Shown here: piece by piece, positions 1-64,000 of the stretch
Numbering within the stretch: the first letter of the stretch is position 1
Layout of the letters: each line of letters begins with the position of its first letter
NCBI GenBank assembly: GCA_028820635.1
Contig: JAPPIG010000042.1
Span: forward strand, 62,001 to 126,000
Direction: 5' to 3'
Source: Candidatus Poribacteria bacterium
GTDB lineage: Bacteria > Poribacteria > WGA-4E > WGA-3G
DNA: 64,000 nt
The notes under the pieces: model-generated
The model's input: only the letters and a program-made list of their open reading frames with translations
Told to the model about the DNA's origin: nothing
Databases searched by the model: none
Program-made: the position numbers and the translations under genes

Positions 1-1
1 A

Positions 2-1519
2 GCCCAGATGAGTATGAGACAAGGTAAAAACCTGGAAGCACTAATGTGCCTTGATGCTGCAATTGAACTCAATCCAAATTCAGTGGACATATACGCCAAT
101 CGTGCAGGTTTAAAGATTTTAATGGGTGAAGCAGAAGATGCAATTATCGACTGTGATTCCGCCATCAAACTTAACCCCGATTTTGTAGAGGCATATATCA
201 ACCGAGCTTCCGCGAACCTATCGTTAGATCAACACAATGAGGCAATTGCTGACTGTGATGCTGCCCTCGAACTTAATCCTGATTTTGTTCAGGCCTATGT
301 CATTAGAGCAACCGCTAAATTTGCTGCCGAATTTGATTCAGAACAACACAAAGAGGCACTTGTTGATTATGATATTGCCTTAAAACTCAATCCAAATGCA
401 GCAGAAATTTATTTTGCTCGCGCACATGTGAGAGTTGTATTGGAGGACTATGCTGGGGCAATTGAAGACTATGACAAAATGATCAGCCTAACTCCTGAAC
501 CCAACCCATTATTGAATGTTTTTGGGCATCGAGGAGATGCTAAACGCCTCAATCGTGACTATGAAGGCGCAATTGAGGACTACGACAAAGTCATACAATC
601 CAATCCGCAAGACGACGAAGCTTACAACGGTCGCGGGCGTGCAAAGTATTATCTCGGCAGATCTAAAGCGGACGAAAATGATGAAACGGGTGCTCGTAAA
701 TACTACCAAGAGGCGATTGATGACTATTCTGAAGCCATGAAGTTAGATCCTGAGAATAGAAGTTGTTACTTTAATCGTGGTCTTGCAAAACGCGAACTTG
801 GCGACTATGAAGAAGCGATTACGGATTACGATAAAGTAATCCAATTGAATCCCAAGAGCGATGCTGGCTACTTCCAACGCGCGTATGCAAAGCACCAACT
901 TGGTATATCCAATGCAGATCATGGAGATGTAGTTCGTGCTAATGGGTACTTTCAAGGAGCGATTGACGATTATACTGAATCCATCAAATTTGACCCAGAT
1001 CACGCATTTTCTTATAACAATCGTGGTCTTGCGAAAAACAGCCTTGGGAAAATAGAAATGGATCAAGGAAATAAAATAGAAGCCCAAGTCTACTATCAGG
1101 AATCTGTAGACGATTATTCGGAAGCCATAAAACTAAAATCAACATATACAGATGCCTATAATGGCAGAGGATGGTCAAAGTATATCCTTGGACAATTAGA
1201 AACAGACAAAGGAAATATAGAAGAAGCCAAGAATCTTTTTCATGCAGCAATAGTAGACAGTGATGAAGGAATTCGTCTACAACAAGATAATCCAAGTGCT
1301 GCTACCTACCACACTCGCGCTACAGCAAAGGCTGCCCTTGGTGAGTATGCTGGCGCAATTGAAGATTTTGATGAGGCTATACGAATTAAACCGGATGATG
1401 CCCTCTATTATTACGAGCGGGGACAGGCGAAACAAGCACTTGGCAAGCAGGAAGAATCAAAAGCAGACCTCGCAAAGGCTATGGAATTAGACCCTGATGT
1501 GGAAAATAAGTCATTCTAA
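2..1519 (+). CDS. TPR-repeat protein, 5' end outside the window
   Basis: A run of tetratricopeptide repeats fills the whole protein; the recurring pattern is A-I-x-D-Y/C-D-x-A-I-x-L-N-P followed by A-Y-x-N-R-G/A. TPRs form a superhelical scaffold that binds partner proteins. The reading frame is open to the window edge and the first visible helix is already mid-repeat, so the ATG at position 8 is probably internal and the real start lies upstream. Some repeats carry an insertion (LG followed by D/E-x-G-x-x-x-x-A) that lengthens helix B; it recurs four times, suggesting internal duplication. No signal peptide or catalytic domain can be seen. A strong hairpin terminator follows at 1595. The partner and function are unknown. 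Confidence 0.85.
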   Translation, partial: AQMSMRQGKNLEALMCLDAAIELNPNSVDIYANRAGLKILMGEAEDAIIDCDSAIKLNPDFVEAYINRASANLSLDQHNEAIADCDAALELNPDFVQAYVIRATAKFAAEFDSEQHKEALVDYDIALKLNPNAAEIYFARAHVRVVLEDYAGAIEDYDKMISLTPEPNPLLNVFGHRGDAKRLNRDYEGAIEDYDKVIQSNPQDDEAYNGRGRAKYYLGRSKADENDETGARKYYQEAIDDYSEAMKLDPENRSCYFNRGLAKRELGDYEEAITDYDKVIQLNPKSDAGYFQRAYAKHQLGISNADHGDVVRANGYFQGAIDDYTESIKFDPDHAFSYNNRGLAKNSLGKIEMDQGNKIEAQVYYQESVDDYSEAIKLKSTYTDAYNGRGWSKYILGQLETDKGNIEEAKNLFHAAIVDSDEGIRLQQDNPSAATYHTRATAKAALGEYAGAIEDFDEAIRIKPDDALYYYERGQAKQALGKQEESKADLAKAMELDPDVENKSF

Positions 1520-1594
1520 CGAATATTCGCCTCTATAAGCTTGAAGTTTCTGAACACTATGGCTTTTGAAAGGCAATAAAATCTCATAATCCTT

Positions 1595-1626
1595 TAGGCG
1601 CGCTTTGATGCGCGCCTATTTATTTT
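1595..1626 (+). terminator. Rho-independent terminator after the TPR gene
   Basis: Perfect 9-bp stem TAGGCGCGC / GCGCGCCTA with a 6-nt loop, followed by TTTATTTT. It lies 76 nt after the TPR stop codon. Confidence 0.85.
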
Positions 1627-1673
1627 ACAAAAATCCGCTTGTCAACAAGTTCCAAAAATCTGATTTTATTCAC

Positions 1674-1751
1674 TTTTTTTGAAAAAACTACACAAAAAAT
1701 CACTTTTTTACCGAAAAAATGCATATTTTTGTGAAAAAGTGCAATCTTTTT
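1674..1751. other. Helically phased A/T tracts (predicted curved DNA)
   Basis: Eight runs of 5 to 7 A or T have centres near 1677, 1684, 1696, 1706, 1716, 1728, 1736 and 1749, close to one per helical turn. Such phasing is known to bend DNA. It lies in the 420-bp gap before the small membrane-protein gene at 1939. Nothing else is recognised in that gap apart from the terminator at 1595. Confidence 0.5.
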
Positions 1752-1938
1752 GTTTACAAATGCGTCTTTAAATAACAGAAGGCTCAAATGGGAGAGGAAT
1801 CGACTGAAATTTCTAAGATTGTGAAACTCAGTTTTCGTGAACATAATCTTCCTTAACTTGTCTAACAATTAACCGAGATAAGAAAAAACTAAAGGTATCA
1901 TCAGCGGATACCGCAGAAGATATGAATAGGAGAAAAAG

Positions 1939-2226
1939 ATGTTAAAAGAATTTTCCATAGAAAATTGGATTCTCGGTGGAACCTGTTTCATACTAATCTT
2001 TACACTTGGATGCTTTTTGTGGTTCCAAAACCAAATGGCTTACCTCCAACCCGTGGATACTGACCCCGGAGTGGAAATGCAGCGCATGGAAAAGCCTTCA
2101 GGAGCAGAACAAGTAGAAATGCCCCATATAGACCTTACGGACACAGAACAGCCAGACACACCTGATAAAAATAGCGATGATTCTGAAACTAAGTCTAACG
2201 TCATAAGCACCCAGCAGCATACATAA
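1939..2226 (+). CDS. Small single-pass membrane protein, unknown function
   Basis: 95 residues. Residues 10 to 30 form one hydrophobic helix (WILGGTCFILIFTLGCFLWF). After it comes a hydrophilic acidic tail rich in D, E, P, Q and T with no fold I recognise. The start is supported by AGGAG about 8 nt upstream. Topology is probably N-in with the acidic tail in the periplasm, but that is a guess. It is a monocistronic gene between two good terminators (1595 and 2311). It could be an accessory or regulator of a membrane complex; no homologue comes to mind. Confidence 0.6.
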   Translation: MLKEFSIENWILGGTCFILIFTLGCFLWFQNQMAYLQPVDTDPGVEMQRMEKPSGAEQVEMPHIDLTDTEQPDTPDKNSDDSETKSNVISTQQHT

Positions 2227-2310
2227 AGTGATGTAGCGAACGGTAGATACGCTATTACATAAGCTGCCACTCAATGCTATACCGTATCTACCTTGACCAA
2301 TAACCTATCT

Positions 2311-2342
2311 AAGGCACGCTCCATGCGTGCCTTTCTTTTTAT
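2311..2342 (+). terminator. Rho-independent terminator
   Basis: Perfect stem AAGGCACGC / GCGTGCCTT, 5-nt loop, then TTTCTTTTT. It ends the 1939 gene and sits at the left edge of a block repeated at 6279 onwards. Confidence 0.85.
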
Positions 2343-2900
2343 TACCCCTCTCCGAACACCCCTAAAAATCTATCCAAAAGTGGAATCGCATCACCATATT
2401 ACTTTTATCTATTGTATTTGTAGGTTGACTGTGCCTAATCATTATGCTACTCTCTCCAAAGGGATGTTTTCTTTCAAATCATTTTCTTAAGATAATTGCT
2501 TGTTCCTCAAAAATCACGTTATTTTTCCTAAACTGAAACCTTCCAATTCAAAATCGCGTCTATAAATTAAAAGATTGTATCTATTTGTGGAGGTGTTGCA
2601 TGAAACACAATGATGCTGAGTTGATTGAGCGAATACTTGAAGGCGATGAGCACGCTTTTGCTCTACTTGTGGAAAAATACCAAGATCAGATACACACGTT
2701 GGTGTGGCAAAAGATCGGTGATTTTCACATTGCACAAGAGATTACGCAAGATGTATTTATTTCTGCGTATCATAAACTCGCGACTCTCAAGCATCGTAAT
2801 CGCTTTTCAGGATGGCTTTACGTCATTGCGAATCGTAAGTGTATCACTTGGTACCGAAAGAAGAAGCCCCAGCCACAATCTTTAGAAGAAACAGATCCAA
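2325..2900 (+). repeat. Direct repeat, copy 1 (leader, promoter and sigma domain)
   Basis: About 575 bp nearly identical to 6297-6870 (offset about 3971). It covers a terminator arm, the intergenic leader, the ECF-type promoter, the ribosome binding site and the first ~100 codons of the ECF genes. Only scattered substitutions occur until about 2880, after which the copies diverge sharply. This pattern suggests recent duplication or gene conversion limited to the promoter and sigma region. The intergenic part (2227-2599) holds no other gene. Confidence 0.9.
2534..2560 (+). promoter_or_regulatory. Candidate ECF-type promoter (TGAAAC-N17-CGTC)
   Basis: TGAAAC at 2534-2539 and CGTC at 2557-2560 with a 17-nt spacer resemble promoters used by ECF sigma factors such as Bacillus SigW (TGAAAC, CGTA). 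It lies 40 nt upstream of an ECF sigma gene, and an identical copy precedes the second ECF gene, which suggests autoregulation. Confidence 0.55.
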
Positions 2901-4708
2901 TGGAATTGGAAGAGACTTATTATTCGGAACATATATCACGGGAGCGTGAGGAAGAGGCGCACGAAAAGCGGCGTGCATTGGTTCAAAAGCTACTCAGCAA
3001 ACTCCGAGAAAGTGACAAGACGGTTATAACGCTCCATTACCTTGCGGGTTTGAGTTGTGAAGAGATTAGCAAGTTTCTTGGTGTATCGGTAAATACGGTA
3101 AAGAGTCGACTACACCGCGCGCGTACACAACTAAAGAAAGAGGAGGCGGTGATTAGAGAAAGTCTTAGCAGTTTCCAAGTACCGAAACAATTGGCAGAAA
3201 ATACTATGCAGGAAATATCAAACCTTCAGCTACCAGCACCACCTGCAAGTAAACCACTTGTGCCTTGGATAGTTTCCGGGACTTCTGCCATTATGGTCTT
3301 TTTACTGCTCGGAGTAGGCGCGCAATATCTATACCGTTTTCAGCGACCGTATGACTTTGATGCAACATCTGAGCCAACGATTGAAATTACAGAAGCAAAA
3401 CGGGTTGTGGATTCTCTGGATAGGCGTACAGTAAGAAATCAAGCAGGACGACCAGATATTCTGAATCGGAACAACGGTGCTTCACAGAAATCGAACCTAC
3501 AATTAGTCGATTCAACACAGTCAGATGTGACAAAAGACTCAAAGTCAGATGAAATTACGCAGAAGGGAATTGCATCTCTTTCTGGTAAGGTCGTAGATGA
3601 AGAAGGAAATGTTGTTCATGGACTTGAACTTACGGTCAAACCGATTGAATTTAGTCCTAAATTACCACAGAAAAATACGATCTCCAGCATCCCTTCGTCT
3701 GAATGGAGACGAGTTGTAACGGATAAACAAGGTAGTTTTTCTTTTTCCAACATTACCCCAGTTTCATCGCAATTAGTGATGTTTCCTGAAGCAGGATCCA
3801 ATTTTGAGATTATTTCACTTGAAATTGGGGATTTAACCTTTTATCCTACAGGCTTCCACGCTAATTTTCCTAATTGGTTTGGTAAACCGACCTTCGCAAT
3901 TGAACCGGGGATATCACTTAAGAATATGGTTGTGACTGTGCAACCACCACGAATGCGGATCAGGGGACGGATTCTTTTAAAGGATGGGACACCACTTGCC
4001 AAGGCAGACATCGGACTCACTGTTCGACAACGCAATAAGGATACTTTTCTATTTTTCTTTCGTGGTAGTGGAAGCAGTTCAACTACAGGCGGGGGAGCCA
4101 AAACTGACTCCCAAGGTTACTTTGTATCCTATGAACCGCAGGAAACAGCTGAATACTCTGTGTCAGTAGAATATGAAGGCGAAAAAGTAAACTCAAGATG
4201 GTTTCGTATAAAAGAAGGACAACGTTACGATAAGTTGGTTTTTAGGCTAAAAAATGTAGAAAAAAGCCGTAAAATTCGCAGTGAACGCATTAAAGTACAA
4301 CAAGCGATATGGACAGTGAACCCTAAAAATGGACACGCTTATAAAAAGATCCAGTGCAACAGTTGGAATGATGCAAAAGCCAAAGCTGCAGCAGAAAATG
4401 CTTATCTCGTTGCTATTAACGATGAACCTGAACAGAAATGGTTGGAAGCACGTTTTGCTGAAAACCTGTTTTATTGGATAGGATTGAAAATCTCACAAAA
4501 TGACACCTCATCACAGTGGGACAACGGTCAGTCTCTCACATATATTAATTGGTTAACAACAGAGAAATCCAACGAGGAATCTACCAGCGAATCCAAAGTT
4601 CCTGTTGCTATGGAATTCTTTTCGAAAAGATGGATGCCAATAGAAACAGATAACCCATTTTTACCTGTTGTGAAGCATGCAATCCTTGAAAAGGACAGTA
4701 TGAAATAG
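2600..4708 (+). CDS. Membrane-anchored ECF sigma factor fused to a periplasmic C-type-lectin-like domain
   Basis: 702 residues. The ATG at 2600 follows GGAGG by 6 nt; an in-frame TTG at 2585 lacks such a site. Residues 15-87 are sigma region 2 (ITQDVFISAYHKL, FSGWLYVIANRKCI) and 120-180 region 4 with its helix-turn-helix (LSCEEISKFLGVSVNTVKSRLHRAR). Residues 220-246 form one transmembrane helix. The outer part has a carboxypeptidase-regulatory-like beta domain from ~325 (SLSGKVVDEEGNVVHGLELTV) and a C-type-lectin-like domain from ~568 to the end (YWIGLKIS, WDNGQSLTYINW). No separate anti-sigma gene is adjacent. I infer a one-polypeptide surface sensor that controls transcription, perhaps after proteolytic release. 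The ligand is unknown. The next gene encodes a secreted protein with the same two outer domains. Confidence 0.85.
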   Translation: MKHNDAELIERILEGDEHAFALLVEKYQDQIHTLVWQKIGDFHIAQEITQDVFISAYHKLATLKHRNRFSGWLYVIANRKCITWYRKKKPQPQSLEETDPMELEETYYSEHISREREEEAHEKRRALVQKLLSKLRESDKTVITLHYLAGLSCEEISKFLGVSVNTVKSRLHRARTQLKKEEAVIRESLSSFQVPKQLAENTMQEISNLQLPAPPASKPLVPWIVSGTSAIMVFLLLGVGAQYLYRFQRPYDFDATSEPTIEITEAKRVVDSLDRRTVRNQAGRPDILNRNNGASQKSNLQLVDSTQSDVTKDSKSDEITQKGIASLSGKVVDEEGNVVHGLELTVKPIEFSPKLPQKNTISSIPSSEWRRVVTDKQGSFSFSNITPVSSQLVMFPEAGSNFEIISLEIGDLTFYPTGFHANFPNWFGKPTFAIEPGISLKNMVVTVQPPRMRIRGRILLKDGTPLAKADIGLTVRQRNKDTFLFFFRGSGSSSTTGGGAKTDSQGYFVSYEPQETAEYSVSVEYEGEKVNSRWFRIKEGQRYDKLVFRLKNVEKSRKIRSERIKVQQAIWTVNPKNGHAYKKIQCNSWNDAKAKAAAENAYLVAINDEPEQKWLEARFAENLFYWIGLKISQNDTSSQWDNGQSLTYINWLTTEKSNEESTSESKVPVAMEFFSKRWMPIETDNPFLPVVKHAILEKDSMK

Positions 4709-4809
4709 TTTAACGGCGTTTGTAATCTCGCAATTCATTGGTAGACGCGCTTTGTTTACGCGCGGTTAAAGGTGTCTAATATATGCTTTAGTATAAGAGG
4801 AATTCCGAT

Positions 4810-6258
4810 ATGACTAATTTTGATCTCACAAAACAAATGCTTTTCTGTATTACATTCATAATTCTGTTTAGCTTCGGTGCCGTATACCAAAGCATTGCTG
4901 AAGAACAGACATCAACGTTGTCTGGACGCATTTCCGATGTAGAAGGTAAACCGATTTCTAATGTTTCTGTTGTACTCCTTTATGTTGAAAATGATAAGAA
5001 CGGTGTATATCCCGTATACAGCAGCAAATTTTACCCATTTCTAATTCAGCTACCAATGAGACATAATGCAAAAACACCGAATGAACAGGAGTTGCAGAAG
5101 CTTCCACCTTATTTAGAATCGAAAACCGATGAAGAAGGTAGGTTTACTTTTACCGATATTACAACAAAAACAGCACAATTATTGGTGTTACCTAAAATAC
5201 CACCGGGTAAGAAATTGCCGAGTCAAGACCCAGAAAAGGGCACCTTCATGGCTCTCCCAGAAATTCAATCAATTCAGTTCGGTGAGGTATCGTTTTACCC
5301 ACATCAGTTCTCATACTTTCCACCACTTGGTGCTGTAACATTTGCTATTAAACCCAGAACAAACATAGAAAATGTGCATCTCAAAGTCATCATGGAAAAT
5401 CCGTTAAATATCAGGGGAAGAATTGTTTTTGAGAACGAAGAACCGCTGTCCGATACTGCACTTGAAATTAACATAGGACATCTAAATTTAGATGGAACCA
5501 GCCGCTATCCATTCAGTCTCCCTGTATTGATTCAAACAGATGCCGATGGATATTTTAATCGGACTGTCGTCGGTCCAGGAGTCTACGTACTCTCCGTAAA
5601 TTATCGTGGGCTTTCTACTCTAACAAAACCATTTTTTCTTAAAGGCAAACAACCCTCCGAAATTAAAGTTTTAACTCTCAACGGTAACCCTGACGAACTT
5701 GATGATTTACCAGTTGAAAACGGAGAAACGGAAGAAGCACATCCACTGTATCTGCCAAACTTTCCCAGTATGTGGATAATCAACCCTGAAAATGGACACG
5801 CTTACAAGTGGGTCAAGTGTAATACCAGATCAGATGCCCAAATCCAAGCCGAACGTGAAGATGCATATCTCGTTACAATCACAAGCGAGGCAGAGCAGAT
5901 ATGGCTTGAAGCGGTTTTTGGAACTGGGCCATACTGGATTGGGTTGACTGATGTTCAAAAGGAAGGAAAATGGCGGTGGGACAATGGAGAACCTCTCAAA
6001 TATACCAACTGGATAAAGATTGATGACAACTTTTCAAGCGATGTGCCTGCACTACTTAGGATTTTCGGTGTAAAAGACAAATTACAAGTCGAACAAGAAG
6101 AAAAACAAGATTACGCAATTATGTCCTCTCCAAATCTACATGCCAAGAATGGTAAATGGATCGCTGTTGAATCAGAAAACTCACATTTCGGTAGGACACG
6201 AATGGCAATCCTTGAAAAAGACAGCGTGCAAGCTGAGAGAGAAGTAGCTGGCAAATAA
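4810..6258 (+). CDS. Secreted protein with carboxypeptidase-regulatory-like and C-type-lectin-like domains
   Basis: 482 residues with an N-terminal signal peptide (residues 1-31, hydrophobic MLFCITFIILFSFGAVY). A beta-sandwich of the carboxypeptidase-regulatory type starts at ~36 (TLSGRISDVEGKPISNVSVVLL), with a second similar module near 195-285. A C-type-lectin-like domain spans ~320-478 (YWIGLTDVQKEGKWRWDNGEPLKYTNW). AGAGGAA lies about 8 nt before the ATG. The architecture and many motifs match the periplasmic half of the preceding ECF fusion, including NGHAYK and ILEKDS near the C-terminus, so the two are paralogous. It could compete for or present the same ligand, or be a regulon member. 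Classical lectin calcium and sugar residues cannot be assigned from the sequence alone. Confidence 0.75.
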   Translation: MTNFDLTKQMLFCITFIILFSFGAVYQSIAEEQTSTLSGRISDVEGKPISNVSVVLLYVENDKNGVYPVYSSKFYPFLIQLPMRHNAKTPNEQELQKLPPYLESKTDEEGRFTFTDITTKTAQLLVLPKIPPGKKLPSQDPEKGTFMALPEIQSIQFGEVSFYPHQFSYFPPLGAVTFAIKPRTNIENVHLKVIMENPLNIRGRIVFENEEPLSDTALEINIGHLNLDGTSRYPFSLPVLIQTDADGYFNRTVVGPGVYVLSVNYRGLSTLTKPFFLKGKQPSEIKVLTLNGNPDELDDLPVENGETEEAHPLYLPNFPSMWIINPENGHAYKWVKCNTRSDAQIQAEREDAYLVTITSEAEQIWLEAVFGTGPYWIGLTDVQKEGKWRWDNGEPLKYTNWIKIDDNFSSDVPALLRIFGVKDKLQVEQEEKQDYAIMSSPNLHAKNGKWIAVESENSHFGRTRMAILEKDSVQAEREVAGK

Positions 6259-6278
6259 TTTTTATGACTCACCTAAAG

Positions 6279-6313
6279 AAAGGCACGATTCCCATGCGTG
6301 CCTTTCTTTTTAT
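6279..6313 (+). terminator. Rho-independent terminator
   Basis: Stem AAAGGCACG / CGTGCCTTT with a 9-nt loop, then CTTTTTATT, just after the stop of the lectin-like gene. It is a sequence relative of the terminator at 2311. Confidence 0.85.
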
Positions 6314-6870
6314 TACTCCTCTCCGAATACGTCTAAAAATCTATCCAAAACTGGAATCGCAACCATCATATTACTTCAACTTGGGTATTTGTAGATTGAC
6401 TGTGCCTAATCATTATGCTACTCTCTCCAAAGGGATGTTTTCTTTCAAATCATTTTCTTAAGATAATTGCTTGTTCCTCAAAAATCACGTTATTTTTCCT
6501 AAACTGAAACCTTCCAATTCAAAATCGCGTCTATAAATTAAAAGATTGTATCTATTTGTGGAGGTGTTGCATGAAACACAATGATGCTGAGTTGATTGAG
6601 CGAATACTTGAAGGCGATGAGCACGCTTTTGCTCTACTTGTGGAAAAATACCAAGATCAGATACACACGTTGGTGTGGCAAAAGATCGGTGATTTTCACA
6701 TTGCACAAGAGATTACGCAAGATGTATTTATTTCTGCGTATCATAAACTCGCGACGCTCAAGCATCGTAATAGCTTTTCAGGGTGGCTTTACGTCATTGC
6801 GAATCGTAAGTGTATCACATGGTACCGAAAGAAGAAGCCCCAGCCACAATCATTAGAAGAGGTAGATCCA
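6297..6870 (+). repeat. Direct repeat, copy 2 (leader, promoter and sigma domain)
   Basis: Second copy of the block at 2325-2900. It carries the same promoter, ribosome binding site and N-terminal sigma coding sequence, with a few substitutions (for example codon 67 R to S). The 312-bp intergenic gap before the ECF gene consists of this repeat and the terminator. Confidence 0.9.
6505..6531 (+). promoter_or_regulatory. Candidate ECF-type promoter, second copy
   Basis: TGAAAC at 6505-6510 and CGTC at 6528-6531 with 17-nt spacing, identical to the copy at 2534. It lies 40 nt before the second ECF gene's ATG. Confidence 0.55.
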
Positions 6871-8379
6871 ATGGAATTGGAAGAAGCATGTTATTTGGAT
6901 TATGAGTCTCGGCAGCGTGAAGAGGCAGCAAACGAAAAGCGGCGCGCAACGGTACAAAAACTGCTTAGCAAACTCCGAGAGAGTGATCGGACAGTCATTA
7001 CACTACACTATCTCGCTGGGTTGACATGTGAAGAGATTGGTCGGTTTCTTGGTGTTTCAACGAACGCTGTTAAAATCCGACTGTCCCGTGCACGAAATCG
7101 ATTGAGAAAGGAAGAAGCAATAATTCAAGAAAATCTAAGTAGTTTCCAAGTCCCGAAACAAATGGTAGAGAATATTATGAAGGAAATATCACATCTCAAA
7201 CCAATTGCACCATCTACAAGTAAACCGTTTTTACCCTGGGTAGTTTCCAGTGTTTCTGCTATTTTAGTTTTTCTGCTGATGGGTGCGGGGATACAACACC
7301 AACATCGTTACCAAAAGCCGTATAGTTTTCAGGTACAATCGGAACCTACAATTGAAATAGTTGACTCATCCGAAATTCTGAAGACCCAGTTAAAACCAGA
7401 TTTACGAAATCAGTTAGGACGATTAGACAGAGCAGGTAAAGGGAACGGGGCAGGTGAGAAAGAAGATGATTTAATTAATCCAGCAATGGAATTAAAAACA
7501 AACCTTCTTCTTTCCAAAGAAGCTGCTAAACTATTTGAACACCTCTTGAAAGAGGTTGAGGCTTATGACGCAAAACTAAAAAGCGGCAAAATGGAATTTT
7601 CGATCACAGTAAGTACAGTAAGTCAGGAAGATAGAAATTGGGTCAAAGAACGGAAACCAAAACCGAAAAATATCCAATATGAGGACACGGGACACTGGCA
7701 TATCACTCACAATTTTGAAGGCAGACACCATTTTTACGATGTTAAAGCACGAAATAAGCAGGAACTCCTCGGGAAAATGCTTCCCAATTGGCAAGAAACC
7801 CATCACCAATTTCAGCTTGAAGGGAAAAAACTGATTGTTAGCGTAAAGACCGAAGACGGTTGGGTAGAGACTCCTGAGAAATTCACTAATTTTGTGAATA
7901 TGTATGATCCACGCTGGTGGGGATGGCACCCTTGGAGGTTTAATTTCAAACACCTAACCACTGTTTTTAAACCTATAGATGTTCAACTATTGGAAGAAGA
8001 TGGAACACCTCTCTACTTTCTTACGTTACGCCGTGTTGATCCCGACTCAACCAGAACTACACAAATTTGGATAGACCCACAAAAAGGCTATCGCATAATT
8101 CGCATTTTTACGTCTCGAAAGTCCATCCAAGAAACAGTAAGTGTCGGCAAATTGCGCGGTCTTCCTTATGAAATAAGAATACCAAATCCGCCTAAAGAAA
8201 TAGAGCATTTTTCCCTTTATACATACCAACTTGAACAGTTTGAACCAGGTATTTGGTTTCCAAAAACCGTTACGTGGGAATCAAGTTATAATCCTGAAAC
8301 AAAACAAGGGGGTAGAAAGGTACAAATGCAAGTGCATAAGGCTGTCTTTAACATTCCAATTACAGCAAAGGATCGTTGA
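6571..8379 (+). CDS. Membrane-anchored ECF sigma factor fused to a periplasmic LolA/RseB-like domain
   Basis: 602 residues; ATG at 6571 with GGAGG 6 nt upstream. Residues 15-87 (sigma region 2) are almost identical to the first ECF fusion, and region 4 (120-180, LTCEEIGRFLGVSTNAVKIRLSRARN) is similar but diverged. One transmembrane helix lies at ~220-243 (FLPWVVSSVSAILVFLLMG). The C-terminal ~310 residues differ completely from the first fusion. They start with an EVEAYDAKLKSGKMEFSIT helix-strand and continue as alternating strands, resembling the half-barrel of LolA, LolB or RseB outer-membrane lipoprotein-sorting proteins. RseB is the periplasmic regulator of sigma E, so an envelope-stress sensor on the same chain is attractive, but this is inference. 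A fragment of this C-terminal domain recurs at 11866. Confidence 0.8.
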   Translation: MKHNDAELIERILEGDEHAFALLVEKYQDQIHTLVWQKIGDFHIAQEITQDVFISAYHKLATLKHRNSFSGWLYVIANRKCITWYRKKKPQPQSLEEVDPMELEEACYLDYESRQREEAANEKRRATVQKLLSKLRESDRTVITLHYLAGLTCEEIGRFLGVSTNAVKIRLSRARNRLRKEEAIIQENLSSFQVPKQMVENIMKEISHLKPIAPSTSKPFLPWVVSSVSAILVFLLMGAGIQHQHRYQKPYSFQVQSEPTIEIVDSSEILKTQLKPDLRNQLGRLDRAGKGNGAGEKEDDLINPAMELKTNLLLSKEAAKLFEHLLKEVEAYDAKLKSGKMEFSITVSTVSQEDRNWVKERKPKPKNIQYEDTGHWHITHNFEGRHHFYDVKARNKQELLGKMLPNWQETHHQFQLEGKKLIVSVKTEDGWVETPEKFTNFVNMYDPRWWGWHPWRFNFKHLTTVFKPIDVQLLEEDGTPLYFLTLRRVDPDSTRTTQIWIDPQKGYRIIRIFTSRKSIQETVSVGKLRGLPYEIRIPNPPKEIEHFSLYTYQLEQFEPGIWFPKTVTWESSYNPETKQGGRKVQMQVHKAVFNIPITAKDR

Positions 8380-8397
8380 TAGACGACAATCAAGAAG

Positions 8398-8494
8398 TAT
8401 AGTAAAACCTATAATTATTTATACACTTACTGTAGCGCAAACTTTCAGTTTGTGCAGCTACGGAAACACAAACTACAGCATATCTCATAAATAG
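8398..8494 (+). repeat. Small inverted-repeat element, left part
   Basis: Begins TATAGTAAAACCTATAATTA and continues TTTATACACTTACTGTAGC, matching the element at 12039 and, more distantly, 41669. The right inverted end is missing. It fills most of the gap between the ECF and propeller genes. Confidence 0.55.
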
Positions 8495-8627
8495 CAAACA
8501 TTAGATTGTTTTTAATTATGAATCATTTCTGTTGTGAAGTAATAATCCAACGTCTTGTATCGCCCAAAACTTTATTATTTAGGCTTGGGTGCACAGGTCT
8601 TGATAGTGATTTTCCAGGAGATAAAAA

Positions 8628-9659
8628 ATGAAACGCACCTATATGTTTTTTGGAATGACATTCCTGTTCAGTCTTTTTCTGCTTGCCGTAAACGCTTGGG
8701 GAGCTCCGTATATTTCTTTCAATTCTATCAAGATAGGGGAAGCTGGCATCCACACCGACATCGACATCATTGATACAAACGGGAAGAACCTACGCAACCT
8801 AACAAACCATCCCGCATTAGACTGTTGCGCAGCGTGGGCACCAGATGGACGTTCTTTTGCTTTTGTATCGCGCCGTGAAGGAAAATCCGAAATCTATATT
8901 AAGACATTCAATGTAGTTGAGGCACGTCGGTTGACAAATCATCCAGAGAGCAATGCTAATCCTGCCTGGTCACCTGATGGAAATTGGATCGCTTTTGTAT
9001 CCATAGGAAAAGAGGAACGTCATATTTACAAAATAGATATCAACGGCAATAATCTAAAGAGGCTTACTCACCATGGAAAATCCAACATTAACCCAGCCTG
9101 GTCTCCAGATGGGCAATCAATTGCTTTTGAATCAATAAGGAATGGTCGCGAGGGTATCTATGTGATTGACGCAGATGGAAAAAATCCCAGACAGATTATA
9201 AACCAGCAACATGGAGGCGGATTTCCTTCACAACCTACTTGGTCGCCTGATGGAAAACAGATTGCTTGTACTGTCGCTAAAGATGGGGTTGGTATCTACA
9301 TCATGGATACAGATGGACAAAACGCCCGCCGCATCACACCTCTTGGGACTTGGAGCGGCAATCCTGCGTGGTCACTTGATGGTAAGTGGATTGCCTACGA
9401 TGCCTTCGATGGAGGTGCGAATCCTTTCCAAAACCTGAATGCAGATGGAGGTGCGAATCCTTTCCAAAACCGGATTATTGGAGAGAGACACATTTTTATC
9501 GTTTCTGTCGAAGGGGGCGAGTCACGGCAAATCACACAAAATACTGGGCAACATTATTCTCCCGCATGGGTTCCCGAAAGTCCTTTTTCCGTTTCTCCGA
9601 CTGTGGACACCCAGACGACTCTCTGGGGTCGGTTGAAACAAGATGAACGTATTAGGTAA
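8628..9659 (+). CDS. Secreted PD40 beta-propeller protein (TolB-like)
   Basis: 343 residues with signal peptide MKRTYMFFGMTFLFSLFLLAV...WGA. The body is a string of PD40 (WD40-like) blades, each with the signature PAWSPDGxxIAF, giving about six blades as in the TolB propeller. AGGAGA precedes the ATG by about 6 nt. There is no TolB N-terminal domain, and the pal/tolQRA genes are not nearby, so this is not TolB itself. A short internal duplication occurs near residues 263-281 (GGANPFQNLNAD, then GGANPFQNRI). The C-terminus ends in the shared tail motif SVSPTVDTQTTLWGRLKQ. It is the diverged member of a three-gene paralogous set (with 9711 and 12380). Substrate or partner is unknown. Confidence 0.85.
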   Translation: MKRTYMFFGMTFLFSLFLLAVNAWGAPYISFNSIKIGEAGIHTDIDIIDTNGKNLRNLTNHPALDCCAAWAPDGRSFAFVSRREGKSEIYIKTFNVVEARRLTNHPESNANPAWSPDGNWIAFVSIGKEERHIYKIDINGNNLKRLTHHGKSNINPAWSPDGQSIAFESIRNGREGIYVIDADGKNPRQIINQQHGGGFPSQPTWSPDGKQIACTVAKDGVGIYIMDTDGQNARRITPLGTWSGNPAWSLDGKWIAYDAFDGGANPFQNLNADGGANPFQNRIIGERHIFIVSVEGGESRQITQNTGQHYSPAWVPESPFSVSPTVDTQTTLWGRLKQDERIR

Positions 9660-9710
9660 TGGGTGGCATCACTTCACTATTCTTGATAGTAATTTTCCAG
9701 GAGATAAAAA

Positions 9711-10694
9711 ATGAAACGCACCTATATGTTGTTTGGAATGACATTCCTGTTCAGTTTTTTTATGCTTACCGTAAACGCTTGGGGAGCTCCGTATATCTCC
9801 TTCTATTCTACCCATACAGGGCAAAGTGACATCTACATCATTGATACAAACGGCAAGAATCTACGTAACCTAACAAACCATCCCGCAGGAGACTATTGCA
9901 CAACGTGGGCACCAGATGGGCGTTCTTTTGCTTTTATGTCGGAGCGTGATGGAAATGGCGAAATCTATATTAAGAAATTTAATGAAGCTCAGGCGCGTCG
10001 GTTGACAAATCATCCAGAGTTAGATTATGGTCCTGCCTGGTCACCTGATGGAAATTGGATCGCTTTTATATCCAGGAGAACAGAGGGAGAACATATCTAC
10101 AAAATAGATATCAACGGCCAGAATCTACAGAGACTGACTAACGAGGGAGATAATTCCTCCCCAGCCTGGTCTCCAGATGGACAATCAATTGCTTTCAGTT
10201 CTCGTGGGAATGGTAGAAACGGTATCTATGTGATGGACGCAGATGGAAAAAATCCCAGACAGATTATAAACCCGTTCCAAGTAGGCGGATCTCCTTACTC
10301 GCCTACTTGGTCACCTGATGGAAAACAGATTGCTTATGTTAACGCTGATAGAGATGGGAGTGGTATCTACATCATGGATATAGATGAACAAAACGCCCGC
10401 CGCTTGTCACCTCTTGGAACTTGGAACTTCAATCCTGCGTGGTCCCCTGATGGTAAGTGGATTGCCTACCAAGCCTACGATGCAGATGCGAATCCTCTGG
10501 AAAACCTGAATGCTGTGCAACACATTTTTATCGTTTCTGTCGAGGGGGGCGAGCCACGGCAAATCACACAACATCCTGGGCAAAATGTTTGTCCCGCATG
10601 GGTCCCCGAAAGTCCTTTCTCCGTTTCTCCGACTGTGGACACCCAGACGACTCTCTGGGGTCGGTTGAAACAAGCTGAACATATCACGCAATAA
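9711..10694 (+). CDS. Secreted PD40 beta-propeller protein (TolB-like), duplicate A
   Basis: 327 residues with signal peptide and about six PAWSPDGxxIAF blades. It is nearly identical to the protein encoded at 12380; they differ only at the end (HPGQNVC versus HPGQSAC; WGRLKQAEHITQ versus WGWLKQAERMTQ). AGGAGATAAAAA precedes the ATG. The C-terminal tail carries the DTQTTLWGxLKQ motif shared with other secreted proteins of the window. It lies 51 nt after the paralogue at 8628 and could be cotranscribed with it. The propeller may bind peptides or polysaccharide; nothing in the sequence decides this. Confidence 0.85.
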   Translation: MKRTYMLFGMTFLFSFFMLTVNAWGAPYISFYSTHTGQSDIYIIDTNGKNLRNLTNHPAGDYCTTWAPDGRSFAFMSERDGNGEIYIKKFNEAQARRLTNHPELDYGPAWSPDGNWIAFISRRTEGEHIYKIDINGQNLQRLTNEGDNSSPAWSPDGQSIAFSSRGNGRNGIYVMDADGKNPRQIINPFQVGGSPYSPTWSPDGKQIAYVNADRDGSGIYIMDIDEQNARRLSPLGTWNFNPAWSPDGKWIAYQAYDADANPLENLNAVQHIFIVSVEGGEPRQITQHPGQNVCPAWVPESPFSVSPTVDTQTTLWGRLKQAEHITQ

Positions 10695-10781
10695 AGATAA
10701 TCACTTTTCACTATACAGAAAATACCATTTCTAAGTGATTATATTGCATTATTTCGTCCGTTGGGTTTCCCTTGCGACACC

Positions 10782-10808
10782 CGCCAAATGCCACACGCGC
10801 ATTTGGCG
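10782..10808. repeat. Hairpin in the duplicated 3' flank
   Basis: Perfect 10-bp arms CGCCAAATGC / GCATTTGGCG around a 7-nt loop. A second hairpin GGCACGC-tcc-GCGTGCC follows at 10829-10845. No T tract follows, so a terminator role is unproven. The first hairpin recurs at 13455-13481. Confidence 0.7.
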
Positions 10809-10913
10809 TTGATTTGAACATGGTAGCAGGCACGCTCCGCGTGCCGTTATGAGAAATATCAGTGTAATTATTGTCAATAAAAAAGTATTTGATATTTTAG
10901 GAGGTTGTATATA

Positions 10914-11600
10914 ATGTTCAGAAAATTGTGTATAATAGGATTGGCTTTTCTGATGAGTCTTACGGTGATGACGCTGACTGCTGATGCTCAACAAAAAATT
11001 CTTGGTCCGTATCTCTGGATGATTGCTAAAACTGTAGATGGACAAGGTGGTGCAAATTCTACCCATGTTGATTCACTTGATGAAGCGAGCAACGGCAAAG
11101 TCACCGAAGAGAAAATCGCCAAACACGGTGCAAGAGAAGGCGGCAAAGTTGGTAATTATGAGTGGACACATGGCACACTTGCCAATAACGGAGATATTAA
11201 TGCTCTCGTTAATAACATAGGTTTGGAGGATGGTGAGTTAGATCATATAACGTCTTATGCGCTAATTGTCCTCAAAACGAAAAGAGCGCAAGCAAACGTA
11301 GCGATGGGTGTCAGTAGTGATGACTCAGTTAAGGTTTGGGTTAATGGCGAAGTTGTTCATACCCATGCGGAGAACCGGAGTCGCGGCAAGGAAAACACCT
11401 TCCAAGATCATTTAAAGGTTGATCTAAAAAAAGGAAATAATTTGATCATGATAAAGGTCAGTGAACGTGGTGGTGGATGGGGTATGCACTTCGGCGTAGG
11501 CGGCGACTATGAATTAGCCGAAATTGATGCCATTTTCTTGCCAATTGAACCCGCTGGCAAATTAACAACGCAATGGGCACAAATCAAGAATATCCGGTAA
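10914..11600 (+). CDS. Secreted beta-sandwich (PA14-like) protein, unknown function
   Basis: 228 residues. The ATG at 10914 has AGGAGG 9 nt upstream; an in-frame TTG at 10905 overlaps the spacer and is less likely. Residues 1-24 are a signal peptide (MFRKLCIIGLAFLMSLTVMT...ADA). The middle contains VAMGVSSDDSVKVWVNGEVV and GNNLIMIKVSERGGGWGMHF, the pattern of PA14-like or carbohydrate-binding jelly rolls in which a bound or decorative sugar site faces solvent. It ends with LPIEPAGKLTTQWAQIKNIR, a variant of the C-terminal tail seen in the propeller and LamG proteins. It sits between the two copies of the duplicated propeller gene. The function is unknown; a surface carbohydrate-associated role is a guess. 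Confidence 0.7.
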   Translation: MFRKLCIIGLAFLMSLTVMTLTADAQQKILGPYLWMIAKTVDGQGGANSTHVDSLDEASNGKVTEEKIAKHGAREGGKVGNYEWTHGTLANNGDINALVNNIGLEDGELDHITSYALIVLKTKRAQANVAMGVSSDDSVKVWVNGEVVHTHAENRSRGKENTFQDHLKVDLKKGNNLIMIKVSERGGGWGMHFGVGGDYELAEIDAIFLPIEPAGKLTTQWAQIKNIR

Positions 11601-11865
11601 TTCTGACCTGATATCTCACAAAAAAGTGTTTTCAGTTTTCTCTTCATTCAATGAAAAATTCTGCAATGAAATTTTGTATAAACTCTGTAATTTGTATAAT
11701 ATTGTACTTCATGCCGTAATTGATTACCGAGTGAACCACTAAGTTTGGATGTGTAAATATTTTGGCATTAACTATGTCTTTTTCTTGTTGGAGGGCTCTG
11801 TAAGCCCGATAAATCCAATCGACGCAGCGTGCGCCAAATCAAGAAATCAACGCTACAAATATCAT

Positions 11866-12020
11866 TTCAACTTGTACAGTTTGAACCGGGTATTTGGTTT
11901 CCAAAAACCGTTACGTGGGAATCAAGTTATAATCCGGAAACAAAACAAGGGTTTAGAAAGGTACAAATGCAAGTGCATAAGGCTGTTTTTAACATTCCAA
12001 TTACAGCAAAGGATCGTTGA
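11866..12020 (+). pseudogene. Fragment of the C-terminus of an ECF-LolA-like gene
   Basis: About 50 codons ending at a TGA encode QFEPGIWFPKTVTWESSYNP and the following residues through ITAKDR, almost identical to the last 50 codons of the ECF fusion ending at 8379. The following non-coding DNA also matches 8380 onward. There is no sigma domain, signal or promoter. It is a remnant left by duplication. The upstream gap 11601-11865 shows nothing recognisable. Confidence 0.8.
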
Positions 12021-12038
12021 TAGACGACAATCAAGAAA

Positions 12039-12243
12039 TATAGAAAACCTATGAGTATTTATTCACTTACTGAAGCGTCAACTTTCAGTTTGTGCAGCTA
12101 CGGAAACACAAACTAACAATTTGTGCTACTGCACGAGCGGTAGGCGAGGCGGGGAATGCCTAAATGGTATTCATACCGTTGATTTTTTGATTTCTTCCTA
12201 ACCTCGCTGGAACAAGTGTATAAATAATTCTAAAATCTACCAG
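12039..12243 (+). repeat. Small inverted-repeat element (TATAG family)
   Basis: Left end TATAGAAAACCTATGAGTAT, right end AAGTGTATAAATAATTCTAA continuing AATCTAC. Internal sequence matches the 8398 and 41669 copies. The right end is the reverse complement type of the left end, with mismatches. It occupies most of the 358-bp gap before the propeller gene at 12380. Confidence 0.6.
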
Positions 12244-12350
12244 AAATACCGTTGTTAAAATCCATTGAATTTCCATTTACTTCTGATATAATAATCCAAC
12301 GTCTTGTCCCGCCACCCCAAACTTTATTATTTAGGCTTGGGTGTGCATAT

Positions 12351-13522
12351 CTTGATAGTAATTTTCCAGGAGATAAAAAATGAAACGCACCTATATGTTG
12401 TTTGGAATGACATTCCTGTTCAGTTTTTTTATGCTTACCGTAAACGCTTGGGGAGCTCCGTATATCTCCTTCTATTCTACCCATACAGGGCAAAGTGACA
12501 TCTACATCATTGATACAAACGGCAAGAATCTACGTAACCTAACAAACCATCCCGCAGGAGACTATTGCACAACGTGGGCACCAGATGGGCGTTCTTTTGC
12601 TTTTATGTCGGAGCGTGATGGAAATGGCGAAATCTATATTAAGAAATTTAATGAAGCTCAGGCGCGTCGGTTGACAAATCATCCAGAGTTAGATTATGGT
12701 CCTGCCTGGTCACCTGATGGAAATTGGATCGCTTTTATATCCAGGAGAACAGAGGGAGAACATATCTACAAAATAGATATCAACGGCCAGAATCTACAGA
12801 GACTGACTAACGAGGGAGATAATTCCTCCCCAGCCTGGTCTCCAGATGGACAATCAATTGCTTTCAGTTCTCGTGGGAATGGTAGAAACGGTATCTATGT
12901 GATGGACGCAGATGGAAAAAATCCCAGACAGATTATAAACCCGTTCCAAGTAGGCGGATCTCCTTACTCGCCTACTTGGTCACCTGATGGAAAACAGATT
13001 GCTTATGTTAACGCTGATAGAGATGGGAGTGGTATCTACATCATGGATATAGATGAACAAAACGCCCGCCGCTTGTCACCTCTTGGAACTTGGAACTTCA
13101 ATCCTGCGTGGTCCCCTGATGGTAAGTGGATTGCCTACCAAGCCTACGATGCAGATGCGAATCCTCTGGAAAACCTGAATGCTGTGCAACACATTTTTAT
13201 CGTTTCTGTTGAGGGGGGCGAGCCACGGCAAATCACACAACATCCTGGGCAAAGTGCTTGTCCCGCATGGGTCCCCGAAAGTCCTTTTTCCGTTTCTCCG
13301 ACTGTGGACACCCAGACGACCCTCTGGGGTTGGTTGAAACAAGCTGAACGTATGACGCAATAAAGATAATCACTTTTCACCATACATGCAGAAAACACCA
13401 TTTCTAAGTGATTATATTGCATTATTTCGTAAGTTGGGTTTCCCTTGCGACACCCGCCAAATGCCACACGCGCATTTGGCGTTGATTTGAACATGGTAGC
13501 AGGCACGCTCCGCTTGCCGCCC
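12351..13522 (+). repeat. Segmental duplication, copy 2
   Basis: Counterpart of 9682-10850. Its upstream flank (about 12285-12350) instead resembles 8540-8605, the flank of the first propeller gene, so this copy is a mosaic of two source regions. Confidence 0.85.
12380..13363 (+). CDS. Secreted PD40 beta-propeller protein (TolB-like), duplicate B
   Basis: 327 residues, nearly identical to the product of 9711: same signal peptide, same six PAWSPDG blades, with changes only in the last ~60 residues. Ends DTQTTLWGWLKQAERMTQ. AGGAGATAAAAA lies before the ATG. The near identity of coding and 3' flanking DNA indicates a recent duplication or ongoing gene conversion. Both copies are intact, so both are probably expressed. 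Confidence 0.85.
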   Translation: MKRTYMLFGMTFLFSFFMLTVNAWGAPYISFYSTHTGQSDIYIIDTNGKNLRNLTNHPAGDYCTTWAPDGRSFAFMSERDGNGEIYIKKFNEAQARRLTNHPELDYGPAWSPDGNWIAFISRRTEGEHIYKIDINGQNLQRLTNEGDNSSPAWSPDGQSIAFSSRGNGRNGIYVMDADGKNPRQIINPFQVGGSPYSPTWSPDGKQIAYVNADRDGSGIYIMDIDEQNARRLSPLGTWNFNPAWSPDGKWIAYQAYDADANPLENLNAVQHIFIVSVEGGEPRQITQHPGQSACPAWVPESPFSVSPTVDTQTTLWGWLKQAERMTQ

Positions 13523-13903
13523 GCACATTCAAGTTACTATGGCAATTTCTCAATTAGAATTGATATGTTATGATAATAGTGTTCTGTTGGTATCGGTTTC
13601 AACAATTAATGATTAGGAATTATGCTGAGGCGCGCCTATATTTTTAAGCAGATCATCCTTTGAGTAATCAAAATTCCTCCTCCATACTTGCTCACCCTAC
13701 GTCAATAACGTAAATACAGATTTGACAACAAAACCCTTAATCTGTTAAAATTGTAAACACCATAACAAAAATATCCGTTTAAGTTTGTGACTTTATCATT
13801 AATATTTGTATTAGCAATAATCCTCTCAGTATGAATCCATAGATACTGTTTGATAATACAACAGATCAACGCTGGAGTGGATGAGTTACTGTCAATATCC
13901 ACC
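13364..13903. other. 540-bp gene-free interval
   Basis: The first ~160 bp is the duplicated flank with the 10-bp-arm hairpin at 13455-13481. The rest is AT-rich and holds no supported gene. GGCGCGCC with a following T-rich run near 13631 looks like a remnant terminator but has no loop. A promoter for the operon starting at 13904 is expected here, but I cannot assign one. Confidence 0.5.
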
Positions 13904-16228
13904 ATGAAGTTAACTATTTTTGTATTCCTGCTACTTATAGGAACAGTGCTATTGCATGCACAATCACCTGATGGAGTGATCCCATTTGACTGTCCTGATG
14001 TGCCGCGTGCAATGTTTCAATTTAACTTGGATCGAGAATTGATCTCGCTTATCTCGACTGCTAAGCCTTTCAATGCTATTGAGAATCTTTATGTCCACAC
14101 GTACGATACTAAAGATGGTCTTTTTGACAAATTTGTACGATATTATAGTGAGAAGTTACAACAGAATGGATGGGAAAGTTTCGCTAAGGATGAAAATATG
14201 CAAATTTCTATTCTTGCCGAAACAGCCTCAGAAGATACATGCAAAGCTATCTTTGCTGTTGTCAAGGGTAGGACAGAGGTACATCTGCTCAACGTCGTTG
14301 GACAGATTCCAAAAGAACAAATAGGTAAACTATTAGCAAACCTAATTGCAATCGGCATTTGGATACCTGAATTGAGATCGCTCGGTGAAACCATTGAATT
14401 ATCAAGTGTTGAAACGGAAACTATAATATCAGAGACTGAAGAAATATCAAAGACTGAAGAGATATTACTGGATAAAAGACCGGTAACAATGTTTCGCATT
14501 CCAGAAGATTCACCAAATCCGTTTATCCAGTTTTCAGGGTCAATGCAAGAGACGCATTTTGCAGATTGGACTTATCGTGGACAACCAATTCAAGAGATTC
14601 AGATACAATCACGGACGAAAACTGAGGGCATCAACCATAAAGAGAGAGTGAATGCGGTAAAAGACGTTTTTTTCGGAAATATCACACCTAAAGAAGGTTC
14701 AGAAGACCTGACGGTATTGTTGAAAAAATTATCCAATTCAGATGTGGCGAAATTTGTGCAAAAAGTTACCGTGAATACGGGTGAAAAGTGGGTAAAAATA
14801 CATCTGGATGATATACCAGATGAAGACGGTCTAATACCGCTTTCAAAGAGGTATCTAACCCACGACGGAGACGTTATTGACGAGATTCAGGTTGAGGGGA
14901 ATCGGTCCACTGAAACAGATCAGATTATAATGGCACTTGAAAGTGGACCTATAGAAATTGAAGAGACTACACAGAAACTATCTAAGTCTATCCCGGAATT
15001 TGAAGACGCTCACGTTGAAATTAAAGAATCTGGTCAACAACGGATTGCAGTAATTTCTGTTGATGAGAAACCACTATCTTTTAGGGGGTATACAACTGCG
15101 ATTCCACGAATAGGGTTTAATCGTGTTACTGGCTGGGAACTTGGTGCTCGTGTTGAAACCGGATCGCGCTTTCAAAATAGGAGAGATATAAACCCATTTG
15201 AATTCGACTGGTATTCTAACATTCCGATTGAAAAAGATCACTCAAAACTCTTTGCCCAGTTTGGCTACGGATTCGGGAATAAACAACTCTATTACCGTGT
15301 TGGTGGTAACCGAATTTGGGGTAGACACAACAACTGGAACTTAGGATTAACCGCGCAGTTCCAGCGTGCAACAACTACAATTGCACCGGATCTTTACGCT
15401 GGCTATAATGAGACAGGGGCATTGTTTCTACGCCTATTTGGCGTGCCAGATCATCAAGACTACTATTTGAGAAAGGGCGCAGAGATAGCGTTGCATGGGC
15501 AACTGAATAGATCAATTTATTCGGCTGTCTCACTGGTTTGGGAAACACACGACAGCCTCCAAAAAACGACTGATTGGCATCTTTTAAACTGGCGGTCATC
15601 ATCAAAAACACGGGAAAACCTTGTGATAACACCTTGTAACATACGGAGCATCAATTTTAGGGTTGATGCCAACAACCGAAACAATTACCTCGGTTGGCAC
15701 AATACTTTCCTCGTTGAACATAGCAGCCGCAACTTCGGTTCTGATTTTGACTGGACTCGTTTTCAAACACACCTGCGAAATGCTTATCCCTTCGGCAATA
15801 ACCAGCTCCGCACCCGATTAGTACTGAGCTCAGTTGCTGGCAAACCTGCTGAAGATCATATCGGTACAGCACTCCTACCGATCCAACGCCAGTTAATTAT
15901 TGGTGGAATTGGCACACTGAACGGATATCCGTTATATACCTTCGCTGGAGATGAGGGGTATTTATTTAATATCGAATTACTTTTAGGTTTACCCAGTATT
16001 GATATTAACAACATTAATATTCTGAAAAACTGGCATTTGGTATTCCTCTATGATCAGGCACAGGTATGGAATGAATTGGACAGTGGTTGGAAGTTTAAAC
16101 CGAAAGCAAGTGCCGGTATCGGTCTACAGATTGCATCAGAGGTTGATATTTTAAGATTCAATGTTGCAAAAGCATTTGAATCTGAGCAAGGTATTCAATT
16201 CAATTTTATGTTTTTCTACAGTTTTTAG
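13904..16228 (+). CDS. Omp85/BamA-like outer-membrane protein with N-terminal DUF4252-like domain
   Basis: 774 residues from the ATG at 13904, chosen because a signal peptide (MKLTIFVFLLLIGTVLLHAQ) starts there; an in-frame TTG 54 nt upstream would bury it. Residues ~22-160 resemble DUF4252 (MFQFNLDRELI... YYSEKLQQNGWESF... VHLLNVVGQIPKEQIGKLLANL). POTRA-like segments follow (~225-300 and ~325-395, with EIQVEGNRSTETDQIIMAL). From ~400 to the C-terminal F is a beta barrel ending YLFNIELLLGL...FNFMFFYSF, typical of the Omp85 surface-antigen family, which inserts proteins into or moves them across the outer membrane. It is the first gene of a four-gene plus-strand operon. The extra N-terminal domain and paralogue at 17385 argue against it being housekeeping BamA. 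Confidence 0.8.
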   Translation: MKLTIFVFLLLIGTVLLHAQSPDGVIPFDCPDVPRAMFQFNLDRELISLISTAKPFNAIENLYVHTYDTKDGLFDKFVRYYSEKLQQNGWESFAKDENMQISILAETASEDTCKAIFAVVKGRTEVHLLNVVGQIPKEQIGKLLANLIAIGIWIPELRSLGETIELSSVETETIISETEEISKTEEILLDKRPVTMFRIPEDSPNPFIQFSGSMQETHFADWTYRGQPIQEIQIQSRTKTEGINHKERVNAVKDVFFGNITPKEGSEDLTVLLKKLSNSDVAKFVQKVTVNTGEKWVKIHLDDIPDEDGLIPLSKRYLTHDGDVIDEIQVEGNRSTETDQIIMALESGPIEIEETTQKLSKSIPEFEDAHVEIKESGQQRIAVISVDEKPLSFRGYTTAIPRIGFNRVTGWELGARVETGSRFQNRRDINPFEFDWYSNIPIEKDHSKLFAQFGYGFGNKQLYYRVGGNRIWGRHNNWNLGLTAQFQRATTTIAPDLYAGYNETGALFLRLFGVPDHQDYYLRKGAEIALHGQLNRSIYSAVSLVWETHDSLQKTTDWHLLNWRSSSKTRENLVITPCNIRSINFRVDANNRNNYLGWHNTFLVEHSSRNFGSDFDWTRFQTHLRNAYPFGNNQLRTRLVLSSVAGKPAEDHIGTALLPIQRQLIIGGIGTLNGYPLYTFAGDEGYLFNIELLLGLPSIDINNINILKNWHLVFLYDQAQVWNELDSGWKFKPKASAGIGLQIASEVDILRFNVAKAFESEQGIQFNFMFFYSF

Positions 16229-16281
16229 GATTTGTTCTAAATTCAGTTGTTTCTGTAACACAATAATGGGTAGATTGATCT

Positions 16282-17388
16282 ATGAAAAAAGAGAAAAACA
16301 AAATTTCTCTTCTAATTTCTTTAGGGATACATTTCGTTTTGCTGTTAACTATATCACCGTTTTTGGTAACACATTTCAATGAAACAGATGATAAGATAAC
16401 ACTTACGTTTTTTAAGGCGAATACTCCGGAGCAGGTGGAACGGCGTATCATGCGTCAACACAAAGCAGTGCAGCCGGAACGGAGTATTGATAGTGGTTCT
16501 CCAGCCCTTTCGCGCGCAGCACCAAAGTATGACCCAGAGATGAACCCTCCCAAAGCACCGATTTTTGATGATGTCGCACCCGAAATAGTTACTTTCGCTG
16601 ATATACCACAGACGGATACTTCTTCACTACCAAACGCGAGTTTCGGAAAAGACGCTGAAGCAGCGGGACCTGTTGTCGTGCCAGAATATCGCGGGGCAGG
16701 TGGGAACGCCCGTGGTCCTGGACGGGGTGGATCAGGCACTGGGCTTGGCGGCGGCATGGGAAAAGGCTTGTCGCGTGTAACAGGTGTGGGTGACCTCGCT
16801 TCAATAGATTTGGATGAGGGCATCATGGGACTCGGTATCTTTGACTCTGATGTAATGCCTGGCCACGGATTAATTGGTCAAGTCTACATTCCCGGTGGTC
16901 CAATTCATAAAATGCCTGATTTTAAACGGATAACTCCCCTTTATACTTTTGCAGCAGCTAATTTGGATGTGCCTCCCAGACATTATACAGAGGGTTTTCC
17001 TACACCGCAGCAACAGACTGTAGTTGAGAATTTCGCAATACATTTCCGTGGAAAATTAGCAATTGATACACCTGGAACTTATATGTTTGAACTGCTTTCT
17101 GATGATGGGTCAAAATTATTTATAAATGGAAAATTGGTTGTAGATAACGACGGTGTTCACGGTACTCAAAGTAGAAACTCTCACATCACACTTACCACAG
17201 GATTTCATCCTGTTGAGATACACTATTTCCAAGGACCCCGATTTCAGATTGCTCTGCAATGGTTTTACAAACCACCAAACCGTTCGAAACGGATTGTCCC
17301 ACCCGAAGTCATCTTCCATCCCGGCAAACCGGACGTACCAGATGCGCTGAAAAAATTAAAACAACAGTTGAAGAAAATAGAAAAATGA
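16282..17388 (+). CDS. TonB-like N-terminal anchor fused to a PA14 domain
   Basis: 368 residues. Residues 9-31 form a transmembrane helix with an S13-x3-H17 motif (SLGIH), the arrangement TonB uses for coupling to ExbB/ExbD. A proline and glycine-rich periplasmic linker follows (~75-175, GAGGNARGPGRGGSGTGLGG). Instead of a TonB C-terminal domain, residues ~195-345 are a PA14 domain (FRGKLAIDTPGTYMFELLSD, DGSKLFINGKLVVDN, IHYFQG). The last ~20 residues are lysine-rich. The stop overlaps the next ATG by 4 nt (ATGA), so translation with the second Omp85-like gene is coupled. I infer an energised or inner-membrane-anchored partner of the flanking barrels; no exbBD is visible in the window. Confidence 0.7.
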   Translation: MKKEKNKISLLISLGIHFVLLLTISPFLVTHFNETDDKITLTFFKANTPEQVERRIMRQHKAVQPERSIDSGSPALSRAAPKYDPEMNPPKAPIFDDVAPEIVTFADIPQTDTSSLPNASFGKDAEAAGPVVVPEYRGAGGNARGPGRGGSGTGLGGGMGKGLSRVTGVGDLASIDLDEGIMGLGIFDSDVMPGHGLIGQVYIPGGPIHKMPDFKRITPLYTFAAANLDVPPRHYTEGFPTPQQQTVVENFAIHFRGKLAIDTPGTYMFELLSDDGSKLFINGKLVVDNDGVHGTQSRNSHITLTTGFHPVEIHYFQGPRFQIALQWFYKPPNRSKRIVPPEVIFHPGKPDVPDALKKLKQQLKKIEK

Positions 17389-19802
17389 AAAAAAATATTA
17401 GGAACCTGTTAAAAAACGTTATAATTGTAATGTGTTTTCTGTTTCTCTGCGGGACGGCAAGTGCACAAAAAGGTAGAGGTAAAGTATCCTTCAATTGGCC
17501 TAATGCGCCATCTGCTCAATTTAAATTTGATTTGGATCGCCGCATCATCACGCAGATAATGGAAAATCCGAATGCTGAAATCGCTTCATTGTATAAGACG
17601 GTGGACAACCTATATCTTCGCAATTACCATAGAAAAGGTTTAAATTATCAGCAGATGCTGCAGTATTATACGGAAAGACTATCAGCACGCGGATGGAGCG
17701 CATATCAGAAGAGTGAGAAATTTTACCTTTACACGTTTAGGCATGAGGAATTTGTTGTCGGAATCTTTGTTATCGTCCACAGCGGAGAGAGCGTATATCT
17801 TATAAATATAACAGGTGAGATTCCACCGCAACGGGTTGAAGATTTGTTACGACATCTAAATCAACTCGGTATTGATATACCGGAATTGAAAAAACTTGGT
17901 AGGTTGCCGGACTCAATTGTCGCACCTCCAAAGTCATCTGAAACTGCGGTGCCTGTACCTAAACCTTCAACTACAGAAACGAAAACCCCTCAAAGACCTG
18001 TCCAAGGAAAGAAAAGTCTTAATATTTTGGATGTAGATTCACAAACACCCTTAGTTCCATCATCTTGGAAATTTGAAGGGATTCAGATTCATGATTTCGT
18101 AATTCAGAACACGAAAAATTCAGAAAGGACCAATATCTTTAAGTTTCTGGAAAGCGGATCAGGTGACTTAGAAAATGTGCTGCCAATGATTATAAAATCG
18201 CTTGGTAATCGTCGGAAAATATCTGTTCGCATCACAGACGAGAAAGGAAAAAGCATTGCTATCCTTACTGTTGAGAACCGTCAGAGATCAAAATCTCTAT
18301 CAATACTAAAGTCTCTAACAATAACAGAATCCGGCGCAAATAGAAATATAAAAAAGACTATTTCTCGCCTTGAGACCGATGAATTATTTACCCACGCAGC
18401 GACACGATTCAGGGCAGGAGACGCACCTATTCATGAAATACGTATTCAAGGAAATCAGCAAATTTCAGAAGAACGTATCAACCAGACACTTAATAACGGT
18501 TCTGAAAATATTGAACAGGCACTGAAAACGCTGTTTAAAGTGATGCCTTATTTTAAAAAGATCAACCTAAAAGTCACCGAAGAGAACTTTACACGTGTTG
18601 CAACGATTACTGTTGATGAAAAACGTCTCTCATCAAATGCCTATCTTGGACTCCGTCCACCGCTGTTTTTGGGATTTAACCGTGTGACCAATTGGGAAAT
18701 TGGGACAGGTTTTCAGATGGGAAAACCAACCGATGTCGGTCCTTTGTGGATGTGGAACGTGCAGGATTCGCTGAACACGCAAACCTATAACCTATTTGGA
18801 AAGATTAGTTACACCTTTGGAAATCCACATTTTCACTATCGTTTTGGGGCGAGAGCAAACTGGGGGAAACCTTATATCTGGGATTTAGGCTTGACTGCGC
18901 AACTGCACAGACAAACGAGTGCGATGGCACCTGAACTTTTTCCTAACTATAACCATGGTCTATCTGTCTTTCAACGTATTTTAGGATATCCCGACCTTCA
19001 AAATTACTATTTAAGACAAGGGGGAGAGGTTGCATTACGGTGGAGTCCTGCAATGCCGGTCCATTCCTTCAAATTGGGAATGCTTGTAGAATCACATACA
19101 AGCTTGGATAAAAGCACAGACTGGAACACATTAAAATGGTTAGTAAAAGAATTAGAAGCCAGAGAGAATCCTTTAATTAACTCTGGTCAAATGCGAAGTC
19201 TAACTTTTCAATATGATTTTGATACACGTGAAGATTTCCTCGGATGGCATAATACGCTTCTCGTTGAGCATAGCAACTCAGTTGTCGGTTCTGATTTCGA
19301 TTTTACACGGGTTCAATTGCACTTTCGCTACGCCTTTCCTTTAGACGACAACCGTATCCGTACGCGGTTGTTTTTCGGTTTTGCTGATACATTCTTACCA
19401 ATTCAAAGAAAGTTTGTTATAAGCGGTCTTGGTGGGTTGAGAGGTTATCCACTATATGTTCCCACCAACAATAGTGAGAAAAGAGCTTCTAAGCAGTCAT
19501 GGTACGGTTACTCACAATATGCGTTTATGGGTGATCGTGGATTTTTGCTGAACGTTGAATATCATTACCGTTTGGCAAACCTGTCAAAATGGAGGATTTT
19601 CAGAAACGCTTTTCTTGTCTTTTTCCTTGACGAAGGACAAGTTTGGAATATATCAGATGCAAAGTTCACATTCAATCCGAAAGCAGATGTAGGTATCGGT
19701 TTACAATTTCAAGAAGCGGGTTCATTTAGAATTAATATAGCAAAGACATTAGATTCATGGGAAGATTTCCAGACTTCTTTTGCTTGGTATCACGGTTTCT
19801 AA
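17385..19802 (+). CDS. Second Omp85/BamA-like outer-membrane protein
   Basis: 805 residues from the ATG at 17385, which overlaps the previous stop (ATGA) and begins a signal peptide (MKKNIRNLLKNVIIVMCFLF...ASA). The domain order matches the protein at 13904: DUF4252-like (~30-165, FKFDLDRRIITQIM... VYLINITGEIPPQRVEDLLRHL), a proline-rich spacer (~180-215), POTRA-like segments (~215-300, and ~350-425 with EIRIQGNQQISEERINQTL), and a C-terminal barrel (~430-805) ending SFAWYHGF. The FNRVTNWEIG motif at the barrel entry is shared with its paralogue. Its role is probably outer-membrane assembly or export of a dedicated substrate, working with the PA14/TonB-like protein. Confidence 0.8.
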   Translation: MKKNIRNLLKNVIIVMCFLFLCGTASAQKGRGKVSFNWPNAPSAQFKFDLDRRIITQIMENPNAEIASLYKTVDNLYLRNYHRKGLNYQQMLQYYTERLSARGWSAYQKSEKFYLYTFRHEEFVVGIFVIVHSGESVYLINITGEIPPQRVEDLLRHLNQLGIDIPELKKLGRLPDSIVAPPKSSETAVPVPKPSTTETKTPQRPVQGKKSLNILDVDSQTPLVPSSWKFEGIQIHDFVIQNTKNSERTNIFKFLESGSGDLENVLPMIIKSLGNRRKISVRITDEKGKSIAILTVENRQRSKSLSILKSLTITESGANRNIKKTISRLETDELFTHAATRFRAGDAPIHEIRIQGNQQISEERINQTLNNGSENIEQALKTLFKVMPYFKKINLKVTEENFTRVATITVDEKRLSSNAYLGLRPPLFLGFNRVTNWEIGTGFQMGKPTDVGPLWMWNVQDSLNTQTYNLFGKISYTFGNPHFHYRFGARANWGKPYIWDLGLTAQLHRQTSAMAPELFPNYNHGLSVFQRILGYPDLQNYYLRQGGEVALRWSPAMPVHSFKLGMLVESHTSLDKSTDWNTLKWLVKELEARENPLINSGQMRSLTFQYDFDTREDFLGWHNTLLVEHSNSVVGSDFDFTRVQLHFRYAFPLDDNRIRTRLFFGFADTFLPIQRKFVISGLGGLRGYPLYVPTNNSEKRASKQSWYGYSQYAFMGDRGFLLNVEYHYRLANLSKWRIFRNAFLVFFLDEGQVWNISDAKFTFNPKADVGIGLQFQEAGSFRINIAKTLDSWEDFQTSFAWYHGF

Positions 19803-19808
19803 AGAAAT

Positions 19809-20540
19809 ATGCGAATTATAATCTCATTAACTGTTCTCATTACGGCGTTCTTGCCTAACACACTTCGGGATTCGCAGGCAAACCGAGAGCCTGAATTTAC
19901 CTTTGTTCGTCTGCAATATCGGGGTAAACTCACCCAGTTGAGTAATTGGGAGGTAGATTTCCCTGCTTCTGACCGAAATTTTATCTACCAACTCCGAAAA
20001 CAAACCAGCATTGATGCTGCACCTGATGGGAAAATTGTGCCAGTTTGGTCAGAGGAACTATTTGATTATCCTTTTGCCTATTTATTAGAAGTGGGGAGTA
20101 TGAGGCTTAGCAAAACAGATGCTAAAAACTTGCGTGAATATCTCTTACGTGGTGGGTTCATCTTTGTTGATGACTTTCACGGGGGATTGGAATGGAAGCG
20201 GTTTTATACCGAATTCAAAAAAATATTTCCGAACCGTGAGCCGGTAGATATCCCCGTTTCACATCCGATTTTCCGATGTTTCTTTAAAATCGAAAAACTG
20301 ATACAGATTCCTGGACTTCGTGCGCTTTTCAGTGGACAGACTTATGAACGCTATGATGGACATCCGGCAAAATATCTGGGCGTATTTGACGACAAAAGAC
20401 GACTCATGATGTTGATATGTTTTAATTCAGACCTCGGTGATGCGTGGGAACACGCCGCAGAAGATTATTATCCGAAGGAGTACTCCAATATAGCATTGAA
20501 AATAGGTATCAATGCTGTCATCTATTCGCTTACGCATTAA
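19809..20540 (+). CDS. DUF4159 family protein
   Basis: 243 residues with an N-terminal signal-like segment (MRIIISLTVLITAFLPNTLR). The body matches the DUF4159 family: FTFVRLQYRG near the start, DYPFAYLLEVGSMRLSKTDA, LREYLLRGGFIFVDDFHG, FPNREPVDIPVSHPIF and a conserved GDAWEHA. The fold resembles glutamine-amidotransferase-like domains, but the family function is not established. It starts 6 nt after the Omp85-like stop and closes this operon. In other genomes such proteins often accompany AAA and von Willebrand factor genes; none is present here. Confidence 0.8.
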   Translation: MRIIISLTVLITAFLPNTLRDSQANREPEFTFVRLQYRGKLTQLSNWEVDFPASDRNFIYQLRKQTSIDAAPDGKIVPVWSEELFDYPFAYLLEVGSMRLSKTDAKNLREYLLRGGFIFVDDFHGGLEWKRFYTEFKKIFPNREPVDIPVSHPIFRCFFKIEKLIQIPGLRALFSGQTYERYDGHPAKYLGVFDDKRRLMMLICFNSDLGDAWEHAAEDYYPKEYSNIALKIGINAVIYSLTH

Positions 20541-20566
20541 TGTTTTTGACTGTCTCCTGAAGAATT

Positions 20567-21358
20567 TTATCGCTTCAACTCACCCCATTTAGTAGTCAGT
20601 TTCCCTTGTGCTTCGACTGACATTGAGTCACCTCTCCATAGTTCATAACTGTTTTCAGATTCATCTTTGAAACGGCCTAACCAAGGTGCTTCGTCAAAGT
20701 GCCATAATGAAATAGTATGTTCATCTACTCTGAATTTTCTTTCTGGAATTTTCCAATTCCTATCCGGATATCGGAGGATACTTGAAATTCGCACTTCATC
20801 AATAAAGCCTCTAAATTTCACATTTTCCCCAACAAAACGAGGCGGTTTCTGATCTTGCGGGACAACAATTCCACCAATACGTAGCGGTTTATCTGATTTA
20901 ACGAGATGCCCACCCGGACAGCACTTAATGCCGCCATTGCCGTTAATTCCCATGCCTGCTCTGGCATAGTACATCCCAACGACATGCACCCACTGCTTTA
21001 TGGGTAGTGGTTTTGTATGAATAGTTATTGAGATGTCTTGTGCTGCGTCATTGTGAGAGGCCCATGATCCTAAGACCCCCTTACTGCCAGCAATCACCAA
21101 ATTGAATCGTCCTTCCTGTCCAACAATTGACCAAAATTTTGATGGTCCTGGTGGTTCTTCAAAGTAGACCCAGGCTTCAACAGTCAACTGTTCAAACTGT
21201 TCATCAGGAAACCACGAATCGACGGTTCCAACATAATCATGTTTTTCATCCAGCCGCAACATCCTCCCATCTTGAGGTGATGGCGGTGGCACTGCTTGGG
21301 CACTTAGCAAAATACATATTAACAAAAGAAAACTTGGAATGAGTAATTGGTATACCAT
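20567..21358 (-). CDS. Secreted LamG (concanavalin-like) protein
   Basis: 263 residues: signal peptide MVYQLLIPSFLLLICILLSAQA, then a single LamG/concanavalin-A-like jelly roll (~30-240: LTVEAWVYFEE, FNLVIAG, WVHVVGMYY, FRGFIDEVRISSILRYPDRN, HTISLWHFDE). Such domains usually bind carbohydrate. The protein ends SVEAQGKLTTKWGELKR, the C-terminal tail shared with propeller proteins here. It is a tandem paralogue of the next minus-strand gene (21428) and converges with the DUF4159 gene, 26 nt apart. No catalytic module is attached. Confidence 0.85.
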   Translation of the reverse strand: MVYQLLIPSFLLLICILLSAQAVPPPSPQDGRMLRLDEKHDYVGTVDSWFPDEQFEQLTVEAWVYFEEPPGPSKFWSIVGQEGRFNLVIAGSKGVLGSWASHNDAAQDISITIHTKPLPIKQWVHVVGMYYARAGMGINGNGGIKCCPGGHLVKSDKPLRIGGIVVPQDQKPPRFVGENVKFRGFIDEVRISSILRYPDRNWKIPERKFRVDEHTISLWHFDEAPWLGRFKDESENSYELWRGDSMSVEAQGKLTTKWGELKR

Positions 21359-21402
21359 CTTTTACCTTGAGGTATGAAACCTCGCTTGTTTACAGTGTCT
21401 AA

Positions 21403-21423
21403 TTAATTCTAAAATCGACTATA
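21403..21423. repeat. Solo right end of the TATAG repeat family
   Basis: AATTCTAAAATCGACTATA matches the right ends at 41781-41798 and 12227-12240. No left end is visible between the two LamG genes. Confidence 0.4.
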
Positions 21424-21427
21424 AAAT

Positions 21428-22213
21428 TTAGCGCTTAAGCTCTCCCCACAGAACGCTAAGTTTCTTCTGTGCAGAGATTGGCAACAGGTCACTTCTCCAG
21501 AGATCGTAGCCGTTTCCAGATTCATCTTTATAACGGCTGGAAAAAGGTTCTTCATCAAAACGCCATAGTGAAATAGTATGTTCATCTTCACTGAATTTTC
21601 TTTGGGGAATTTCCCAATTCCTATCTGGATATCGGAGGATATTTGAAATTCGCACTTCATCAATAAAGCCCTTAAATTTCACATTTTCTCCACCGAAATG
21701 ACGCCCTTCTTGATTTTTGGGAATGATACCGCCAATACGTAAGGGCTTATACGATTTGACGAAATGTCCTCCCGGACAACACCAAATGCCGCCTTTGCCG
21801 TTAATTCCCATGCCCGCTTTAGCATAGTACATCCCAACGACATGCACCCATTCCTCTGTAGGCAACGGTAAAGCTTTAACAGTCATTGAAGTGTTTTCTT
21901 CTGCGTCCTTATGAGCCGCCCAAGACCCTAAGGAACCCCCACCGGTCACAATCAAATTGAATCGTCCTTCCTGACCAATGACTGACCAAAATTTCGATGG
22001 TCCTGGAGGTTCTTCAAAGTAGACCCAGGCTTCAACAGTTAATTCCTCAAACTGTTCATCAGGAAACCATGCCTCACCCGTTCCAACATAATCGTGAGTT
22101 TTATCCAAGTGCAGCATTTTTCCTCCCGCGGGGGATGCTGGCGGTAGTGCTTGGGCACTCAACGAAATCAATGATAACAAAAGAGAACCTATGATGAGTT
22201 GACGGAATATCAT
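21428..22213 (-). CDS. Secreted LamG (concanavalin-like) protein, paralogue
   Basis: 261 residues from the ATG at 22213, which has AAAGGA about 7 nt upstream and begins the signal peptide MIFRQLIIGSLLLSLISLSAQA; an upstream in-frame start at 22234 is less likely. One LamG domain, closely similar to the 20567 product over its full length (DEQFEELTVEAWVYFEEPPG, WVHVVGMYYAKAGMGINGKG, GFIDEVRISNILRYPDRN). Ends SAQKKLSVLWGELKR. Tandem duplication is the likely origin. Possible role: surface carbohydrate binding. Confidence 0.85.
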   Translation of the reverse strand: MIFRQLIIGSLLLSLISLSAQALPPASPAGGKMLHLDKTHDYVGTGEAWFPDEQFEELTVEAWVYFEEPPGPSKFWSVIGQEGRFNLIVTGGGSLGSWAAHKDAEENTSMTVKALPLPTEEWVHVVGMYYAKAGMGINGKGGIWCCPGGHFVKSYKPLRIGGIIPKNQEGRHFGGENVKFKGFIDEVRISNILRYPDRNWEIPQRKFSEDEHTISLWRFDEEPFSSRYKDESGNGYDLWRSDLLPISAQKKLSVLWGELKR

Positions 22214-22243
22214 TTTTATGTCCTTTAGGAACAAATTTACACA

Positions 22244-23653
22244 TTAATTCCATTGATGTTTTGAACTATCACAAATATCATATACTAACTGTTCCAGCAA
22301 AACTTCTCCATCACTTTGGGTTGTTTTCAATTGAATCTCCACTTCTAAGGTTTTTTCTAAGGCAGTCATCAATTCTGCAGTGGTGAAAGCATGTAACGTC
22401 TGAAAAATCTTGAATGCAATATAAGGATTACGTTTCATGATGTTATACGAAGCTGAATTAGGCAAGCTATCTCCTATTTCATCAGCGAGCGGTTGAAAAA
22501 TTTTTGCAGTAAAATCAGGATAGCGCATCTGATTACTTATCGGTTTCATGCCTTTTTTGCCAACGATTAATTTCGCTTGAAGAGTTAAACGAAGATGGCT
22601 TGCTATTGAGGCGGTAAGTGGGATCGGTTCCTGACCACTTGCTAACACTTCGCGGAGGCTTTTCAATGCTTGTCGAGTTGAACGTTTTCCAATAGCATCG
22701 GTCAGATCAAAAATTCTGTCAAAAGTGGTCTGTGTTACCAAATTACGGATATCAAGTTCATCTATTTGCTTTTTATCATCAACAAAGTTGATGATTTTAT
22801 CAATTGCCTCAGCGATTGTGTGCATGTCGCCACCCGTTCGGCTACGGAGTTGTTCAAAAGCGCGTGGCGTAATTTTCTTATTGTATGTAGCGAACTTTTC
22901 CACAACCTTTTTATAGAGCGGATCTCGATTGAGCGATGGTCCTTTTTCTAATGGATCAAAAGAGACATATCTACCCACTTCTTGAATTGCTTTAGCGATT
23001 CGGTTTCTCTCACTTACTTCATCCTTTACTGTAAAAATAAGCACACTCGTATCAGGAAGGTCGCCTTGTAGCCATTCCAATAACGTATCCGCATCGCCTT
23101 CATTGCTACTATTCTCCGAATGGACTTCCAGTTGTGCAGCAAGTTCAGGTAAACGTCCGAAAAAGGTCTTTACATCTTCAGTTAATCCACCCCCCAGTGT
23201 TTCACTCATCTCTTCCACAGCACTGTGGAAATCTGCATGCTGATCGGTAATTTGCTGTGTAGAAACACCGAGAAGTTTAGCAATGTCTGTAACACACTTG
23301 TCCACATCTTCGGTTTCAATCTGCATCGCATTACGAATAGCATTTAGCGGTGAGGTACTTCGTTTCTGAGCCTTAAATGCCGAAAATTCCTCAACTACAA
23401 TAACCCGCCATTTTGACATCATCGGGTAGGTCTCAGCATTACTGAGAATCTCTCTGACAGTGACGGTGTTTCCATCAAAAAAAGTTAAGTTGAAATCACG
23501 GGTATCGGAAGGCAGAAGTTTTTCCAGCATCTGTTTGAGCGTCCCTTCAATAAGAAAGGTCTCTTTACCACAGAGCAGATAAACGGGGGCGATTTTGTTC
23601 CCTTCGATTTCACGAAGGATATTTACAGGTTTTGCTTCAGGCTTTTGTTTCAT
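22244..23653 (-). CDS. holA: DNA polymerase III subunit delta with a ~90-residue insertion
   Basis: 469 residues against about 340 for the usual delta subunit, the clamp-loader wrench that opens the beta clamp. N-terminal signature VYLLCGKETFLIEGTLKQML (24-43), then DFNLTFFDG (53-61) and WRVIVVEEF (82-90). The C-terminal part has LRSRTGGDMHTIAEAIDKI and the LTASIASHLRLTLQAKLI helix. Residues ~98-185 are an insert rich in charged and helical sequence (EDVDKCVTDIAKLLGVSTQQ) placed just before LLEWLQGDLPDTSVLIFTV. It shares the minus strand with FmdB and the nuclease gene upstream. The start has a poor ribosome site, but no alternative fits better. Confidence 0.85.
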   Translation of the reverse strand: MKQKPEAKPVNILREIEGNKIAPVYLLCGKETFLIEGTLKQMLEKLLPSDTRDFNLTFFDGNTVTVREILSNAETYPMMSKWRVIVVEEFSAFKAQKRSTSPLNAIRNAMQIETEDVDKCVTDIAKLLGVSTQQITDQHADFHSAVEEMSETLGGGLTEDVKTFFGRLPELAAQLEVHSENSSNEGDADTLLEWLQGDLPDTSVLIFTVKDEVSERNRIAKAIQEVGRYVSFDPLEKGPSLNRDPLYKKVVEKFATYNKKITPRAFEQLRSRTGGDMHTIAEAIDKIINFVDDKKQIDELDIRNLVTQTTFDRIFDLTDAIGKRSTRQALKSLREVLASGQEPIPLTASIASHLRLTLQAKLIVGKKGMKPISNQMRYPDFTAKIFQPLADEIGDSLPNSASYNIMKRNPYIAFKIFQTLHAFTTAELMTALEKTLEVEIQLKTTQSDGEVLLEQLVYDICDSSKHQWN

Positions 23654-23683
23654 GAGGACAAACTGTCACTAATTGGGAAGTGC

Positions 23684-23866
23684 TCAGGTATCAGTATCTT
23701 TAGTAGTTCCCTTTTGAGTTCCCATAGCTGCAAACGCTGAAAAACGTCTTTTCGCATCTTGTGTGCCACAGTGAGGACATTTCAGGGTTTTCTTTGTATC
23801 ATTTGTGCGTTGCAGCACTTCAAACTTAGTCTTACATGCATTACAATGATATTCAAAAATAGGCAT
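23684..23866 (-). CDS. FmdB-family zinc-ribbon protein
   Basis: 60 residues from the ATG at 23866, preceded by GGAAGGG; the longer in-frame start would add an unrelated leader overlapping the upstream gene. MPIFEYHC is the hallmark start of the FmdB family, with the zinc-binding pairs C8-x2-C11 and C30-x2-C33. Family members are small putative regulatory proteins of unknown mechanism. It lies 30 nt upstream of holA in the same direction. Confidence 0.85.
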   Translation of the reverse strand: MPIFEYHCNACKTKFEVLQRTNDTKKTLKCPHCGTQDAKRRFSAFAAMGTQKGTTKDTDT

Positions 23867-23882
23867 TGTACCCTTCCGATAA

Positions 23883-24767
23883 CTATTGCGTGCCATTACC
23901 GCAGGTTTCTAAGGCGTGGAAAAAATCCTCTAAATGTTCTGCCTCCGACGCTTCCTGAAGCAGCACTTTTATATTTTCTAAATCGTCAATTGCATCTAAC
24001 GCGGGAGTCACAGTCGCTGCTACATTGACTTGAAAACGGTTTTTGAGCACATCCAATATGTGCTCAATTGCAAACTCTTTTGCTCCCAATTGTTTTCCTT
24101 GTTCAATACCTTGTTCAATACCTTGTTCAATACCTTGTTCGAATCCGCGTTCAATAATCATTTGGTAAACAGATGAATCTTTCACAATGTCCTCCGGTAT
24201 TACAGTTAATATGTTTTTACGGTCATGTGCTAAACCACTCATAACCCATAATTCTACCAATAAATTATTCCGCACTGACGCATCCACTGATAACGACTGT
24301 GTCACCTCAGCACAATGTGTTGTCCATTCAACAGACGACATATGGGAAGGGTGTTTCATTAACGGTGTAAACGGCATCAAACCCGGTTGACGCGCTTCAA
24401 GAACAGTCTCACCGTCAACCTCATTCAAACGAACTATTTGATATTCAACGATAAAACGGTGGTTTGGTACTTCCTGAAAATATCCGCCCGGATCGCTATG
24501 ACCGGCAGTTGACCGCAGATAAAGTACAAACGAATAAATAGGCAAGCCATATCTCTCATAACATCTCCCAAGGTATCCGACATTACGCCGCACCATGTTC
24601 AAATGCACACTATCGTCTGTCTGGATTTCGCAATGTACCAAAACCTCTTCCTCATTAAGCAGCACTTTTGTCAAGATGTCCATGTGTCTGACTTCGACTG
24701 TGGTTAGGTTGCTATCAACATGTTCAATGAACTCAAAGTCAAACCTATCCATGAGGAATTGTAGCAT
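23883..24767 (-). CDS. Rpn/PD-(D/E)XK nuclease-family transposase-like protein, start uncertain
   Basis: 294 residues from the first ATG. The N-terminal half shows a PD-(D/E)XK core (VRHMDILTKVLLNEEEVLVHCEIQTD), as in Rpn recombination-promoting nucleases and related putative transposases. Near residues 205-225 is a tetrapeptide repeat IEQG repeated four times, encoded by 12-bp tandem repeats at about 24099-24146, followed by KQLGAKEFAIEHILDVLKNRF. The reading frame stays open upstream to a stop at 24870-24872. It encodes family-like sequence (HQQFDIVAKDPFYTFPKD) without an ATG, GTG or TTG, so the true start may be non-canonical (ATA or ATT near 24845 or 24833, after GAGGGAG) or the 5' end is damaged. 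Confidence 0.7.
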   Translation of the reverse strand: MLQFLMDRFDFEFIEHVDSNLTTVEVRHMDILTKVLLNEEEVLVHCEIQTDDSVHLNMVRRNVGYLGRCYERYGLPIYSFVLYLRSTAGHSDPGGYFQEVPNHRFIVEYQIVRLNEVDGETVLEARQPGLMPFTPLMKHPSHMSSVEWTTHCAEVTQSLSVDASVRNNLLVELWVMSGLAHDRKNILTVIPEDIVKDSSVYQMIIERGFEQGIEQGIEQGIEQGKQLGAKEFAIEHILDVLKNRFQVNVAATVTPALDAIDDLENIKVLLQEASEAEHLEDFFHALETCGNGTQ

Positions 24768-24953
24768 ATCCTTTGGAAAAGTGTAGAACGGATCTTTTGC
24801 GACAATATCAAATTGTTGATGTGGTAAGTTAATCTCGTTTAGTATAGATTGTTCTCCCTCACTATCGTTTTACCTTAATATCAATTTTATGTTAAATTGC
24901 CAAAACAAACGTATTATCGCATTAAGAGATTCGTAAAAGGCAACTTTATTTGA

Positions 24954-27350
24954 TTATATAGGACGAATAATAACCTTAACTTTTGTGCCTTTAGGTGGTA
25001 CTACATCGGTGTTAACAAGATAAGTGCGATCATCAGTAGCGCCGGGTAATGGGTTGTTGATTAGTGAATCCGGATCGCGGTATACCGCAATGATATTATG
25101 CGTAAGTTGAGAGGTTAGTTGGTTATTTTTCAGTCGTCCGCCGGTAAAGACCCAATGTGTTTTTTGCATCGGTTGCCCAGACATTGTATTCCACACCAAC
25201 TCGCGTGCTGGATGCGAAACAACTTTTTCACCTTGTTTCCATTCAACCCATATTTGTACGTGAGATCCCTTAGGATCGCGTGGATCACCCTGGACCTCAA
25301 GATTCATGCCGAATTCAAGATCCAATAAACCGAGGGCAGTAAAAACATGAATTGGTTCCGCCTCAAGCATCAAGATGCTCTCATGGGAGGGTCCGAGTGT
25401 TCCACATGCAAAGAATTCAATTATTGCATCATCGCTTGCGATGTTAACCTCGCCCGGGACAACAATTTCCTTTTTTTCTATATCAACTACAACAACACCC
25501 ATCTGAAAGACGTTTTCAGATATTTTCTTGATCTTTGCCAACTGTGTGTCTGTTGCAGACGTAGATTTTGGATAGACATTGAGAAGGACTGAATCGGAAT
25601 TGTCGCTTTTATCAAAATCATCAAAGTCTATTTGGACAGAAATCTCTATTTCACCTTCTTGTTTTGGTACCCAGTCAACTGAAATAACGGACTCATTGAG
25701 GGAGGATGTCCAGAAAACCTCTGCTGTTTGTATCTCAGTGTCATCAGCATAAAACTTGGCATTCAACGTTTTATCAAAAGGAGTGCCGGTATTTCTAAGT
25801 GTCGCACTCAGTTTAACTGCTTCGCCAACGCGTGGAGATGGCGGAGAATACCGCAAACTTTGTGGAACTACACCAATATTTGGTGCTGTTGGACCAACAA
25901 GCGCGCGACTCAGAAACATGACTGCAAAACAAGTTGACATAAAATCAGTCGCTGCCCCAGGACTATCCCAACTACCGTCCGATTTTTGTTCTGTGACCAT
26001 CATGTTTGCTATTTCATTGTACCAGTCATGCCCCGCTAACTTATTAACCTTTGGCGGAATATCACTAAAACGCTGTAGGGAAAGAAGATAATAGTAAAGC
26101 CAAGAAGTCGATCCTGGATTTCGTGTAAGCGACCAGTGCTTTGCTAACCAGTTAATACCTTTCCGCACTTGGGGATCATCAATGGAAACACCACATGCAC
26201 GAAGTGCCCACAAACCTGTCGCAGTCATGCTACCGTAAACGCCAATTCCCCAAAGTGAACCCTCTTCAACCAAATTATAGAGCCATCCGCCCGTGTCAGT
26301 CTGATTTCCACGAATCCACCTCTCTGCACGTGTCCATGTATCCTGTGGAATTTCAAGACCCCACTGCTTTGCAGCATAAAGCGCGTAGATAACCATGTTC
26401 ATGTGTGCACCATCCGCTGAGTAACCATAACCCCACCCACCATCATCCCTCGGATCAGCGAACTCACTACCTGGGATAGGAAGTTGTTTTTTTACAAGGT
26501 GGTTCACAGCGATTTGCGCGCGTTCACGATATTCTGGATTCTGTATTGCAACTAATACCGGAATGAGTACTGCATATTGGTACACATCAAGGTCATTCCA
26601 ATCCCGTTCAAGCAGGTCCGCAAGACCTTTCTGCACAGATGGGTCAGATGGGGTGCGTCCTACCGCAAGCAACGCCTGCAATGCCAATGATGTTTCTTGT
26701 AGCGGGTCTTCACCAAAATTCCAGACAGAACCCGGTATAAAATTTTCTGCTAAACCTTTCAGGCTTGCGCCACAGATAACGCAGGTTAAAATCATCTGGT
26801 TTTCAACACCACATTGCAAACAGGTGCGACTACTTTTTCCCTGTTGTGCTTCTATCCACGCAACGCCCTGGTCTATTGAGGCTTGAATTTGTTCTGGGAT
26901 TACTTCAGGGAAAGTTCTCGCGGTAGCGACTATCGCAGCAGATGCTCTGTTATTAGCATAGTTAGATTCTACAATATGTTTATCACCTGTTGGGTTGACG
27001 TGGGCATAAATTTCAGTTGTACCAGCAGGCGGCTGCCACTGTATCTCCACACGATCAGTTTTTCCGGGTTTCAAATCTAAAATGACATCATTGCTTAATA
27101 TTTGGAGTGGATCTGTGGCTGGATCACCTTCATAAAGATCAACTGCCAAATCTTCGTTCATTGTCGGCGTTGCGGCTCCAACATTTTTCACCTCAACCCA
27201 AATCGTAATCTCTTCGCCTTCAACGGGGTTAGGATTAGAGAAGATGATACTTTCGGAATCAATCTGAAAATCTGGGAGTTGTGCGTCTGCATTTCCGAGA
27301 ATAGCAGGCACAAAAAACATTCCGATTGCAAAAGCCAAAAATCTTTTCAT
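24954..27350 (-). CDS. Secreted CARDB / zinc-ribbon / terpene-cyclase-like toroid protein
   Basis: 798 residues from the ATG at 27350 (GGAGGTGTGTT upstream). Signal peptide 1-24 (MKRFLAFAIGMFFVPAILGN). Residues ~25-130 form a CARDB adhesion-type Ig domain (VEGEEITIWVEVKNVGAATP). A CxxC...CxxC zinc ribbon follows (TCLQCGVENQMILTCVICG). Next is an alpha/alpha toroid of the squalene-cyclase/prenyltransferase type (~205-480: DDGGWGYGYSADGAHMNMV, DTGGWLYNL, SDGSWDSPGAATDFMSTCFA), then a second CARDB-like domain (~485-590) and a C-terminal beta-rich region. The catalytic DxDD motif of hopene cyclases is not seen, so a binding or scaffold role like that of macroglobulin toroids is more likely. The zinc ribbon is unusual in an exported protein. 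Confidence 0.8.
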   Translation of the reverse strand: MKRFLAFAIGMFFVPAILGNADAQLPDFQIDSESIIFSNPNPVEGEEITIWVEVKNVGAATPTMNEDLAVDLYEGDPATDPLQILSNDVILDLKPGKTDRVEIQWQPPAGTTEIYAHVNPTGDKHIVESNYANNRASAAIVATARTFPEVIPEQIQASIDQGVAWIEAQQGKSSRTCLQCGVENQMILTCVICGASLKGLAENFIPGSVWNFGEDPLQETSLALQALLAVGRTPSDPSVQKGLADLLERDWNDLDVYQYAVLIPVLVAIQNPEYRERAQIAVNHLVKKQLPIPGSEFADPRDDGGWGYGYSADGAHMNMVIYALYAAKQWGLEIPQDTWTRAERWIRGNQTDTGGWLYNLVEEGSLWGIGVYGSMTATGLWALRACGVSIDDPQVRKGINWLAKHWSLTRNPGSTSWLYYYLLSLQRFSDIPPKVNKLAGHDWYNEIANMMVTEQKSDGSWDSPGAATDFMSTCFAVMFLSRALVGPTAPNIGVVPQSLRYSPPSPRVGEAVKLSATLRNTGTPFDKTLNAKFYADDTEIQTAEVFWTSSLNESVISVDWVPKQEGEIEISVQIDFDDFDKSDNSDSVLLNVYPKSTSATDTQLAKIKKISENVFQMGVVVVDIEKKEIVVPGEVNIASDDAIIEFFACGTLGPSHESILMLEAEPIHVFTALGLLDLEFGMNLEVQGDPRDPKGSHVQIWVEWKQGEKVVSHPARELVWNTMSGQPMQKTHWVFTGGRLKNNQLTSQLTHNIIAVYRDPDSLINNPLPGATDDRTYLVNTDVVPPKGTKVKVIIRPI

Positions 27351-27447
27351 AACACACCTCCATATCATTCACAGGCAGTCTTGTAGGTGAGATTTGTAAA
27401 TCCGATTTATAACGACTTCTCGTTCCCAATCATCGCCAACGCCAAAA

Positions 27448-28410
27448 TCAATTTGCTTCCCAAAATCCGATTGAAACAGTGGTAGGCTGCGGAATAGCAT
27501 TTGCAAAACGCATATTGCCATTTGCTGTCCATTTGCTAACTTGACCCGTGAATGTTGCGCCAAGCATATCGGCAATCCAGATTTCACCATCTGCGGGTGA
27601 ATAGGTTACCGCGACAATAGCTGCACCAACCTCAAATTCTTTAAGTTTTGTACCAGTCGGTGATAACTTTATCAGTGAAGTGTTATTTCCTGCAAGCCAC
27701 ACACTCCCATCTTTTGGATTAACACTCGGTGAAACAGGATTAGGAATATCGGTTATCTTTACCAATTCTTCGCCATTAGGAGAGTAACGGACAACGGTGT
27801 CCCCCTGCGTATCTGCTATCCAAACATTCCCTTGGTAGTCTACAGACAAACCACCTTTCGGTTCGTTCAGCGGTGGTGCATTTACAAGCAGATTCCCATT
27901 TGCATCGTAGCGTGCAATTGGACCCTTTCCATCCGTTATCCAACAACTGCCATCCTTTGGATTGACAGCGACGTTGAACCTACCGCTGTCTAAATTCGCG
28001 GGTCCGTCGGGGGGAATTACTTGAGCAAGAATATCTTTTCCATCTGCAGAGATTTTTCGGACACCATCAAGTCCAGCAATCCAAACGGTTCCATCAGCAG
28101 GGTTAACAGATATGCCTGTAGGTGCTTTAATCTGAGGGGTTTGTGCAAAATCGCCTGTCGCTGGATCGTATCTGAAAACAACATTATTTGCAGGAACAGC
28201 AATCCAAACAATCCCCGTAACTGGATTGACTTGTACAGTGCTTGCATTTGTTAAACCTTCAATAGCGGATGGATCTGCTGCACCATTTGCATGTAACTTA
28301 TAAACGGTATCTCCGCCACTAACAACCCAAACTTCTCCATTGTATTCAGCGTAACCGGTAGCAACACACATCAGAAACAGCATCGCTACCCATATCATTT
28401 TTTCCTTCAC
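27448..28410 (-). CDS. Secreted NHL/streptogramin-lyase-like beta-propeller
   Basis: 320 residues from a GTG at 28410, preceded by AGAGGAT at 7 nt; this start gives a basic signal peptide (VKEKMIWVAMLFLMCVATGYA). An ATG four codons later is also possible. Repeated blades read VNPxDGxxWIA(G/D) with about 45-residue spacing (NPVTGIVWIAVPANNVVFRY, NPADGTVWIAGLDG, DYQGNVWIADTQGDTVVRY), the pattern of NHL or Vgb-type six-bladed propellers. Lyase residues cannot be assigned. It does not carry the KLTTxWGxLK tail. It lies 97 nt upstream of the CARDB/toroid gene, same strand. Confidence 0.8.
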   Translation of the reverse strand: MKEKMIWVAMLFLMCVATGYAEYNGEVWVVSGGDTVYKLHANGAADPSAIEGLTNASTVQVNPVTGIVWIAVPANNVVFRYDPATGDFAQTPQIKAPTGISVNPADGTVWIAGLDGVRKISADGKDILAQVIPPDGPANLDSGRFNVAVNPKDGSCWITDGKGPIARYDANGNLLVNAPPLNEPKGGLSVDYQGNVWIADTQGDTVVRYSPNGEELVKITDIPNPVSPSVNPKDGSVWLAGNNTSLIKLSPTGTKLKEFEVGAAIVAVTYSPADGEIWIADMLGATFTGQVSKWTANGNMRFANAIPQPTTVSIGFWEAN

Positions 28411-28744
28411 TTGTATATCCTCTTTCCCTTTATATAGGTTTGACAAAACTGATACATAAATTAAACTTTTACTGTAGATTTTAGCATTTTTCAATGTAAA
28501 TTTCAAGGTATTTGTGGAAATAAAAAGGGTAGTGATTTCGTTCCTGATTATCCAAAATAAATAGTAGCAAATACGATGCCAATTACAGTAAACGGTTGCA
28601 GTTTGGAATCATACGGATTTATGCCTGCCATAGCGGAAAATATAGTTATAATATGGACATTGCTGTCTATAATATGAACATTTAACCTAATTCTTGAAAA
28701 TATAGGATCGTTTTTTAAGAATCATACGCAACGATTACTTTAGC

Positions 28745-29121
28745 ACTATAGACGGGTGTGTAAAGTTTTGGTACAAAGCATATTGTTGGTTGAGTTTCGG
28801 TTCTCCTTCCGGATGGACACCTTCAATTAGGACGTTTGCACGTCACATTTAGGACGTTTTGCACGTCACATTTAGGACGTTACACGTCACATTTAGGACG
28901 TTTTGCACGTCACTGTGACGTGCGAAAACCCAGTCAGGACAAGGAATGTGACGTGATTTTTCAGCTTTTTTGTTTTTCTTCTCTTTATTCATTAGAAATT
29001 TTGAGTGTATTGAGAATATTATTTAATTACGTGATAATAATATTAACATAAATATATTGCTTTGTCAAGTTAATTTTCCAAAAATAATTAGTAACAAAAA
29101 CTTTACACACCCACTATAGAC
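28745..29121. mobile_element. Non-autonomous (MITE-like) element with terminal inverted repeats and 9-bp target duplication
   Basis: The element proper runs 28754-29112. Left end GGGTGTGTAAAGTTTT (28754-28769) is the exact reverse complement of the right end (29097-29112). ACTATAGAC flanks both sides (28745-28753 and 29113-29121), a 9-bp target-site duplication. The 359-bp interior has no transposase. The termini are reminiscent of IS256-type ends, but I cannot assign a family. It sits between two divergently oriented genes; the gap 28411-28744 shows nothing else recognisable. Confidence 0.85.
28826..28927. repeat. Four tandem 21-23-bp repeats plus an inverted partial copy
   Basis: TTTAGGACGTTTTGCACGTC-type units begin at 28826, 28848, 28871 and 28892, with units 1 and 3 slightly shorter. 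The last unit is followed at once by GTGACGTGCGAAAAC (28913-28927), its reverse complement apart from one inserted base, giving a strong hairpin. All lie inside the MITE-like element. Confidence 0.85.
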
Positions 29122-29128
29122 ATTTTAT

Positions 29129-29158
29129 TTGCAACTTTTCTGTGAAATAGTGTATAAT
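29129..29158 (+). promoter_or_regulatory. Candidate sigma-70 promoter of the 29202 gene
   Basis: TTGCAA (29129-29134), 18-nt spacer, TATAAT (29153-29158), 44 nt before the ATG. It lies just outside the mobile element's right target duplication. Confidence 0.6.
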
Positions 29159-29201
29159 CTAAATAACGGTTGTTAATTAAAAACTCAAGGGGGAACACAT
29201 T

Positions 29202-29969
29202 ATGAAACGCGCGTATTTCAGCAGTATTATCTGTGTAACCATTTTTCTGTTTCTGCTTAGTGGGATTAGCACGCAAAGTGTAGCAGAATTACAAACCCTG
29301 AAGATAGAAATTACCGATGTTGTTAGTAATGCGGATGCCATCAAAATCCGCAGGTTGTTGTCGCCATGGGCAGACGCAAAAGATGTTACCTTCCATACAC
29401 CCGTTGACAAGAACGGCAGAACAAGACATTTCACAACTGTTGTAGAAGTAAAACCGAGACAAGGTGATACAAAGTACAACCGAACACATACTTTTGATGC
29501 TTATGATATTATGCGACAGTTGAAGGATACACGCTATCGTGGAAGACATGGACTCGGGCAGGTCCGCATCCTTAAAACCGAAGCCACGATTACAGGTAGA
29601 ATGTTTTCACACCCCGGCTTCACACGTAGTAGTATCCGAGATATTCCCGGGTGGGCACGTTGGAGACCTCAAACTTCTGAAGTGCGTCAAGCACTCGACG
29701 CAGGCAACGGTGGTCAGAAGTTTGTTTTCAAACCATCATCAGAATTCGATGATCTACGAATTGATGCAACAAGAAATAATAGTGAAGTAGAAGTGCAAGG
29801 GAAGATCGTCGGGTTTGACGGTCCATATCCGATAGTAAAAGTTCACAGTTATAAGTTCGGTCCTCGTGTTAACCGAAGAAACACGCCTCAACCACCAGAA
29901 CAGATGGAAGGTGAAAATTCTAATCAGAGGGAGAATCCCAGATACGATTACATTGAACGCGATCGATAA
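29202..29969 (+). CDS. Secreted protein of unknown function
   Basis: 255 residues with signal peptide MKRAYFSSIICVTIFLFLLS...SVA. Residues ~33-85 (LKIEITDVVSNADAIKIRRL... FTTVVEVKPR) have a beta-alpha-beta pattern loosely like a heavy-metal-associated (HMA) fold but without its CxxC. A basic middle region includes RQLKDTRYRGRHGLGQVRIL, and the C-terminal ~30 residues are proline, asparagine and charge rich, likely disordered. AAGGGGGAA precedes the ATG. No homologue is recognised. The gene has its own promoter and converges with threonine synthase. Confidence 0.6.
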   Translation: MKRAYFSSIICVTIFLFLLSGISTQSVAELQTLKIEITDVVSNADAIKIRRLLSPWADAKDVTFHTPVDKNGRTRHFTTVVEVKPRQGDTKYNRTHTFDAYDIMRQLKDTRYRGRHGLGQVRILKTEATITGRMFSHPGFTRSSIRDIPGWARWRPQTSEVRQALDAGNGGQKFVFKPSSEFDDLRIDATRNNSEVEVQGKIVGFDGPYPIVKVHSYKFGPRVNRRNTPQPPEQMEGENSNQRENPRYDYIERDR

Positions 29970-29982
29970 AATATCATTTTTT

Positions 29983-30009
29983 ATGGGTGCGTTTGTCCAA
30001 CGCGCCCAT
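29983..30009. terminator. Hairpin between convergent genes
   Basis: ATGGGTGCGTT / AACGCGCCCAT, 11-bp stem with one G-T pair and a 5-nt loop, flanked by T and A runs that extend the stem. It lacks a classical 3' T tract on either strand, so its role as a shared terminator is probable rather than certain. Confidence 0.5.
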
Positions 30010-30036
30010 GAAAACACTACTTAGTTTTAATCTGTC

Positions 30037-31188
30037 CTATGCCTGATAACCGCCAGTGTTAAAAAGCACAACTTGTTCGGATGGCTTAATAATTCCATTC
30101 GCTATGAGTGGTTTTAATGCAGCGACTGTTGCAGCACCTTCAGGACATGTCAAAATTCCCTCAGTCGTTGGCAATAACTGCATCGCCTCACGAATTGCGT
30201 CATCAGTAACAGCAACTGCAGCACCTTCGCTTTTGTAAATAGCCTCTAAAATCAGAAAATCACCAATTGCTTGCGGCACCCGCAATCCGCCTGCAACTGT
30301 GTGTGCATCTTGCCACGGTTCAGCATTTGATTTACCTTCCTCCCACGCTTTGACAATTGGCGCGCAACCTGCCGCCTGAACAGAGATAAATCGCGGTCTT
30401 TTCTTACCGATCCAACCGATTGCCTCCAATTCAGCGAAACCTTTCCACATCCCCACAATACCTGTCCCACCACCAGTAGGATAAATTATTACATCCGGCA
30501 GTTTCCAACCGAATTGTTCAGCAAGTTCAAAACCCATCGTTTTTTTGCCTTCCACGCGGTAAGGTTCTTTAAGAGTTGAAACATCAAACCATCCTGCATC
30601 TTTTTTTCGATCAGCAACTATTTTGCCTGCATCTGTAATCAAGCCATCAATCAGTGTAACATTAGCACCTGCAAGTCGACAGGTTTCTTGATTAAAGACA
30701 GGGGTATCTTTTGGCATAAAAATGTGAGCGGGGATGCCAGCGCACGCAGCATATACCGACAACGCCGTGGCTGCATTTCCTGCAGACGGAATAGCTAATT
30801 TGCTAATGTCAAGTTCCTTCGCTTTAGAAATCGCCATCGCCAAACCGCGCGCTTTGAAACTTCCAGTTGGCAAACGGGATTCGTCTTTGATCCAGAGTTC
30901 CGACAAACCGAGCTGAGCACCAAGTCTTTTGGCATGAATTAAAGGTGTGATGGTCTCTCCAAGTGATACGATATGTTCATCAGCGCAAATGGGTAGAAGT
31001 TCTCTATATCGCCATAATGATGGAGGTCTTGTCTGAAGGTGTTCAGGTTTCCAAGTATCAACTAATTGTTCAAGCGCGTAGCGCGCAAACAACGGTTTTC
31101 CACACGAATGACATACATTCTGAGGTATTTCGTGTGGGTAGATTTCACCGCAGCTGCTACATTCAAGATGTAGTAGATAGTTTTCCAT
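30037..31188 (-). CDS. thrC: Threonine synthase
   Basis: 383 residues. Threonine synthase converts O-phosphohomoserine to threonine with pyridoxal phosphate. An N-terminal zinc ribbon (C10-x2-C13 and C26-x2-C29) is typical of this class of threonine synthases. The PLP lysine is K112 in GSFKARG. Further motifs are IPSAGNAATALSVYAACAGI and, for the phosphate-binding glycine loop, PTGGGTGIVGMWKG. It starts 10 nt after the carbamoyltransferase stop and forms an operon with it. Some bacterial cysteate or diaminopropionate synthases share this fold, but the zinc ribbon and motifs favour threonine synthase. Confidence 0.85.
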   Translation of the reverse strand: MENYLLHLECSSCGEIYPHEIPQNVCHSCGKPLFARYALEQLVDTWKPEHLQTRPPSLWRYRELLPICADEHIVSLGETITPLIHAKRLGAQLGLSELWIKDESRLPTGSFKARGLAMAISKAKELDISKLAIPSAGNAATALSVYAACAGIPAHIFMPKDTPVFNQETCRLAGANVTLIDGLITDAGKIVADRKKDAGWFDVSTLKEPYRVEGKKTMGFELAEQFGWKLPDVIIYPTGGGTGIVGMWKGFAELEAIGWIGKKRPRFISVQAAGCAPIVKAWEEGKSNAEPWQDAHTVAGGLRVPQAIGDFLILEAIYKSEGAAVAVTDDAIREAMQLLPTTEGILTCPEGAATVAALKPLIANGIIKPSEQVVLFNTGGYQA

Positions 31189-31198
31189 GCTTTACTTT

Positions 31199-32137
31199 TT
31201 ATGAACGTCCAAGCAACTTAAGGATAATGGCTTTCATGCTGTGTAGACGGTTTTCGGATTGTTCAAAGATAATTGCCCGTGGATCGTCAAGGAGTTCACC
31301 CGAAATTTCATACCCGCGATGTGCAGGCAGGCAGTGCATAATTTTACAATCAAGTCCCTTAAGAAGTGTAAGATTTAACTGGTAAGGCATCATCTTTTTC
31401 ATACGCCGTTCTCGCTCCTCAGCAAAATCAGGATCTGTAAAGAATTCCATATCTATCCACGTATCTGTGTAGACAACATCATTTTGGGCGATAACTTCCT
31501 GCAGTTCTATGGTGCTGTCAATCGAATCCGTTGAAACCGGTTTATAGCAACCTTTTTGTGCCGCTTCAGACCATAACTCTTTATCTACTGCTGCAGGGTT
31601 TATTTCTGGTGCAATGACAGTCACTTCCAACCCTACCTTCATTCCCGCGGCAATCAACGAATTACAAACGTTGTTATGAACACCGATAAAGCAAACTTTT
31701 ATACCCTCTAACTCTCCGAGGTGTTCTTTTATTGTCATAAGGTCACCGATTGCTTGTGTTGGGTGGTATCTGTCGCAACATCCGTTAATTATCGGAACAG
31801 ATGATGCTGTTCCAGACTTGCATATATCGTCATGTTTCAGAAAACGCGCCAAAATAATATCAACATACGCTGAAAGTACGCGAATTTCATCATCAAGGTC
31901 CGCCAAGCCAAAGTTGGTTGTTCGCCAGTCTAAATAGTGCGCGTGTCCACCAAGCTGCACGATGCCAATTTCTCCGGCACATCGTGTACGGGTAGAGGTC
32001 TTTTGGAATAGTAAGGCAAGACTCAACCCACCAGCAGCATGTCTATATTTTTCAGGATAATTTTTGATCTTCAGACAGTTTTCTATAGTTTCAAGGATAT
32101 CCGATTCTGACCAGTCTTTCAGTGTAATTAGGTGCAT
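31199..32137 (-). CDS. argF: Ornithine carbamoyltransferase-family enzyme
   Basis: 312 residues. The family transfers the carbamoyl group from carbamoyl phosphate to an amine, here most likely ornithine in arginine synthesis. The carbamoyl-phosphate loop STRTR is at residues 48-52 (FQKTSTRTRCAGEIG). HPTQAIGDL corresponds to the HPxQ motif and MHCLPAHRG carries the catalytic cysteine. The usual ornithine SMG motif is replaced by WIDMEFF, and HPTQ rather than HPCQ resembles putrescine carbamoyltransferases, so the second substrate is not certain. No other arg genes are nearby. First gene of a two-gene operon with thrC, under a consensus promoter. Confidence 0.75.
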   Translation of the reverse strand: MHLITLKDWSESDILETIENCLKIKNYPEKYRHAAGGLSLALLFQKTSTRTRCAGEIGIVQLGGHAHYLDWRTTNFGLADLDDEIRVLSAYVDIILARFLKHDDICKSGTASSVPIINGCCDRYHPTQAIGDLMTIKEHLGELEGIKVCFIGVHNNVCNSLIAAGMKVGLEVTVIAPEINPAAVDKELWSEAAQKGCYKPVSTDSIDSTIELQEVIAQNDVVYTDTWIDMEFFTDPDFAEERERRMKKMMPYQLNLTLLKGLDCKIMHCLPAHRGYEISGELLDDPRAIIFEQSENRLHSMKAIILKLLGRS

Positions 32138-32200
32138 AATTGCCTCCGAGTAACCATATCCGCTGATTCTATTTAGGTTCCCATTAAAAAAGAAATGATT

Positions 32201-32229
32201 ATTATAACAGGTTTTCTATCGGATGTCAA
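32201..32229 (-). promoter_or_regulatory. Consensus sigma-70 promoter of the argF-thrC operon
   Basis: On the minus strand TTGACA (32229-32224), exactly 17 nt, then TATAAT (32206-32201): a perfect match to the consensus. The predicted leader is about 55-60 nt. Confidence 0.85.
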
Positions 32230-32317
32230 ATGTTTTTCTATCTAAACGTAAACCTACTTTTTGCTTCTCCGTTACAATACTATCATATAGCAATAAACAT
32301 TGACGGAGCATATTCTT

Positions 32318-35300
32318 TTGAAGCCGAACCCCTCACATAGATATAGATTCTTGATTCTCCTTGCGTTCAGTTTTCTTGTTTTTGCACAACCTGCCTTAAC
32401 TGCGGAAAAAGACGAACCCACTCCACCTCCTCAAGAGGAAATTACCACCTCGACTCCAGTAGAGAATCCGTTTATCAAAAAGCCAAAAAAAGAAGAAAGT
32501 ACGTGGCTTCAGAGCGAATCAAAAACGAAAACAACAGACGACCCAACATCAACGGAAGATACAGATTCAGATATATCTTTGCGTCGTCAGATGCTGATGC
32601 CATATTTAGAAACACTACGTCGCTGGAAATATCCACCTGATCTTGGTGACCTTTCCGAACTTTACGATTGGAAACCGCGCCCCAAAACGGATACCAAAGG
32701 TATAGATCTTCCTATGGATTCAAATTTACAAGTAAAAATTGACCAGTCCGTGACAGTTGAGGTCAACAAAACACACTATTTTGGTGAAGGGGATTTGAAC
32801 CGTTACGGCGGTTATAGTTATGGAAGCTACGGGGACTACGGTTCAGGACTTGACCTTGGACTAACTTCTTCTTACGGTTATGAAGATTTCGGTTACAGCA
32901 GCGGGTTTGGCGGAGGATATGACAGTTTCGGTTCAAGTTATGGGAGTGGCTACAGTAGTTATGGTGGCTACAGCAGCTTTGGCAGAGGCGGCATTCCTCG
33001 TTCTACCGGTGTTAATATACGGCAAAGACAAATTATTGGATTACATGGTCGTGTCGGAGAACGAGTGCACATCGCGGTGGATTATAATGCAGGTGATACT
33101 TATGGCGGTGGGTATGGTGGTTATGGTAGCAGCTACGGGGGATATGGACTTGGAGGCTCTAAAGAACAGAAGATTAAAATTTGGTATGAAGGTAAACCTG
33201 AGAGTTTAATAAAAACCATCTCTTTTGGTGACATTACACTTAGTCTGCCGAACACTCGTTTCTTGAACATTAACCGTAATCTGTTTGGACTTGAAGGCGT
33301 GTTTGAATATAAAAACACCCGAATGACTCTTTTCGGTTCGCGAAGTAAGGGTGTTCGTGAAGTGCGAACGTTCCGTGGACAGTCTCGGAGAGCGAGTTTC
33401 GGTTACGGCCCGCGCGGTATTCAGATTGCGGATGCAAATTATGTCAAAAATAGGTACTACTTAATCCATCAAGGCGAGGATGGTTTGCTCCATGACGCAT
33501 ATCTGCCCATAAAACAGGGGAGTGTGGAAATCTATATAGATGATAGTGTCGTGGGCAATAACCAAGGAGGTCAACGGACGAGTCAAGGCTACTTCAATCA
33601 ACAGTTTCCCGGACAGGACTACAACATAAACTATGAAACTGGTGAAATTGAGTTCTTGTCTTCTATCTCCCCCAGTTACACTATTGTTGTCGCTTATGAA
33701 TATCTGGGAGACGGTGGTGGCAGCGTTGGAAATCCTGGGAATGCCTTTGCTGACGAAAACGGGGATGGAATTATTGATGAAGAGGGCGAAGAGGTTGGCT
33801 ATGTTGTGTTGAAAGAGAAAGGAATTCGTGGATCAGTGGCAGATAACGTCTACTTTCTTAGCAACCGAAACATCAATCCTCGTGATTTTCATTTGACAAT
33901 TATCCGACAGGGAGAAAGTGAAACATTCCAAACTGATGCAGGACTTGTGCCATACATAGAAATATTTGGATTAGATCAGAACGGAGACGGCATTGTAGAT
34001 CCTGAGTTCATAGACTACGACAGAGGATTACTGCGTTTTCCAAATTTACATCCCTTTCAAATCAGCGATCCGCAACATCCCTACTATCGTTACAGAGATT
34101 CTTTGAATAACGAAGCGATTTATCTCGAATCCCTCCGTAGCACTGACCAGGTTTATACAATTGTTGCTGACTATTCTTATCAATCTGAAACCTATAATGT
34201 TGGTCTATTTGTGATTCCAAATAGCGAAACTGTCCGATTAAACGGGAGAGTCCTCACACGCGATACGGACTATATGATGGTTTATGAAGTCGGGTCAATT
34301 CGGTTTTTTACAGAACTTGATGAATTTGATGAAATCGTCGTGGAATTTGAAAAGACACCTTTCGGCGGTTCACAGCAAGCAGTTGTTGGTGTATGGTTAG
34401 AATATACACATAAACCGAAACCGAAATCAGCGCGAGAGCAGAATCTTGAAGATAGGTTCAATCGTCTGGGTGGCATGCAAATGACACAAACAGGTTTGGA
34501 CAGTAATCTTATGAATGATCCATTTTCAGGTGGGTTTCCTCGGAGCAACACGTTTTCTGGTGGGGGATTTAATAATACCGGCTTTGGTCGTAGTGGTTTT
34601 GGTGGGGGTGGATACAGTAGTTTTGGTAGTTTTGGAGGTCGTTCGAGAATTGGACCGAGTTACTTAGGCGGTTACGGAACAGGCATGAATTATTTTAATC
34701 CTGTTTTCCAAAAAGGTTTTAATGTATCAACAGGCTATATCTTAACAACCGGACAGAAACCGGCTCTCATACCAGATGTCAACGAAGTCCCCAACCGTTT
34801 GCAAGCATTTAATATCAACACCAGTTTTGGCAGAGAGTTCAACCTGGCGTGGTTGTTAAACCCGTTGCCTTTTGTTAATGTCCAAAATTTTCCACTCTCA
34901 ATTGATTTTAGTGGGGAGTCGGCTTACTCACATAATAATCCCAATAGTGTTGGAGTCGCCCTTATTGATAGTATGGAAGGTGTAAAAGAAACCACCACTA
35001 TCCCAACGATCAAATACAGCTGGAAACCGAGTAGTGTGCCATACATCCCGGAATCGACTCAAACAGGTACACCGATACACAATTATACCGTGTTACCCAC
35101 ACAGGAAAATAGAGCACTTTTTAATGTCGTTTTGAAAGATAGGGAAGAAGCGGAGGCAGTTGGCAACTATATGCGCAACCAAGATGTACCTGCCTCGTCA
35201 ATTCAGCCGCTCTCTCTTTCTACGGAAGAACGGTTGATTATGGAAATTGGATACGATTTTACGGATGTCGTTGAAGAATGGGGTGGTTTCTCAAACGGCA

Positions 35301-38300
35301 TTTCAAAATCTGGCGTTGATTACTCAGAGCGTGGGTTTGTTGAAATGTGGTTACGCGTGCAAGGTGACGACGATATAACGCTCTATCTTAATCTTGGTGC
35401 TGTGGATGAAGATGCGGATGCTGATGGTCGCCTTGACAGTGAAGACCTTCCACAAACATTAGAGGATACCAACGGAGACGGTATTGTTGACGCGCTTGAT
35501 CTTGACCTTGAAAATCTACCAGATGTGCATCGATACCGTGGGAACGGAGCACTTGATACAGGTGAAGACGTTGGTTGGAGTTTTGATGGACCATTTGCAC
35601 CAAAGTCTTTTGGGGCAAATAATCAAATTTTGGATAGCGAGGATTTAAATGGAGACGGCGTGCTCGATAGCGTTGATGCATATTTTCAAATTGCTATCCC
35701 ACTTAATGAGATTCCAAACGAATGGGTTAAAGGAAAAAATAAGAACGGGTGGACGTTCCTTAGTATCCCCCTCTCTAAATTCTTACCGGAGGGCTCTCGC
35801 CTCCCCAGTCTCGTATTCGTTCAGCACTTCCGTTTTTGGCTCATGAAAAACCGGCCCGGCAACGTTACGGGAAAATTTCAATGGGCATCTATTGAAATCG
35901 TTGGGAATAAGTGGGAACAGGGTGTAGTCACAAAATCTTTTGCAGAGACAAGCGCCGGACTTTCCGACCGTCAAGTTGTTGAAGATACACTCGAAAAGTT
36001 CATCGTTGGCACAAAAGATAACTTTAGTTTTGACGACTATCAGAGTGCATATATTGAAATTGAAGATGACGAACTTTTTAGAAAACTGCACCCGTTTACG
36101 GCTACCTCGCTCGGTTTTCAAACACAGCAACAACGCGAACAAACACTTAGCCTCGAATATTATCTCTACCCTGATTCCTACGGTATTACCTCCAAGCAAC
36201 TAAGGGGTTTTAGCCAGAGCGAAGGACAAGATTTTAGTAGGCACGATACACTCCGATTATGGTTATACGGTGATAAAAGCTACACTACCTTTGTCTTGCA
36301 ACTTGCACCCAGTGTGCGCACAGGTTACCGGAGTTCATTCTACAGTTCCGATCCATTTCTTAACCGACCACAAGAAGAGGATGTGAATATATTTGAGAAT
36401 CTAACGGACTATTATGAATATACCGTACCGATTGACTTTGAAGGATGGAAACTGATTGAGATTGACTTGCGAGACCACGTTAGGAACGAGTATCCAGATC
36501 GTGTTGCAGATCAGAATGTAGATACAGAAACATCAAATCAGGAACTACAACCATCTCCCAACGAAAATGCACCTGACGGACATCCAGACGGTTTTAGTGT
36601 TAGAGGTTCAGAAACAGGGGTAAGTAGAACACAACTGTCCATTAAAAATATTGGAGGTATACTGCTCGGTATCCGAAACGACACGGACAGAGAAATTAGT
36701 GGTGAGGTATGGGTAAATGAGATACATCTGGGTGATCCGCTTGTCCGTTCTGGATGGGCACGACGCGGTAATATGTCTGTTTCGCTTGGTAGTATTATTA
36801 GTCTCCGTGGTGGCTATGCCAGCCAAGACAAAGATTTTGAGAGCGGGGCTGGTGAAATCGGACGGCAACGTTTATCATCCCGTGGCTATAGTACTACAAA
36901 TAACGACTACAATATTGATGCGGATGTCACGATTTTTTCATGGCTTCCAATACGCTATTCTATCCGAGAACAGGAATCTGAAACTGAGGCACTGCGAGGA
37001 AGTTACAGCTCATTTGTTAGTGGAAAGAGTGAAACTTTAAACCGAGATGTTTCGGTGCAATTCAACCGCAATCCCTATCCCAACCTTGGATTTTCTTACA
37101 ATTATCAGGACTTTTGGAATGAACGGCAAGGCACACAAATTAGCCACCTATACACAGGTACTTTTCGCTATAATCTCGGTTCAAAACTTGGGTTCAACTT
37201 ACAGTATCGGCATGAGGATATTCTTGCTAAACCTGAAACTGCAACAGATACGACTACAACATCAACCTCCTATTACGGCTATCGTCGGAATCGGGATGAG
37301 AAAACAGATAGCGGCTCCATAACGCTTAACATTAGTCCGATAACTGTCTTCAGTCTCAGTCCGAGTTATGATGTGCGGCGAACACTTGAGAAACGTGATC
37401 CGAATCGTTATAGAACATCGTTTTTCGCGGGAGGTGTAACGAACATGACTTCTTCTGTGGAAGAGGATACCAATGAAGAAATTCAGCCAGATTTTACAAT
37501 TGCTGAACGTGAACACCGACTTTCACTCACACCACGTCTCAATCGTGATCTGATTGGATTGCGTCCCACAGTCACAAGTCGTGTAAGTTTCAGAGAAAAC
37601 TGGTTTAATGTAAAGAAAGACGCTTCACTCATCGGAAACATTAATCTTGGTTTGAGTTTTCGTATTCAAAAATGGTTCGGGTGGCTGTTTAATAAGGAAA
37701 AACCGGAAACTGAAGCCATAGAAGAGAATCAGGACGGAATGATTGAGAAGTCAGATCACCAAACCCCGATTGAACAGCGGGTTGAAAAGTTACGTGATAA
37801 TGGCGTTGATGAAACGCAAATCCAAAAAATAGTTGAAGATCAAAATGACTGGATTAACCGTGATAAAGCGGAAATGGAACAAAAACAACGTTCCGGTCCA
37901 GTAACAACAGGTTCTCTTGGCACGCAACAACCTAAACCGGAAGGTTTTTTACTGCGAATAATCAATACATTTACAATAAACACTAATGCAACCTTTACTG
38001 CTTCTGAATCCTTTCGCCAACTTGAGTCTAATCAGTCTCTGATAGAAATCTGGGAACTTGATAGAGAAGCAGAGGAACGTACTAATTCGCGTAACAGTAA
38101 TCGCTACACACTCCGTACTTCTGTGGATCCGTGGAAATGGCTCTCCTTCGGAACAAATCTCAGTACATCTGATAGTTTTCGGAAAAGTTACAGCAGCACA
38201 TTTATATCACACGCAGAAACCTACGAAGGAGATGTTAAGCTGAATGCACAACAAGCTACAAGTTTTCAACTTCGGTATAGTTATACGATACGGAAAAGTG

Positions 38301-38773
38301 ATAACCTTGAAGTCACACTTAGTGACAGCGCTGCACACACCCCATCGCTGAGTTGGCTGCACAAATGGAGTGAAGAAACAAGGACTTCATTAGGTATTCG
38401 CACGACTCTTCGCGACCATCTACGAAGTGGAATTGAAAGCAAAGCTTTCATCGTCACACCTAATTTTAGTATTGACTACCGTTACCGGACCGAAGGCGGC
38501 ATACGCTTGCCATTGATCGGCAAAATACAACTTAAGCACGACATTGATCTGACAAATACATTTTCTTTGGCGATTCGCAGAGAGAACTACGGTGCTAATA
38601 AAGAGGAGCGGTCTGAACGTTATGAGACAACGTTACGAGCAGGCTACAGACTCAGCGACCATCTAACAGCAAATTTACATTTGGGACTTAGCTACAACCA
38701 CGATAGGGTTGAAGAGGGAAGGGACTACCTCTCTGTTGCAAGTGCACTTACAGTGAGAGGTCAATTTGAATAA
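32318..38773 (+). CDS. SprA-like giant outer-membrane protein (type IX-type translocon family)
   Basis: About 2151 residues. I prefer the TTG at 32318 because GGAG lies 10 nt upstream; an in-frame TTG at 32300 has no ribosome site. A signal peptide follows (FLILLAFSFLVFAQPALTA). Motifs of the SprA/Sov family occur near the N-terminus: IIGLHGRVGERVHIAVDYNA, KIKIWYEGKPESLIKTISFG, LSLPNTRFLNINRNLFGLEG and YEIDYETGEIEFL-like INYETGEIEFLSS. A Gly/Tyr/Ser-rich stretch (~170-290) and calcium-loop-like DxNGDGxxD motifs are inserted. The C-terminal ~600 residues are amphipathic strands ending SALTVRGQF. SprA is the 36-strand export pore of the type IX secretion system in Bacteroidetes. No other T9SS gene is in the window. 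Confidence 0.8.
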   Translation: MKPNPSHRYRFLILLAFSFLVFAQPALTAEKDEPTPPPQEEITTSTPVENPFIKKPKKEESTWLQSESKTKTTDDPTSTEDTDSDISLRRQMLMPYLETLRRWKYPPDLGDLSELYDWKPRPKTDTKGIDLPMDSNLQVKIDQSVTVEVNKTHYFGEGDLNRYGGYSYGSYGDYGSGLDLGLTSSYGYEDFGYSSGFGGGYDSFGSSYGSGYSSYGGYSSFGRGGIPRSTGVNIRQRQIIGLHGRVGERVHIAVDYNAGDTYGGGYGGYGSSYGGYGLGGSKEQKIKIWYEGKPESLIKTISFGDITLSLPNTRFLNINRNLFGLEGVFEYKNTRMTLFGSRSKGVREVRTFRGQSRRASFGYGPRGIQIADANYVKNRYYLIHQGEDGLLHDAYLPIKQGSVEIYIDDSVVGNNQGGQRTSQGYFNQQFPGQDYNINYETGEIEFLSSISPSYTIVVAYEYLGDGGGSVGNPGNAFADENGDGIIDEEGEEVGYVVLKEKGIRGSVADNVYFLSNRNINPRDFHLTIIRQGESETFQTDAGLVPYIEIFGLDQNGDGIVDPEFIDYDRGLLRFPNLHPFQISDPQHPYYRYRDSLNNEAIYLESLRSTDQVYTIVADYSYQSETYNVGLFVIPNSETVRLNGRVLTRDTDYMMVYEVGSIRFFTELDEFDEIVVEFEKTPFGGSQQAVVGVWLEYTHKPKPKSAREQNLEDRFNRLGGMQMTQTGLDSNLMNDPFSGGFPRSNTFSGGGFNNTGFGRSGFGGGGYSSFGSFGGRSRIGPSYLGGYGTGMNYFNPVFQKGFNVSTGYILTTGQKPALIPDVNEVPNRLQAFNINTSFGREFNLAWLLNPLPFVNVQNFPLSIDFSGESAYSHNNPNSVGVALIDSMEGVKETTTIPTIKYSWKPSSVPYIPESTQTGTPIHNYTVLPTQENRALFNVVLKDREEAEAVGNYMRNQDVPASSIQPLSLSTEERLIMEIGYDFTDVVEEWGGFSNGISKSGVDYSERGFVEMWLRVQGDDDITLYLNLGAVDEDADADGRLDSEDLPQTLEDTNGDGIVDALDLDLENLPDVHRYRGNGALDTGEDVGWSFDGPFAPKSFGANNQILDSEDLNGDGVLDSVDAYFQIAIPLNEIPNEWVKGKNKNGWTFLSIPLSKFLPEGSRLPSLVFVQHFRFWLMKNRPGNVTGKFQWASIEIVGNKWEQGVVTKSFAETSAGLSDRQVVEDTLEKFIVGTKDNFSFDDYQSAYIEIEDDELFRKLHPFTATSLGFQTQQQREQTLSLEYYLYPDSYGITSKQLRGFSQSEGQDFSRHDTLRLWLYGDKSYTTFVLQLAPSVRTGYRSSFYSSDPFLNRPQEEDVNIFENLTDYYEYTVPIDFEGWKLIEIDLRDHVRNEYPDRVADQNVDTETSNQELQPSPNENAPDGHPDGFSVRGSETGVSRTQLSIKNIGGILLGIRNDTDREISGEVWVNEIHLGDPLVRSGWARRGNMSVSLGSIISLRGGYASQDKDFESGAGEIGRQRLSSRGYSTTNNDYNIDADVTIFSWLPIRYSIREQESETEALRGSYSSFVSGKSETLNRDVSVQFNRNPYPNLGFSYNYQDFWNERQGTQISHLYTGTFRYNLGSKLGFNLQYRHEDILAKPETATDTTTTSTSYYGYRRNRDEKTDSGSITLNISPITVFSLSPSYDVRRTLEKRDPNRYRTSFFAGGVTNMTSSVEEDTNEEIQPDFTIAEREHRLSLTPRLNRDLIGLRPTVTSRVSFRENWFNVKKDASLIGNINLGLSFRIQKWFGWLFNKEKPETEAIEENQDGMIEKSDHQTPIEQRVEKLRDNGVDETQIQKIVEDQNDWINRDKAEMEQKQRSGPVTTGSLGTQQPKPEGFLLRIINTFTINTNATFTASESFRQLESNQSLIEIWELDREAEERTNSRNSNRYTLRTSVDPWKWLSFGTNLSTSDSFRKSYSSTFISHAETYEGDVKLNAQQATSFQLRYSYTIRKSDNLEVTLSDSAAHTPSLSWLHKWSEETRTSLGIRTTLRDHLRSGIESKAFIVTPNFSIDYRYRTEGGIRLPLIGKIQLKHDIDLTNTFSLAIRRENYGANKEERSERYETTLRAGYRLSDHLTANLHLGLSYNHDRVEEGRDYLSVASALTVRGQFE

Positions 38774-38775
38774 TG

Positions 38776-39255
38776 CTATGGATTGCCAACATACTCAGAA
38801 ATAATTGGATGAATCCCTAAATCTACCCGTTTTGGGATACCTGACGAAATAGGTAGAGCCAAACGTCTACTTCCAAGTAACAACTTCACACCTTCAATTG
38901 TCCCTATATATTCTCTGTATCTTTGGTTCTTTCCATATTTCACATTAATCCATAGATAGCATCCAACTGGCACATTACGATCAAAACGGTATTCCCCCAT
39001 ATCATTTGTCAAAACAGGTTTACATTTCTTGTTACTACCAATTACATCCAATGAAATCTCAATTCCTTCAAGATTCTGCTGAGAAGTATTCCCATTTTCT
39101 ATAAATACTTTTCCGTATATTGTTCCTTCAAAGAATCCGCGCCATATATTTGCTGCTACATTCAAAAACATAAGAATCAGTAAAGCCGCTATCCATTCAA
39201 AGAAGGGACTCCAGCGGTTGTTGAAGATGGGATGAATTGGTTTATGTATCGGCAT
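38776..39255 (-). CDS. Small membrane-anchored carboxypeptidase-regulatory-like protein
   Basis: 159 residues. One transmembrane helix at ~16-36 (FFEWIAALLILMFLNVAANIW), then a single beta-sandwich of carboxypeptidase-regulatory type (~46-130: TIYGKVFIENGNTSQQNLEG, VLTNDMGEYRFDRNVPVGCY). GAAGGA is upstream of the ATG. It converges with the SprA-like gene, only 2 nt between stops. A hairpin (AAGGGTATC / GATACCCTT, 39278-39304) separates it from the propeller gene upstream. Unknown function; probably periplasm-facing. Confidence 0.65.
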   Translation of the reverse strand: MPIHKPIHPIFNNRWSPFFEWIAALLILMFLNVAANIWRGFFEGTIYGKVFIENGNTSQQNLEGIEISLDVIGSNKKCKPVLTNDMGEYRFDRNVPVGCYLWINVKYGKNQRYREYIGTIEGVKLLLGSRRLALPISSGIPKRVDLGIHPIISEYVGNP

Positions 39256-39366
39256 TGTGTTTTTCCTTCAGATGTGAAAGGGTATCTTGAGAAGAGATAC
39301 CCTTCAACACAAAGGTGTTAACTTAATCCTGAACTTTTGACAAACCGCTAAACACTGCATGCACAT

Positions 39367-40452
39367 TCAACGTTGATTCTGCAGATAAAATAACACGTTT
39401 TGCGATAACGACCTGAACGTTTCACTACGACTCTGAAGAAACCTTTTTAGTTTTCCCCACTGCGTTTGCATCTTACCTTTAGGGGAAACAGGCAGCACAT
39501 CATCGCTGATCCAATCCAACGCTCCATCCTTGCCCGGATGGTCTGTTAGCTGCGTAATCTCGGTTGTCGGGATATGATACTTATAGATATTTCTCGGTGG
39601 ATACTGACCGGGACGTGGCAGCAGTTCGTCTAAAGGTATCCCGACATACGCACTGAAAACAACCGATTTTCCATCATCCATCCAGTCAATTTGTGATGGG
39701 AACCAGTCTTTCGGTATCTGGAGTTGTTTGATGTTTTTTCCGTTGCGATCACAAATCAGATACCGATGTGCCTTGTAGATAATCGCAAGCGCGAATCCGC
39801 CTCGTGGTTCCCACACATACTGGTCATGGAGAAAGACAATCTGTTTGCCATCGGGCGACCAGCGCGGGGCTTTGAAGCGTCCCTGTGCGGGCGAAGGCAG
39901 TAGTTTTCGTGGTCTATTACCATCGGCTCCCATTATCCAAAGCGCGCCACCTACTTCACCGACCACCCCCGACTCTGAGAACACAATAGACTTGCCATCA
40001 GGCGACCAATCACAAAAGATTGCACTCACATCTGCTATCTCTTTTACCGCCCCCGTTTCTATATTCAGCACGTTGACGGTCTTTATCTCTTTGCCATCTA
40101 TTGTCACTCTCATGTTAAAAACAAGAGATTTGCCATCCGGGGAAAATGACGTTCTACCGATATATGCTTTATCGGGGAATATGAGTTTCCAGATGTTTGT
40201 GCCATCTGGATCCATCAAGTATTCACCAGCGCGTGACCTAAACATTATCTGTTTACCGTCTGGTGACCAGCAACGTGGAGTAGGTCTTAACTTTTCATCT
40301 TCAATGAGAAGCGTCTGGTTGCTGCCATCATCGTCCATCACGTAGACACCTTCCACACCGTCGCGTATGGAACTAAAAACGATTTTCGCATCTGCTACCA
40401 CACCGAATAGCAGGAGCAGCAAACAAAGCAAACTAACTTTTTGTAGGTACAT
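39367..40452 (-). CDS. Secreted PD40 beta-propeller protein (TolB-like)
   Basis: 361 residues. Signal peptide MYLQKVSLLCLLLLLFGVVADA. Blades with the signature xWSPDGKQIxF occur about six times (RCWSPDGKQIMFRS, TSFSPDGKSLVFN, CDWSPDGKSIVFS, PRWSPDGKQIVFL). AAGGAG lies 8 nt upstream of the ATG. The tail motif LPVSPKGKMQTQWGKLKR occurs near the end, followed by 24 extra residues, unlike the other carriers where it is nearly terminal. It is only distantly related to the 8628/9711/12380 set. No catalytic domain; ligand unknown. Confidence 0.8.
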   Translation of the reverse strand: MYLQKVSLLCLLLLLFGVVADAKIVFSSIRDGVEGVYVMDDDGSNQTLLIEDEKLRPTPRCWSPDGKQIMFRSRAGEYLMDPDGTNIWKLIFPDKAYIGRTSFSPDGKSLVFNMRVTIDGKEIKTVNVLNIETGAVKEIADVSAIFCDWSPDGKSIVFSESGVVGEVGGALWIMGADGNRPRKLLPSPAQGRFKAPRWSPDGKQIVFLHDQYVWEPRGGFALAIIYKAHRYLICDRNGKNIKQLQIPKDWFPSQIDWMDDGKSVVFSAYVGIPLDELLPRPGQYPPRNIYKYHIPTTEITQLTDHPGKDGALDWISDDVLPVSPKGKMQTQWGKLKRFLQSRSETFRSLSQNVLFYLQNQR

Positions 40453-40463
40453 GGTTATGCTCC

Positions 40464-40497
40464 TTAAAAAGAATGGCAGGGGTACGTGTCCCCTGCC
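40464..40497 (-). terminator. Rho-independent terminator of the 40513 gene
   Basis: On the minus strand, an 8-bp stem GGCAGGGG / CCCCTGCC with a 7-nt loop followed by ATTCTTTTT. It sits immediately before the ribosome site of the propeller gene at 40452. Confidence 0.8.
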
Positions 40498-40512
40498 TTA
40501 TGAATCGGGTTA

Positions 40513-41298
40513 TCAATCGTCTTCATCAAATGTATTCGTATCTTCCGCCAACCAGTCGTCTGTCACCCCCTTATGTACTTGGAGCCGAAGATACGCATTA
40601 CACACCCACGTGTCACCGCCATCGAGTTCCCCAGCGTCAAAATTGAAGAAAGTGCCAAAATCACTCGTGCTATAGCTGTAGCTGGATAAAAAGTTTTTGC
40701 TCGGCAAGTCTTTTTCTAACTCATCCAACGGTTTGTTTTGGGCTGTATGTCTGAACCTGCCGGACCCTGTCGCATTTTCACCAAGTTCGTTATAGGCATA
40801 GACATACCCATCCATGATGATAGACGAGCCATCATAGTAGTGAGCGGTGAGTTCTGCGGATCCGTAGATACCGTTCGTTTTGGAACCTGAATCGTAAACG
40901 GGTTTATAGATAGATGCCGTGGTCGTGCTGGAGTCAGAGCCATCTGAAAACGTAACCTCTGCCTTTATATCATATTCGGCGATCTTTATGTGCCCCTCAT
41001 ACGAACCCAGGTCTACAGAGACACTTCTCGTGCCACTATTATGCATACTGGTATGTACATGTTCATAGTCACTATCTGCCTCATCTGTGGGATACGTCTG
41101 TTTGACATACCAGTCGATGTAACTGATGTCTTCATCCGCTGTCAGAGACGCTGAGACGGCCGCGTCTGATCCATAATCCGTATTCGCAGAGGCAGATAGA
41201 TACGTTATAGAAGCTGCCTCACTACTATTAAAACCTATAAGCAATAAAGAAGCGATTACCGCTGCAATTGCGATTGTCTTGAACTTCAACTTAAACAT
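40513..41298 (-). CDS. Secreted protein of unknown function
   Basis: 261 residues from the ATG at 41298 (AAAAGGAGATTACAAATG context); a longer in-frame start would bury the signal peptide MFKLKFKTIAIAAVIASLLL. The mature part is rich in S, T, D, Y and alternating beta strands (ITYLSASANTDYGSDAAVSA, IDWYVKQTY, YDIKAEVTFSDGSDSSTTTA), an Ig-like or beta-sandwich pattern. The C-terminus is acidic (FDEDD). One cysteine only. No family recognised. The leader contains two short palindromes (ACACC-N6-GGTGT and CAACGTC-N3-GACGTTG). Confidence 0.6.
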   Translation of the reverse strand: MFKLKFKTIAIAAVIASLLLIGFNSSEAASITYLSASANTDYGSDAAVSASLTADEDISYIDWYVKQTYPTDEADSDYEHVHTSMHNSGTRSVSVDLGSYEGHIKIAEYDIKAEVTFSDGSDSSTTTASIYKPVYDSGSKTNGIYGSAELTAHYYDGSSIIMDGYVYAYNELGENATGSGRFRHTAQNKPLDELEKDLPSKNFLSSYSYSTSDFGTFFNFDAGELDGGDTWVCNAYLRLQVHKGVTDDWLAEDTNTFDEDD

Positions 41299-41668
41299 TT
41301 GTAATCTCCTTTTACACCCACACAGGTGTCGGTATTTTAAAATCAACGTCAGAGACGTTGGTTTTTTCACTCTCAATCCAATATTGATAGGTGATTTGAA
41401 GGAGATGTACTATATTTTAACACATCTCCGTTTCTATGTACTTAATATCCGTTTCGTCTGAAAAAGCTTAGTACTTTTTTCAGTTTTGCCGGACAACATA
41501 TAATAGCCACTATTATTGCTGCCCTCATGCGAAGGCAATATGCAAGAAAAAAGCATCGCTTTTAACCTTATATATGTCTTAAATAGAAAAAGTTAATAGC
41601 AAATTGCAGATTTTTCTCTAATTTTTGCAAGTTTTTCAGGAAATTGTGGAAATTTAGGGTATTTTACT
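41299..41668. other. Leader and gene-free interval
   Basis: Contains hairpins CAACGTC-aga-GACGTTG (41344-41360) followed on the plus strand by GTTTTTT, and GGAGATGT / ACATCTCC (41401-41429). They lie upstream of the 40513-41298 gene and could form leader structure. Beyond these I see only AT-rich sequence. Confidence 0.4.
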
Positions 41669-41798
41669 TATAGCAAACTTATAATTATTGATACACGACT
41701 GTAGTGCTAACTGTCAGCTTGTGCTACAGCACAGGCGATAGGCAAGATTAGGAAACCTCGCCAGCATAAAGTGTATAAATAATTCTAAAATCTACTAT
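41669..41798. repeat. Small inverted-repeat element (TATAG family)
   Basis: 130 bp. The left end (TATAGCAAACTTATAATTAT, then TGATACAC) and the reverse complement of the right end (TATAGTAGATTTTAGAATTA, then TTTATACAC) match with a few substitutions over ~29 bp. The interior is related to the copies at 8398 and 12039. Confidence 0.7.
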
Positions 41799-41947
41799 AA
41801 AAAGGAGATAATGGGTAATGAAGTAGTTGAAATAAGATATACTGTTAATTTTATTCCTCCAAAAGTCAGATTTAATGATTTACCTAATTTTATCAGAACG
41901 CAATCACAGTTATCTTCACGCGGTAGGTGGGCGTTTCTCGTAAGCAA

Positions 41948-42020
41948 TGGGGCGTACTGGATTTGAACCAGTGACTTCTACCGTGTGAAGGTAGCGCTCG
42001 TACCCCTGAGCTAACGCCCC
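41948..42020 (-). tRNA. tRNA-Val (CAC)
   Basis: Complete cloverleaf: acceptor GGGGCGT/ACGCCCC, D stem GCTC/GAGC, anticodon stem CTACC/GGTAG with loop TTCACAC (anticodon CAC), T arm ACTGG-TTCAAAT-CCAGT, discriminator A. CCA is not encoded. Confidence 0.95.
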
Positions 42021-42031
42021 ATGAGAGGAGA

Positions 42032-42104
42032 TGGGCCCACTAGGACTCGAACCTAGGACCAGCCGGTTATGAGCCGGCGGCTCTGACCACTGAGCTATGG
42101 ACCC
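42032..42104 (-). tRNA. tRNA-Met (CAT), elongator type or tRNA-Ile2
   Basis: Acceptor GGGTCCA/TGGGCCC, D stem GCTC/GAGC, anticodon stem GCCGG/CCGGC with loop CTCATAA (anticodon CAT), T arm CTAGG-TTCGAGT-CCTAG, discriminator A. The paired first base and absence of the three-GC initiator anticodon stem rule out initiator tRNA. Lysidine-modified Ile2 cannot be excluded. Confidence 0.9.
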
Positions 42105-42206
42105 ATAATGTTTTTTAATTATACCTTGTTTCTATTGAAAAATCAAGTATTTATATTTCTCTGGTAGAGCCATTCAGTTTTCAAATTTTCTGAACATTTT
42201 GGACAT

Positions 42207-42241
42207 GGTCGCGAGCTGGAGCTCGCTCCTACAGGAAGAGG
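42207..42241. repeat. Dispersed hairpin repeat (CTCCTACAGGAAGAGG type)
   Basis: GCGAGCT-gg-AGCTCGC hairpin followed by TCCTACAGGAAGAGG. A relative at 54396-54429 has the same flank but different, compensating arms (GCGACC/GGTCGC). Confidence 0.65.
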
Positions 42242-42322
42242 TCTTAGATAGAAGGTGGAAATTATTGGAGAATTGAATGGCTCTGATTTCTCTGGAGGGT
42301 TGGAATTCTTATGTGGTAATCA

Positions 42323-43933
42323 TTATTCTTCTATGAAACCACGCAGGCGATGGCTTCGGACAGGGTGGCGAAGTTTGCGGAGAGCTTTCGCCTCAATTTG
42401 GCGGATACGTTCTCGTGTGACATCAAAAACAACACCGACCTCTTCAAGCGTTTTTGGGTAACCGGTCGTAATGCAAAGTGCCTCAATCCGATCGCGTGTT
42501 GCTTCAGACAACAAAGGGGTAGCAGTATCGTCTTCAATCCCGAAGCGGAGGATGATTACCTCTCGTTCCCGTTCAGACAGATCTGCAAGTGCCTCTTGGA
42601 TACGTTCTTTGAGAATGCTAAGCTCAGCTTCTGTGGCTGGCGACAGCACACTCGCATCTTCAATAAAATCCCCTAATTGGCTGTCATCATCATCGTCTCC
42701 GATAGGGGTTTCCAATGAGACAGTTTCTGGTACAATCCTCAAAACTTCTCTGACTTTTTCTGCTGGAATTCCCATATCTTCAGCGATCTCTTCTGGTGTT
42801 GGTCGGCGACCTAAATCTTGGATGAGTGAACGCTCTGCTCGCCTAAGTTTATTGATTCTTTCATGCATGTGGACTGGAATACGGATGGTACGACCTTGGT
42901 CAGCAATGGCGCGGGTAATACTTTGACGTATCCACCACGTAGCATACGTGCTAAACTTAAAACCACGTTGATAATCAAACTTGTCTACTGCTCTCATCAA
43001 TCCTATATTACCTTCCTGAATAAGATCAAGGAATTCAAGTCCCGGTGCTTGGTATCTGTACTTCTTTGCGATACTGACAACTAACCTGAGATTGGCTTCA
43101 ACAATCGCCATTTTTGCATCTTGGGCATTGGTTTCGCCGGCACAAATCTGATTGGTAATAGCTTGGAGAGAATCGCGAGAGATACCAATTGTATTGAGGT
43201 ATTGTTGAATCTCGCGTTGATAGCGGACGATGTTAATATATGCCTCTTTTGCAGCAACCGTTTTGAAATTATGGGTTTTGGAGTTTAGCCTTCCGTTGAA
43301 CCACTCTTGCGGGAGTTTATGTCGTTTTTGGAGGCGTGCAATTTCTTGTTCCCGGTCAGCAATATTCCGTTCAACCTCTTTAACCTGTCCTGATATTTTG
43401 CTAATTTCTTCGCGGTCAATCCTCAATTGCTCAAGGTGTTTAACGAAGTTTGCATAACTTCCGACTGTTTCAAATTCCACAACTGAATTATTCTTAGCCG
43501 CTTCTTTGGCAGCAAGCAGATATTCTAATTCTAAAGTTTCGATGACTCGCATCGTCTTTTCAACTTTTTCGCGAAGTTTACGCTCCTTATCACGAGTTGA
43601 GCTGCTTGAAACTTGCATATCAATAATATCAGATGCTCGTTTTTTAGCAATAATGATTTTATAGAGAAGTTTTCGCACCTCTGCTACCGCAAGTCGCGTA
43701 GTAAAAGTTGCAGCCTGTGCCTGGCGGAGTCCCATCTCAATTTGCTGAGATAATTCTATCTCTTTTTCTTTATCTATCAACGGGACTTTCCCCATGTCAC
43801 GTAAATAAACTTTAATCAGATCTTCACGTTCACTGATTTCCCCTGGAACGAATTCCATAAAGTCATCAAATTCAACTTGATCCGCGTTTTCGGATTCATT
43901 AAAATCAAGTGGGTATGTATTGTCTAATTCCAC
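42323..43933 (-). CDS. rpoD: Primary sigma factor RpoD with an insertion in region 4
   Basis: 536 residues. Region 1.2 (~38-70, [20 protein letters not shown]), region 2 (~275-345: [60 protein letters not shown]), region 3 (~345-430, [20 protein letters not shown]), and region 4 (~440-536, [20 protein letters not shown]). It directs RNA polymerase to housekeeping promoters; region 2.4 and 4.2 motifs fit -10/-35 recognition like the consensus promoter found at 32201. Region 1.1 is reduced to a short acidic N-terminus. A ~23-residue insert (470-492, [20 protein letters not shown]...) separates regions 4.1 and 4.2. Follows dnaG, as in the classical macromolecular-synthesis operon. Confidence 0.95.
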
Positions 43934-44054
43934 CAGTCAGTTCTCCTTTTCATGTTGTGAATTCTTTGGGCTATTCTCTTTCTTTACACTTTTGTGCTTG
44001 TACTTAAATTTACTGAGCAAGCAGTACCATCAATTTGACAATTATACAAGTTCC

Positions 44055-44612
44055 CTAAGTGTTGAGATCGTCGTTTCCTTCTGCTGAAGCGATAGCACGG
44101 GAAATACTTTGACGTACCCACCAAGTAACGTAAGTGTTAAACTGAAAACCGCCTTGATAATCAAAGTTATCAATAGCTTTCATTAAACCGATGTTGGCTT
44201 CCTGAATCAGATCGAAAAATTCACGACCTTGAGCTTCTTTCCCATATTTCTTAACGATGCTAACGACCAGCCTCAGATTTGCTTTTACAATCGCCATTTT
44301 GGCATCTTGGGCATTATTAATTATGCTGGAATCTATCTGTTTCGTAATATTTTGTAGCTTGTCGCGAGAGATGCAGAAAGTATTAATGTGTTGTTTAATT
44401 TCGTTCTGATTGCGAGCAATCTTGAGATATGCTTGCTTAACAGCATCTGTTTCAAATTCGTGGGTTTCAGCGTTAAATTCCCTATCAAACCATTCTGCAG
44501 GAATGTTATGTTCCTTCACAAGACGTGAAATTTCCTCTTCGCGTTCATTAATATTACGTTCAACTTCTTTAAACTGAAAATCAAGCGGATGTGCATTTCC
44601 CAAATCCATCAT
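44055..44612 (-). CDS. Truncated RpoD paralogue containing only sigma region 2
   Basis: 185 residues. After a short leader ([12 protein letters not shown]) like that of RpoD, it jumps straight to the segment equivalent to RpoD ~168-325 ([15 protein letters not shown]... [60 protein letters not shown]) and ends. Regions 1.2, 3 and 4 are missing. The ATG overlaps the dnaG stop (TAATG) after a GGAG site, so translation is coupled to primase; a second ATG follows at 44609. The intact frame argues for a functional product, for example a core-polymerase-binding competitor, or a very recent decay. It lies 121 nt upstream of rpoD. Confidence 0.75.
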
Positions 44613-46480
44613 TAGTTCTCCTTCTCAATATTTTCAGTAATTTGAGGGGTATCCGTATCTTCGTCAGACTGTGAAGAATTTCCTGTCTGTTCAAGGAGGT
44701 CTTTTTGTACAAAAGCACGCCTTTGGTTTGATAAGTCTACAAGTTCTTTTAGTTTTTCAATATCATCCTCTCCCTCTGCAAGAGCGTTTGATCGGATACG
44801 TTGTTCAACTTCTTGTAATATGAAACTTTTTAGTTTCCTGAGACATCCTTCAATTCTGGCATGGGGGTTAGGAATGTTCTTTTTCCTGATAAGTGCGTTG
44901 GAAATTATGTTCTTAAGGGTTTCGTCCTCACAGGTGTTAAGGATGTGTTGTATATCAACGTTTTCTTCGTTCTCACTGGCATCCCAAAGCAGTTGCATAA
45001 CGTTTGCGAGGCGTGGATTTGTTATTTCTTGGTAGTGTAGCAATGTTTTAACTTTGGAAATCAGTTCGGGAACTTGGATTAAAACTTGGACTAATTGCCA
45101 TTCAATTTGTTCGCGTGGGGACAACTTCTTTGAGGTTGTTTTTTGACTCGGTGCGTTACGATGTGTTGTGTTTTCTTTCAACCCTAAATCTCGCAATTCC
45201 CGCCAAAGTAATCCTTCCTCAATTTCAAGTTCCTTTACAGCGTATTTTACGTATTCTGTTCGTTCGACTCGGTTTTTGATATTCACAAGTATCGCACTAA
45301 TATCTTTGACAACCTGCGTTTTGACATCAGGACGTCGGATATTCTTTTCTTGTATTGCGGATTGTATTTGAAATTCAATTAGGTTTATCGCTTTATCGAT
45401 TAGTTCACTAAAAGCATCCGCGCCGTTCTGCTTGACATAGGAATCTGGATCATCACCTTTCGGCATGAGGGCAATCCGCACACGAATCTCTTCACCGATG
45501 AGTCTATGCAACCCACGTTGTGCTGCTTGCAATCCAGATGCGTCACCATCAAAAACGATGACAACTTCAGGCGTATACCTTTTCAGTAACGCTGCATGTT
45601 CCTCGCTTAAAGATGTGCCTGATGAGGCTATGACGTTTTCAATCCCATGTTGATGTAGCATCAAGACATCCATATACCCTTCTACAAGAATGGCAGACTG
45701 CTTTCTGGATATAGATTGTCTCGCTTTATCAAGATTGAAAAGAATTCTGCTTTTGTCGTATAGTACCGTTGTGGGGGAATTTAGATATTTCGGTTGATGT
45801 TCATCAGACAACGCACGACCACCAAATCCGACTGGCCCGCCTTGTGCATTGTAAATTGGAAATAGTATTCGATTCCAAAAACGGTCTTGAGGACCTTGAT
45901 CTTCATTTTTAATCAATCCAGCATCAACCAATTGCTGCACTGTCCAACCTTCATGAGTTGCTGCTTTTACCAAATCGCGCCTCTGTTGTTTCGCGTAACC
46001 GAGTTGGAACAGTTGATTAGTTTGTGAATTCACACCGCGGTTTTTGAGATACTCACGAGCGTGTTGGCTGTGTTGACCTGTGCGCAGTAGTTCGTGGTAG
46101 TATTTCACTGCAAACCTATTAAGTTCACTTAAGTCATTGATTAGTTTTTGTCGGGCACTGGATTTTGCATCTCGTGTCGGCAACGAAACATTCGCCCGAT
46201 CTGCGAGCCATTCAATCGCCTCAATAAAAGTTTTCCCTTCATGTTTTTGCAGGAAATGAATGACATTACCACCTGTTTGGCATCCAAAACAGTAGAATAT
46301 CTGTTTTTCTGGTGACACTGAAAAAGAAGGCGTCTTTTCTTCGTGAAATGGACAGAGTGCTTGGTAGTTTCGTCCAGCTTGTTTGAGTGCAACACCAGAT
46401 TCAGAAATTACGTCTACGATATTATTCTGTGTCCGAATTTCCTCAATCGTTTCGGGTGGTATATAGTTTCTTGTTGCCAT
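44612..46480 (-). CDS. dnaG: DNA primase
   Basis: 622 residues. DnaG makes RNA primers for chromosome replication. The CHC2 zinc finger is C43, H46, C64, C67 ([23 protein letters not shown]). The primase core follows with the TOPRIM domain ([46 protein letters not shown]). The C-terminal ~180 residues are helical and would form the helicase-binding domain. The gene lies between mutS2 and the truncated sigma gene, transcribed toward rpoD. Confidence 0.95.
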
Positions 46481-46531
46481 GAGAAGACCTCTAAATCAAC
46501 ATGTTGACTATTTCAGAAGAAAACTATCAAG

Positions 46532-48970
46532 TTATTCTTTGAATTTAACGACAGTAACACCCTCTCCACCTTCACTATGGGGAGCGTATTGATAATTAGC
46601 GACGTGTGGATTCGTGTCTAATACCTCGTGAACCGCGCTACGTAATGCCCCAGTACCCTTTCCGTGCAGAATTCTCACAGTTAATAATCCTGCAAGGTAG
46701 GCATCGTCCAGATATTTGTCCGTAATGTCTAATCCTTCTTTAACAAGCATGCCATGTATACACAACTCCTCTTGAACTGAATTTGCTTTGTTATACTGCA
46801 TTTCCAGAACAGAAGCAGTGAGATTTTGCGACTCTTTTTTCGGCACAACATTGTCAATATCGTTATAAGAAAGATTCATCTGCATACTGCCAACTCGGAC
46901 CTGTAAAGGCGTACTACCATGTTTGTCAATAGCGGTAACCTGCCCAAATCGATTCAACTTTATTATTCGGACTTTGTCACCAACCTTGACAGAGAGTTTG
47001 TTTTTCTTGGTTTGTTTTTCGGGCGGGTCGGGTTTGAGTTGTTTTTTGGCGGTTTCAATTTTTGTGAATGCTTCGCGGATACTGGCTTTAGAGGCTTGCT
47101 CACGACGGATGTCTGCTACTACGTTGTCTACTGTTCGGCGAGCTGTAGATACTATTTCCAGCGCTTCTTTTTCAGCGTCTTGTAGACGGGTTTGTTGTTC
47201 TTTTTCAAATGTATCAATTAACTCTTTATGTTTCTGATATTCTGTTTCAGCGAGACGAATTTTTTCATGGAGTTGTTCACGTTCGGTATCCAATTCCCGT
47301 TGTGTTTGTTGTAGTTGGATGAGTAGGTCTTCCACAGCGATGTTATTATTTCCCAAGTTGCTTTCTGCGTCAGCGAGGATACGGGAAGGGAGTCCTAATT
47401 GTTCGGCGATTTTCAGTGCATTACTACTTCCAGGAACACCTATCTTCAAACGGTAAGTCGGTTTTAATGTGCTCCAATCAAATTCCATTGAAGCGTTTTC
47501 CATGTTATTTTGTGTGTGGGTATAAGCCTTAAGCGCACCATAATGTGTCGTAACGATCGTACTAACATTCCGTTCGCTCAACCAAGCCAAGATCGCCATA
47601 CCGAGTGCCGTTCCTTCAGTCGGGTCGGTGCCCGCTCCGATCTCGTCCAATAGAACAAGAGTATGTGCGGATCCAGAGTCCTCAATTGCGTTCAGCATTT
47701 CAGCAATCTTCGTGATATGTGAGGAAAAGGTGCTAAGACTCTGTTCTATGTTCTGATCGTCACCTATATCGGCAAATATGTGATTAAAAATCGGGAGTTT
47801 GCTACCACTTGCTGCTGGAATATGTAACCCAGATTGTGCCATCAAACACAATAGCCCTACCGTTTTTAACACAACAGTTTTTCCACCCGTATTCGGACCT
47901 GTGATGACAAGTGTCCTGAAACTTTTGCCAACGCGTACATCTGTCGGAACAACCCGTGTAGGTTGTCTATGTTTTGGTTTGGCTGGTTCTGATATTTTTT
48001 GTTTTTGGGACTGAGAATTCGCTCGGACTTGGAATTCCAGGAGAGGGTGTCGCGCTTCAGAAAGGTTCACAACACCGTTCGCATTCAATTTAGGTTCAAC
48101 GGCATTCAATTCATGGCTAAATCGAGCTTTGGCATTTAGGAAGTCAAGTTCAGCAAGGAGATTAAGAGCAGATTCAAAATCATCTATCCGTTCACGTATT
48201 CGGTCAGTTAGATCCAACAGAATCTTACGAATCTCTCGATTTTCAGCTTCAACTGCCTCATGAAGGGCATTGTTCATTTCAACTATTGACAAAGGTTCCA
48301 TAAAATAGGTCGCACCACTGGTGGATTGACCTTGAACAACGCCGCTAAAAAAAGGCCTCGCATCTTGTTTGATAGGTATTACATAACGATTGTTTCTAAA
48401 GGTAATGACCGATTCCTGAATTGATTTTTGATGGTCGGGGGAGCGGAGGATCGCTTCTAATTTTTGATGAATGTTTTCACGGGATTTGATAAGTTTACGA
48501 CGAATAGCACGTAACTCGGAACTTGCACGGTCTAAGACAGTTCCTTCAGGACTAATACAATACGATATAATTTTAACGATTTCGTCAAAGACAGGCAGCG
48601 AATCTACTATATACAATAGTCGTGGAAAGTCTTCACGATCCTGATTATTAAATTTCTTTTTTATTTGGGATGGTAGTTCTGCTACCTTTACAACATTTAA
48701 GAACGCCTCCGGTTCTAAGATAGCACCAGAAATAGAGGCTTGTCGAAGTATCTGACCAATATCTGTTAATCCATTCAGCGGAATATCACCGGACTGTTGC
48801 TGAAAAGTTTTCACTTCAGTACATAATTTCAATAAATTACGTACTATGTCCAGTGAATCAGAGGGAGCAAGTTTATCTACCCGCGCATTTCCTAACTCAG
48901 AAACCGTATACCTTTTTAATAGGTTTTTGAGTTTATCGAATTCTAAGGCTGTTTCCACGTTGGGCAGCAT
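46532..48970 (-). CDS. mutS2: Endonuclease MutS2
   Basis: 812 residues. MutS2 proteins suppress recombination or rescue stalled ribosomes. The N-terminal coiled-coil clamp region is followed by the ATPase with Walker A GPNTGGKT (~358-365), Walker B LVLLDEIGAGTDPTEG and a TTHYGALKAY motif. A second coiled coil lies at ~560-650. The C-terminal Smr domain (~735-812) has the HGM...LHGKGTGALR signature needed for nuclease activity. No mismatch-recognition domain I is present, separating it from MutS. Upstream of dnaG on the same strand with a 51-nt gap. Confidence 0.95.
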   Translation of the reverse strand: MLPNVETALEFDKLKNLLKRYTVSELGNARVDKLAPSDSLDIVRNLLKLCTEVKTFQQQSGDIPLNGLTDIGQILRQASISGAILEPEAFLNVVKVAELPSQIKKKFNNQDREDFPRLLYIVDSLPVFDEIVKIISYCISPEGTVLDRASSELRAIRRKLIKSRENIHQKLEAILRSPDHQKSIQESVITFRNNRYVIPIKQDARPFFSGVVQGQSTSGATYFMEPLSIVEMNNALHEAVEAENREIRKILLDLTDRIRERIDDFESALNLLAELDFLNAKARFSHELNAVEPKLNANGVVNLSEARHPLLEFQVRANSQSQKQKISEPAKPKHRQPTRVVPTDVRVGKSFRTLVITGPNTGGKTVVLKTVGLLCLMAQSGLHIPAASGSKLPIFNHIFADIGDDQNIEQSLSTFSSHITKIAEMLNAIEDSGSAHTLVLLDEIGAGTDPTEGTALGMAILAWLSERNVSTIVTTHYGALKAYTHTQNNMENASMEFDWSTLKPTYRLKIGVPGSSNALKIAEQLGLPSRILADAESNLGNNNIAVEDLLIQLQQTQRELDTEREQLHEKIRLAETEYQKHKELIDTFEKEQQTRLQDAEKEALEIVSTARRTVDNVVADIRREQASKASIREAFTKIETAKKQLKPDPPEKQTKKNKLSVKVGDKVRIIKLNRFGQVTAIDKHGSTPLQVRVGSMQMNLSYNDIDNVVPKKESQNLTASVLEMQYNKANSVQEELCIHGMLVKEGLDITDKYLDDAYLAGLLTVRILHGKGTGALRSAVHEVLDTNPHVANYQYAPHSEGGEGVTVVKFKE

Positions 48971-49124
48971 TGGTCTAACCTTCTTTCTCTTGCTATGATG
49001 GTCTAAATAAAAGTTATCTCATAAGTGAAGCTGCGAGGCTTACAAACCCTGCTTCAATATATCAGGAGTTCTGTCAAATAAATATGAGATAGAATTAAGA
49101 ATAGAAAGGAAAATATAAAGATCC

Positions 49125-49146
49125 TGCGGCTTCAGAAGTGCCGCAT
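49125..49146 (-). terminator. Possible terminator after the propeller gene
   Basis: TGCGGC / GCCGCA stem just beyond the stop at 49154, followed on the minus strand by a T-rich but interrupted tract. Weak. Confidence 0.4.
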
Positions 49147-49153
49147 AAATATG

Positions 49154-50170
49154 TTATCTCAAAGTACGTTTGACATCCCCCCAAGTTGTAGTTAATTTCT
49201 GTTTGGGTTCAACAGGAAGCACTTCATGTTTCCACCAGGAAATTGCAAAAATGCTTCCTTCCACTTCAAATAATTGTTCTGTTTTTCCGGTAAGAAGATC
49301 GTGCAAATAGAACGCTCCCCACCGAGAGAAGATAATCGATTGACCATCAAATGACCAATCTGTCCACATGCCGGTCTGCTTATCAACATCAAAGAGGGGT
49401 TTTATGGCTCGCGTTTCAACATCAATTGTAGACATTGTGTCAAATTCTCTGTTCCATCTACGGAACAAAATTTTCGTGCCATCAGGCGACCAAACAGGGT
49501 ACAAATCAATATTTAATTCAGTTAATATTTCTATCTCTTTTGTTTCAAGGTCTAACAGGTAGAGTTGATCTAATCCACCGGGTCTTTCAAGTGAAAACGC
49601 AAGTTGTCTACTGTTCGGTGCCCAAGAGATTCCCCAGAAAAAGAAGGACCTACCAATGTGTGGTATCGCGGTCACTGCTTCCATTTCACCTGTTTCAATA
49701 TCAAGTACCCAAACCTGATTTTCTTGTTGTTGCTGTTCGCGCGTCCATCCGTTAAAAGCAAGTTTCTTTCCATTCGGTGAAACAGCTAAAAATCTATAAG
49801 TGCCGCTAATCTCTGTAAGTAGTGTTTTATTTTTAGGGTTGTTAATATCAATTGAAAAGATATGTGATTGTGTGTCGGCACGTTGAATAAAATAGAGCGT
49901 GTCGCCTTCTGGTCCCCATGCAGGATACATTCCAGATTGATTCAAAGGCGTTGTCTTGAAGTCCCCATTTTCGGTGAAGGTCGTCATGTGGAGATTGAAA
50001 TCTAATCTTCCAAGTTTGTTGTTAAACCCAGAAACAGCATAAGCAATACGTCCCGTGGGTGCTGCATCTACTGTGATAGGCAAACAGAGAAAGACTAAAA
50101 TTAGTCCAAAACTTATCCGTTTTCCTATTTCAATAGTCCTAACAAGCAAATGACGTTTTCTATCTTTCAT
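49154..50170 (-). CDS. Secreted PD40 beta-propeller protein (TolB-like)
   Basis: 338 residues from the ATG at 50170, with GAGGA about 7 nt upstream. It starts 1 nt after the stop of the TPR gene, so the two are an operon. A signal anchor (ISFGLILVFLCLPITVDA) is preceded by a long basic n-region. About six blades follow (YPAWGPEGDTLYFI, LAVSPNGKKLAFN, ISWAPNSRQLAFS, YPVWSPDGTKILFRR, TDWSFDGQSIIFS). The C-terminus is LPVEPKQKLTTTWGDVKRTL plus R, the shared tail motif. Distant paralogue of the other propellers. Function unknown. Confidence 0.8.
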   Translation of the reverse strand: MKDRKRHLLVRTIEIGKRISFGLILVFLCLPITVDAAPTGRIAYAVSGFNNKLGRLDFNLHMTTFTENGDFKTTPLNQSGMYPAWGPEGDTLYFIQRADTQSHIFSIDINNPKNKTLLTEISGTYRFLAVSPNGKKLAFNGWTREQQQQENQVWVLDIETGEMEAVTAIPHIGRSFFFWGISWAPNSRQLAFSLERPGGLDQLYLLDLETKEIEILTELNIDLYPVWSPDGTKILFRRWNREFDTMSTIDVETRAIKPLFDVDKQTGMWTDWSFDGQSIIFSRWGAFYLHDLLTGKTEQLFEVEGSIFAISWWKHEVLPVEPKQKLTTTWGDVKRTLR

Positions 50171-50171
50171 T

Positions 50172-51317
50172 TTATTCCTCTTTTCCAGCAATCGTGAGAC
50201 GGTCATAATTGAGGCGAGCACGTTCATACAGTTCACGATTTAAGCCGTATGCATCGAATTCCAAAATTCGGTCATAGGTATTTAATGCCGCACTTTGGTA
50301 TCCAGATTTTTCAGTTTTACGTGCTGATTCGACACCATTAATAAATGTAGTTGCGGCTTCCTCAAAATTTCGTATGCGTTTTCGCACATCCGACAACAAC
50401 CCGCCTCCCGTATCTTTTTCGACCTTATATGCTCGAATTGTATCAGTATATGTGACAAGCGATTGAAAATAGAGTTCTTCCGATTCCATGTGCTCCGCTT
50501 TTGTGAGTTCTAAAGGTTCCTCAATAACTGTGATTACCTCTTTTGCTTCATTTATCAGTTCAGTACTTCTCTGCTCAATTCCGGCATTAAGCGTTTGCTG
50601 AAATTCGTCTATAATCGTCATATAAGATGTCTTTGCATCTTCTACTGCGTTTAATTTTTCATGACAAAGTGCTTGATTGTACTTGGCACTGGTAAGAACA
50701 AACTGGCGAATTTCAGGTGCAAGTTCGGGGGTGTTTGGAAACGCTCTCGCCTCATAAGCTGAAATCGCGTTTGCGTAGTCTCCTTCTTGTTCGAAACAGT
50801 TGCCTACTGCCTTTTGCGCATACATTGCATAAATCTGATTTTCAGATTTATGCGTTTCTACAATTTCTTCAAATTGTGCACGTGCTTCGGCATATTTGCC
50901 TTGATAATAGAGACTTTTAGCGTAATTATACCGTGCTTTGTCAGCTAAGGGCGTATTCGGATATTTCTCAAAAACTAACTGTAATTTTTCTTCAGCATTT
51001 TCAAAGGTGACTTTTTCAGACTTTGCTTCGTCTTCAGTGTCATCTTCACTTTCGCTCGGTGCAGAAACATCTAAGAAACTTTTTTCAGCTTCTTTATACG
51101 TTTCCGTAGCATTAGAAAGGTTCGCAGCAGCTTCAGCGTATGTTTTCTCCTGATTTTGGGTGTAGACTAAATAACCTACCACCCCAATAATGACAATTGC
51201 AAGCGTTATGCTAATGCTTAAGACATTATTCTTCAGAAAAGAGTAACAGTTTAGAACTAAGTCAATAAACTTATCTTCTTGGATTTCTTCTTTTCTCAAT
51301 CGAGTATTTTGCGCCAT
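50172..51317 (-). CDS. Membrane-anchored TPR protein
   Basis: 381 residues. A single transmembrane helix at ~34-53 (ISITLAIVIIGVVGYLVYTQ) is followed by an alanine and glutamate-rich coiled coil and TPR-type helices (NTPLADKARYNYAKSLYYQG, KYAEARAQFEEIVETH, GDYANAISAYEARAFP). The layout matches YfgM or YbgF-like periplasmic TPR proteins, which act as envelope chaperones or scaffolds. GAGGAAA precedes the ATG. It is the first gene of an operon with the propeller protein at 49154; the two may work together in the periplasm. Confidence 0.75.
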   Translation of the reverse strand: MAQNTRLRKEEIQEDKFIDLVLNCYSFLKNNVLSISITLAIVIIGVVGYLVYTQNQEKTYAEAAANLSNATETYKEAEKSFLDVSAPSESEDDTEDEAKSEKVTFENAEEKLQLVFEKYPNTPLADKARYNYAKSLYYQGKYAEARAQFEEIVETHKSENQIYAMYAQKAVGNCFEQEGDYANAISAYEARAFPNTPELAPEIRQFVLTSAKYNQALCHEKLNAVEDAKTSYMTIIDEFQQTLNAGIEQRSTELINEAKEVITVIEEPLELTKAEHMESEELYFQSLVTYTDTIRAYKVEKDTGGGLLSDVRKRIRNFEEAATTFINGVESARKTEKSGYQSAALNTYDRILEFDAYGLNRELYERARLNYDRLTIAGKEE

Positions 51318-51345
51318 GATTTCCTCGGTGTTTTCTTCGCATTCA

Positions 51346-51417
51346 AGCGGGTGACGGGAATTGAACCCGCGACCCTCAGCTTGGGAAGCTGACGCTCTAC
51401 CGCTGAGCTACACCCGC
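51346..51417 (-). tRNA. tRNA-Gly (CCC)
   Basis: Acceptor GCGGGTG/CACCCGC, D stem GCTC/GAGC, anticodon stem TCAGC/GCTGA with loop TTCCCAA (anticodon CCC), T loop TTCAATT, discriminator T as in bacterial glycine tRNAs. CCA not encoded. It lies 29 nt upstream of the TPR gene's start. Confidence 0.93.
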
Positions 51418-51584
51418 GCCCTTTAGACAATTATATCATATTTAAAAGGGAATTGTCAAGACAAAGATATGAAAACAAATATACAACGATATTCGTCCGC
51501 TTCTGACAATTGAATTCTTACTACGTGTTGGGTCTAATCAAATTTTTGGTTTTCATAACATTATTGCCAAGACAACACAATATT

Positions 51585-51623
51585 TTAAGACAACGAAAGA
51601 CGGGCAATCTATTTACCCGCCTT
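51585..51623 (-). terminator. Terminator of the peroxiredoxin gene
   Basis: On the minus strand AAGGCGGGTAA pairs with TTGCCCGTCTT (two G-T pairs) around a 5-nt loop, followed by TTCGTTGTCTT. Lies 28 nt after the stop. Confidence 0.6.
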
Positions 51624-51650
51624 CGTAGTTGTTAGATACAGAATTGTTGC

Positions 51651-52115
51651 TCATAGTTTGTCAAGTTCGTTTAGGACTTGTTCTGCGGTCAGTGTATTAT
51701 CTGGTGGTGCATCTTCAATGTGTCTGAAGGCAATTTTACCTGTTTCATCAACGATAAAAACACCGCGGGTCGTTATACCGACTTCTTCAAGTGCCATGCC
51801 ATATTGTTTTGAGACTTCAAGATTCATGTCTGAGAGGAGTGGAAAACTGACGCCACCGAGTGCTTCACTCCATGCTTTGTGGGCAAACGTTGAGTCGCGA
51901 TTGATAGCAATCACATCTGCACCTTTAGCGCGAATAGCGTCTAAGTTCTCATTAAAATCTGGAACTTGTTCTGAACACACAGGCGAAAAATCAAGCGGAT
52001 AAAAAAGAATTACCAACTTTTTCCCCTCAAAATCAGCCAAATTAACATCTGTATCTTCCTGACCTGTAGACCCTGATAAACTAAAATCTGGAGCAGCTTT
52101 TCCTATTTCTGCCAT
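51651..52115 (-). CDS. Peroxiredoxin (AhpC/TSA family, single cysteine)
   Basis: 154 residues. The thioredoxin-fold peroxidase reduces hydrogen and organic peroxides. The peroxidatic cysteine is C47 in PLDFSPVCSEQVPDF. It is the only cysteine in the protein, so there is no resolving cysteine on the chain and an AhpE-like 1-Cys mechanism is expected, with reduction by an external thiol. Other family motifs are GKKLVILFYP, GADVIAINRDS, SFPLLSDMN and GVFIVDETGKI. The first residues MAEIGKAAPDFSL are typical, supporting the start. Single gene with its own terminator. Confidence 0.9.
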   Translation of the reverse strand: MAEIGKAAPDFSLSGSTGQEDTDVNLADFEGKKLVILFYPLDFSPVCSEQVPDFNENLDAIRAKGADVIAINRDSTFAHKAWSEALGGVSFPLLSDMNLEVSKQYGMALEEVGITTRGVFIVDETGKIAFRHIEDAPPDNTLTAEQVLNELDKL

Positions 52116-52623
52116 TAAATACCTCCTACAGTAACTCGTGAAATGGTAACGTTTCTCTCCTTAAATGATACCACAAATTATGACGAAAACCAAATTAAAA
52201 TTGGTGAAAAAACATTGTCAAAAGTGTAATTTCAGATAGCTCCAATCATAAAATATGGTGAACTATAAAATATCGCCCTTAAAAAACTAATGTTCAACGC
52301 ATAATGACCACTTCCTTGCATAAATGAACACAATTGGCACAATAATTGCGCATCATTCTATATGCTGATAGCTGCTAACAAATCGGGATTCTTAATCTAT
52401 TAGGATATATTACTACAAATCAGCGATGCGAAACAAAGTCTGAGGTTATTGTTAGGTCTCAAAAAAATTATCTGATTTGTTATGTTAGCATTGGAAAAAT
52501 AAACACAACAATATACACATGTGGCTAATTTTCACTGTTTTGAAAAAATAGCAGTTGGCATAGATTAGCCAGATCGTAGTACATGCTAAAAAAGCATGGC
52601 ACGACAAATATGGAGATTTCAAA
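52116..52623. other. 508-bp divergent intergenic region
   Basis: AT-rich region between divergently transcribed genes. It must hold both promoters, but I cannot assign one with confidence, and I see no RNA gene or repeat. Confidence 0.5.
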
Positions 52624-53730
52624 ATGAAAAACCGAAGCGGAATATACAACGGACTAACCATTTGCATATTGGTCTTAATTGGTATTTACCCTTGTAAAGC
52701 AAATCCTCCTGAAAATATGGTGTTGATCCCAGCAGGAGATGGGATTGCGTCATTCTATATGGACAAATACGAAGTCACCAACGCACAATATAAAAAGTTT
52801 ATTGATGCCAAACCACTGTGGCAGAAAGACAAAGCTTTAACCTCAATTGTAGGGGATACATATTTATGGGGTTGGAAAGGTAATATGTACCCAAAGGGAA
52901 GAGCAAATCATCCTGTAGTAGGTATTAGCTGGTTTGCCGCTAAAGCTTACGTAGAATGGGTTGGCAAAGAACTCCCTACACAAGCACAGTGGGAAAAAGC
53001 TGCGCGTGGGGCTTTAATTGGAAAGAAATATCCATGGGGAGATACTGAACCTGACAATAAAGCTAACTATGATCGCTATACACCAAGGGTCAGTTTCAGT
53101 CGACCTCCGACAAAAGAGGTAGGTAGTTATCCTCCCAATGAATACGGTCTATACGACATGGCAGGTAATGTTGAAGAATGGTGTTTTGATAGGTTAGATG
53201 TTGACGATATTCATGGAAGGTATCACAGATTGCGTGGCGGTTCTTGGTTTAGTAGTGCCAAAGAACTACAGATTTCAAGGATAAGTCAACATCCTGCTGA
53301 TGATGGTATGGGAACCGTCGGTTTTAGATGTGTGTCGGCAATAAATGGTGCGAAGTCAAAAAATGTGAAGACTGATATGTCTTCTTGGTTATATGAAAAC
53401 ATGCAGAACGGGTTTGATAGCGCACTCTATAGTGTGTCTGAGGGTTTTACACCACACTCTGGGCTTGAAGCAAGATTTGATAGAATCGTGCAATACTATA
53501 CTGGACATCCTCGTACGTTTGAAAAGGAACTCATGCGTATGTTCACGGAGGTAATAGCAGAACAAAATTCGGAATCCCAATCTGAAGAAGTTAGTATCAG
53601 TCGGGACACGACTCTGCTGTTGTGGAAGTTCTATCTTGAGATACATTTTGAGCATATTGAAAAAAGTGTTGAGGAGAAGCTACGTCTTTTCAAAGGATGT
53701 GTACTTGAAAAAATAGACAACCTTTTATAG
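52624..53730 (+). CDS. Secreted FGE/SUMF1-fold protein without the catalytic cysteines
   Basis: 368 residues with an N-terminal signal (LTICILVLIGIYPCKA). Residues ~33-240 form a formylglycine-generating-enzyme/sulfatase-modifying-factor domain: NMVLIPAGDG, FYMDKYEVTNAQYKKFIDA, PVVGISWFAAKAYVEWVGKE, LPTQAQWEKAARG, YGLYDMAGNVEEWCFD, RLRGGSWFSS and VGFRC. The cysteine that follows RGGSW in true FGEs is absent, so this is more likely a binding or structural member. A ~125-residue C-terminal extension (from NGAKSKNVKTDM) is helical and matches no family I know. The TAG stop lies within the first bases of the palindromic element at 53726. Confidence 0.8.
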   Translation: MKNRSGIYNGLTICILVLIGIYPCKANPPENMVLIPAGDGIASFYMDKYEVTNAQYKKFIDAKPLWQKDKALTSIVGDTYLWGWKGNMYPKGRANHPVVGISWFAAKAYVEWVGKELPTQAQWEKAARGALIGKKYPWGDTEPDNKANYDRYTPRVSFSRPPTKEVGSYPPNEYGLYDMAGNVEEWCFDRLDVDDIHGRYHRLRGGSWFSSAKELQISRISQHPADDGMGTVGFRCVSAINGAKSKNVKTDMSSWLYENMQNGFDSALYSVSEGFTPHSGLEARFDRIVQYYTGHPRTFEKELMRMFTEVIAEQNSESQSEEVSISRDTTLLLWKFYLEIHFEHIEKSVEEKLRLFKGCVLEKIDNLL

Positions 53731-53863
53731 TAGATTTTAGAATTTCTTGAACACTTTTAAGCTGTAGGAGGGAACTCCGATTCCCGACTATCAGTGAGGT
53801 TCGTCGTGATTCGGAGATCGCTCCTACAAGATGCGTGTAAACTTATTTTTCGACTTTACTATA
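53726..53863. repeat. Small inverted-repeat element (TATAG family) overlapping a stop codon
   Basis: 138 bp, TATAGTAGATTTTAGAATTT to ACTTTACTATA. Both ends begin TATAGTA when read inward. The core is a palindrome of CTGTAGGAGGGAACTC and GAGATCGCTCCTACAAG. It supplies the stop codon TAG of the FGE-fold gene. Confidence 0.65.
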
Positions 53864-53893
53864 ATGGAAGAAGGTTGTTGAGAATCGTGAGTA

Positions 53894-53931
53894 GAGATAG
53901 CGCGAGGAAAGATTTTCCTTCGTGCTATCTC
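53894..53931. other. Long hairpin
   Basis: GAGATAGC / GCTATCTC with further imperfect pairing inside (GCGAGGAAA with TTTCCTTCGT). No T tract follows. Confidence 0.5.
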
Positions 53932-54010
53932 CTAAGAATCTCATCAAGAGCATTTTTATGGATCAGATTTTTCTTTTAGGACTGATTAATCCTACACGCA
54001 TTCATATTGT

Positions 54011-54045
54011 TAGGGCGGGTCTCTGGACCTGCCTATTGTTTTTTT
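54011..54045 (+). terminator. Rho-independent terminator
   Basis: GGCGGGTC / GACCTGCC stem (one G-T pair), 4-nt loop, then TATTGTTTTTTT. It is the first good terminator after the FGE-fold gene, from which it is separated by the small element at 53726. Confidence 0.75.
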
Positions 54046-54327
54046 AGAAATAATGCGAATTATATTCGTAACATGAAAACAGAATAGCTCTACAAAATCC
54101 TTGACAAATTCCTAACACCATGTAATACTTTACTGTGGGTTATAATTGAACAACAATTGATACTCTCTGCCTAAAAAGTTGGCAATTGGCAAAAGGGACC
54201 TTTCAATTCCAAAAACATCTTAAGCTGTTGCCTTACCTATACAACTAAAGCGGGCAACTAATCCTTACACTTAGAGATATTGGTATACGTATTGCATCAC
54301 ACCTTGGTATAGGGCAGGCGTAATCAT

Positions 54328-54525
54328 TATAGTGGATTTTACAATTAACTTTACATTGTCACTCAGCATTTACAAAGTGTTCTACAGTTTTTAAAGTCGC
54401 GACCAGGAGGTCGCTCCTACAGGAAGAGGCACAATGAATTGCGCTTGGTGAATGTGTGTATGACATTCACATTAAACGCATCAAACCTATAAAAAACTGT
54501 AAGAGTAGTTTTAGATTTCACTATA
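54328..54525. repeat. Small inverted-repeat element (TATAG family) with nested hairpin repeat
   Basis: 198 bp with ends TATAGTGGATTTTACAATTA and, inverted, TATAGTGAAATCTAAAACTA. It encloses the GTCGCGACCAGGAGGTCGCT-type hairpin repeat at 54396-54429. The remaining 53731-54605 interval, apart from the listed terminator and hairpin, shows no gene. Confidence 0.65.
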
Positions 54526-54605
54526 AAAGCGTTGCCCTAAGCATCTTTACATTTTAGTTTCGGAATATAAATTTTGACAGCGGACAAGTAGGGAGGCTCA
54601 TTGCA

Positions 54606-56042
54606 ATGGCAAGATTTGATGGATACAACACCGACGGATTTTATGATGAGATGTTTTTTTCTGACGGGAGTGCGCGCCCTGCTGTCCAGATGCTCGTTGA
54701 ACGGATTGCAAACTTTCCAAATGGGGAATTAATACGCCGCCAAATTACCGCTGAATATGCCTTGCTCCGAATGGGAATAACTTTCAACGTCTACGCTGAC
54801 GAACAAGGGGTTGAAAAAATCTTTCCATTTGACCTTATCCCTCGTATAATAGATGCTACTGAATGGGAATGGATAGAACGTGGACTCAAACAGCGAATTC
54901 ATGCCCTCAATCTATTCATTGATGATGTTTACCACGAGCAGAAAATAATAAAAGACGGAATCGTTCCTGCTGAGGTTGTGCTTTCATCGGATCGTTACCT
55001 TGAACAGTGCATCGGGTTAGACCCGCCCCGCGGTATCTGGTGCCACATCACGGGAACGGATCTGGTGCGAGATGGTGACGGACAGATTTATGTATTAGAA
55101 GATAATCTCGGTTGTCCGTCAGGTGTGTCCTATGTTGTGGAAAATCGTCAGTTGATGAAACGAACATTTCCGCAGATGTTTGGCACATCCCAGATTCAAC
55201 CTGTGGAAGATTATCCAAGTCACTTGCTGGATATGCTGCAATTCCTCGTAAGTGACAGAGTAATGTCCCCCGAAGTTGCGTTGCTTACCCCTGGTATTTA
55301 CAACTCCGCCTATTTTGAGCATTCATTTCTTGCACAGCAGATGGGAGTCGAATTGGTTGAGGGACGGGATTTAGTGGTTATGGACGGGTATGTCCACATG
55401 CGAACGACCAAAGGCTTTGAACGTGTTGATGTCATTTACCGCCGAATTAACGATGATTTCCTTGATCCAGAAGTACTCAACCCAGAATCGCTATTAGGTG
55501 TACCTGGACTCATGGAGGTCTACAAATCAGGCCGACTTGCACTAATCAATGCCCCCGGGACCTGCGTTGCTGATGACAAAGTTGTGTGTGCTTATGTACC
55601 ACAGATTATCAAATACTATCTTGATGAAGACATAATTGTTCCAAACGTCCCAACTTATATGTGTTGGGAAGATGATGATCGAAAGTACGTTTTGGAACAT
55701 ATTGGTGAGCTTGTTGTGAAAGAAGCAAACCAGTCTGGTGGATACGGCATGTTAATTGGTCCACACGCAACAAAAGCTGAACATGAAGATTTTGCTGAAA
55801 GAATCAAAGCGAATCCACGCAACTATATTGCCCAACCAACGCTTGCACTTTCGCGAGTGCCTGTGTTAATTGACGACCATTTTGAAGGTCGACATGTTGA
55901 TCTACGCCCGTTCATCCTTTATGGTGAGGAAATCTATGTCCTACCCGGTGGGTTGACACGGGTAGCACTCAAAAAAGGGTCGCTCGTAGTTAATTCTTCA
56001 CAGGGTGGTGGTAGCAAGGATACTTGGGTATTGTCAGGTTAG
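54606..56042 (+). CDS. Circularly permuted ATP-grasp protein
   Basis: 478 residues; GGGAGG lies 9 nt upstream of the ATG. The CP-ATP-grasp family (DUF404/DUF407) is predicted to ligate a carboxylate to an amine using ATP, probably to make or attach peptides; no substrate is established. Visible motifs: FNVYADEQGVEKIFPFDLIP (~60-79), YVLEDNLGCPSGVSYVVENR with likely metal ligands E165 and N167, ELVVKEANQSGGYGM (nucleotide loop and lysine), and VDLRPFILYGEEIYVLPGGL followed by SSQGGGSKDTWVLSG at the end. First of a five-gene cluster with alpha-E, transglutaminase/amidoligase, a fused paralogue and another transglutaminase. Confidence 0.9.
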   Translation: MARFDGYNTDGFYDEMFFSDGSARPAVQMLVERIANFPNGELIRRQITAEYALLRMGITFNVYADEQGVEKIFPFDLIPRIIDATEWEWIERGLKQRIHALNLFIDDVYHEQKIIKDGIVPAEVVLSSDRYLEQCIGLDPPRGIWCHITGTDLVRDGDGQIYVLEDNLGCPSGVSYVVENRQLMKRTFPQMFGTSQIQPVEDYPSHLLDMLQFLVSDRVMSPEVALLTPGIYNSAYFEHSFLAQQMGVELVEGRDLVVMDGYVHMRTTKGFERVDVIYRRINDDFLDPEVLNPESLLGVPGLMEVYKSGRLALINAPGTCVADDKVVCAYVPQIIKYYLDEDIIVPNVPTYMCWEDDDRKYVLEHIGELVVKEANQSGGYGMLIGPHATKAEHEDFAERIKANPRNYIAQPTLALSRVPVLIDDHFEGRHVDLRPFILYGEEIYVLPGGLTRVALKKGSLVVNSSQGGGSKDTWVLSG

Positions 56043-56057
56043 ACGTAGGTGAAAGTC

Positions 56058-57041
56058 ATGCTCAGTCGCGTTGCAGAATCAATTTACTGGATGAGTCGCT
56101 ACATTGAACGCGCGGAAAATGTTGCGCGTTTTGTTGATGTCAACCTGCAGCTTATTCTTGACCAACCGGTCGGCATGCAGGCACAGTGGGAACCTTTAGT
56201 TGCCACTACTGGCGATGACGAGGAATTTGAGGAACGATACGGCGAAGCGTCACGGGAAGCAGTCCTCAAATTTTTGACCTTTGACACTGAAAATCCAAAT
56301 TCTATCATATCCTGCTTACGCGCTGCCCGCGAAAACGCGCGTTCAATTCGTGAAAATATCTCCTCCGAGATGTGGGAAAAGTTAAACGATGCATATTTGA
56401 TGGTGACAGAAACCCCTGAAGAATGGGCGATGACAGAACCACATCAATTCTTCACGGACATCAAAGTCGCATCACATCTGTTCATGGGACTAACAGATAA
56501 CATTATGTCTCACAGCGAAGCATGGCATTTCTGTCAGTTAGGTCGTCTCATAGAACGCGCTGACAAAACATCTCGAATTGTTGATGTAAAATACTTCATT
56601 CTGCTTCCCTCTGTCTCGGATGTGAATACGCCATTTGATGATATTCAATGGGGGGCATTGCTCCATTCTGCAAGTGCATTTGAGATGTACCGCCGAACAC
56701 ACGGACTCATCTCTCCTAACAATGTTGTTGCTTTTCTACTTCTTGACCGAGAATTTCCACGGTCAGTGCTTTACTGTCTTTCCAAGGCTGAAGAATCGCT
56801 TCACGCTATTTCTGGCACACCTTTAGAAACGTTTTCAAACTCAGCTGAACAGGGTTTAGGACAACTCCGTTCCGAATTTGCTTATGCGCAAGTTGATCAG
56901 GTTCTCCATAGCGGTTTACATGAGTTTCTGGACGCATTTCAAACTAAACTCAACGATGTCGGTGAAGATATTTACAAAACTTTTTTCGCTTTGCGTCCTG
57001 TAAATGGAGAAGACACACAATCACAATTTCAAATGCAGTAG
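56058..57041 (+). CDS. Alpha-E domain protein
   Basis: 327 residues from the ATG at 56058, preceded by AGGTGA at 6 nt; MLSRVAESIYWMSRYIERAE is the canonical family start, so the GTG nine bases upstream is rejected. All-helical alpha-E (DUF403) domain with further motifs ISCLRAARENARSIRENIS, GRLIERADKTSRIVDVKYF and FLLLDREFPRSVLYCL. The family always travels with CP-ATP-grasp genes and is thought to assist the ligase, mechanism unknown. It starts 15 nt after the ATP-grasp stop. Its TAG stop is contributed by the inverted repeat at 57038. Confidence 0.9.
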   Translation: MLSRVAESIYWMSRYIERAENVARFVDVNLQLILDQPVGMQAQWEPLVATTGDDEEFEERYGEASREAVLKFLTFDTENPNSIISCLRAARENARSIRENISSEMWEKLNDAYLMVTETPEEWAMTEPHQFFTDIKVASHLFMGLTDNIMSHSEAWHFCQLGRLIERADKTSRIVDVKYFILLPSVSDVNTPFDDIQWGALLHSASAFEMYRRTHGLISPNNVVAFLLLDREFPRSVLYCLSKAEESLHAISGTPLETFSNSAEQGLGQLRSEFAYAQVDQVLHSGLHEFLDAFQTKLNDVGEDIYKTFFALRPVNGEDTQSQFQMQ

Positions 57042-57123
57042 GTCGGGTTGAGTTTGGGAACCCAACAATTTATGGTGTCTATAGGTGTTTTTTGTCGGGT
57101 TTCGCAAACTCTACCCGACCTAC
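57038..57123. repeat. 86-bp near-perfect inverted repeat
   Basis: GTAGGTCGGGTTGAGTTTG on the left and CAAACTCTACCCGACCTAC on the right, arms about 31 bp with few mismatches and a ~24-nt loop. The left arm includes the alpha-E stop codon. It would form a strong cruciform or RNA hairpin inside the operon. Confidence 0.85.
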
Positions 57124-57163
57124 AAGAGGCTGCTAATCTGTTATGCAGAAAAGGAAAACAGAT

Positions 57164-60100
57164 ATGGCAATTCGTGTTGCAATCAATCATAAATCTCTTT
57201 ATCAATATGATCGCTTGGTTTCGCTCTCTCCCCATATCTTCCGATTGAAACCAGCTGTGCATTGCCGAACCCCGATTGAAGCGTATTCACTCAAAATTGA
57301 GCCAAAGAACCACTTCATCAATTGGCAACAAGATCCATTCGGTAATTATCAAGCGCGCGTCGTTTTCCCTGAACCCACCCAAGCATTGTCTCTTGAAGTG
57401 GATCTGGTTGCAAATATGACGGTTATCAATCCGTTTGACTTTTTTCTTGAGGAAAGTGCAGAACACTTTCCGTTTAGCTACGAACCGCAGCTCAAAAAAG
57501 AGTTGATGCCGTTCATGGAAGTGAAAGAAAATAGTCCTCTACTAACTGAATGGTTGATAGGTGTTGATAAGTCCAAGCAAAAATTAATTGATTTTCTTGT
57601 AGGTATCAATCGTCGTCTGCGGGAAGATATAAAATATACAATTCGAATGGAACCAGGAGTACTAACCTGCAATGAAACCTTGGAAAAGCGAATAGGTTCA
57701 TGTCGTGATAGCGGTTGGTTGCTCGTACAAATTCTACGACATCTTGGATTAGCGGCGCGTTTTGTCTCGGGCTATCTTGTTCAACTCGTTGCAGATCAGA
57801 AACCTGTAGAAGGTCCTGCCGGTCCACCGCAGGATTTCACCGATTTACATGCATGGTGTGAGGTGTATGCACCAGGGGCAGGCTGGATAGGACTTGATCC
57901 AACTTCAGGGTTATTCGCTGGTGAAGGGCATATTCCGTTGGCTTGCGTACCAGACCCAGTGAGTGCGGCACCCGTCACCGGCCATACAGACATCTGTGAA
58001 ACAGAATTCACGTACAGCAATACCGTCCAACGTATCCACGAAGACCCGCGCGTAACTAAACCTTATACTGATATACAGTGGGAAGCGATTAATGCCCTCG
58101 GTCAGCAGGTAGACGAAGATATAATCCACAACGATGTTCGACTTACAATGGGTGGAGAACCCACCTTTGTATCCGTTGACGACACAGAAGGTCCTGAATG
58201 GAACACAGAGGCTGATAGCCCGGAAAAGCGCCGTTTAGCGGCGGATCTACTAAAACGATTACGCGACAGCTTTGGTCCTGGTGGTGTTTTGTCTTACGGT
58301 CAAGGTAAATGGTATCCGGGTGAACCACTACCACGTTGGAAATTTGGATGTTTTTGGCGAAAAGACGGTATCCAAGTCTGGCGAAATGACACACTACTCG
58401 CTGAACCTAATAAAGATTATGGGTTTGACGTTGAACATGCAGAGAAATTTTTACGTCATCTGGCAAATCGGTTAAATGTTTCATCAGACTATATCAGATC
58501 CGCCTATGAAGATATAGTCTTTTTCCTTTGGACTGAGGGGAAACTGCCTATAAACATTGACCCAGATGAAATTGATTTCAAAGAAATATCAGAGCGACAA
58601 AAATTGATACAATTACTTCAAACGGATAAAATCGGTGAGCCAGTAGGTTATGTGCTGCCTTTAGGATGGAATTTTGAAAACAAATCATGGGAAAGTTGTG
58701 CTTGGAACTTTAGAGGTGGGCATATGTTCCTACTCCCCGGCGATTCAGCAATGGGATACCGTCTTCCGCTTGAGTCCTTGCCGTGGGTTGACCCTGAACA
58801 AGAAGAACCTTTTTTTGAACGTGATCCGTTTGAGCCTCGTGACGCTAATATCAGTCATAGTGATGCCACAGAAACGCGAGAAAAAACAAGTAAAGAAATA
58901 AATCAACAAGAATCAGTTATCCGGACTGCTCTCTGTATTGAACCTCGTGATGGTCGGTTGCACATTTTCATGCCGCCTTTGTCCCATTTAGAACATTATC
59001 TGTCGCTGCTTGAAGTAATCGAAGCAACTGCCGAAGCATTAGAAATGCCCATAATTTTTGAAGGGTATGAAGTGCCACACGATTGGCGAATTCAATCGTT
59101 GAGTGTAACGCCGGATCCAGGTGTGATTGAGGTTAACATCCATCCAGCAGAAAATTGGGACGAAGTTGTACATAATATCACAACCCTCTATGAACAAGCA
59201 CGGTTATCAGGTCTCAGTGCTGAAAAATTTATGTTAGATGGTCGGCACACAGGAACGGGCGGAGGAAATCATATTATTATCGGAGGACCGACACCTGCCG
59301 ACAGTCCGCTTTTACGACAACCACATTTATTGCGCAGCCTCATCACCTATTGGCAGCACCACCCTGGTTTGTCGTATCTTTTTTCCAGTGCCTTCATCGG
59401 TCCGACAAGTCAAGCACCTCGTGTAGACGAAGGCCGTGATGAACAACTCTATGAACTTGAGGTGGCATTTCAGCAGATTCCTGATACTGTATCAACGGAA
59501 ACGAAAGACGATGCCGAAGAATCGCCGCTTTGGCTGGTAGACCGGTTGTTAAGGCATCTTTTGACTGATTTAACAGGAAACACGCATCGCGCAGAATTTT
59601 GCATTGATAAACTTTATTCCCCAGATTCAGCCAGTGGCAGACTCGGATTACTGGAAATGCGTGCCTTTGAAATGCCACCGCATGCACAGATGAGTATTGT
59701 GCAGATGTTACTTATTCGTGCGTTGATTGCTAAATTTTGGCTTAGCCCCTATAAAGGTAAGCTGGTGCGTTGGGGAACAGAATTACATGACCGATTTATG
59801 CTTCACCACTATGTGCGTTCGGACATACAGGAAGTCATATCAGAACTACAAGATGCGGGGTATCCATTTGAAGGGGCATGGCTTGAACCATTTTTTGAGT
59901 TCCGATTTCCACTACTCGGCACTGTAAACGTCCAAGACATTGAACTGGAATTGCGAATGGCGATTGAACCTTGGCATGTGCTTGGAGAAGAGGTCACGCG
60001 GACAGGAACATCGCGTTTCGTGGATTCCTCTGTTGAGAGAGTACAGGTCAAACTACGTGGTTTGGTAGACTCTCGTTATGTCGTAACTTGCAACGGTCGT

Positions 60101-60514
60101 CGCTTGATTCTGCATAGTACAGGCACACATGGTGAATATGTGGGTGGGGTTCGCTACCGTGCTTGGCAACCACCATCAGCGTTGCATCCTACAATTGGCG
60201 TTCATTCACCGCTTGTTTTTGACATCATAGACACTTGGAATGGACGCGCAATCGGAGGTTGTACTTACCGCGTGTCACACCCGGGTGGACGACACTACGA
60301 TACCTTCCCAGTCAATGCCTACGAGGCTGAATCCCGCCGCGTGAGCCGCTTCGCGACGGAAGGACATACGCCAGGTGTAAGTCAACCGCGACCTCTTCGT
60401 GCAGCACCTGGGACTTTCCTCTCAGAAGGACGCACTCCAGGTCCAATAGATGTCCCTCCTGAAGAGATAAATGCAGAGTATCCCTATACTTTGGACCTCC
60501 GAAGACAGTCCTAA
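57164..60514 (+). CDS. Transglutaminase-like protease fused to DUF2126 putative amidoligase
   Basis: 1116 residues from the ATG at 57164 (AAGGA 8 nt upstream; MAIRVAINHKSLYQYDR is the usual family start). Residues 1-250: transglutaminase N-terminal domain and core with catalytic C180 (RIGSCRDSGW), H229 (DLHAWCEVY) and D245 (WIGLDPTSG). From ~300 on is DUF2126, a putative glutamine-synthetase-like amidoligase (VRLTMGGEPTFVSVDD, FMLDGRHTGTGGGNHIIIGG, LGLLEMRAFEMPPHAQMSIV). The cluster context (CP-ATP-grasp, alpha-E) predicts synthesis and trimming of a peptide or isopeptide tag. Cytoplasmic, no signal peptide. Confidence 0.9.
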   Translation: MAIRVAINHKSLYQYDRLVSLSPHIFRLKPAVHCRTPIEAYSLKIEPKNHFINWQQDPFGNYQARVVFPEPTQALSLEVDLVANMTVINPFDFFLEESAEHFPFSYEPQLKKELMPFMEVKENSPLLTEWLIGVDKSKQKLIDFLVGINRRLREDIKYTIRMEPGVLTCNETLEKRIGSCRDSGWLLVQILRHLGLAARFVSGYLVQLVADQKPVEGPAGPPQDFTDLHAWCEVYAPGAGWIGLDPTSGLFAGEGHIPLACVPDPVSAAPVTGHTDICETEFTYSNTVQRIHEDPRVTKPYTDIQWEAINALGQQVDEDIIHNDVRLTMGGEPTFVSVDDTEGPEWNTEADSPEKRRLAADLLKRLRDSFGPGGVLSYGQGKWYPGEPLPRWKFGCFWRKDGIQVWRNDTLLAEPNKDYGFDVEHAEKFLRHLANRLNVSSDYIRSAYEDIVFFLWTEGKLPINIDPDEIDFKEISERQKLIQLLQTDKIGEPVGYVLPLGWNFENKSWESCAWNFRGGHMFLLPGDSAMGYRLPLESLPWVDPEQEEPFFERDPFEPRDANISHSDATETREKTSKEINQQESVIRTALCIEPRDGRLHIFMPPLSHLEHYLSLLEVIEATAEALEMPIIFEGYEVPHDWRIQSLSVTPDPGVIEVNIHPAENWDEVVHNITTLYEQARLSGLSAEKFMLDGRHTGTGGGNHIIIGGPTPADSPLLRQPHLLRSLITYWQHHPGLSYLFSSAFIGPTSQAPRVDEGRDEQLYELEVAFQQIPDTVSTETKDDAEESPLWLVDRLLRHLLTDLTGNTHRAEFCIDKLYSPDSASGRLGLLEMRAFEMPPHAQMSIVQMLLIRALIAKFWLSPYKGKLVRWGTELHDRFMLHHYVRSDIQEVISELQDAGYPFEGAWLEPFFEFRFPLLGTVNVQDIELELRMAIEPWHVLGEEVTRTGTSRFVDSSVERVQVKLRGLVDSRYVVTCNGRRLILHSTGTHGEYVGGVRYRAWQPPSALHPTIGVHSPLVFDIIDTWNGRAIGGCTYRVSHPGGRHYDTFPVNAYEAESRRVSRFATEGHTPGVSQPRPLRAAPGTFLSEGRTPGPIDVPPEEINAEYPYTLDLRRQS

Positions 60515-60562
60515 TCAATAACTAACTTAATACTTTTGATCTCTTAATACGTCACTATAAAC

Positions 60563-63232
60563 ATGCAACGCACAGATAAAACAAATAGAGACATAGTTGA
60601 CGATAGTTTTGCCGAGGCATACTTTTTTGATACTGAACAGACTGATGAGATGCTGAGCAGGTCTGGAGAGATCGCCTCACACTGGCAACCTTTCATTCAA
60701 GCACTGAATACGCTCGGTCTTGAAGAGATGGTCGCTCGGCACAAGGATGCAGTACGCCTACTTCGGGAAAACGGTGTCACTTATGTTGTTCATGGGGAAA
60801 AGCACGGGCATCGCCTATGGGAATTAGACCCTATTCCGCTGATTATTTCAAACTCAGACTGGGAATCCATCTCAACAGGACTTATACAACGCGCTGAACT
60901 TTTAAATCTGATTTTGAAGGACCTGTACGGCGAGAAAAGGTTAATCAAAGAAGGGTTGATACCGCCAGAAGTTGTCTATGCACACGCAGGATTCTTGCGT
61001 CCTTGTAACGAGTTATTATCCGCAAATACCAATCTTCTATTAACATACGCTGCAGATTTGGCTAAAGATTCCAGCGGAAATATATGGGTGCTGAGTGATC
61101 GCACGCAAACACCGTCAGGAGCAGGGTACGCCCTTGAAAATCGCACTGTTTTGGCGCGAACATTGCCGCACCTCTTTGGCGAAGCTGGTGTTCATCGGTT
61201 ATCTTTCTTCTTTCGAGCGATGCAAAATAGTATTGCGGAACTTGCACCACACCAAAAAGACAATCCCAATGTCGTTGTACTAACACCCGGTCCTTACAAT
61301 GAAACCTACTTTGAGCACGCTTACTTAGCGAGTTATCTCGGTTACACACTGGCTCAAGGCGATGACCTGACAGTGTTAGATGGACATGTATGGTTGAAAT
61401 CACTGGATGGACTTCAGCCAGTAGACATCATTTTGCGGCGCGTGGACGATATTTTCTGTGACCCGTTGGAACTACGGCAGGACTCACGGCTCGGCGTGGC
61501 AGGTCTGTTGGAGGCAATCCGTCAAGGCAACGTTGTTGTCATAAATCCTCCTGGTAGCAGCGTTCTGGAAAACCCCGCCCTGATACCTTTTCTGCCAGAC
61601 ATTGCAAAACAATTGATCGGTGAAGATTTATGCCTCCCCTCCGTAACAACTTGGTGGTGCGGACAACCGAAACATCAAGACTATGTACTGACAAATCTTA
61701 AAGAGTTAGTCATCAAACCTATTTATCGCCAACCGAACACGAGACCACTATTCGGTACAGAACTTAGCTCCACTGAAGTTGACACACTTCGCGCGCAGAT
61801 TAATGCGCAACCGCATCTCTATGTTGGACAGGAGTATATTTCCTTTTCTACAACACCATCTCTTATAGAGGGAAAACTTGAACCACGCCGTGCAATTCTG
61901 CGCAGCTTCTTATTTGCGGAAAAAGGAGGTTATGCTGTAATGCCAGGTGGACTAACTCGCTGTGAAGGTGAAGCAGGCGAATTAACAGTTACTATTCAAG
62001 GCGGTGGTATCAGTAAAGATACTTGGATTTTAGCACCTGAACCAGAACCACATATCAGTTTGTGGCAGCATTCGAAAAGCGGCCCCATCATCTCTGAAGA
62101 CTCCCAAGGTTTATCAAGTCGTTCTGCAGAAAATCTCTACTGGGTAGGGCGCTATGCGGAACGTGCAGAGGGACACGCACGTCTTCTTCGGATAACATTA
62201 GACAAAATTAAAATGGGTTTAGAAGTTTTACCTTTGGGGCAACCTCTCCCTTCAGCAGTTTTCACAGAAACACACGGGGAAGACTCAAGGGACGTATCTG
62301 AACTCGCGTATCTCCGCAGTATGCTCCGTTCACTAACCGGTTTAACTTCATCTCATCCAGGATTTGTTAGTAAAGACGGACAAGGATTAGAAAACGAACT
62401 GCTTTCCATTATGCTTGATACAGCAAACAGTGGAAGTCTTGTGTCAACACTTCAATCGCTGGTGAGTGCTGCGTATGCTGTCCGTGATCGTTGGTCAACA
62501 GATACATGGCGTGTTATGAACAGCATTGAGAACTTATGTAGCACACTTGAAAAGTACAGCACTAACGATAAGAACTTGCAAATACAATCCTCCTCAAGTG
62601 AATCTGATAAACGCACACTACAACACATCCAAACCGAACTTGATCAACTCATGATTTTTCTTGCAGCACTGAGTGGACTCAACGCGGAGAGCATGACTCA
62701 GACAATCGGTTGGGTCAGTCTTGATATGGGGCGGCGCGTTGAACGGGCATTACTTCTCATTGTGCTGTGTCGGTCAAGCCTTGTCGCCGTTCAGGAAGAG
62801 TGGATTGAACATCTGCTGCTTGAGTCTATACTTGCCGCTGCAGAAAGCCTAATTACCTATCGGAGTCGTTATCGGTCAGCATTACACCTGCCAACAGCAC
62901 TTGAAATGTTACTGCTTGACGAAACGAATCCACGTTCGTTGGTCTACCAGTTAAAACGACTCCAAGAGCAAATACGTGATCTTCCTCGGGAAAAGTCGGG
63001 CTATCGTCTTAGTGAAGAAGAACAACTAATTTTAGAAGGATTAACGCAGCTGCAACTCTCAAATACATTCCAGCTTGCACAACGGTCTGAACAAAGTACG
63101 CAACGTCAAGGATTAGAGAAGCTTTTGGTTCGACTTGCACAAATTTTGATAGAATTATCCGATGTTCTCACGCAAACCTATTTCAGTCATGTACAGGGAC
63201 CTCAACAGTTGGTTACAACCGATCCTTCATAG
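60563..63232 (+). CDS. Fused CP-ATP-grasp and alpha-E protein
   Basis: 889 residues. The N-terminal ~495 residues correspond to the stand-alone CP-ATP-grasp protein (VVHGEKHGHRLWELDPIPLI, NVVVLTPGPYNETYFEHAYL, VMPGGLTR, QGGGISKDTWIL). After a short linker, residues ~510-870 are alpha-E (SRSAENLYWVGRYAERAEGH, LGWVSLDMGRRVERALL-like GWVSLDMGRRVERALLLI). In the ATP-grasp half the EDN motif of the paralogue is SDR (178-180) and the glycine loop SGGYG is replaced by QPNTRPLFG, so the nucleotide/metal site is altered. It follows the DUF2126 gene by 48 nt. Confidence 0.88.
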   Translation: MQRTDKTNRDIVDDSFAEAYFFDTEQTDEMLSRSGEIASHWQPFIQALNTLGLEEMVARHKDAVRLLRENGVTYVVHGEKHGHRLWELDPIPLIISNSDWESISTGLIQRAELLNLILKDLYGEKRLIKEGLIPPEVVYAHAGFLRPCNELLSANTNLLLTYAADLAKDSSGNIWVLSDRTQTPSGAGYALENRTVLARTLPHLFGEAGVHRLSFFFRAMQNSIAELAPHQKDNPNVVVLTPGPYNETYFEHAYLASYLGYTLAQGDDLTVLDGHVWLKSLDGLQPVDIILRRVDDIFCDPLELRQDSRLGVAGLLEAIRQGNVVVINPPGSSVLENPALIPFLPDIAKQLIGEDLCLPSVTTWWCGQPKHQDYVLTNLKELVIKPIYRQPNTRPLFGTELSSTEVDTLRAQINAQPHLYVGQEYISFSTTPSLIEGKLEPRRAILRSFLFAEKGGYAVMPGGLTRCEGEAGELTVTIQGGGISKDTWILAPEPEPHISLWQHSKSGPIISEDSQGLSSRSAENLYWVGRYAERAEGHARLLRITLDKIKMGLEVLPLGQPLPSAVFTETHGEDSRDVSELAYLRSMLRSLTGLTSSHPGFVSKDGQGLENELLSIMLDTANSGSLVSTLQSLVSAAYAVRDRWSTDTWRVMNSIENLCSTLEKYSTNDKNLQIQSSSSESDKRTLQHIQTELDQLMIFLAALSGLNAESMTQTIGWVSLDMGRRVERALLLIVLCRSSLVAVQEEWIEHLLLESILAAAESLITYRSRYRSALHLPTALEMLLLDETNPRSLVYQLKRLQEQIRDLPREKSGYRLSEEEQLILEGLTQLQLSNTFQLAQRSEQSTQRQGLEKLLVRLAQILIELSDVLTQTYFSHVQGPQQLVTTDPS

Positions 63233-63241
63233 GTTTATACA

Positions 63242-64000
63242 ATGCCAATAAACTATAAAATTACCCATAACACTCAATACAGTTATAACAGTCTTGTCAA
63301 CCTTTGTCATAACGAAGCACGGCTGACTCCCCGAAGTTCCGCTCAACAAGTCTGTACACAAAGTGAATTTATTGTTGAGCCGGAGCCAACAAGTTACCGT
63401 GAACGAAAGGATTTCTTCGGAAATACTGTTTATTATTTCTCTATTCAACGTCCGCATCAAGATTTGAGCGTTACGGTTACAAGCCATGTGGAGATGAAAG
63501 AGTCCCGAATACAAACGGATGCTGTGAAGGATATAGTCTGGGAAACTGTTCAAGAGCAGTTAAAGATTGATCAGGATGCGGAGATTTTAGAAGTACGGCA
63601 ATACATGCTTGACTCTCCAATGATCCAAGAGATGCCCGAACTTCGTACTTACGCGGATAGTTCATTCACCAAAAGACGTTCCTTGCTGGAAGCGGTAGAA
63701 GATTTAATTAAGCGTTTTTATGAAGATTTTACCTACGATCCAGGTTTTACTACCGTTGCTACACCTCTGGCAGAGGTGATAGAACATCGCAGGGGTGTGT
63801 GTCAGGACTTCGCACATCTTGGAATTGGTTGTTTGCGCGCAATGGGTTTGGCAGCGCGGTACGTCAGTGGATATATTGAAACGGTAGCACAGCCAGACCA
63901 AGAACAGTTAGTAGGAACAAGTGCGTCGCACGCGTGGTTTTCAGTTTATCTGCCGGACATTGGCTGGATAGATTTTGACCCGACCAACAACCAAATTCCG
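63242..64000 (+). CDS. Transglutaminase-like cysteine peptidase, 3' end outside the window
   Basis: Open from the ATG at 63242 to the window edge (253 codons), 9 nt after the fused ligase gene. MPINYKITHNTQYSYNSLV is the typical bacterial transglutaminase N-terminal start (beta domain, ~1-80). The catalytic triad is C187 (HRRGVCQDFAH), H230 (SASHAWFSVY) and D246 (GWIDFDPTNN). Such proteins in these clusters are predicted peptidases or transpeptidases that cut or transfer the ligated peptide. Only a few tens of residues should be missing. Confidence 0.9.
   Translation, partial: MPINYKITHNTQYSYNSLVNLCHNEARLTPRSSAQQVCTQSEFIVEPEPTSYRERKDFFGNTVYYFSIQRPHQDLSVTVTSHVEMKESRIQTDAVKDIVWETVQEQLKIDQDAEILEVRQYMLDSPMIQEMPELRTYADSSFTKRRSLLEAVEDLIKRFYEDFTYDPGFTTVATPLAEVIEHRRGVCQDFAHLGIGCLRAMGLAARYVSGYIETVAQPDQEQLVGTSASHAWFSVYLPDIGWIDFDPTNNQIP

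Follow-up and report, generated by a model that had tools for sequence, protein, structure and literature searches.

The tails of LPXTG and PEP-CTERM proteins have a transmembrane helix and a basic end. The poribacterial WG tail described here resembles them in being a short C-terminal signal common to unrelated secreted proteins, but differs in having no hydrophobic stretch; a membrane-anchored C-terminal tag was ruled out on the same grounds, by reading the tail sequences. The type A C-terminal domain (CTD) of the type IX secretion system (T9SS; TIGR04183, PF18962) likewise marks the C-termini of Sec-exported proteins with many different folds; in some proteins of Poribacteria our element directly precedes a type A domain, and SprA-like, PorU-type and PorV-type genes are co-resident. 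However, type A is a folded domain whose model spans about 70-80 positions, whereas the tail is 15-25 residues long and predicted to be disordered, and it was not found in 155 genomes outside Poribacteria save for one case at chance level. According to excerpts of PMC10202324, T9SS type B and type C CTDs are alternative C-terminal signals for one translocon, each of about 100 residues, and the abstract of PMC12618676 gives type B its own shuttles; the tail would be similar as an alternative C-terminal signal, but is short.

Excerpts of Kamke et al. 2014 (PMC3909097) report T9SS sorting domains in Poribacteria and no Por structural genes, and leave the secretion pathway open. We found no earlier description of the tail in the papers searched. 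From its sequence and distribution, it is well supported as a putative phylum-specific sorting signal at the C-terminus, and it resembles an address label linked to the type IX export machinery of sponge-associated Poribacteria.

Tails in a 64-kb window

The window, the whole 64-kb stretch of Candidatus Poribacteria DNA analysed here, had initially been annotated as encoding eight secreted proteins with a common tail, and all eight C-termini read as stated. When the 40 window ORFs were scored with a 15-column matrix trained on 140 tails, all from outside the window, the same eight proteins took ranks 1 to 8, with scores of 43.1 to 10.4 (vs. -2.1 for the ninth ORF). Three of 12,000 shuffled ORFs reached the eighth-ranked score; since the best of them scored 15.6, the propeller tails at 8628-13363 (16.1, 16.1 and 10.4) are the weakest taken singly.

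On the plus strand, the PD40 protein at 8628-9659 ends in VSPTVDTQTTLWGRLKQDERIR (9591-9656), and the tails of the PD40-type protein at 9711-10694 and the PD40 protein at 12380-13363 lie at 10623-10691 and 13292-13360, respectively. The latter two proteins are near-identical copies, and 8628-9659 is a close paralogue of both. The fourth plus-strand carrier, at 10905-11600, ends in IEPAGKLTTQWAQIKNIR (11544-11597). On the minus strand, the LamG proteins at 20567-21358 and 21428-22234 end in VEAQGKLTTKWGELKR (20570-20617) and ISAQKKLSVLWGELKR (21431-21478), respectively, and the PD40 protein at 49154-50236 ends in VEPKQKLTTTWGDVKRTLR (49157-49213), which in a structural model has low confidence and is probably disordered beside the folded propeller. 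In the PD40 protein at 39367-40452 the motif is not terminal: the element (39445-39489) is followed by a 25-residue extension, the two together spanning 39370-39489. Each tail was read at the C-terminus and scored with the matrix.

By fold, the carriers are five PD40 propellers, two LamG paralogues and one weak match to RhaB_D2; seven were covered by the domain scan, and the assignment of 9711-10694 follows from its being nearly identical to 12380-13363. The eight are thus not eight independent cases. The supposed PA14-like carrier was misassigned: 10905-11600 matches RhaB_D2 weakly (23.5 bits, cut-off 27) and not PA14, and the window's PA14 protein (16282-17388) has no tail. No match to TIGR04183 or PF18962 was seen on the tail in the seven scanned carriers. 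The window also encodes, on the plus strand at 32300-38773, a 2157-aa SprA/Sov-like outer-membrane translocon candidate (143.7 bits to TIGR04189, curated cut-off 200), which is a candidate partner of the tail. A plasmid search with the window sequence gave nothing useful.

Tails across the genome and before type A domains

This genome has about 160 tails in total, with a 15-residue core, VEPxGKLTTTWGxLK, followed by a few residues. A profile search gave at least 150 matches, of which 147 of 150 end no more than 21 residues from the stop codon, counts being lower bounds since the best 150 of 259 candidates were scored, and 8 of the 150 not being independent because the first profile was built from the window's own tails. 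Two of the remaining three stand directly before a T9SS-type domain and one lies 44 residues before the stop, consistent with the proposed restriction to C-termini. At the DNA level, the pattern encoding TxWGx[hydrophobic]K occurred 107 times genome-wide vs. 9 times for the reversed pattern, implying that about 9 of the 107 are expected by chance; the analysis covered 100 of the 107. Five of the 22 places found by pattern only look spurious, one of these belonging to the group of 17 with an end close to a stop.

A signal-peptide-like N-terminus was found in 141 of the 150 profile matches by a crude hydrophobicity test, vs. 194 of 721 ORFs taken from named loci by a similar, slightly stricter one, in agreement with the predicted restriction to signal-peptide proteins. 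The alignment and domain scan took in 150 of the 154 complete carriers and assigned 73 to LamG, 25 to PD40 and 11 to WD40, plus others; a longer C-terminal fold common to all carriers, the outcome that would have undone the initial annotation, was thus not seen. Neither TIGR04183, PF18962 nor the type B model TIGR04131 was present among the 25 families listed, of 43, for these proteins. This range of carriers rules out the tail as part of one fold, as do two models in which the folded domain does not include it. In the LamG carrier model (mean pLDDT 68.4, a modest confidence), tail residues 232-252 have a pLDDT of 35-38, and in the propeller carrier model residues 320-338 have a pLDDT of 41-43, with a low-confidence helix assigned to the tail; the tail is therefore predicted to be disordered beside two unrelated folds. 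Position, signal peptides and unrelated folds together support the original suggestion of a sorting, anchoring or processing signal.

A close version of the element sits in some larger proteins at a fixed spacing directly before a type A (FlgD-like) CTD, the TIGR04183 model starting just past it. From the element to the NPFNP of the CTD the offset is 9 residues without exception in 40 of 40 loci. These represent several families and orders of Poribacteria; they were hand-picked for spread from rows of the profile containing the element, and show spacing and spread rather than frequency. After masking of the W column, 40 of 43 sequences upstream of CTDs in the chosen loci scored 6.4-38.9, vs. 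a background maximum of 2.3. In one family of ASPIC/UnbV orthologues, the element precedes the CTD in all 30 proteins fetched, with R in place of the last K in 3 of them. No stand-alone tail was found among 17 distinct ends of ASPIC-type proteins in the loci, 14 of which have element and CTD and 3 neither. A plasmid search with element plus CTD gave 8 records, none spanning the whole element; the alignments start at query residue 24 or later in 5 of the 8, and at 13, 14 and 20 in the others. Up to 240 nt past the stop codon, no CTD was found at 154 carriers, with one chance QNYP, and read-through or frameshifting into a CTD was ruled out on this basis.

T9SS components and distribution of the tail

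Tails were found in all 84 Poribacteria genomes searched, the per-genome counts being lower bounds taken from the best 106 matches. SprA-like proteins were detected in 83 of the 84 (E<=0.001), exceeding the curated cut-off in 1 genome only and falling below it in 83. Because tail and SprA are both near-universal, their co-occurrence within the phylum is uninformative. Beyond Poribacteria, SprA was present in 63 genomes, in 39 of them above its cut-off, and none of the 63 carried the tail, ruling it out as a general T9SS signal.

PorU-type Peptidase_C25 proteins exceeded the Pfam cut-off in 30 of 30 Poribacteria genomes; three PorU-like proteins scored 349-416 bits to NF033707, short of its cut-off of 420. 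One His and one Cys, which we take to be the catalytic pair, are invariant in all eight PorU-type copies compared. The PorV shuttle family PF19572 was present in 30 of 30 genomes, 28 over the cut-off. PorU-like and PorV-family genes adjoin each other in loci L341 and L344, where the genes beside PorU match PorV_fam at 102 and 98 bits (cut-off 90); in a Pfam scan, one PorU-adjacent gene matched UPF0164 and not PF19572. The GldM/PorM motor (TIGR03517) was over cut-off in 0 of 30 genomes, with one weak match of 16.7 bits.

The proposal that the SprA-like protein exports the tailed proteins is only partly supported, by the link of the motif to type A domains and by the presence of SprA, PorU-type and PorV-type genes, since the occurrence of SprA is by itself no predictor of the tail. 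We infer a T9SS route for the tailed proteins.

Possible roles of the element

We propose that the element is a phylum-specific signal for sorting or attachment and that the PorU/PorV branch of a divergent T9SS recognises it, a reading to which we give a probability of roughly one half. Sec would carry the tailed proteins to the periplasm, where the PorU/PorV (sortase/shuttle) branch, without a detected GldM motor, would read the element, and the proteins would be placed on, or attached to, the outer surface. The element may be either a complete short signal or a docking or cleavage segment. Against the proposal count the many CTDs of this genome that lack the element, the missing tails in SprA-bearing genomes outside the phylum, the lack of a CTD in or just after stand-alone carriers, the dependence of the residue at the W position on context, and the SprA-like and PorU-like scores below curated cut-offs. 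The stronger form, in which a C-terminal peptide of 15-20 residues without a folded domain would by itself suffice for T9SS export and attachment of some 160 mostly small proteins here, with no GldM motor detected, is put forward tentatively.

A possible, if doubtful, alternative is that the element serves for anchoring or retention only, as a mature C-terminal end that would bind a phylum-specific receptor such as a surface glycan or an outer-membrane or periplasmic protein. Large proteins would be exported by their CTD, the removal of which would expose the element; in small ones the element would already be exposed, and these would use another route or stay in the periplasm. The commonest stand-alone end, three residues past the last K (74 of 170, in a column table anchored on the W..K present at 170 of 172 places, with W and last K fixed by construction), is where a CTD would begin, and the stand-alone end therefore resembles the product of CTD removal, a likeness that fits our proposal and also favours this alternative. 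Among 47 unselected NPFNPET CTDs of this genome, 3 carry the element, from which it follows that most type A CTDs manage without it; the 44 others favour an element not generally needed for type A export, and the missing tails in the 63 SprA-bearing genomes also speak for anchoring alone. However, anchoring alone requires a further receptor and a further export route for the small carriers, and the fixed spacing suggests that element and CTD are read jointly.

It is unlikely that the element is a signal for another secretion or processing system unrelated to T9SS, with CTDs fused onto proteins already tailed. The residue at the W position is W in stand-alone tails but L in 30, F in 6 and W in 3 of 39 elements before CTDs, as if the constraint had shifted after fusion, and the failure of SprA to predict the tail outside the phylum points the same way. 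Yet V, E, P, G, K, T, G, I/V and K, together with the 9-residue spacing, stay conserved before CTDs in the loci read.

A structural cap, chaperone-binding or proteolysis-protecting tail with no sorting role would suit a short, basic sequence at the extreme C-terminus, but is made very improbable by its identity on unrelated folds, its position outside the folded domain in the two models and its strong enrichment on signal-peptide proteins. The reading as a non-functional remnant of lost T9SS CTDs, suggested by the similar segment before some CTDs, is already close to refuted: all 84 genomes have the tail, no CTD is left just downstream of the 154 carriers, and the tail is constrained at the protein level, since codons vary synonymously at its fixed residues and W and K stay unchanged when 32 LamG carriers, among them paralogues 25-34% identical, are aligned.

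The tail offers a one-line way to recognise some of the secreted or surface proteome of an uncultivated phylum of sponge symbionts; the proteins flagged, of LamG, propeller and carbohydrate-binding types, may come into contact with the host. The SprA-like, PorU-type and PorV-type genes found here bear on the secretion pathway left open in the excerpts of Kamke et al. 2014 (PMC3909097). If a short tail suffices for T9SS, the signal would be much smaller than any of the three domain types A, B and C, and would be used in a phylum for which those excerpts report no T9SS structural genes.

Tailed proteins in the window and its genome

The initial annotation had read one shared motif at the C-termini of eight secreted proteins of unrelated folds in the window. 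All eight C-termini were confirmed as written, their seven distinct tails giving the consensus LPVSPxxKLTTxWGxLKR. When the 40 window ORFs were ranked with a matrix trained on 140 tails, all from outside the window, exactly these eight proteins came out on top (scores 43.1 to 10.4, the ninth scoring -2.1); with the same matrix, the eighth score was reached by 3 of 12,000 shuffled ORFs, the best at 15.6. Several folds do carry the tail, but they do not amount to eight independent cases: five are PD40-type propellers (three of them close paralogues), two are LamG paralogues and one has a weak RhaB_D2 match. The PD40-type genes at 9711-10694 and 12380-13363 are near-identical, lie 2.7 kb from each other and seem to have been duplicated recently. 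Elsewhere in the window, ORFs 2585-4708 and 6556-8379 both begin with an ECF sigma factor domain, almost the same in the two, and differ in their C-terminal parts, one of which matches CarboxypepD_reg and C-type lectin. At 13850-20540, two Omp85-domain proteins flank a PA14 protein and are followed by a DUF4159 protein; both Omp85-domain proteins match DUF4252, one above the cut-off and the other below it.

Searched with a profile of the window tails, the 5.97 Mb genome gave 259 candidate places, of which 150 were scored, the window's own eight included; a DNA pattern for the tail gave 107 matches vs. 9 for the reversed control. We examined all 150 profile places and the 22 pattern-only places among 100 pattern matches listed. 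The profile places lay 0-15 residues before a stop in 140 cases, overran it by 1-2 residues in five, preceded it by 17, 21 and 44 residues in three, and fell inside a longer protein in two. The N-terminal stretch was strongly hydrophobic in 141, and several of the other nine are short or broken frames. Among the pattern-only places, 17 of 22 had a stop within 15 residues; five look spurious (one of them within the 17), and one precedes a damaged sorting domain. Profile places and genuine pattern-only places together put the total at about 160 tails. The tailed proteins at C49:337088 and C125:80275 lie on separate contigs and agree in length, start and end, indicating a recent copy or assembly redundancy.

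Constraint on the tail and nature of its carriers

In 164 distinct cores, aligned on W..K, the column counts were V 140, P/A 112/34, K 149, L 117, T 135, G/A 123/39 and L/I 99/46. Three residues is the commonest length after the last K (74/170 tails). The fixed residues are encoded by varying synonymous codons, and selection therefore acts on the protein.

We scanned 150 of the 154 complete carriers for domains. Among the families listed (best 25 of 113), LamG matched 73 carriers, PD40 25, WD40 11, 3-keto-disaccharide hydrolase 7, and NPCBM and CBM9 3 each. Among the matches listed, no Pfam or NCBIfam model represents the tail itself; the propeller match of 12380-13363 extends a few residues into it. 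Two carriers modelled with AlphaFold2, one a LamG protein (L216, mean pLDDT 68.4) and the other the window propeller 49157-50170 (mean 78.8), each combine a folded domain with a low-confidence tail (pLDDT 35-38 and 41-43, respectively, the latter drawn as a low-confidence helix), similar in confidence to the signal peptide in both. In the large carriers of L061, L135, L172 and L174, the tail is preceded by a common L[KR]GL[IV]SA segment that ends a longer C-terminal region.

An SprA-like alignment retrieved 69 named loci, all Poribacteria, in which the strict tail occurs in 22 of 721 ORFs and the strict motif is internal in none. The association with signal peptides also held, the strict tail being present in 15/194 ORFs with a crude signal peptide vs. 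7/527 without. Three of these seven are cut by the locus end; the other four are LamG orthologues scoring 1.5-1.9 (threshold 2.2).

Phylum-wide tails and the type IX machinery

Tails were found in 84/84 Poribacteria genomes, from 31 to at least 106 per genome. Of 155 non-poribacterial genomes, one has the tail, with two matches, the better at E 0.006. The outer-membrane translocon SprA, the candidate exporter of the carriers, was found in 83 of the 84 tail-bearing genomes and in 63 of the same 155 outside genomes (39 over cut-off); the tail is absent from all 63. A 64% complete Poribacteria MAG (L182, G006 contig C30) encodes an SprA far closer to the canonical form (508 bits, neighbours in frame included), which is either contamination or a second type IX secretion system (T9SS).

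Peptidase_C25, the family of the sortase PorU, was found in 30/30 relatives (1-5 matches each, mostly 2-3, in frames of about 1,700-2,250 residues), as was the shuttle PorV (PF19572; 28 over cut-off); the motor part GldM was over cut-off in 0/30. The PorU-like gene adjoins a gene matching PorV_fam over cut-off in L341 and L344; in L346 the PorV label of its neighbour was assigned by eye, and a DUF4159-like gene, by eye similar to that of the window, follows the pair. Against the PorU model, the window genome's three PorU-like proteins score 349, 389 and 416 bits (cut-off 420), and the sole invariant His/Cys residues in eight C25 domains from three genomes are one His and one Cys. One PorU-like gene of this genome (contig C63, L340:1745-8542) lies a few genes from two 95-98 aa genes resembling, by eye, EutN/CcmL microcompartment vertex proteins. 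In the part of Kamke et al. (2014, PMC3909097) available to us, T9SS sorting domains are reported for Poribacteria, with no Por structural genes found.

The strings KLTTTWG, TTTWGKLK, TTTWGELK, LTTTWGNLK and KLATTWG were absent from searchable paper texts, a scope that excludes most subscription papers and preprints. Titles and abstract openings on Poribacteria secretion, sorting signals or secreted proteins describe no such tail, nor do the available parts of two Poribacteria papers, PMC3909097 among them. A T9SS review, in its accessible part, names signal types A, B and C (PMC10202324).

A tail-like element before type-A sorting domains

Both internal profile places directly precede a T9SS type-A (FlgD-like) C-terminal sorting domain (CTD). 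One of these proteins, which we take to be of ASPIC/UnbV type, keeps the 15-residue core element before its CTD in 30/30 orthologues retrieved, all of them in the family to which the window belongs (three have R for the last K). A profile of the element plus CTD start matched 84/84 genomes, where many matches may be due to its CTD half only. From the profile matches listed, 40 further places outside this family were hand-picked for spread; the element precedes the CTD in all 40, ending 9 residues before NPFNP (NPSNP in L379). When the stand-alone tail matrix was applied without its W column to the 43 CTD upstreams in the chosen loci, 40 scored 6.4-38.9 (background maximum 2.3), the other three being additional CTDs of the same loci without the element. 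An unselected census of the window's genome found it before 3/47 CTDs (L288; C117:19137 in L091; C125:125690 in L358). The W position of pre-CTD elements holds L in 30, F in 6 and W in 3 (n=39). A TIGR04183 match (30.8 bits, cut-off 23) starts at the P of YPNPFN, directly after the element, and at least 19 of 27 scanned pre-CTD proteins have beta-propeller family matches.

A role for the tail as a sorting-type signal is well supported by its position, its carriers, its predicted disorder, the constraint on it and its use throughout the phylum. From its occurrence before type-A CTDs and the machinery present, we infer that the tail would be read by the T9SS. The commonest end of a stand-alone tail is the one that CTD removal would produce, and two models therefore remain: PorU/PorV may read the tail as a short T9SS signal, or the mature C-terminus may display it as an anchor. 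In Flavobacterium johnsoniae, GFP export needs no more of one type-A CTD than its last 22 residues, according to the accessible part of PMC10202324, and separable secretion and targeting signals are suggested for CTDs in that of PMC12618676. Since 44/47 CTDs lack the element, these sequences suggest that it is dispensable for type-A export and that, for those proteins, an attachment or targeting role is favoured over translocation.
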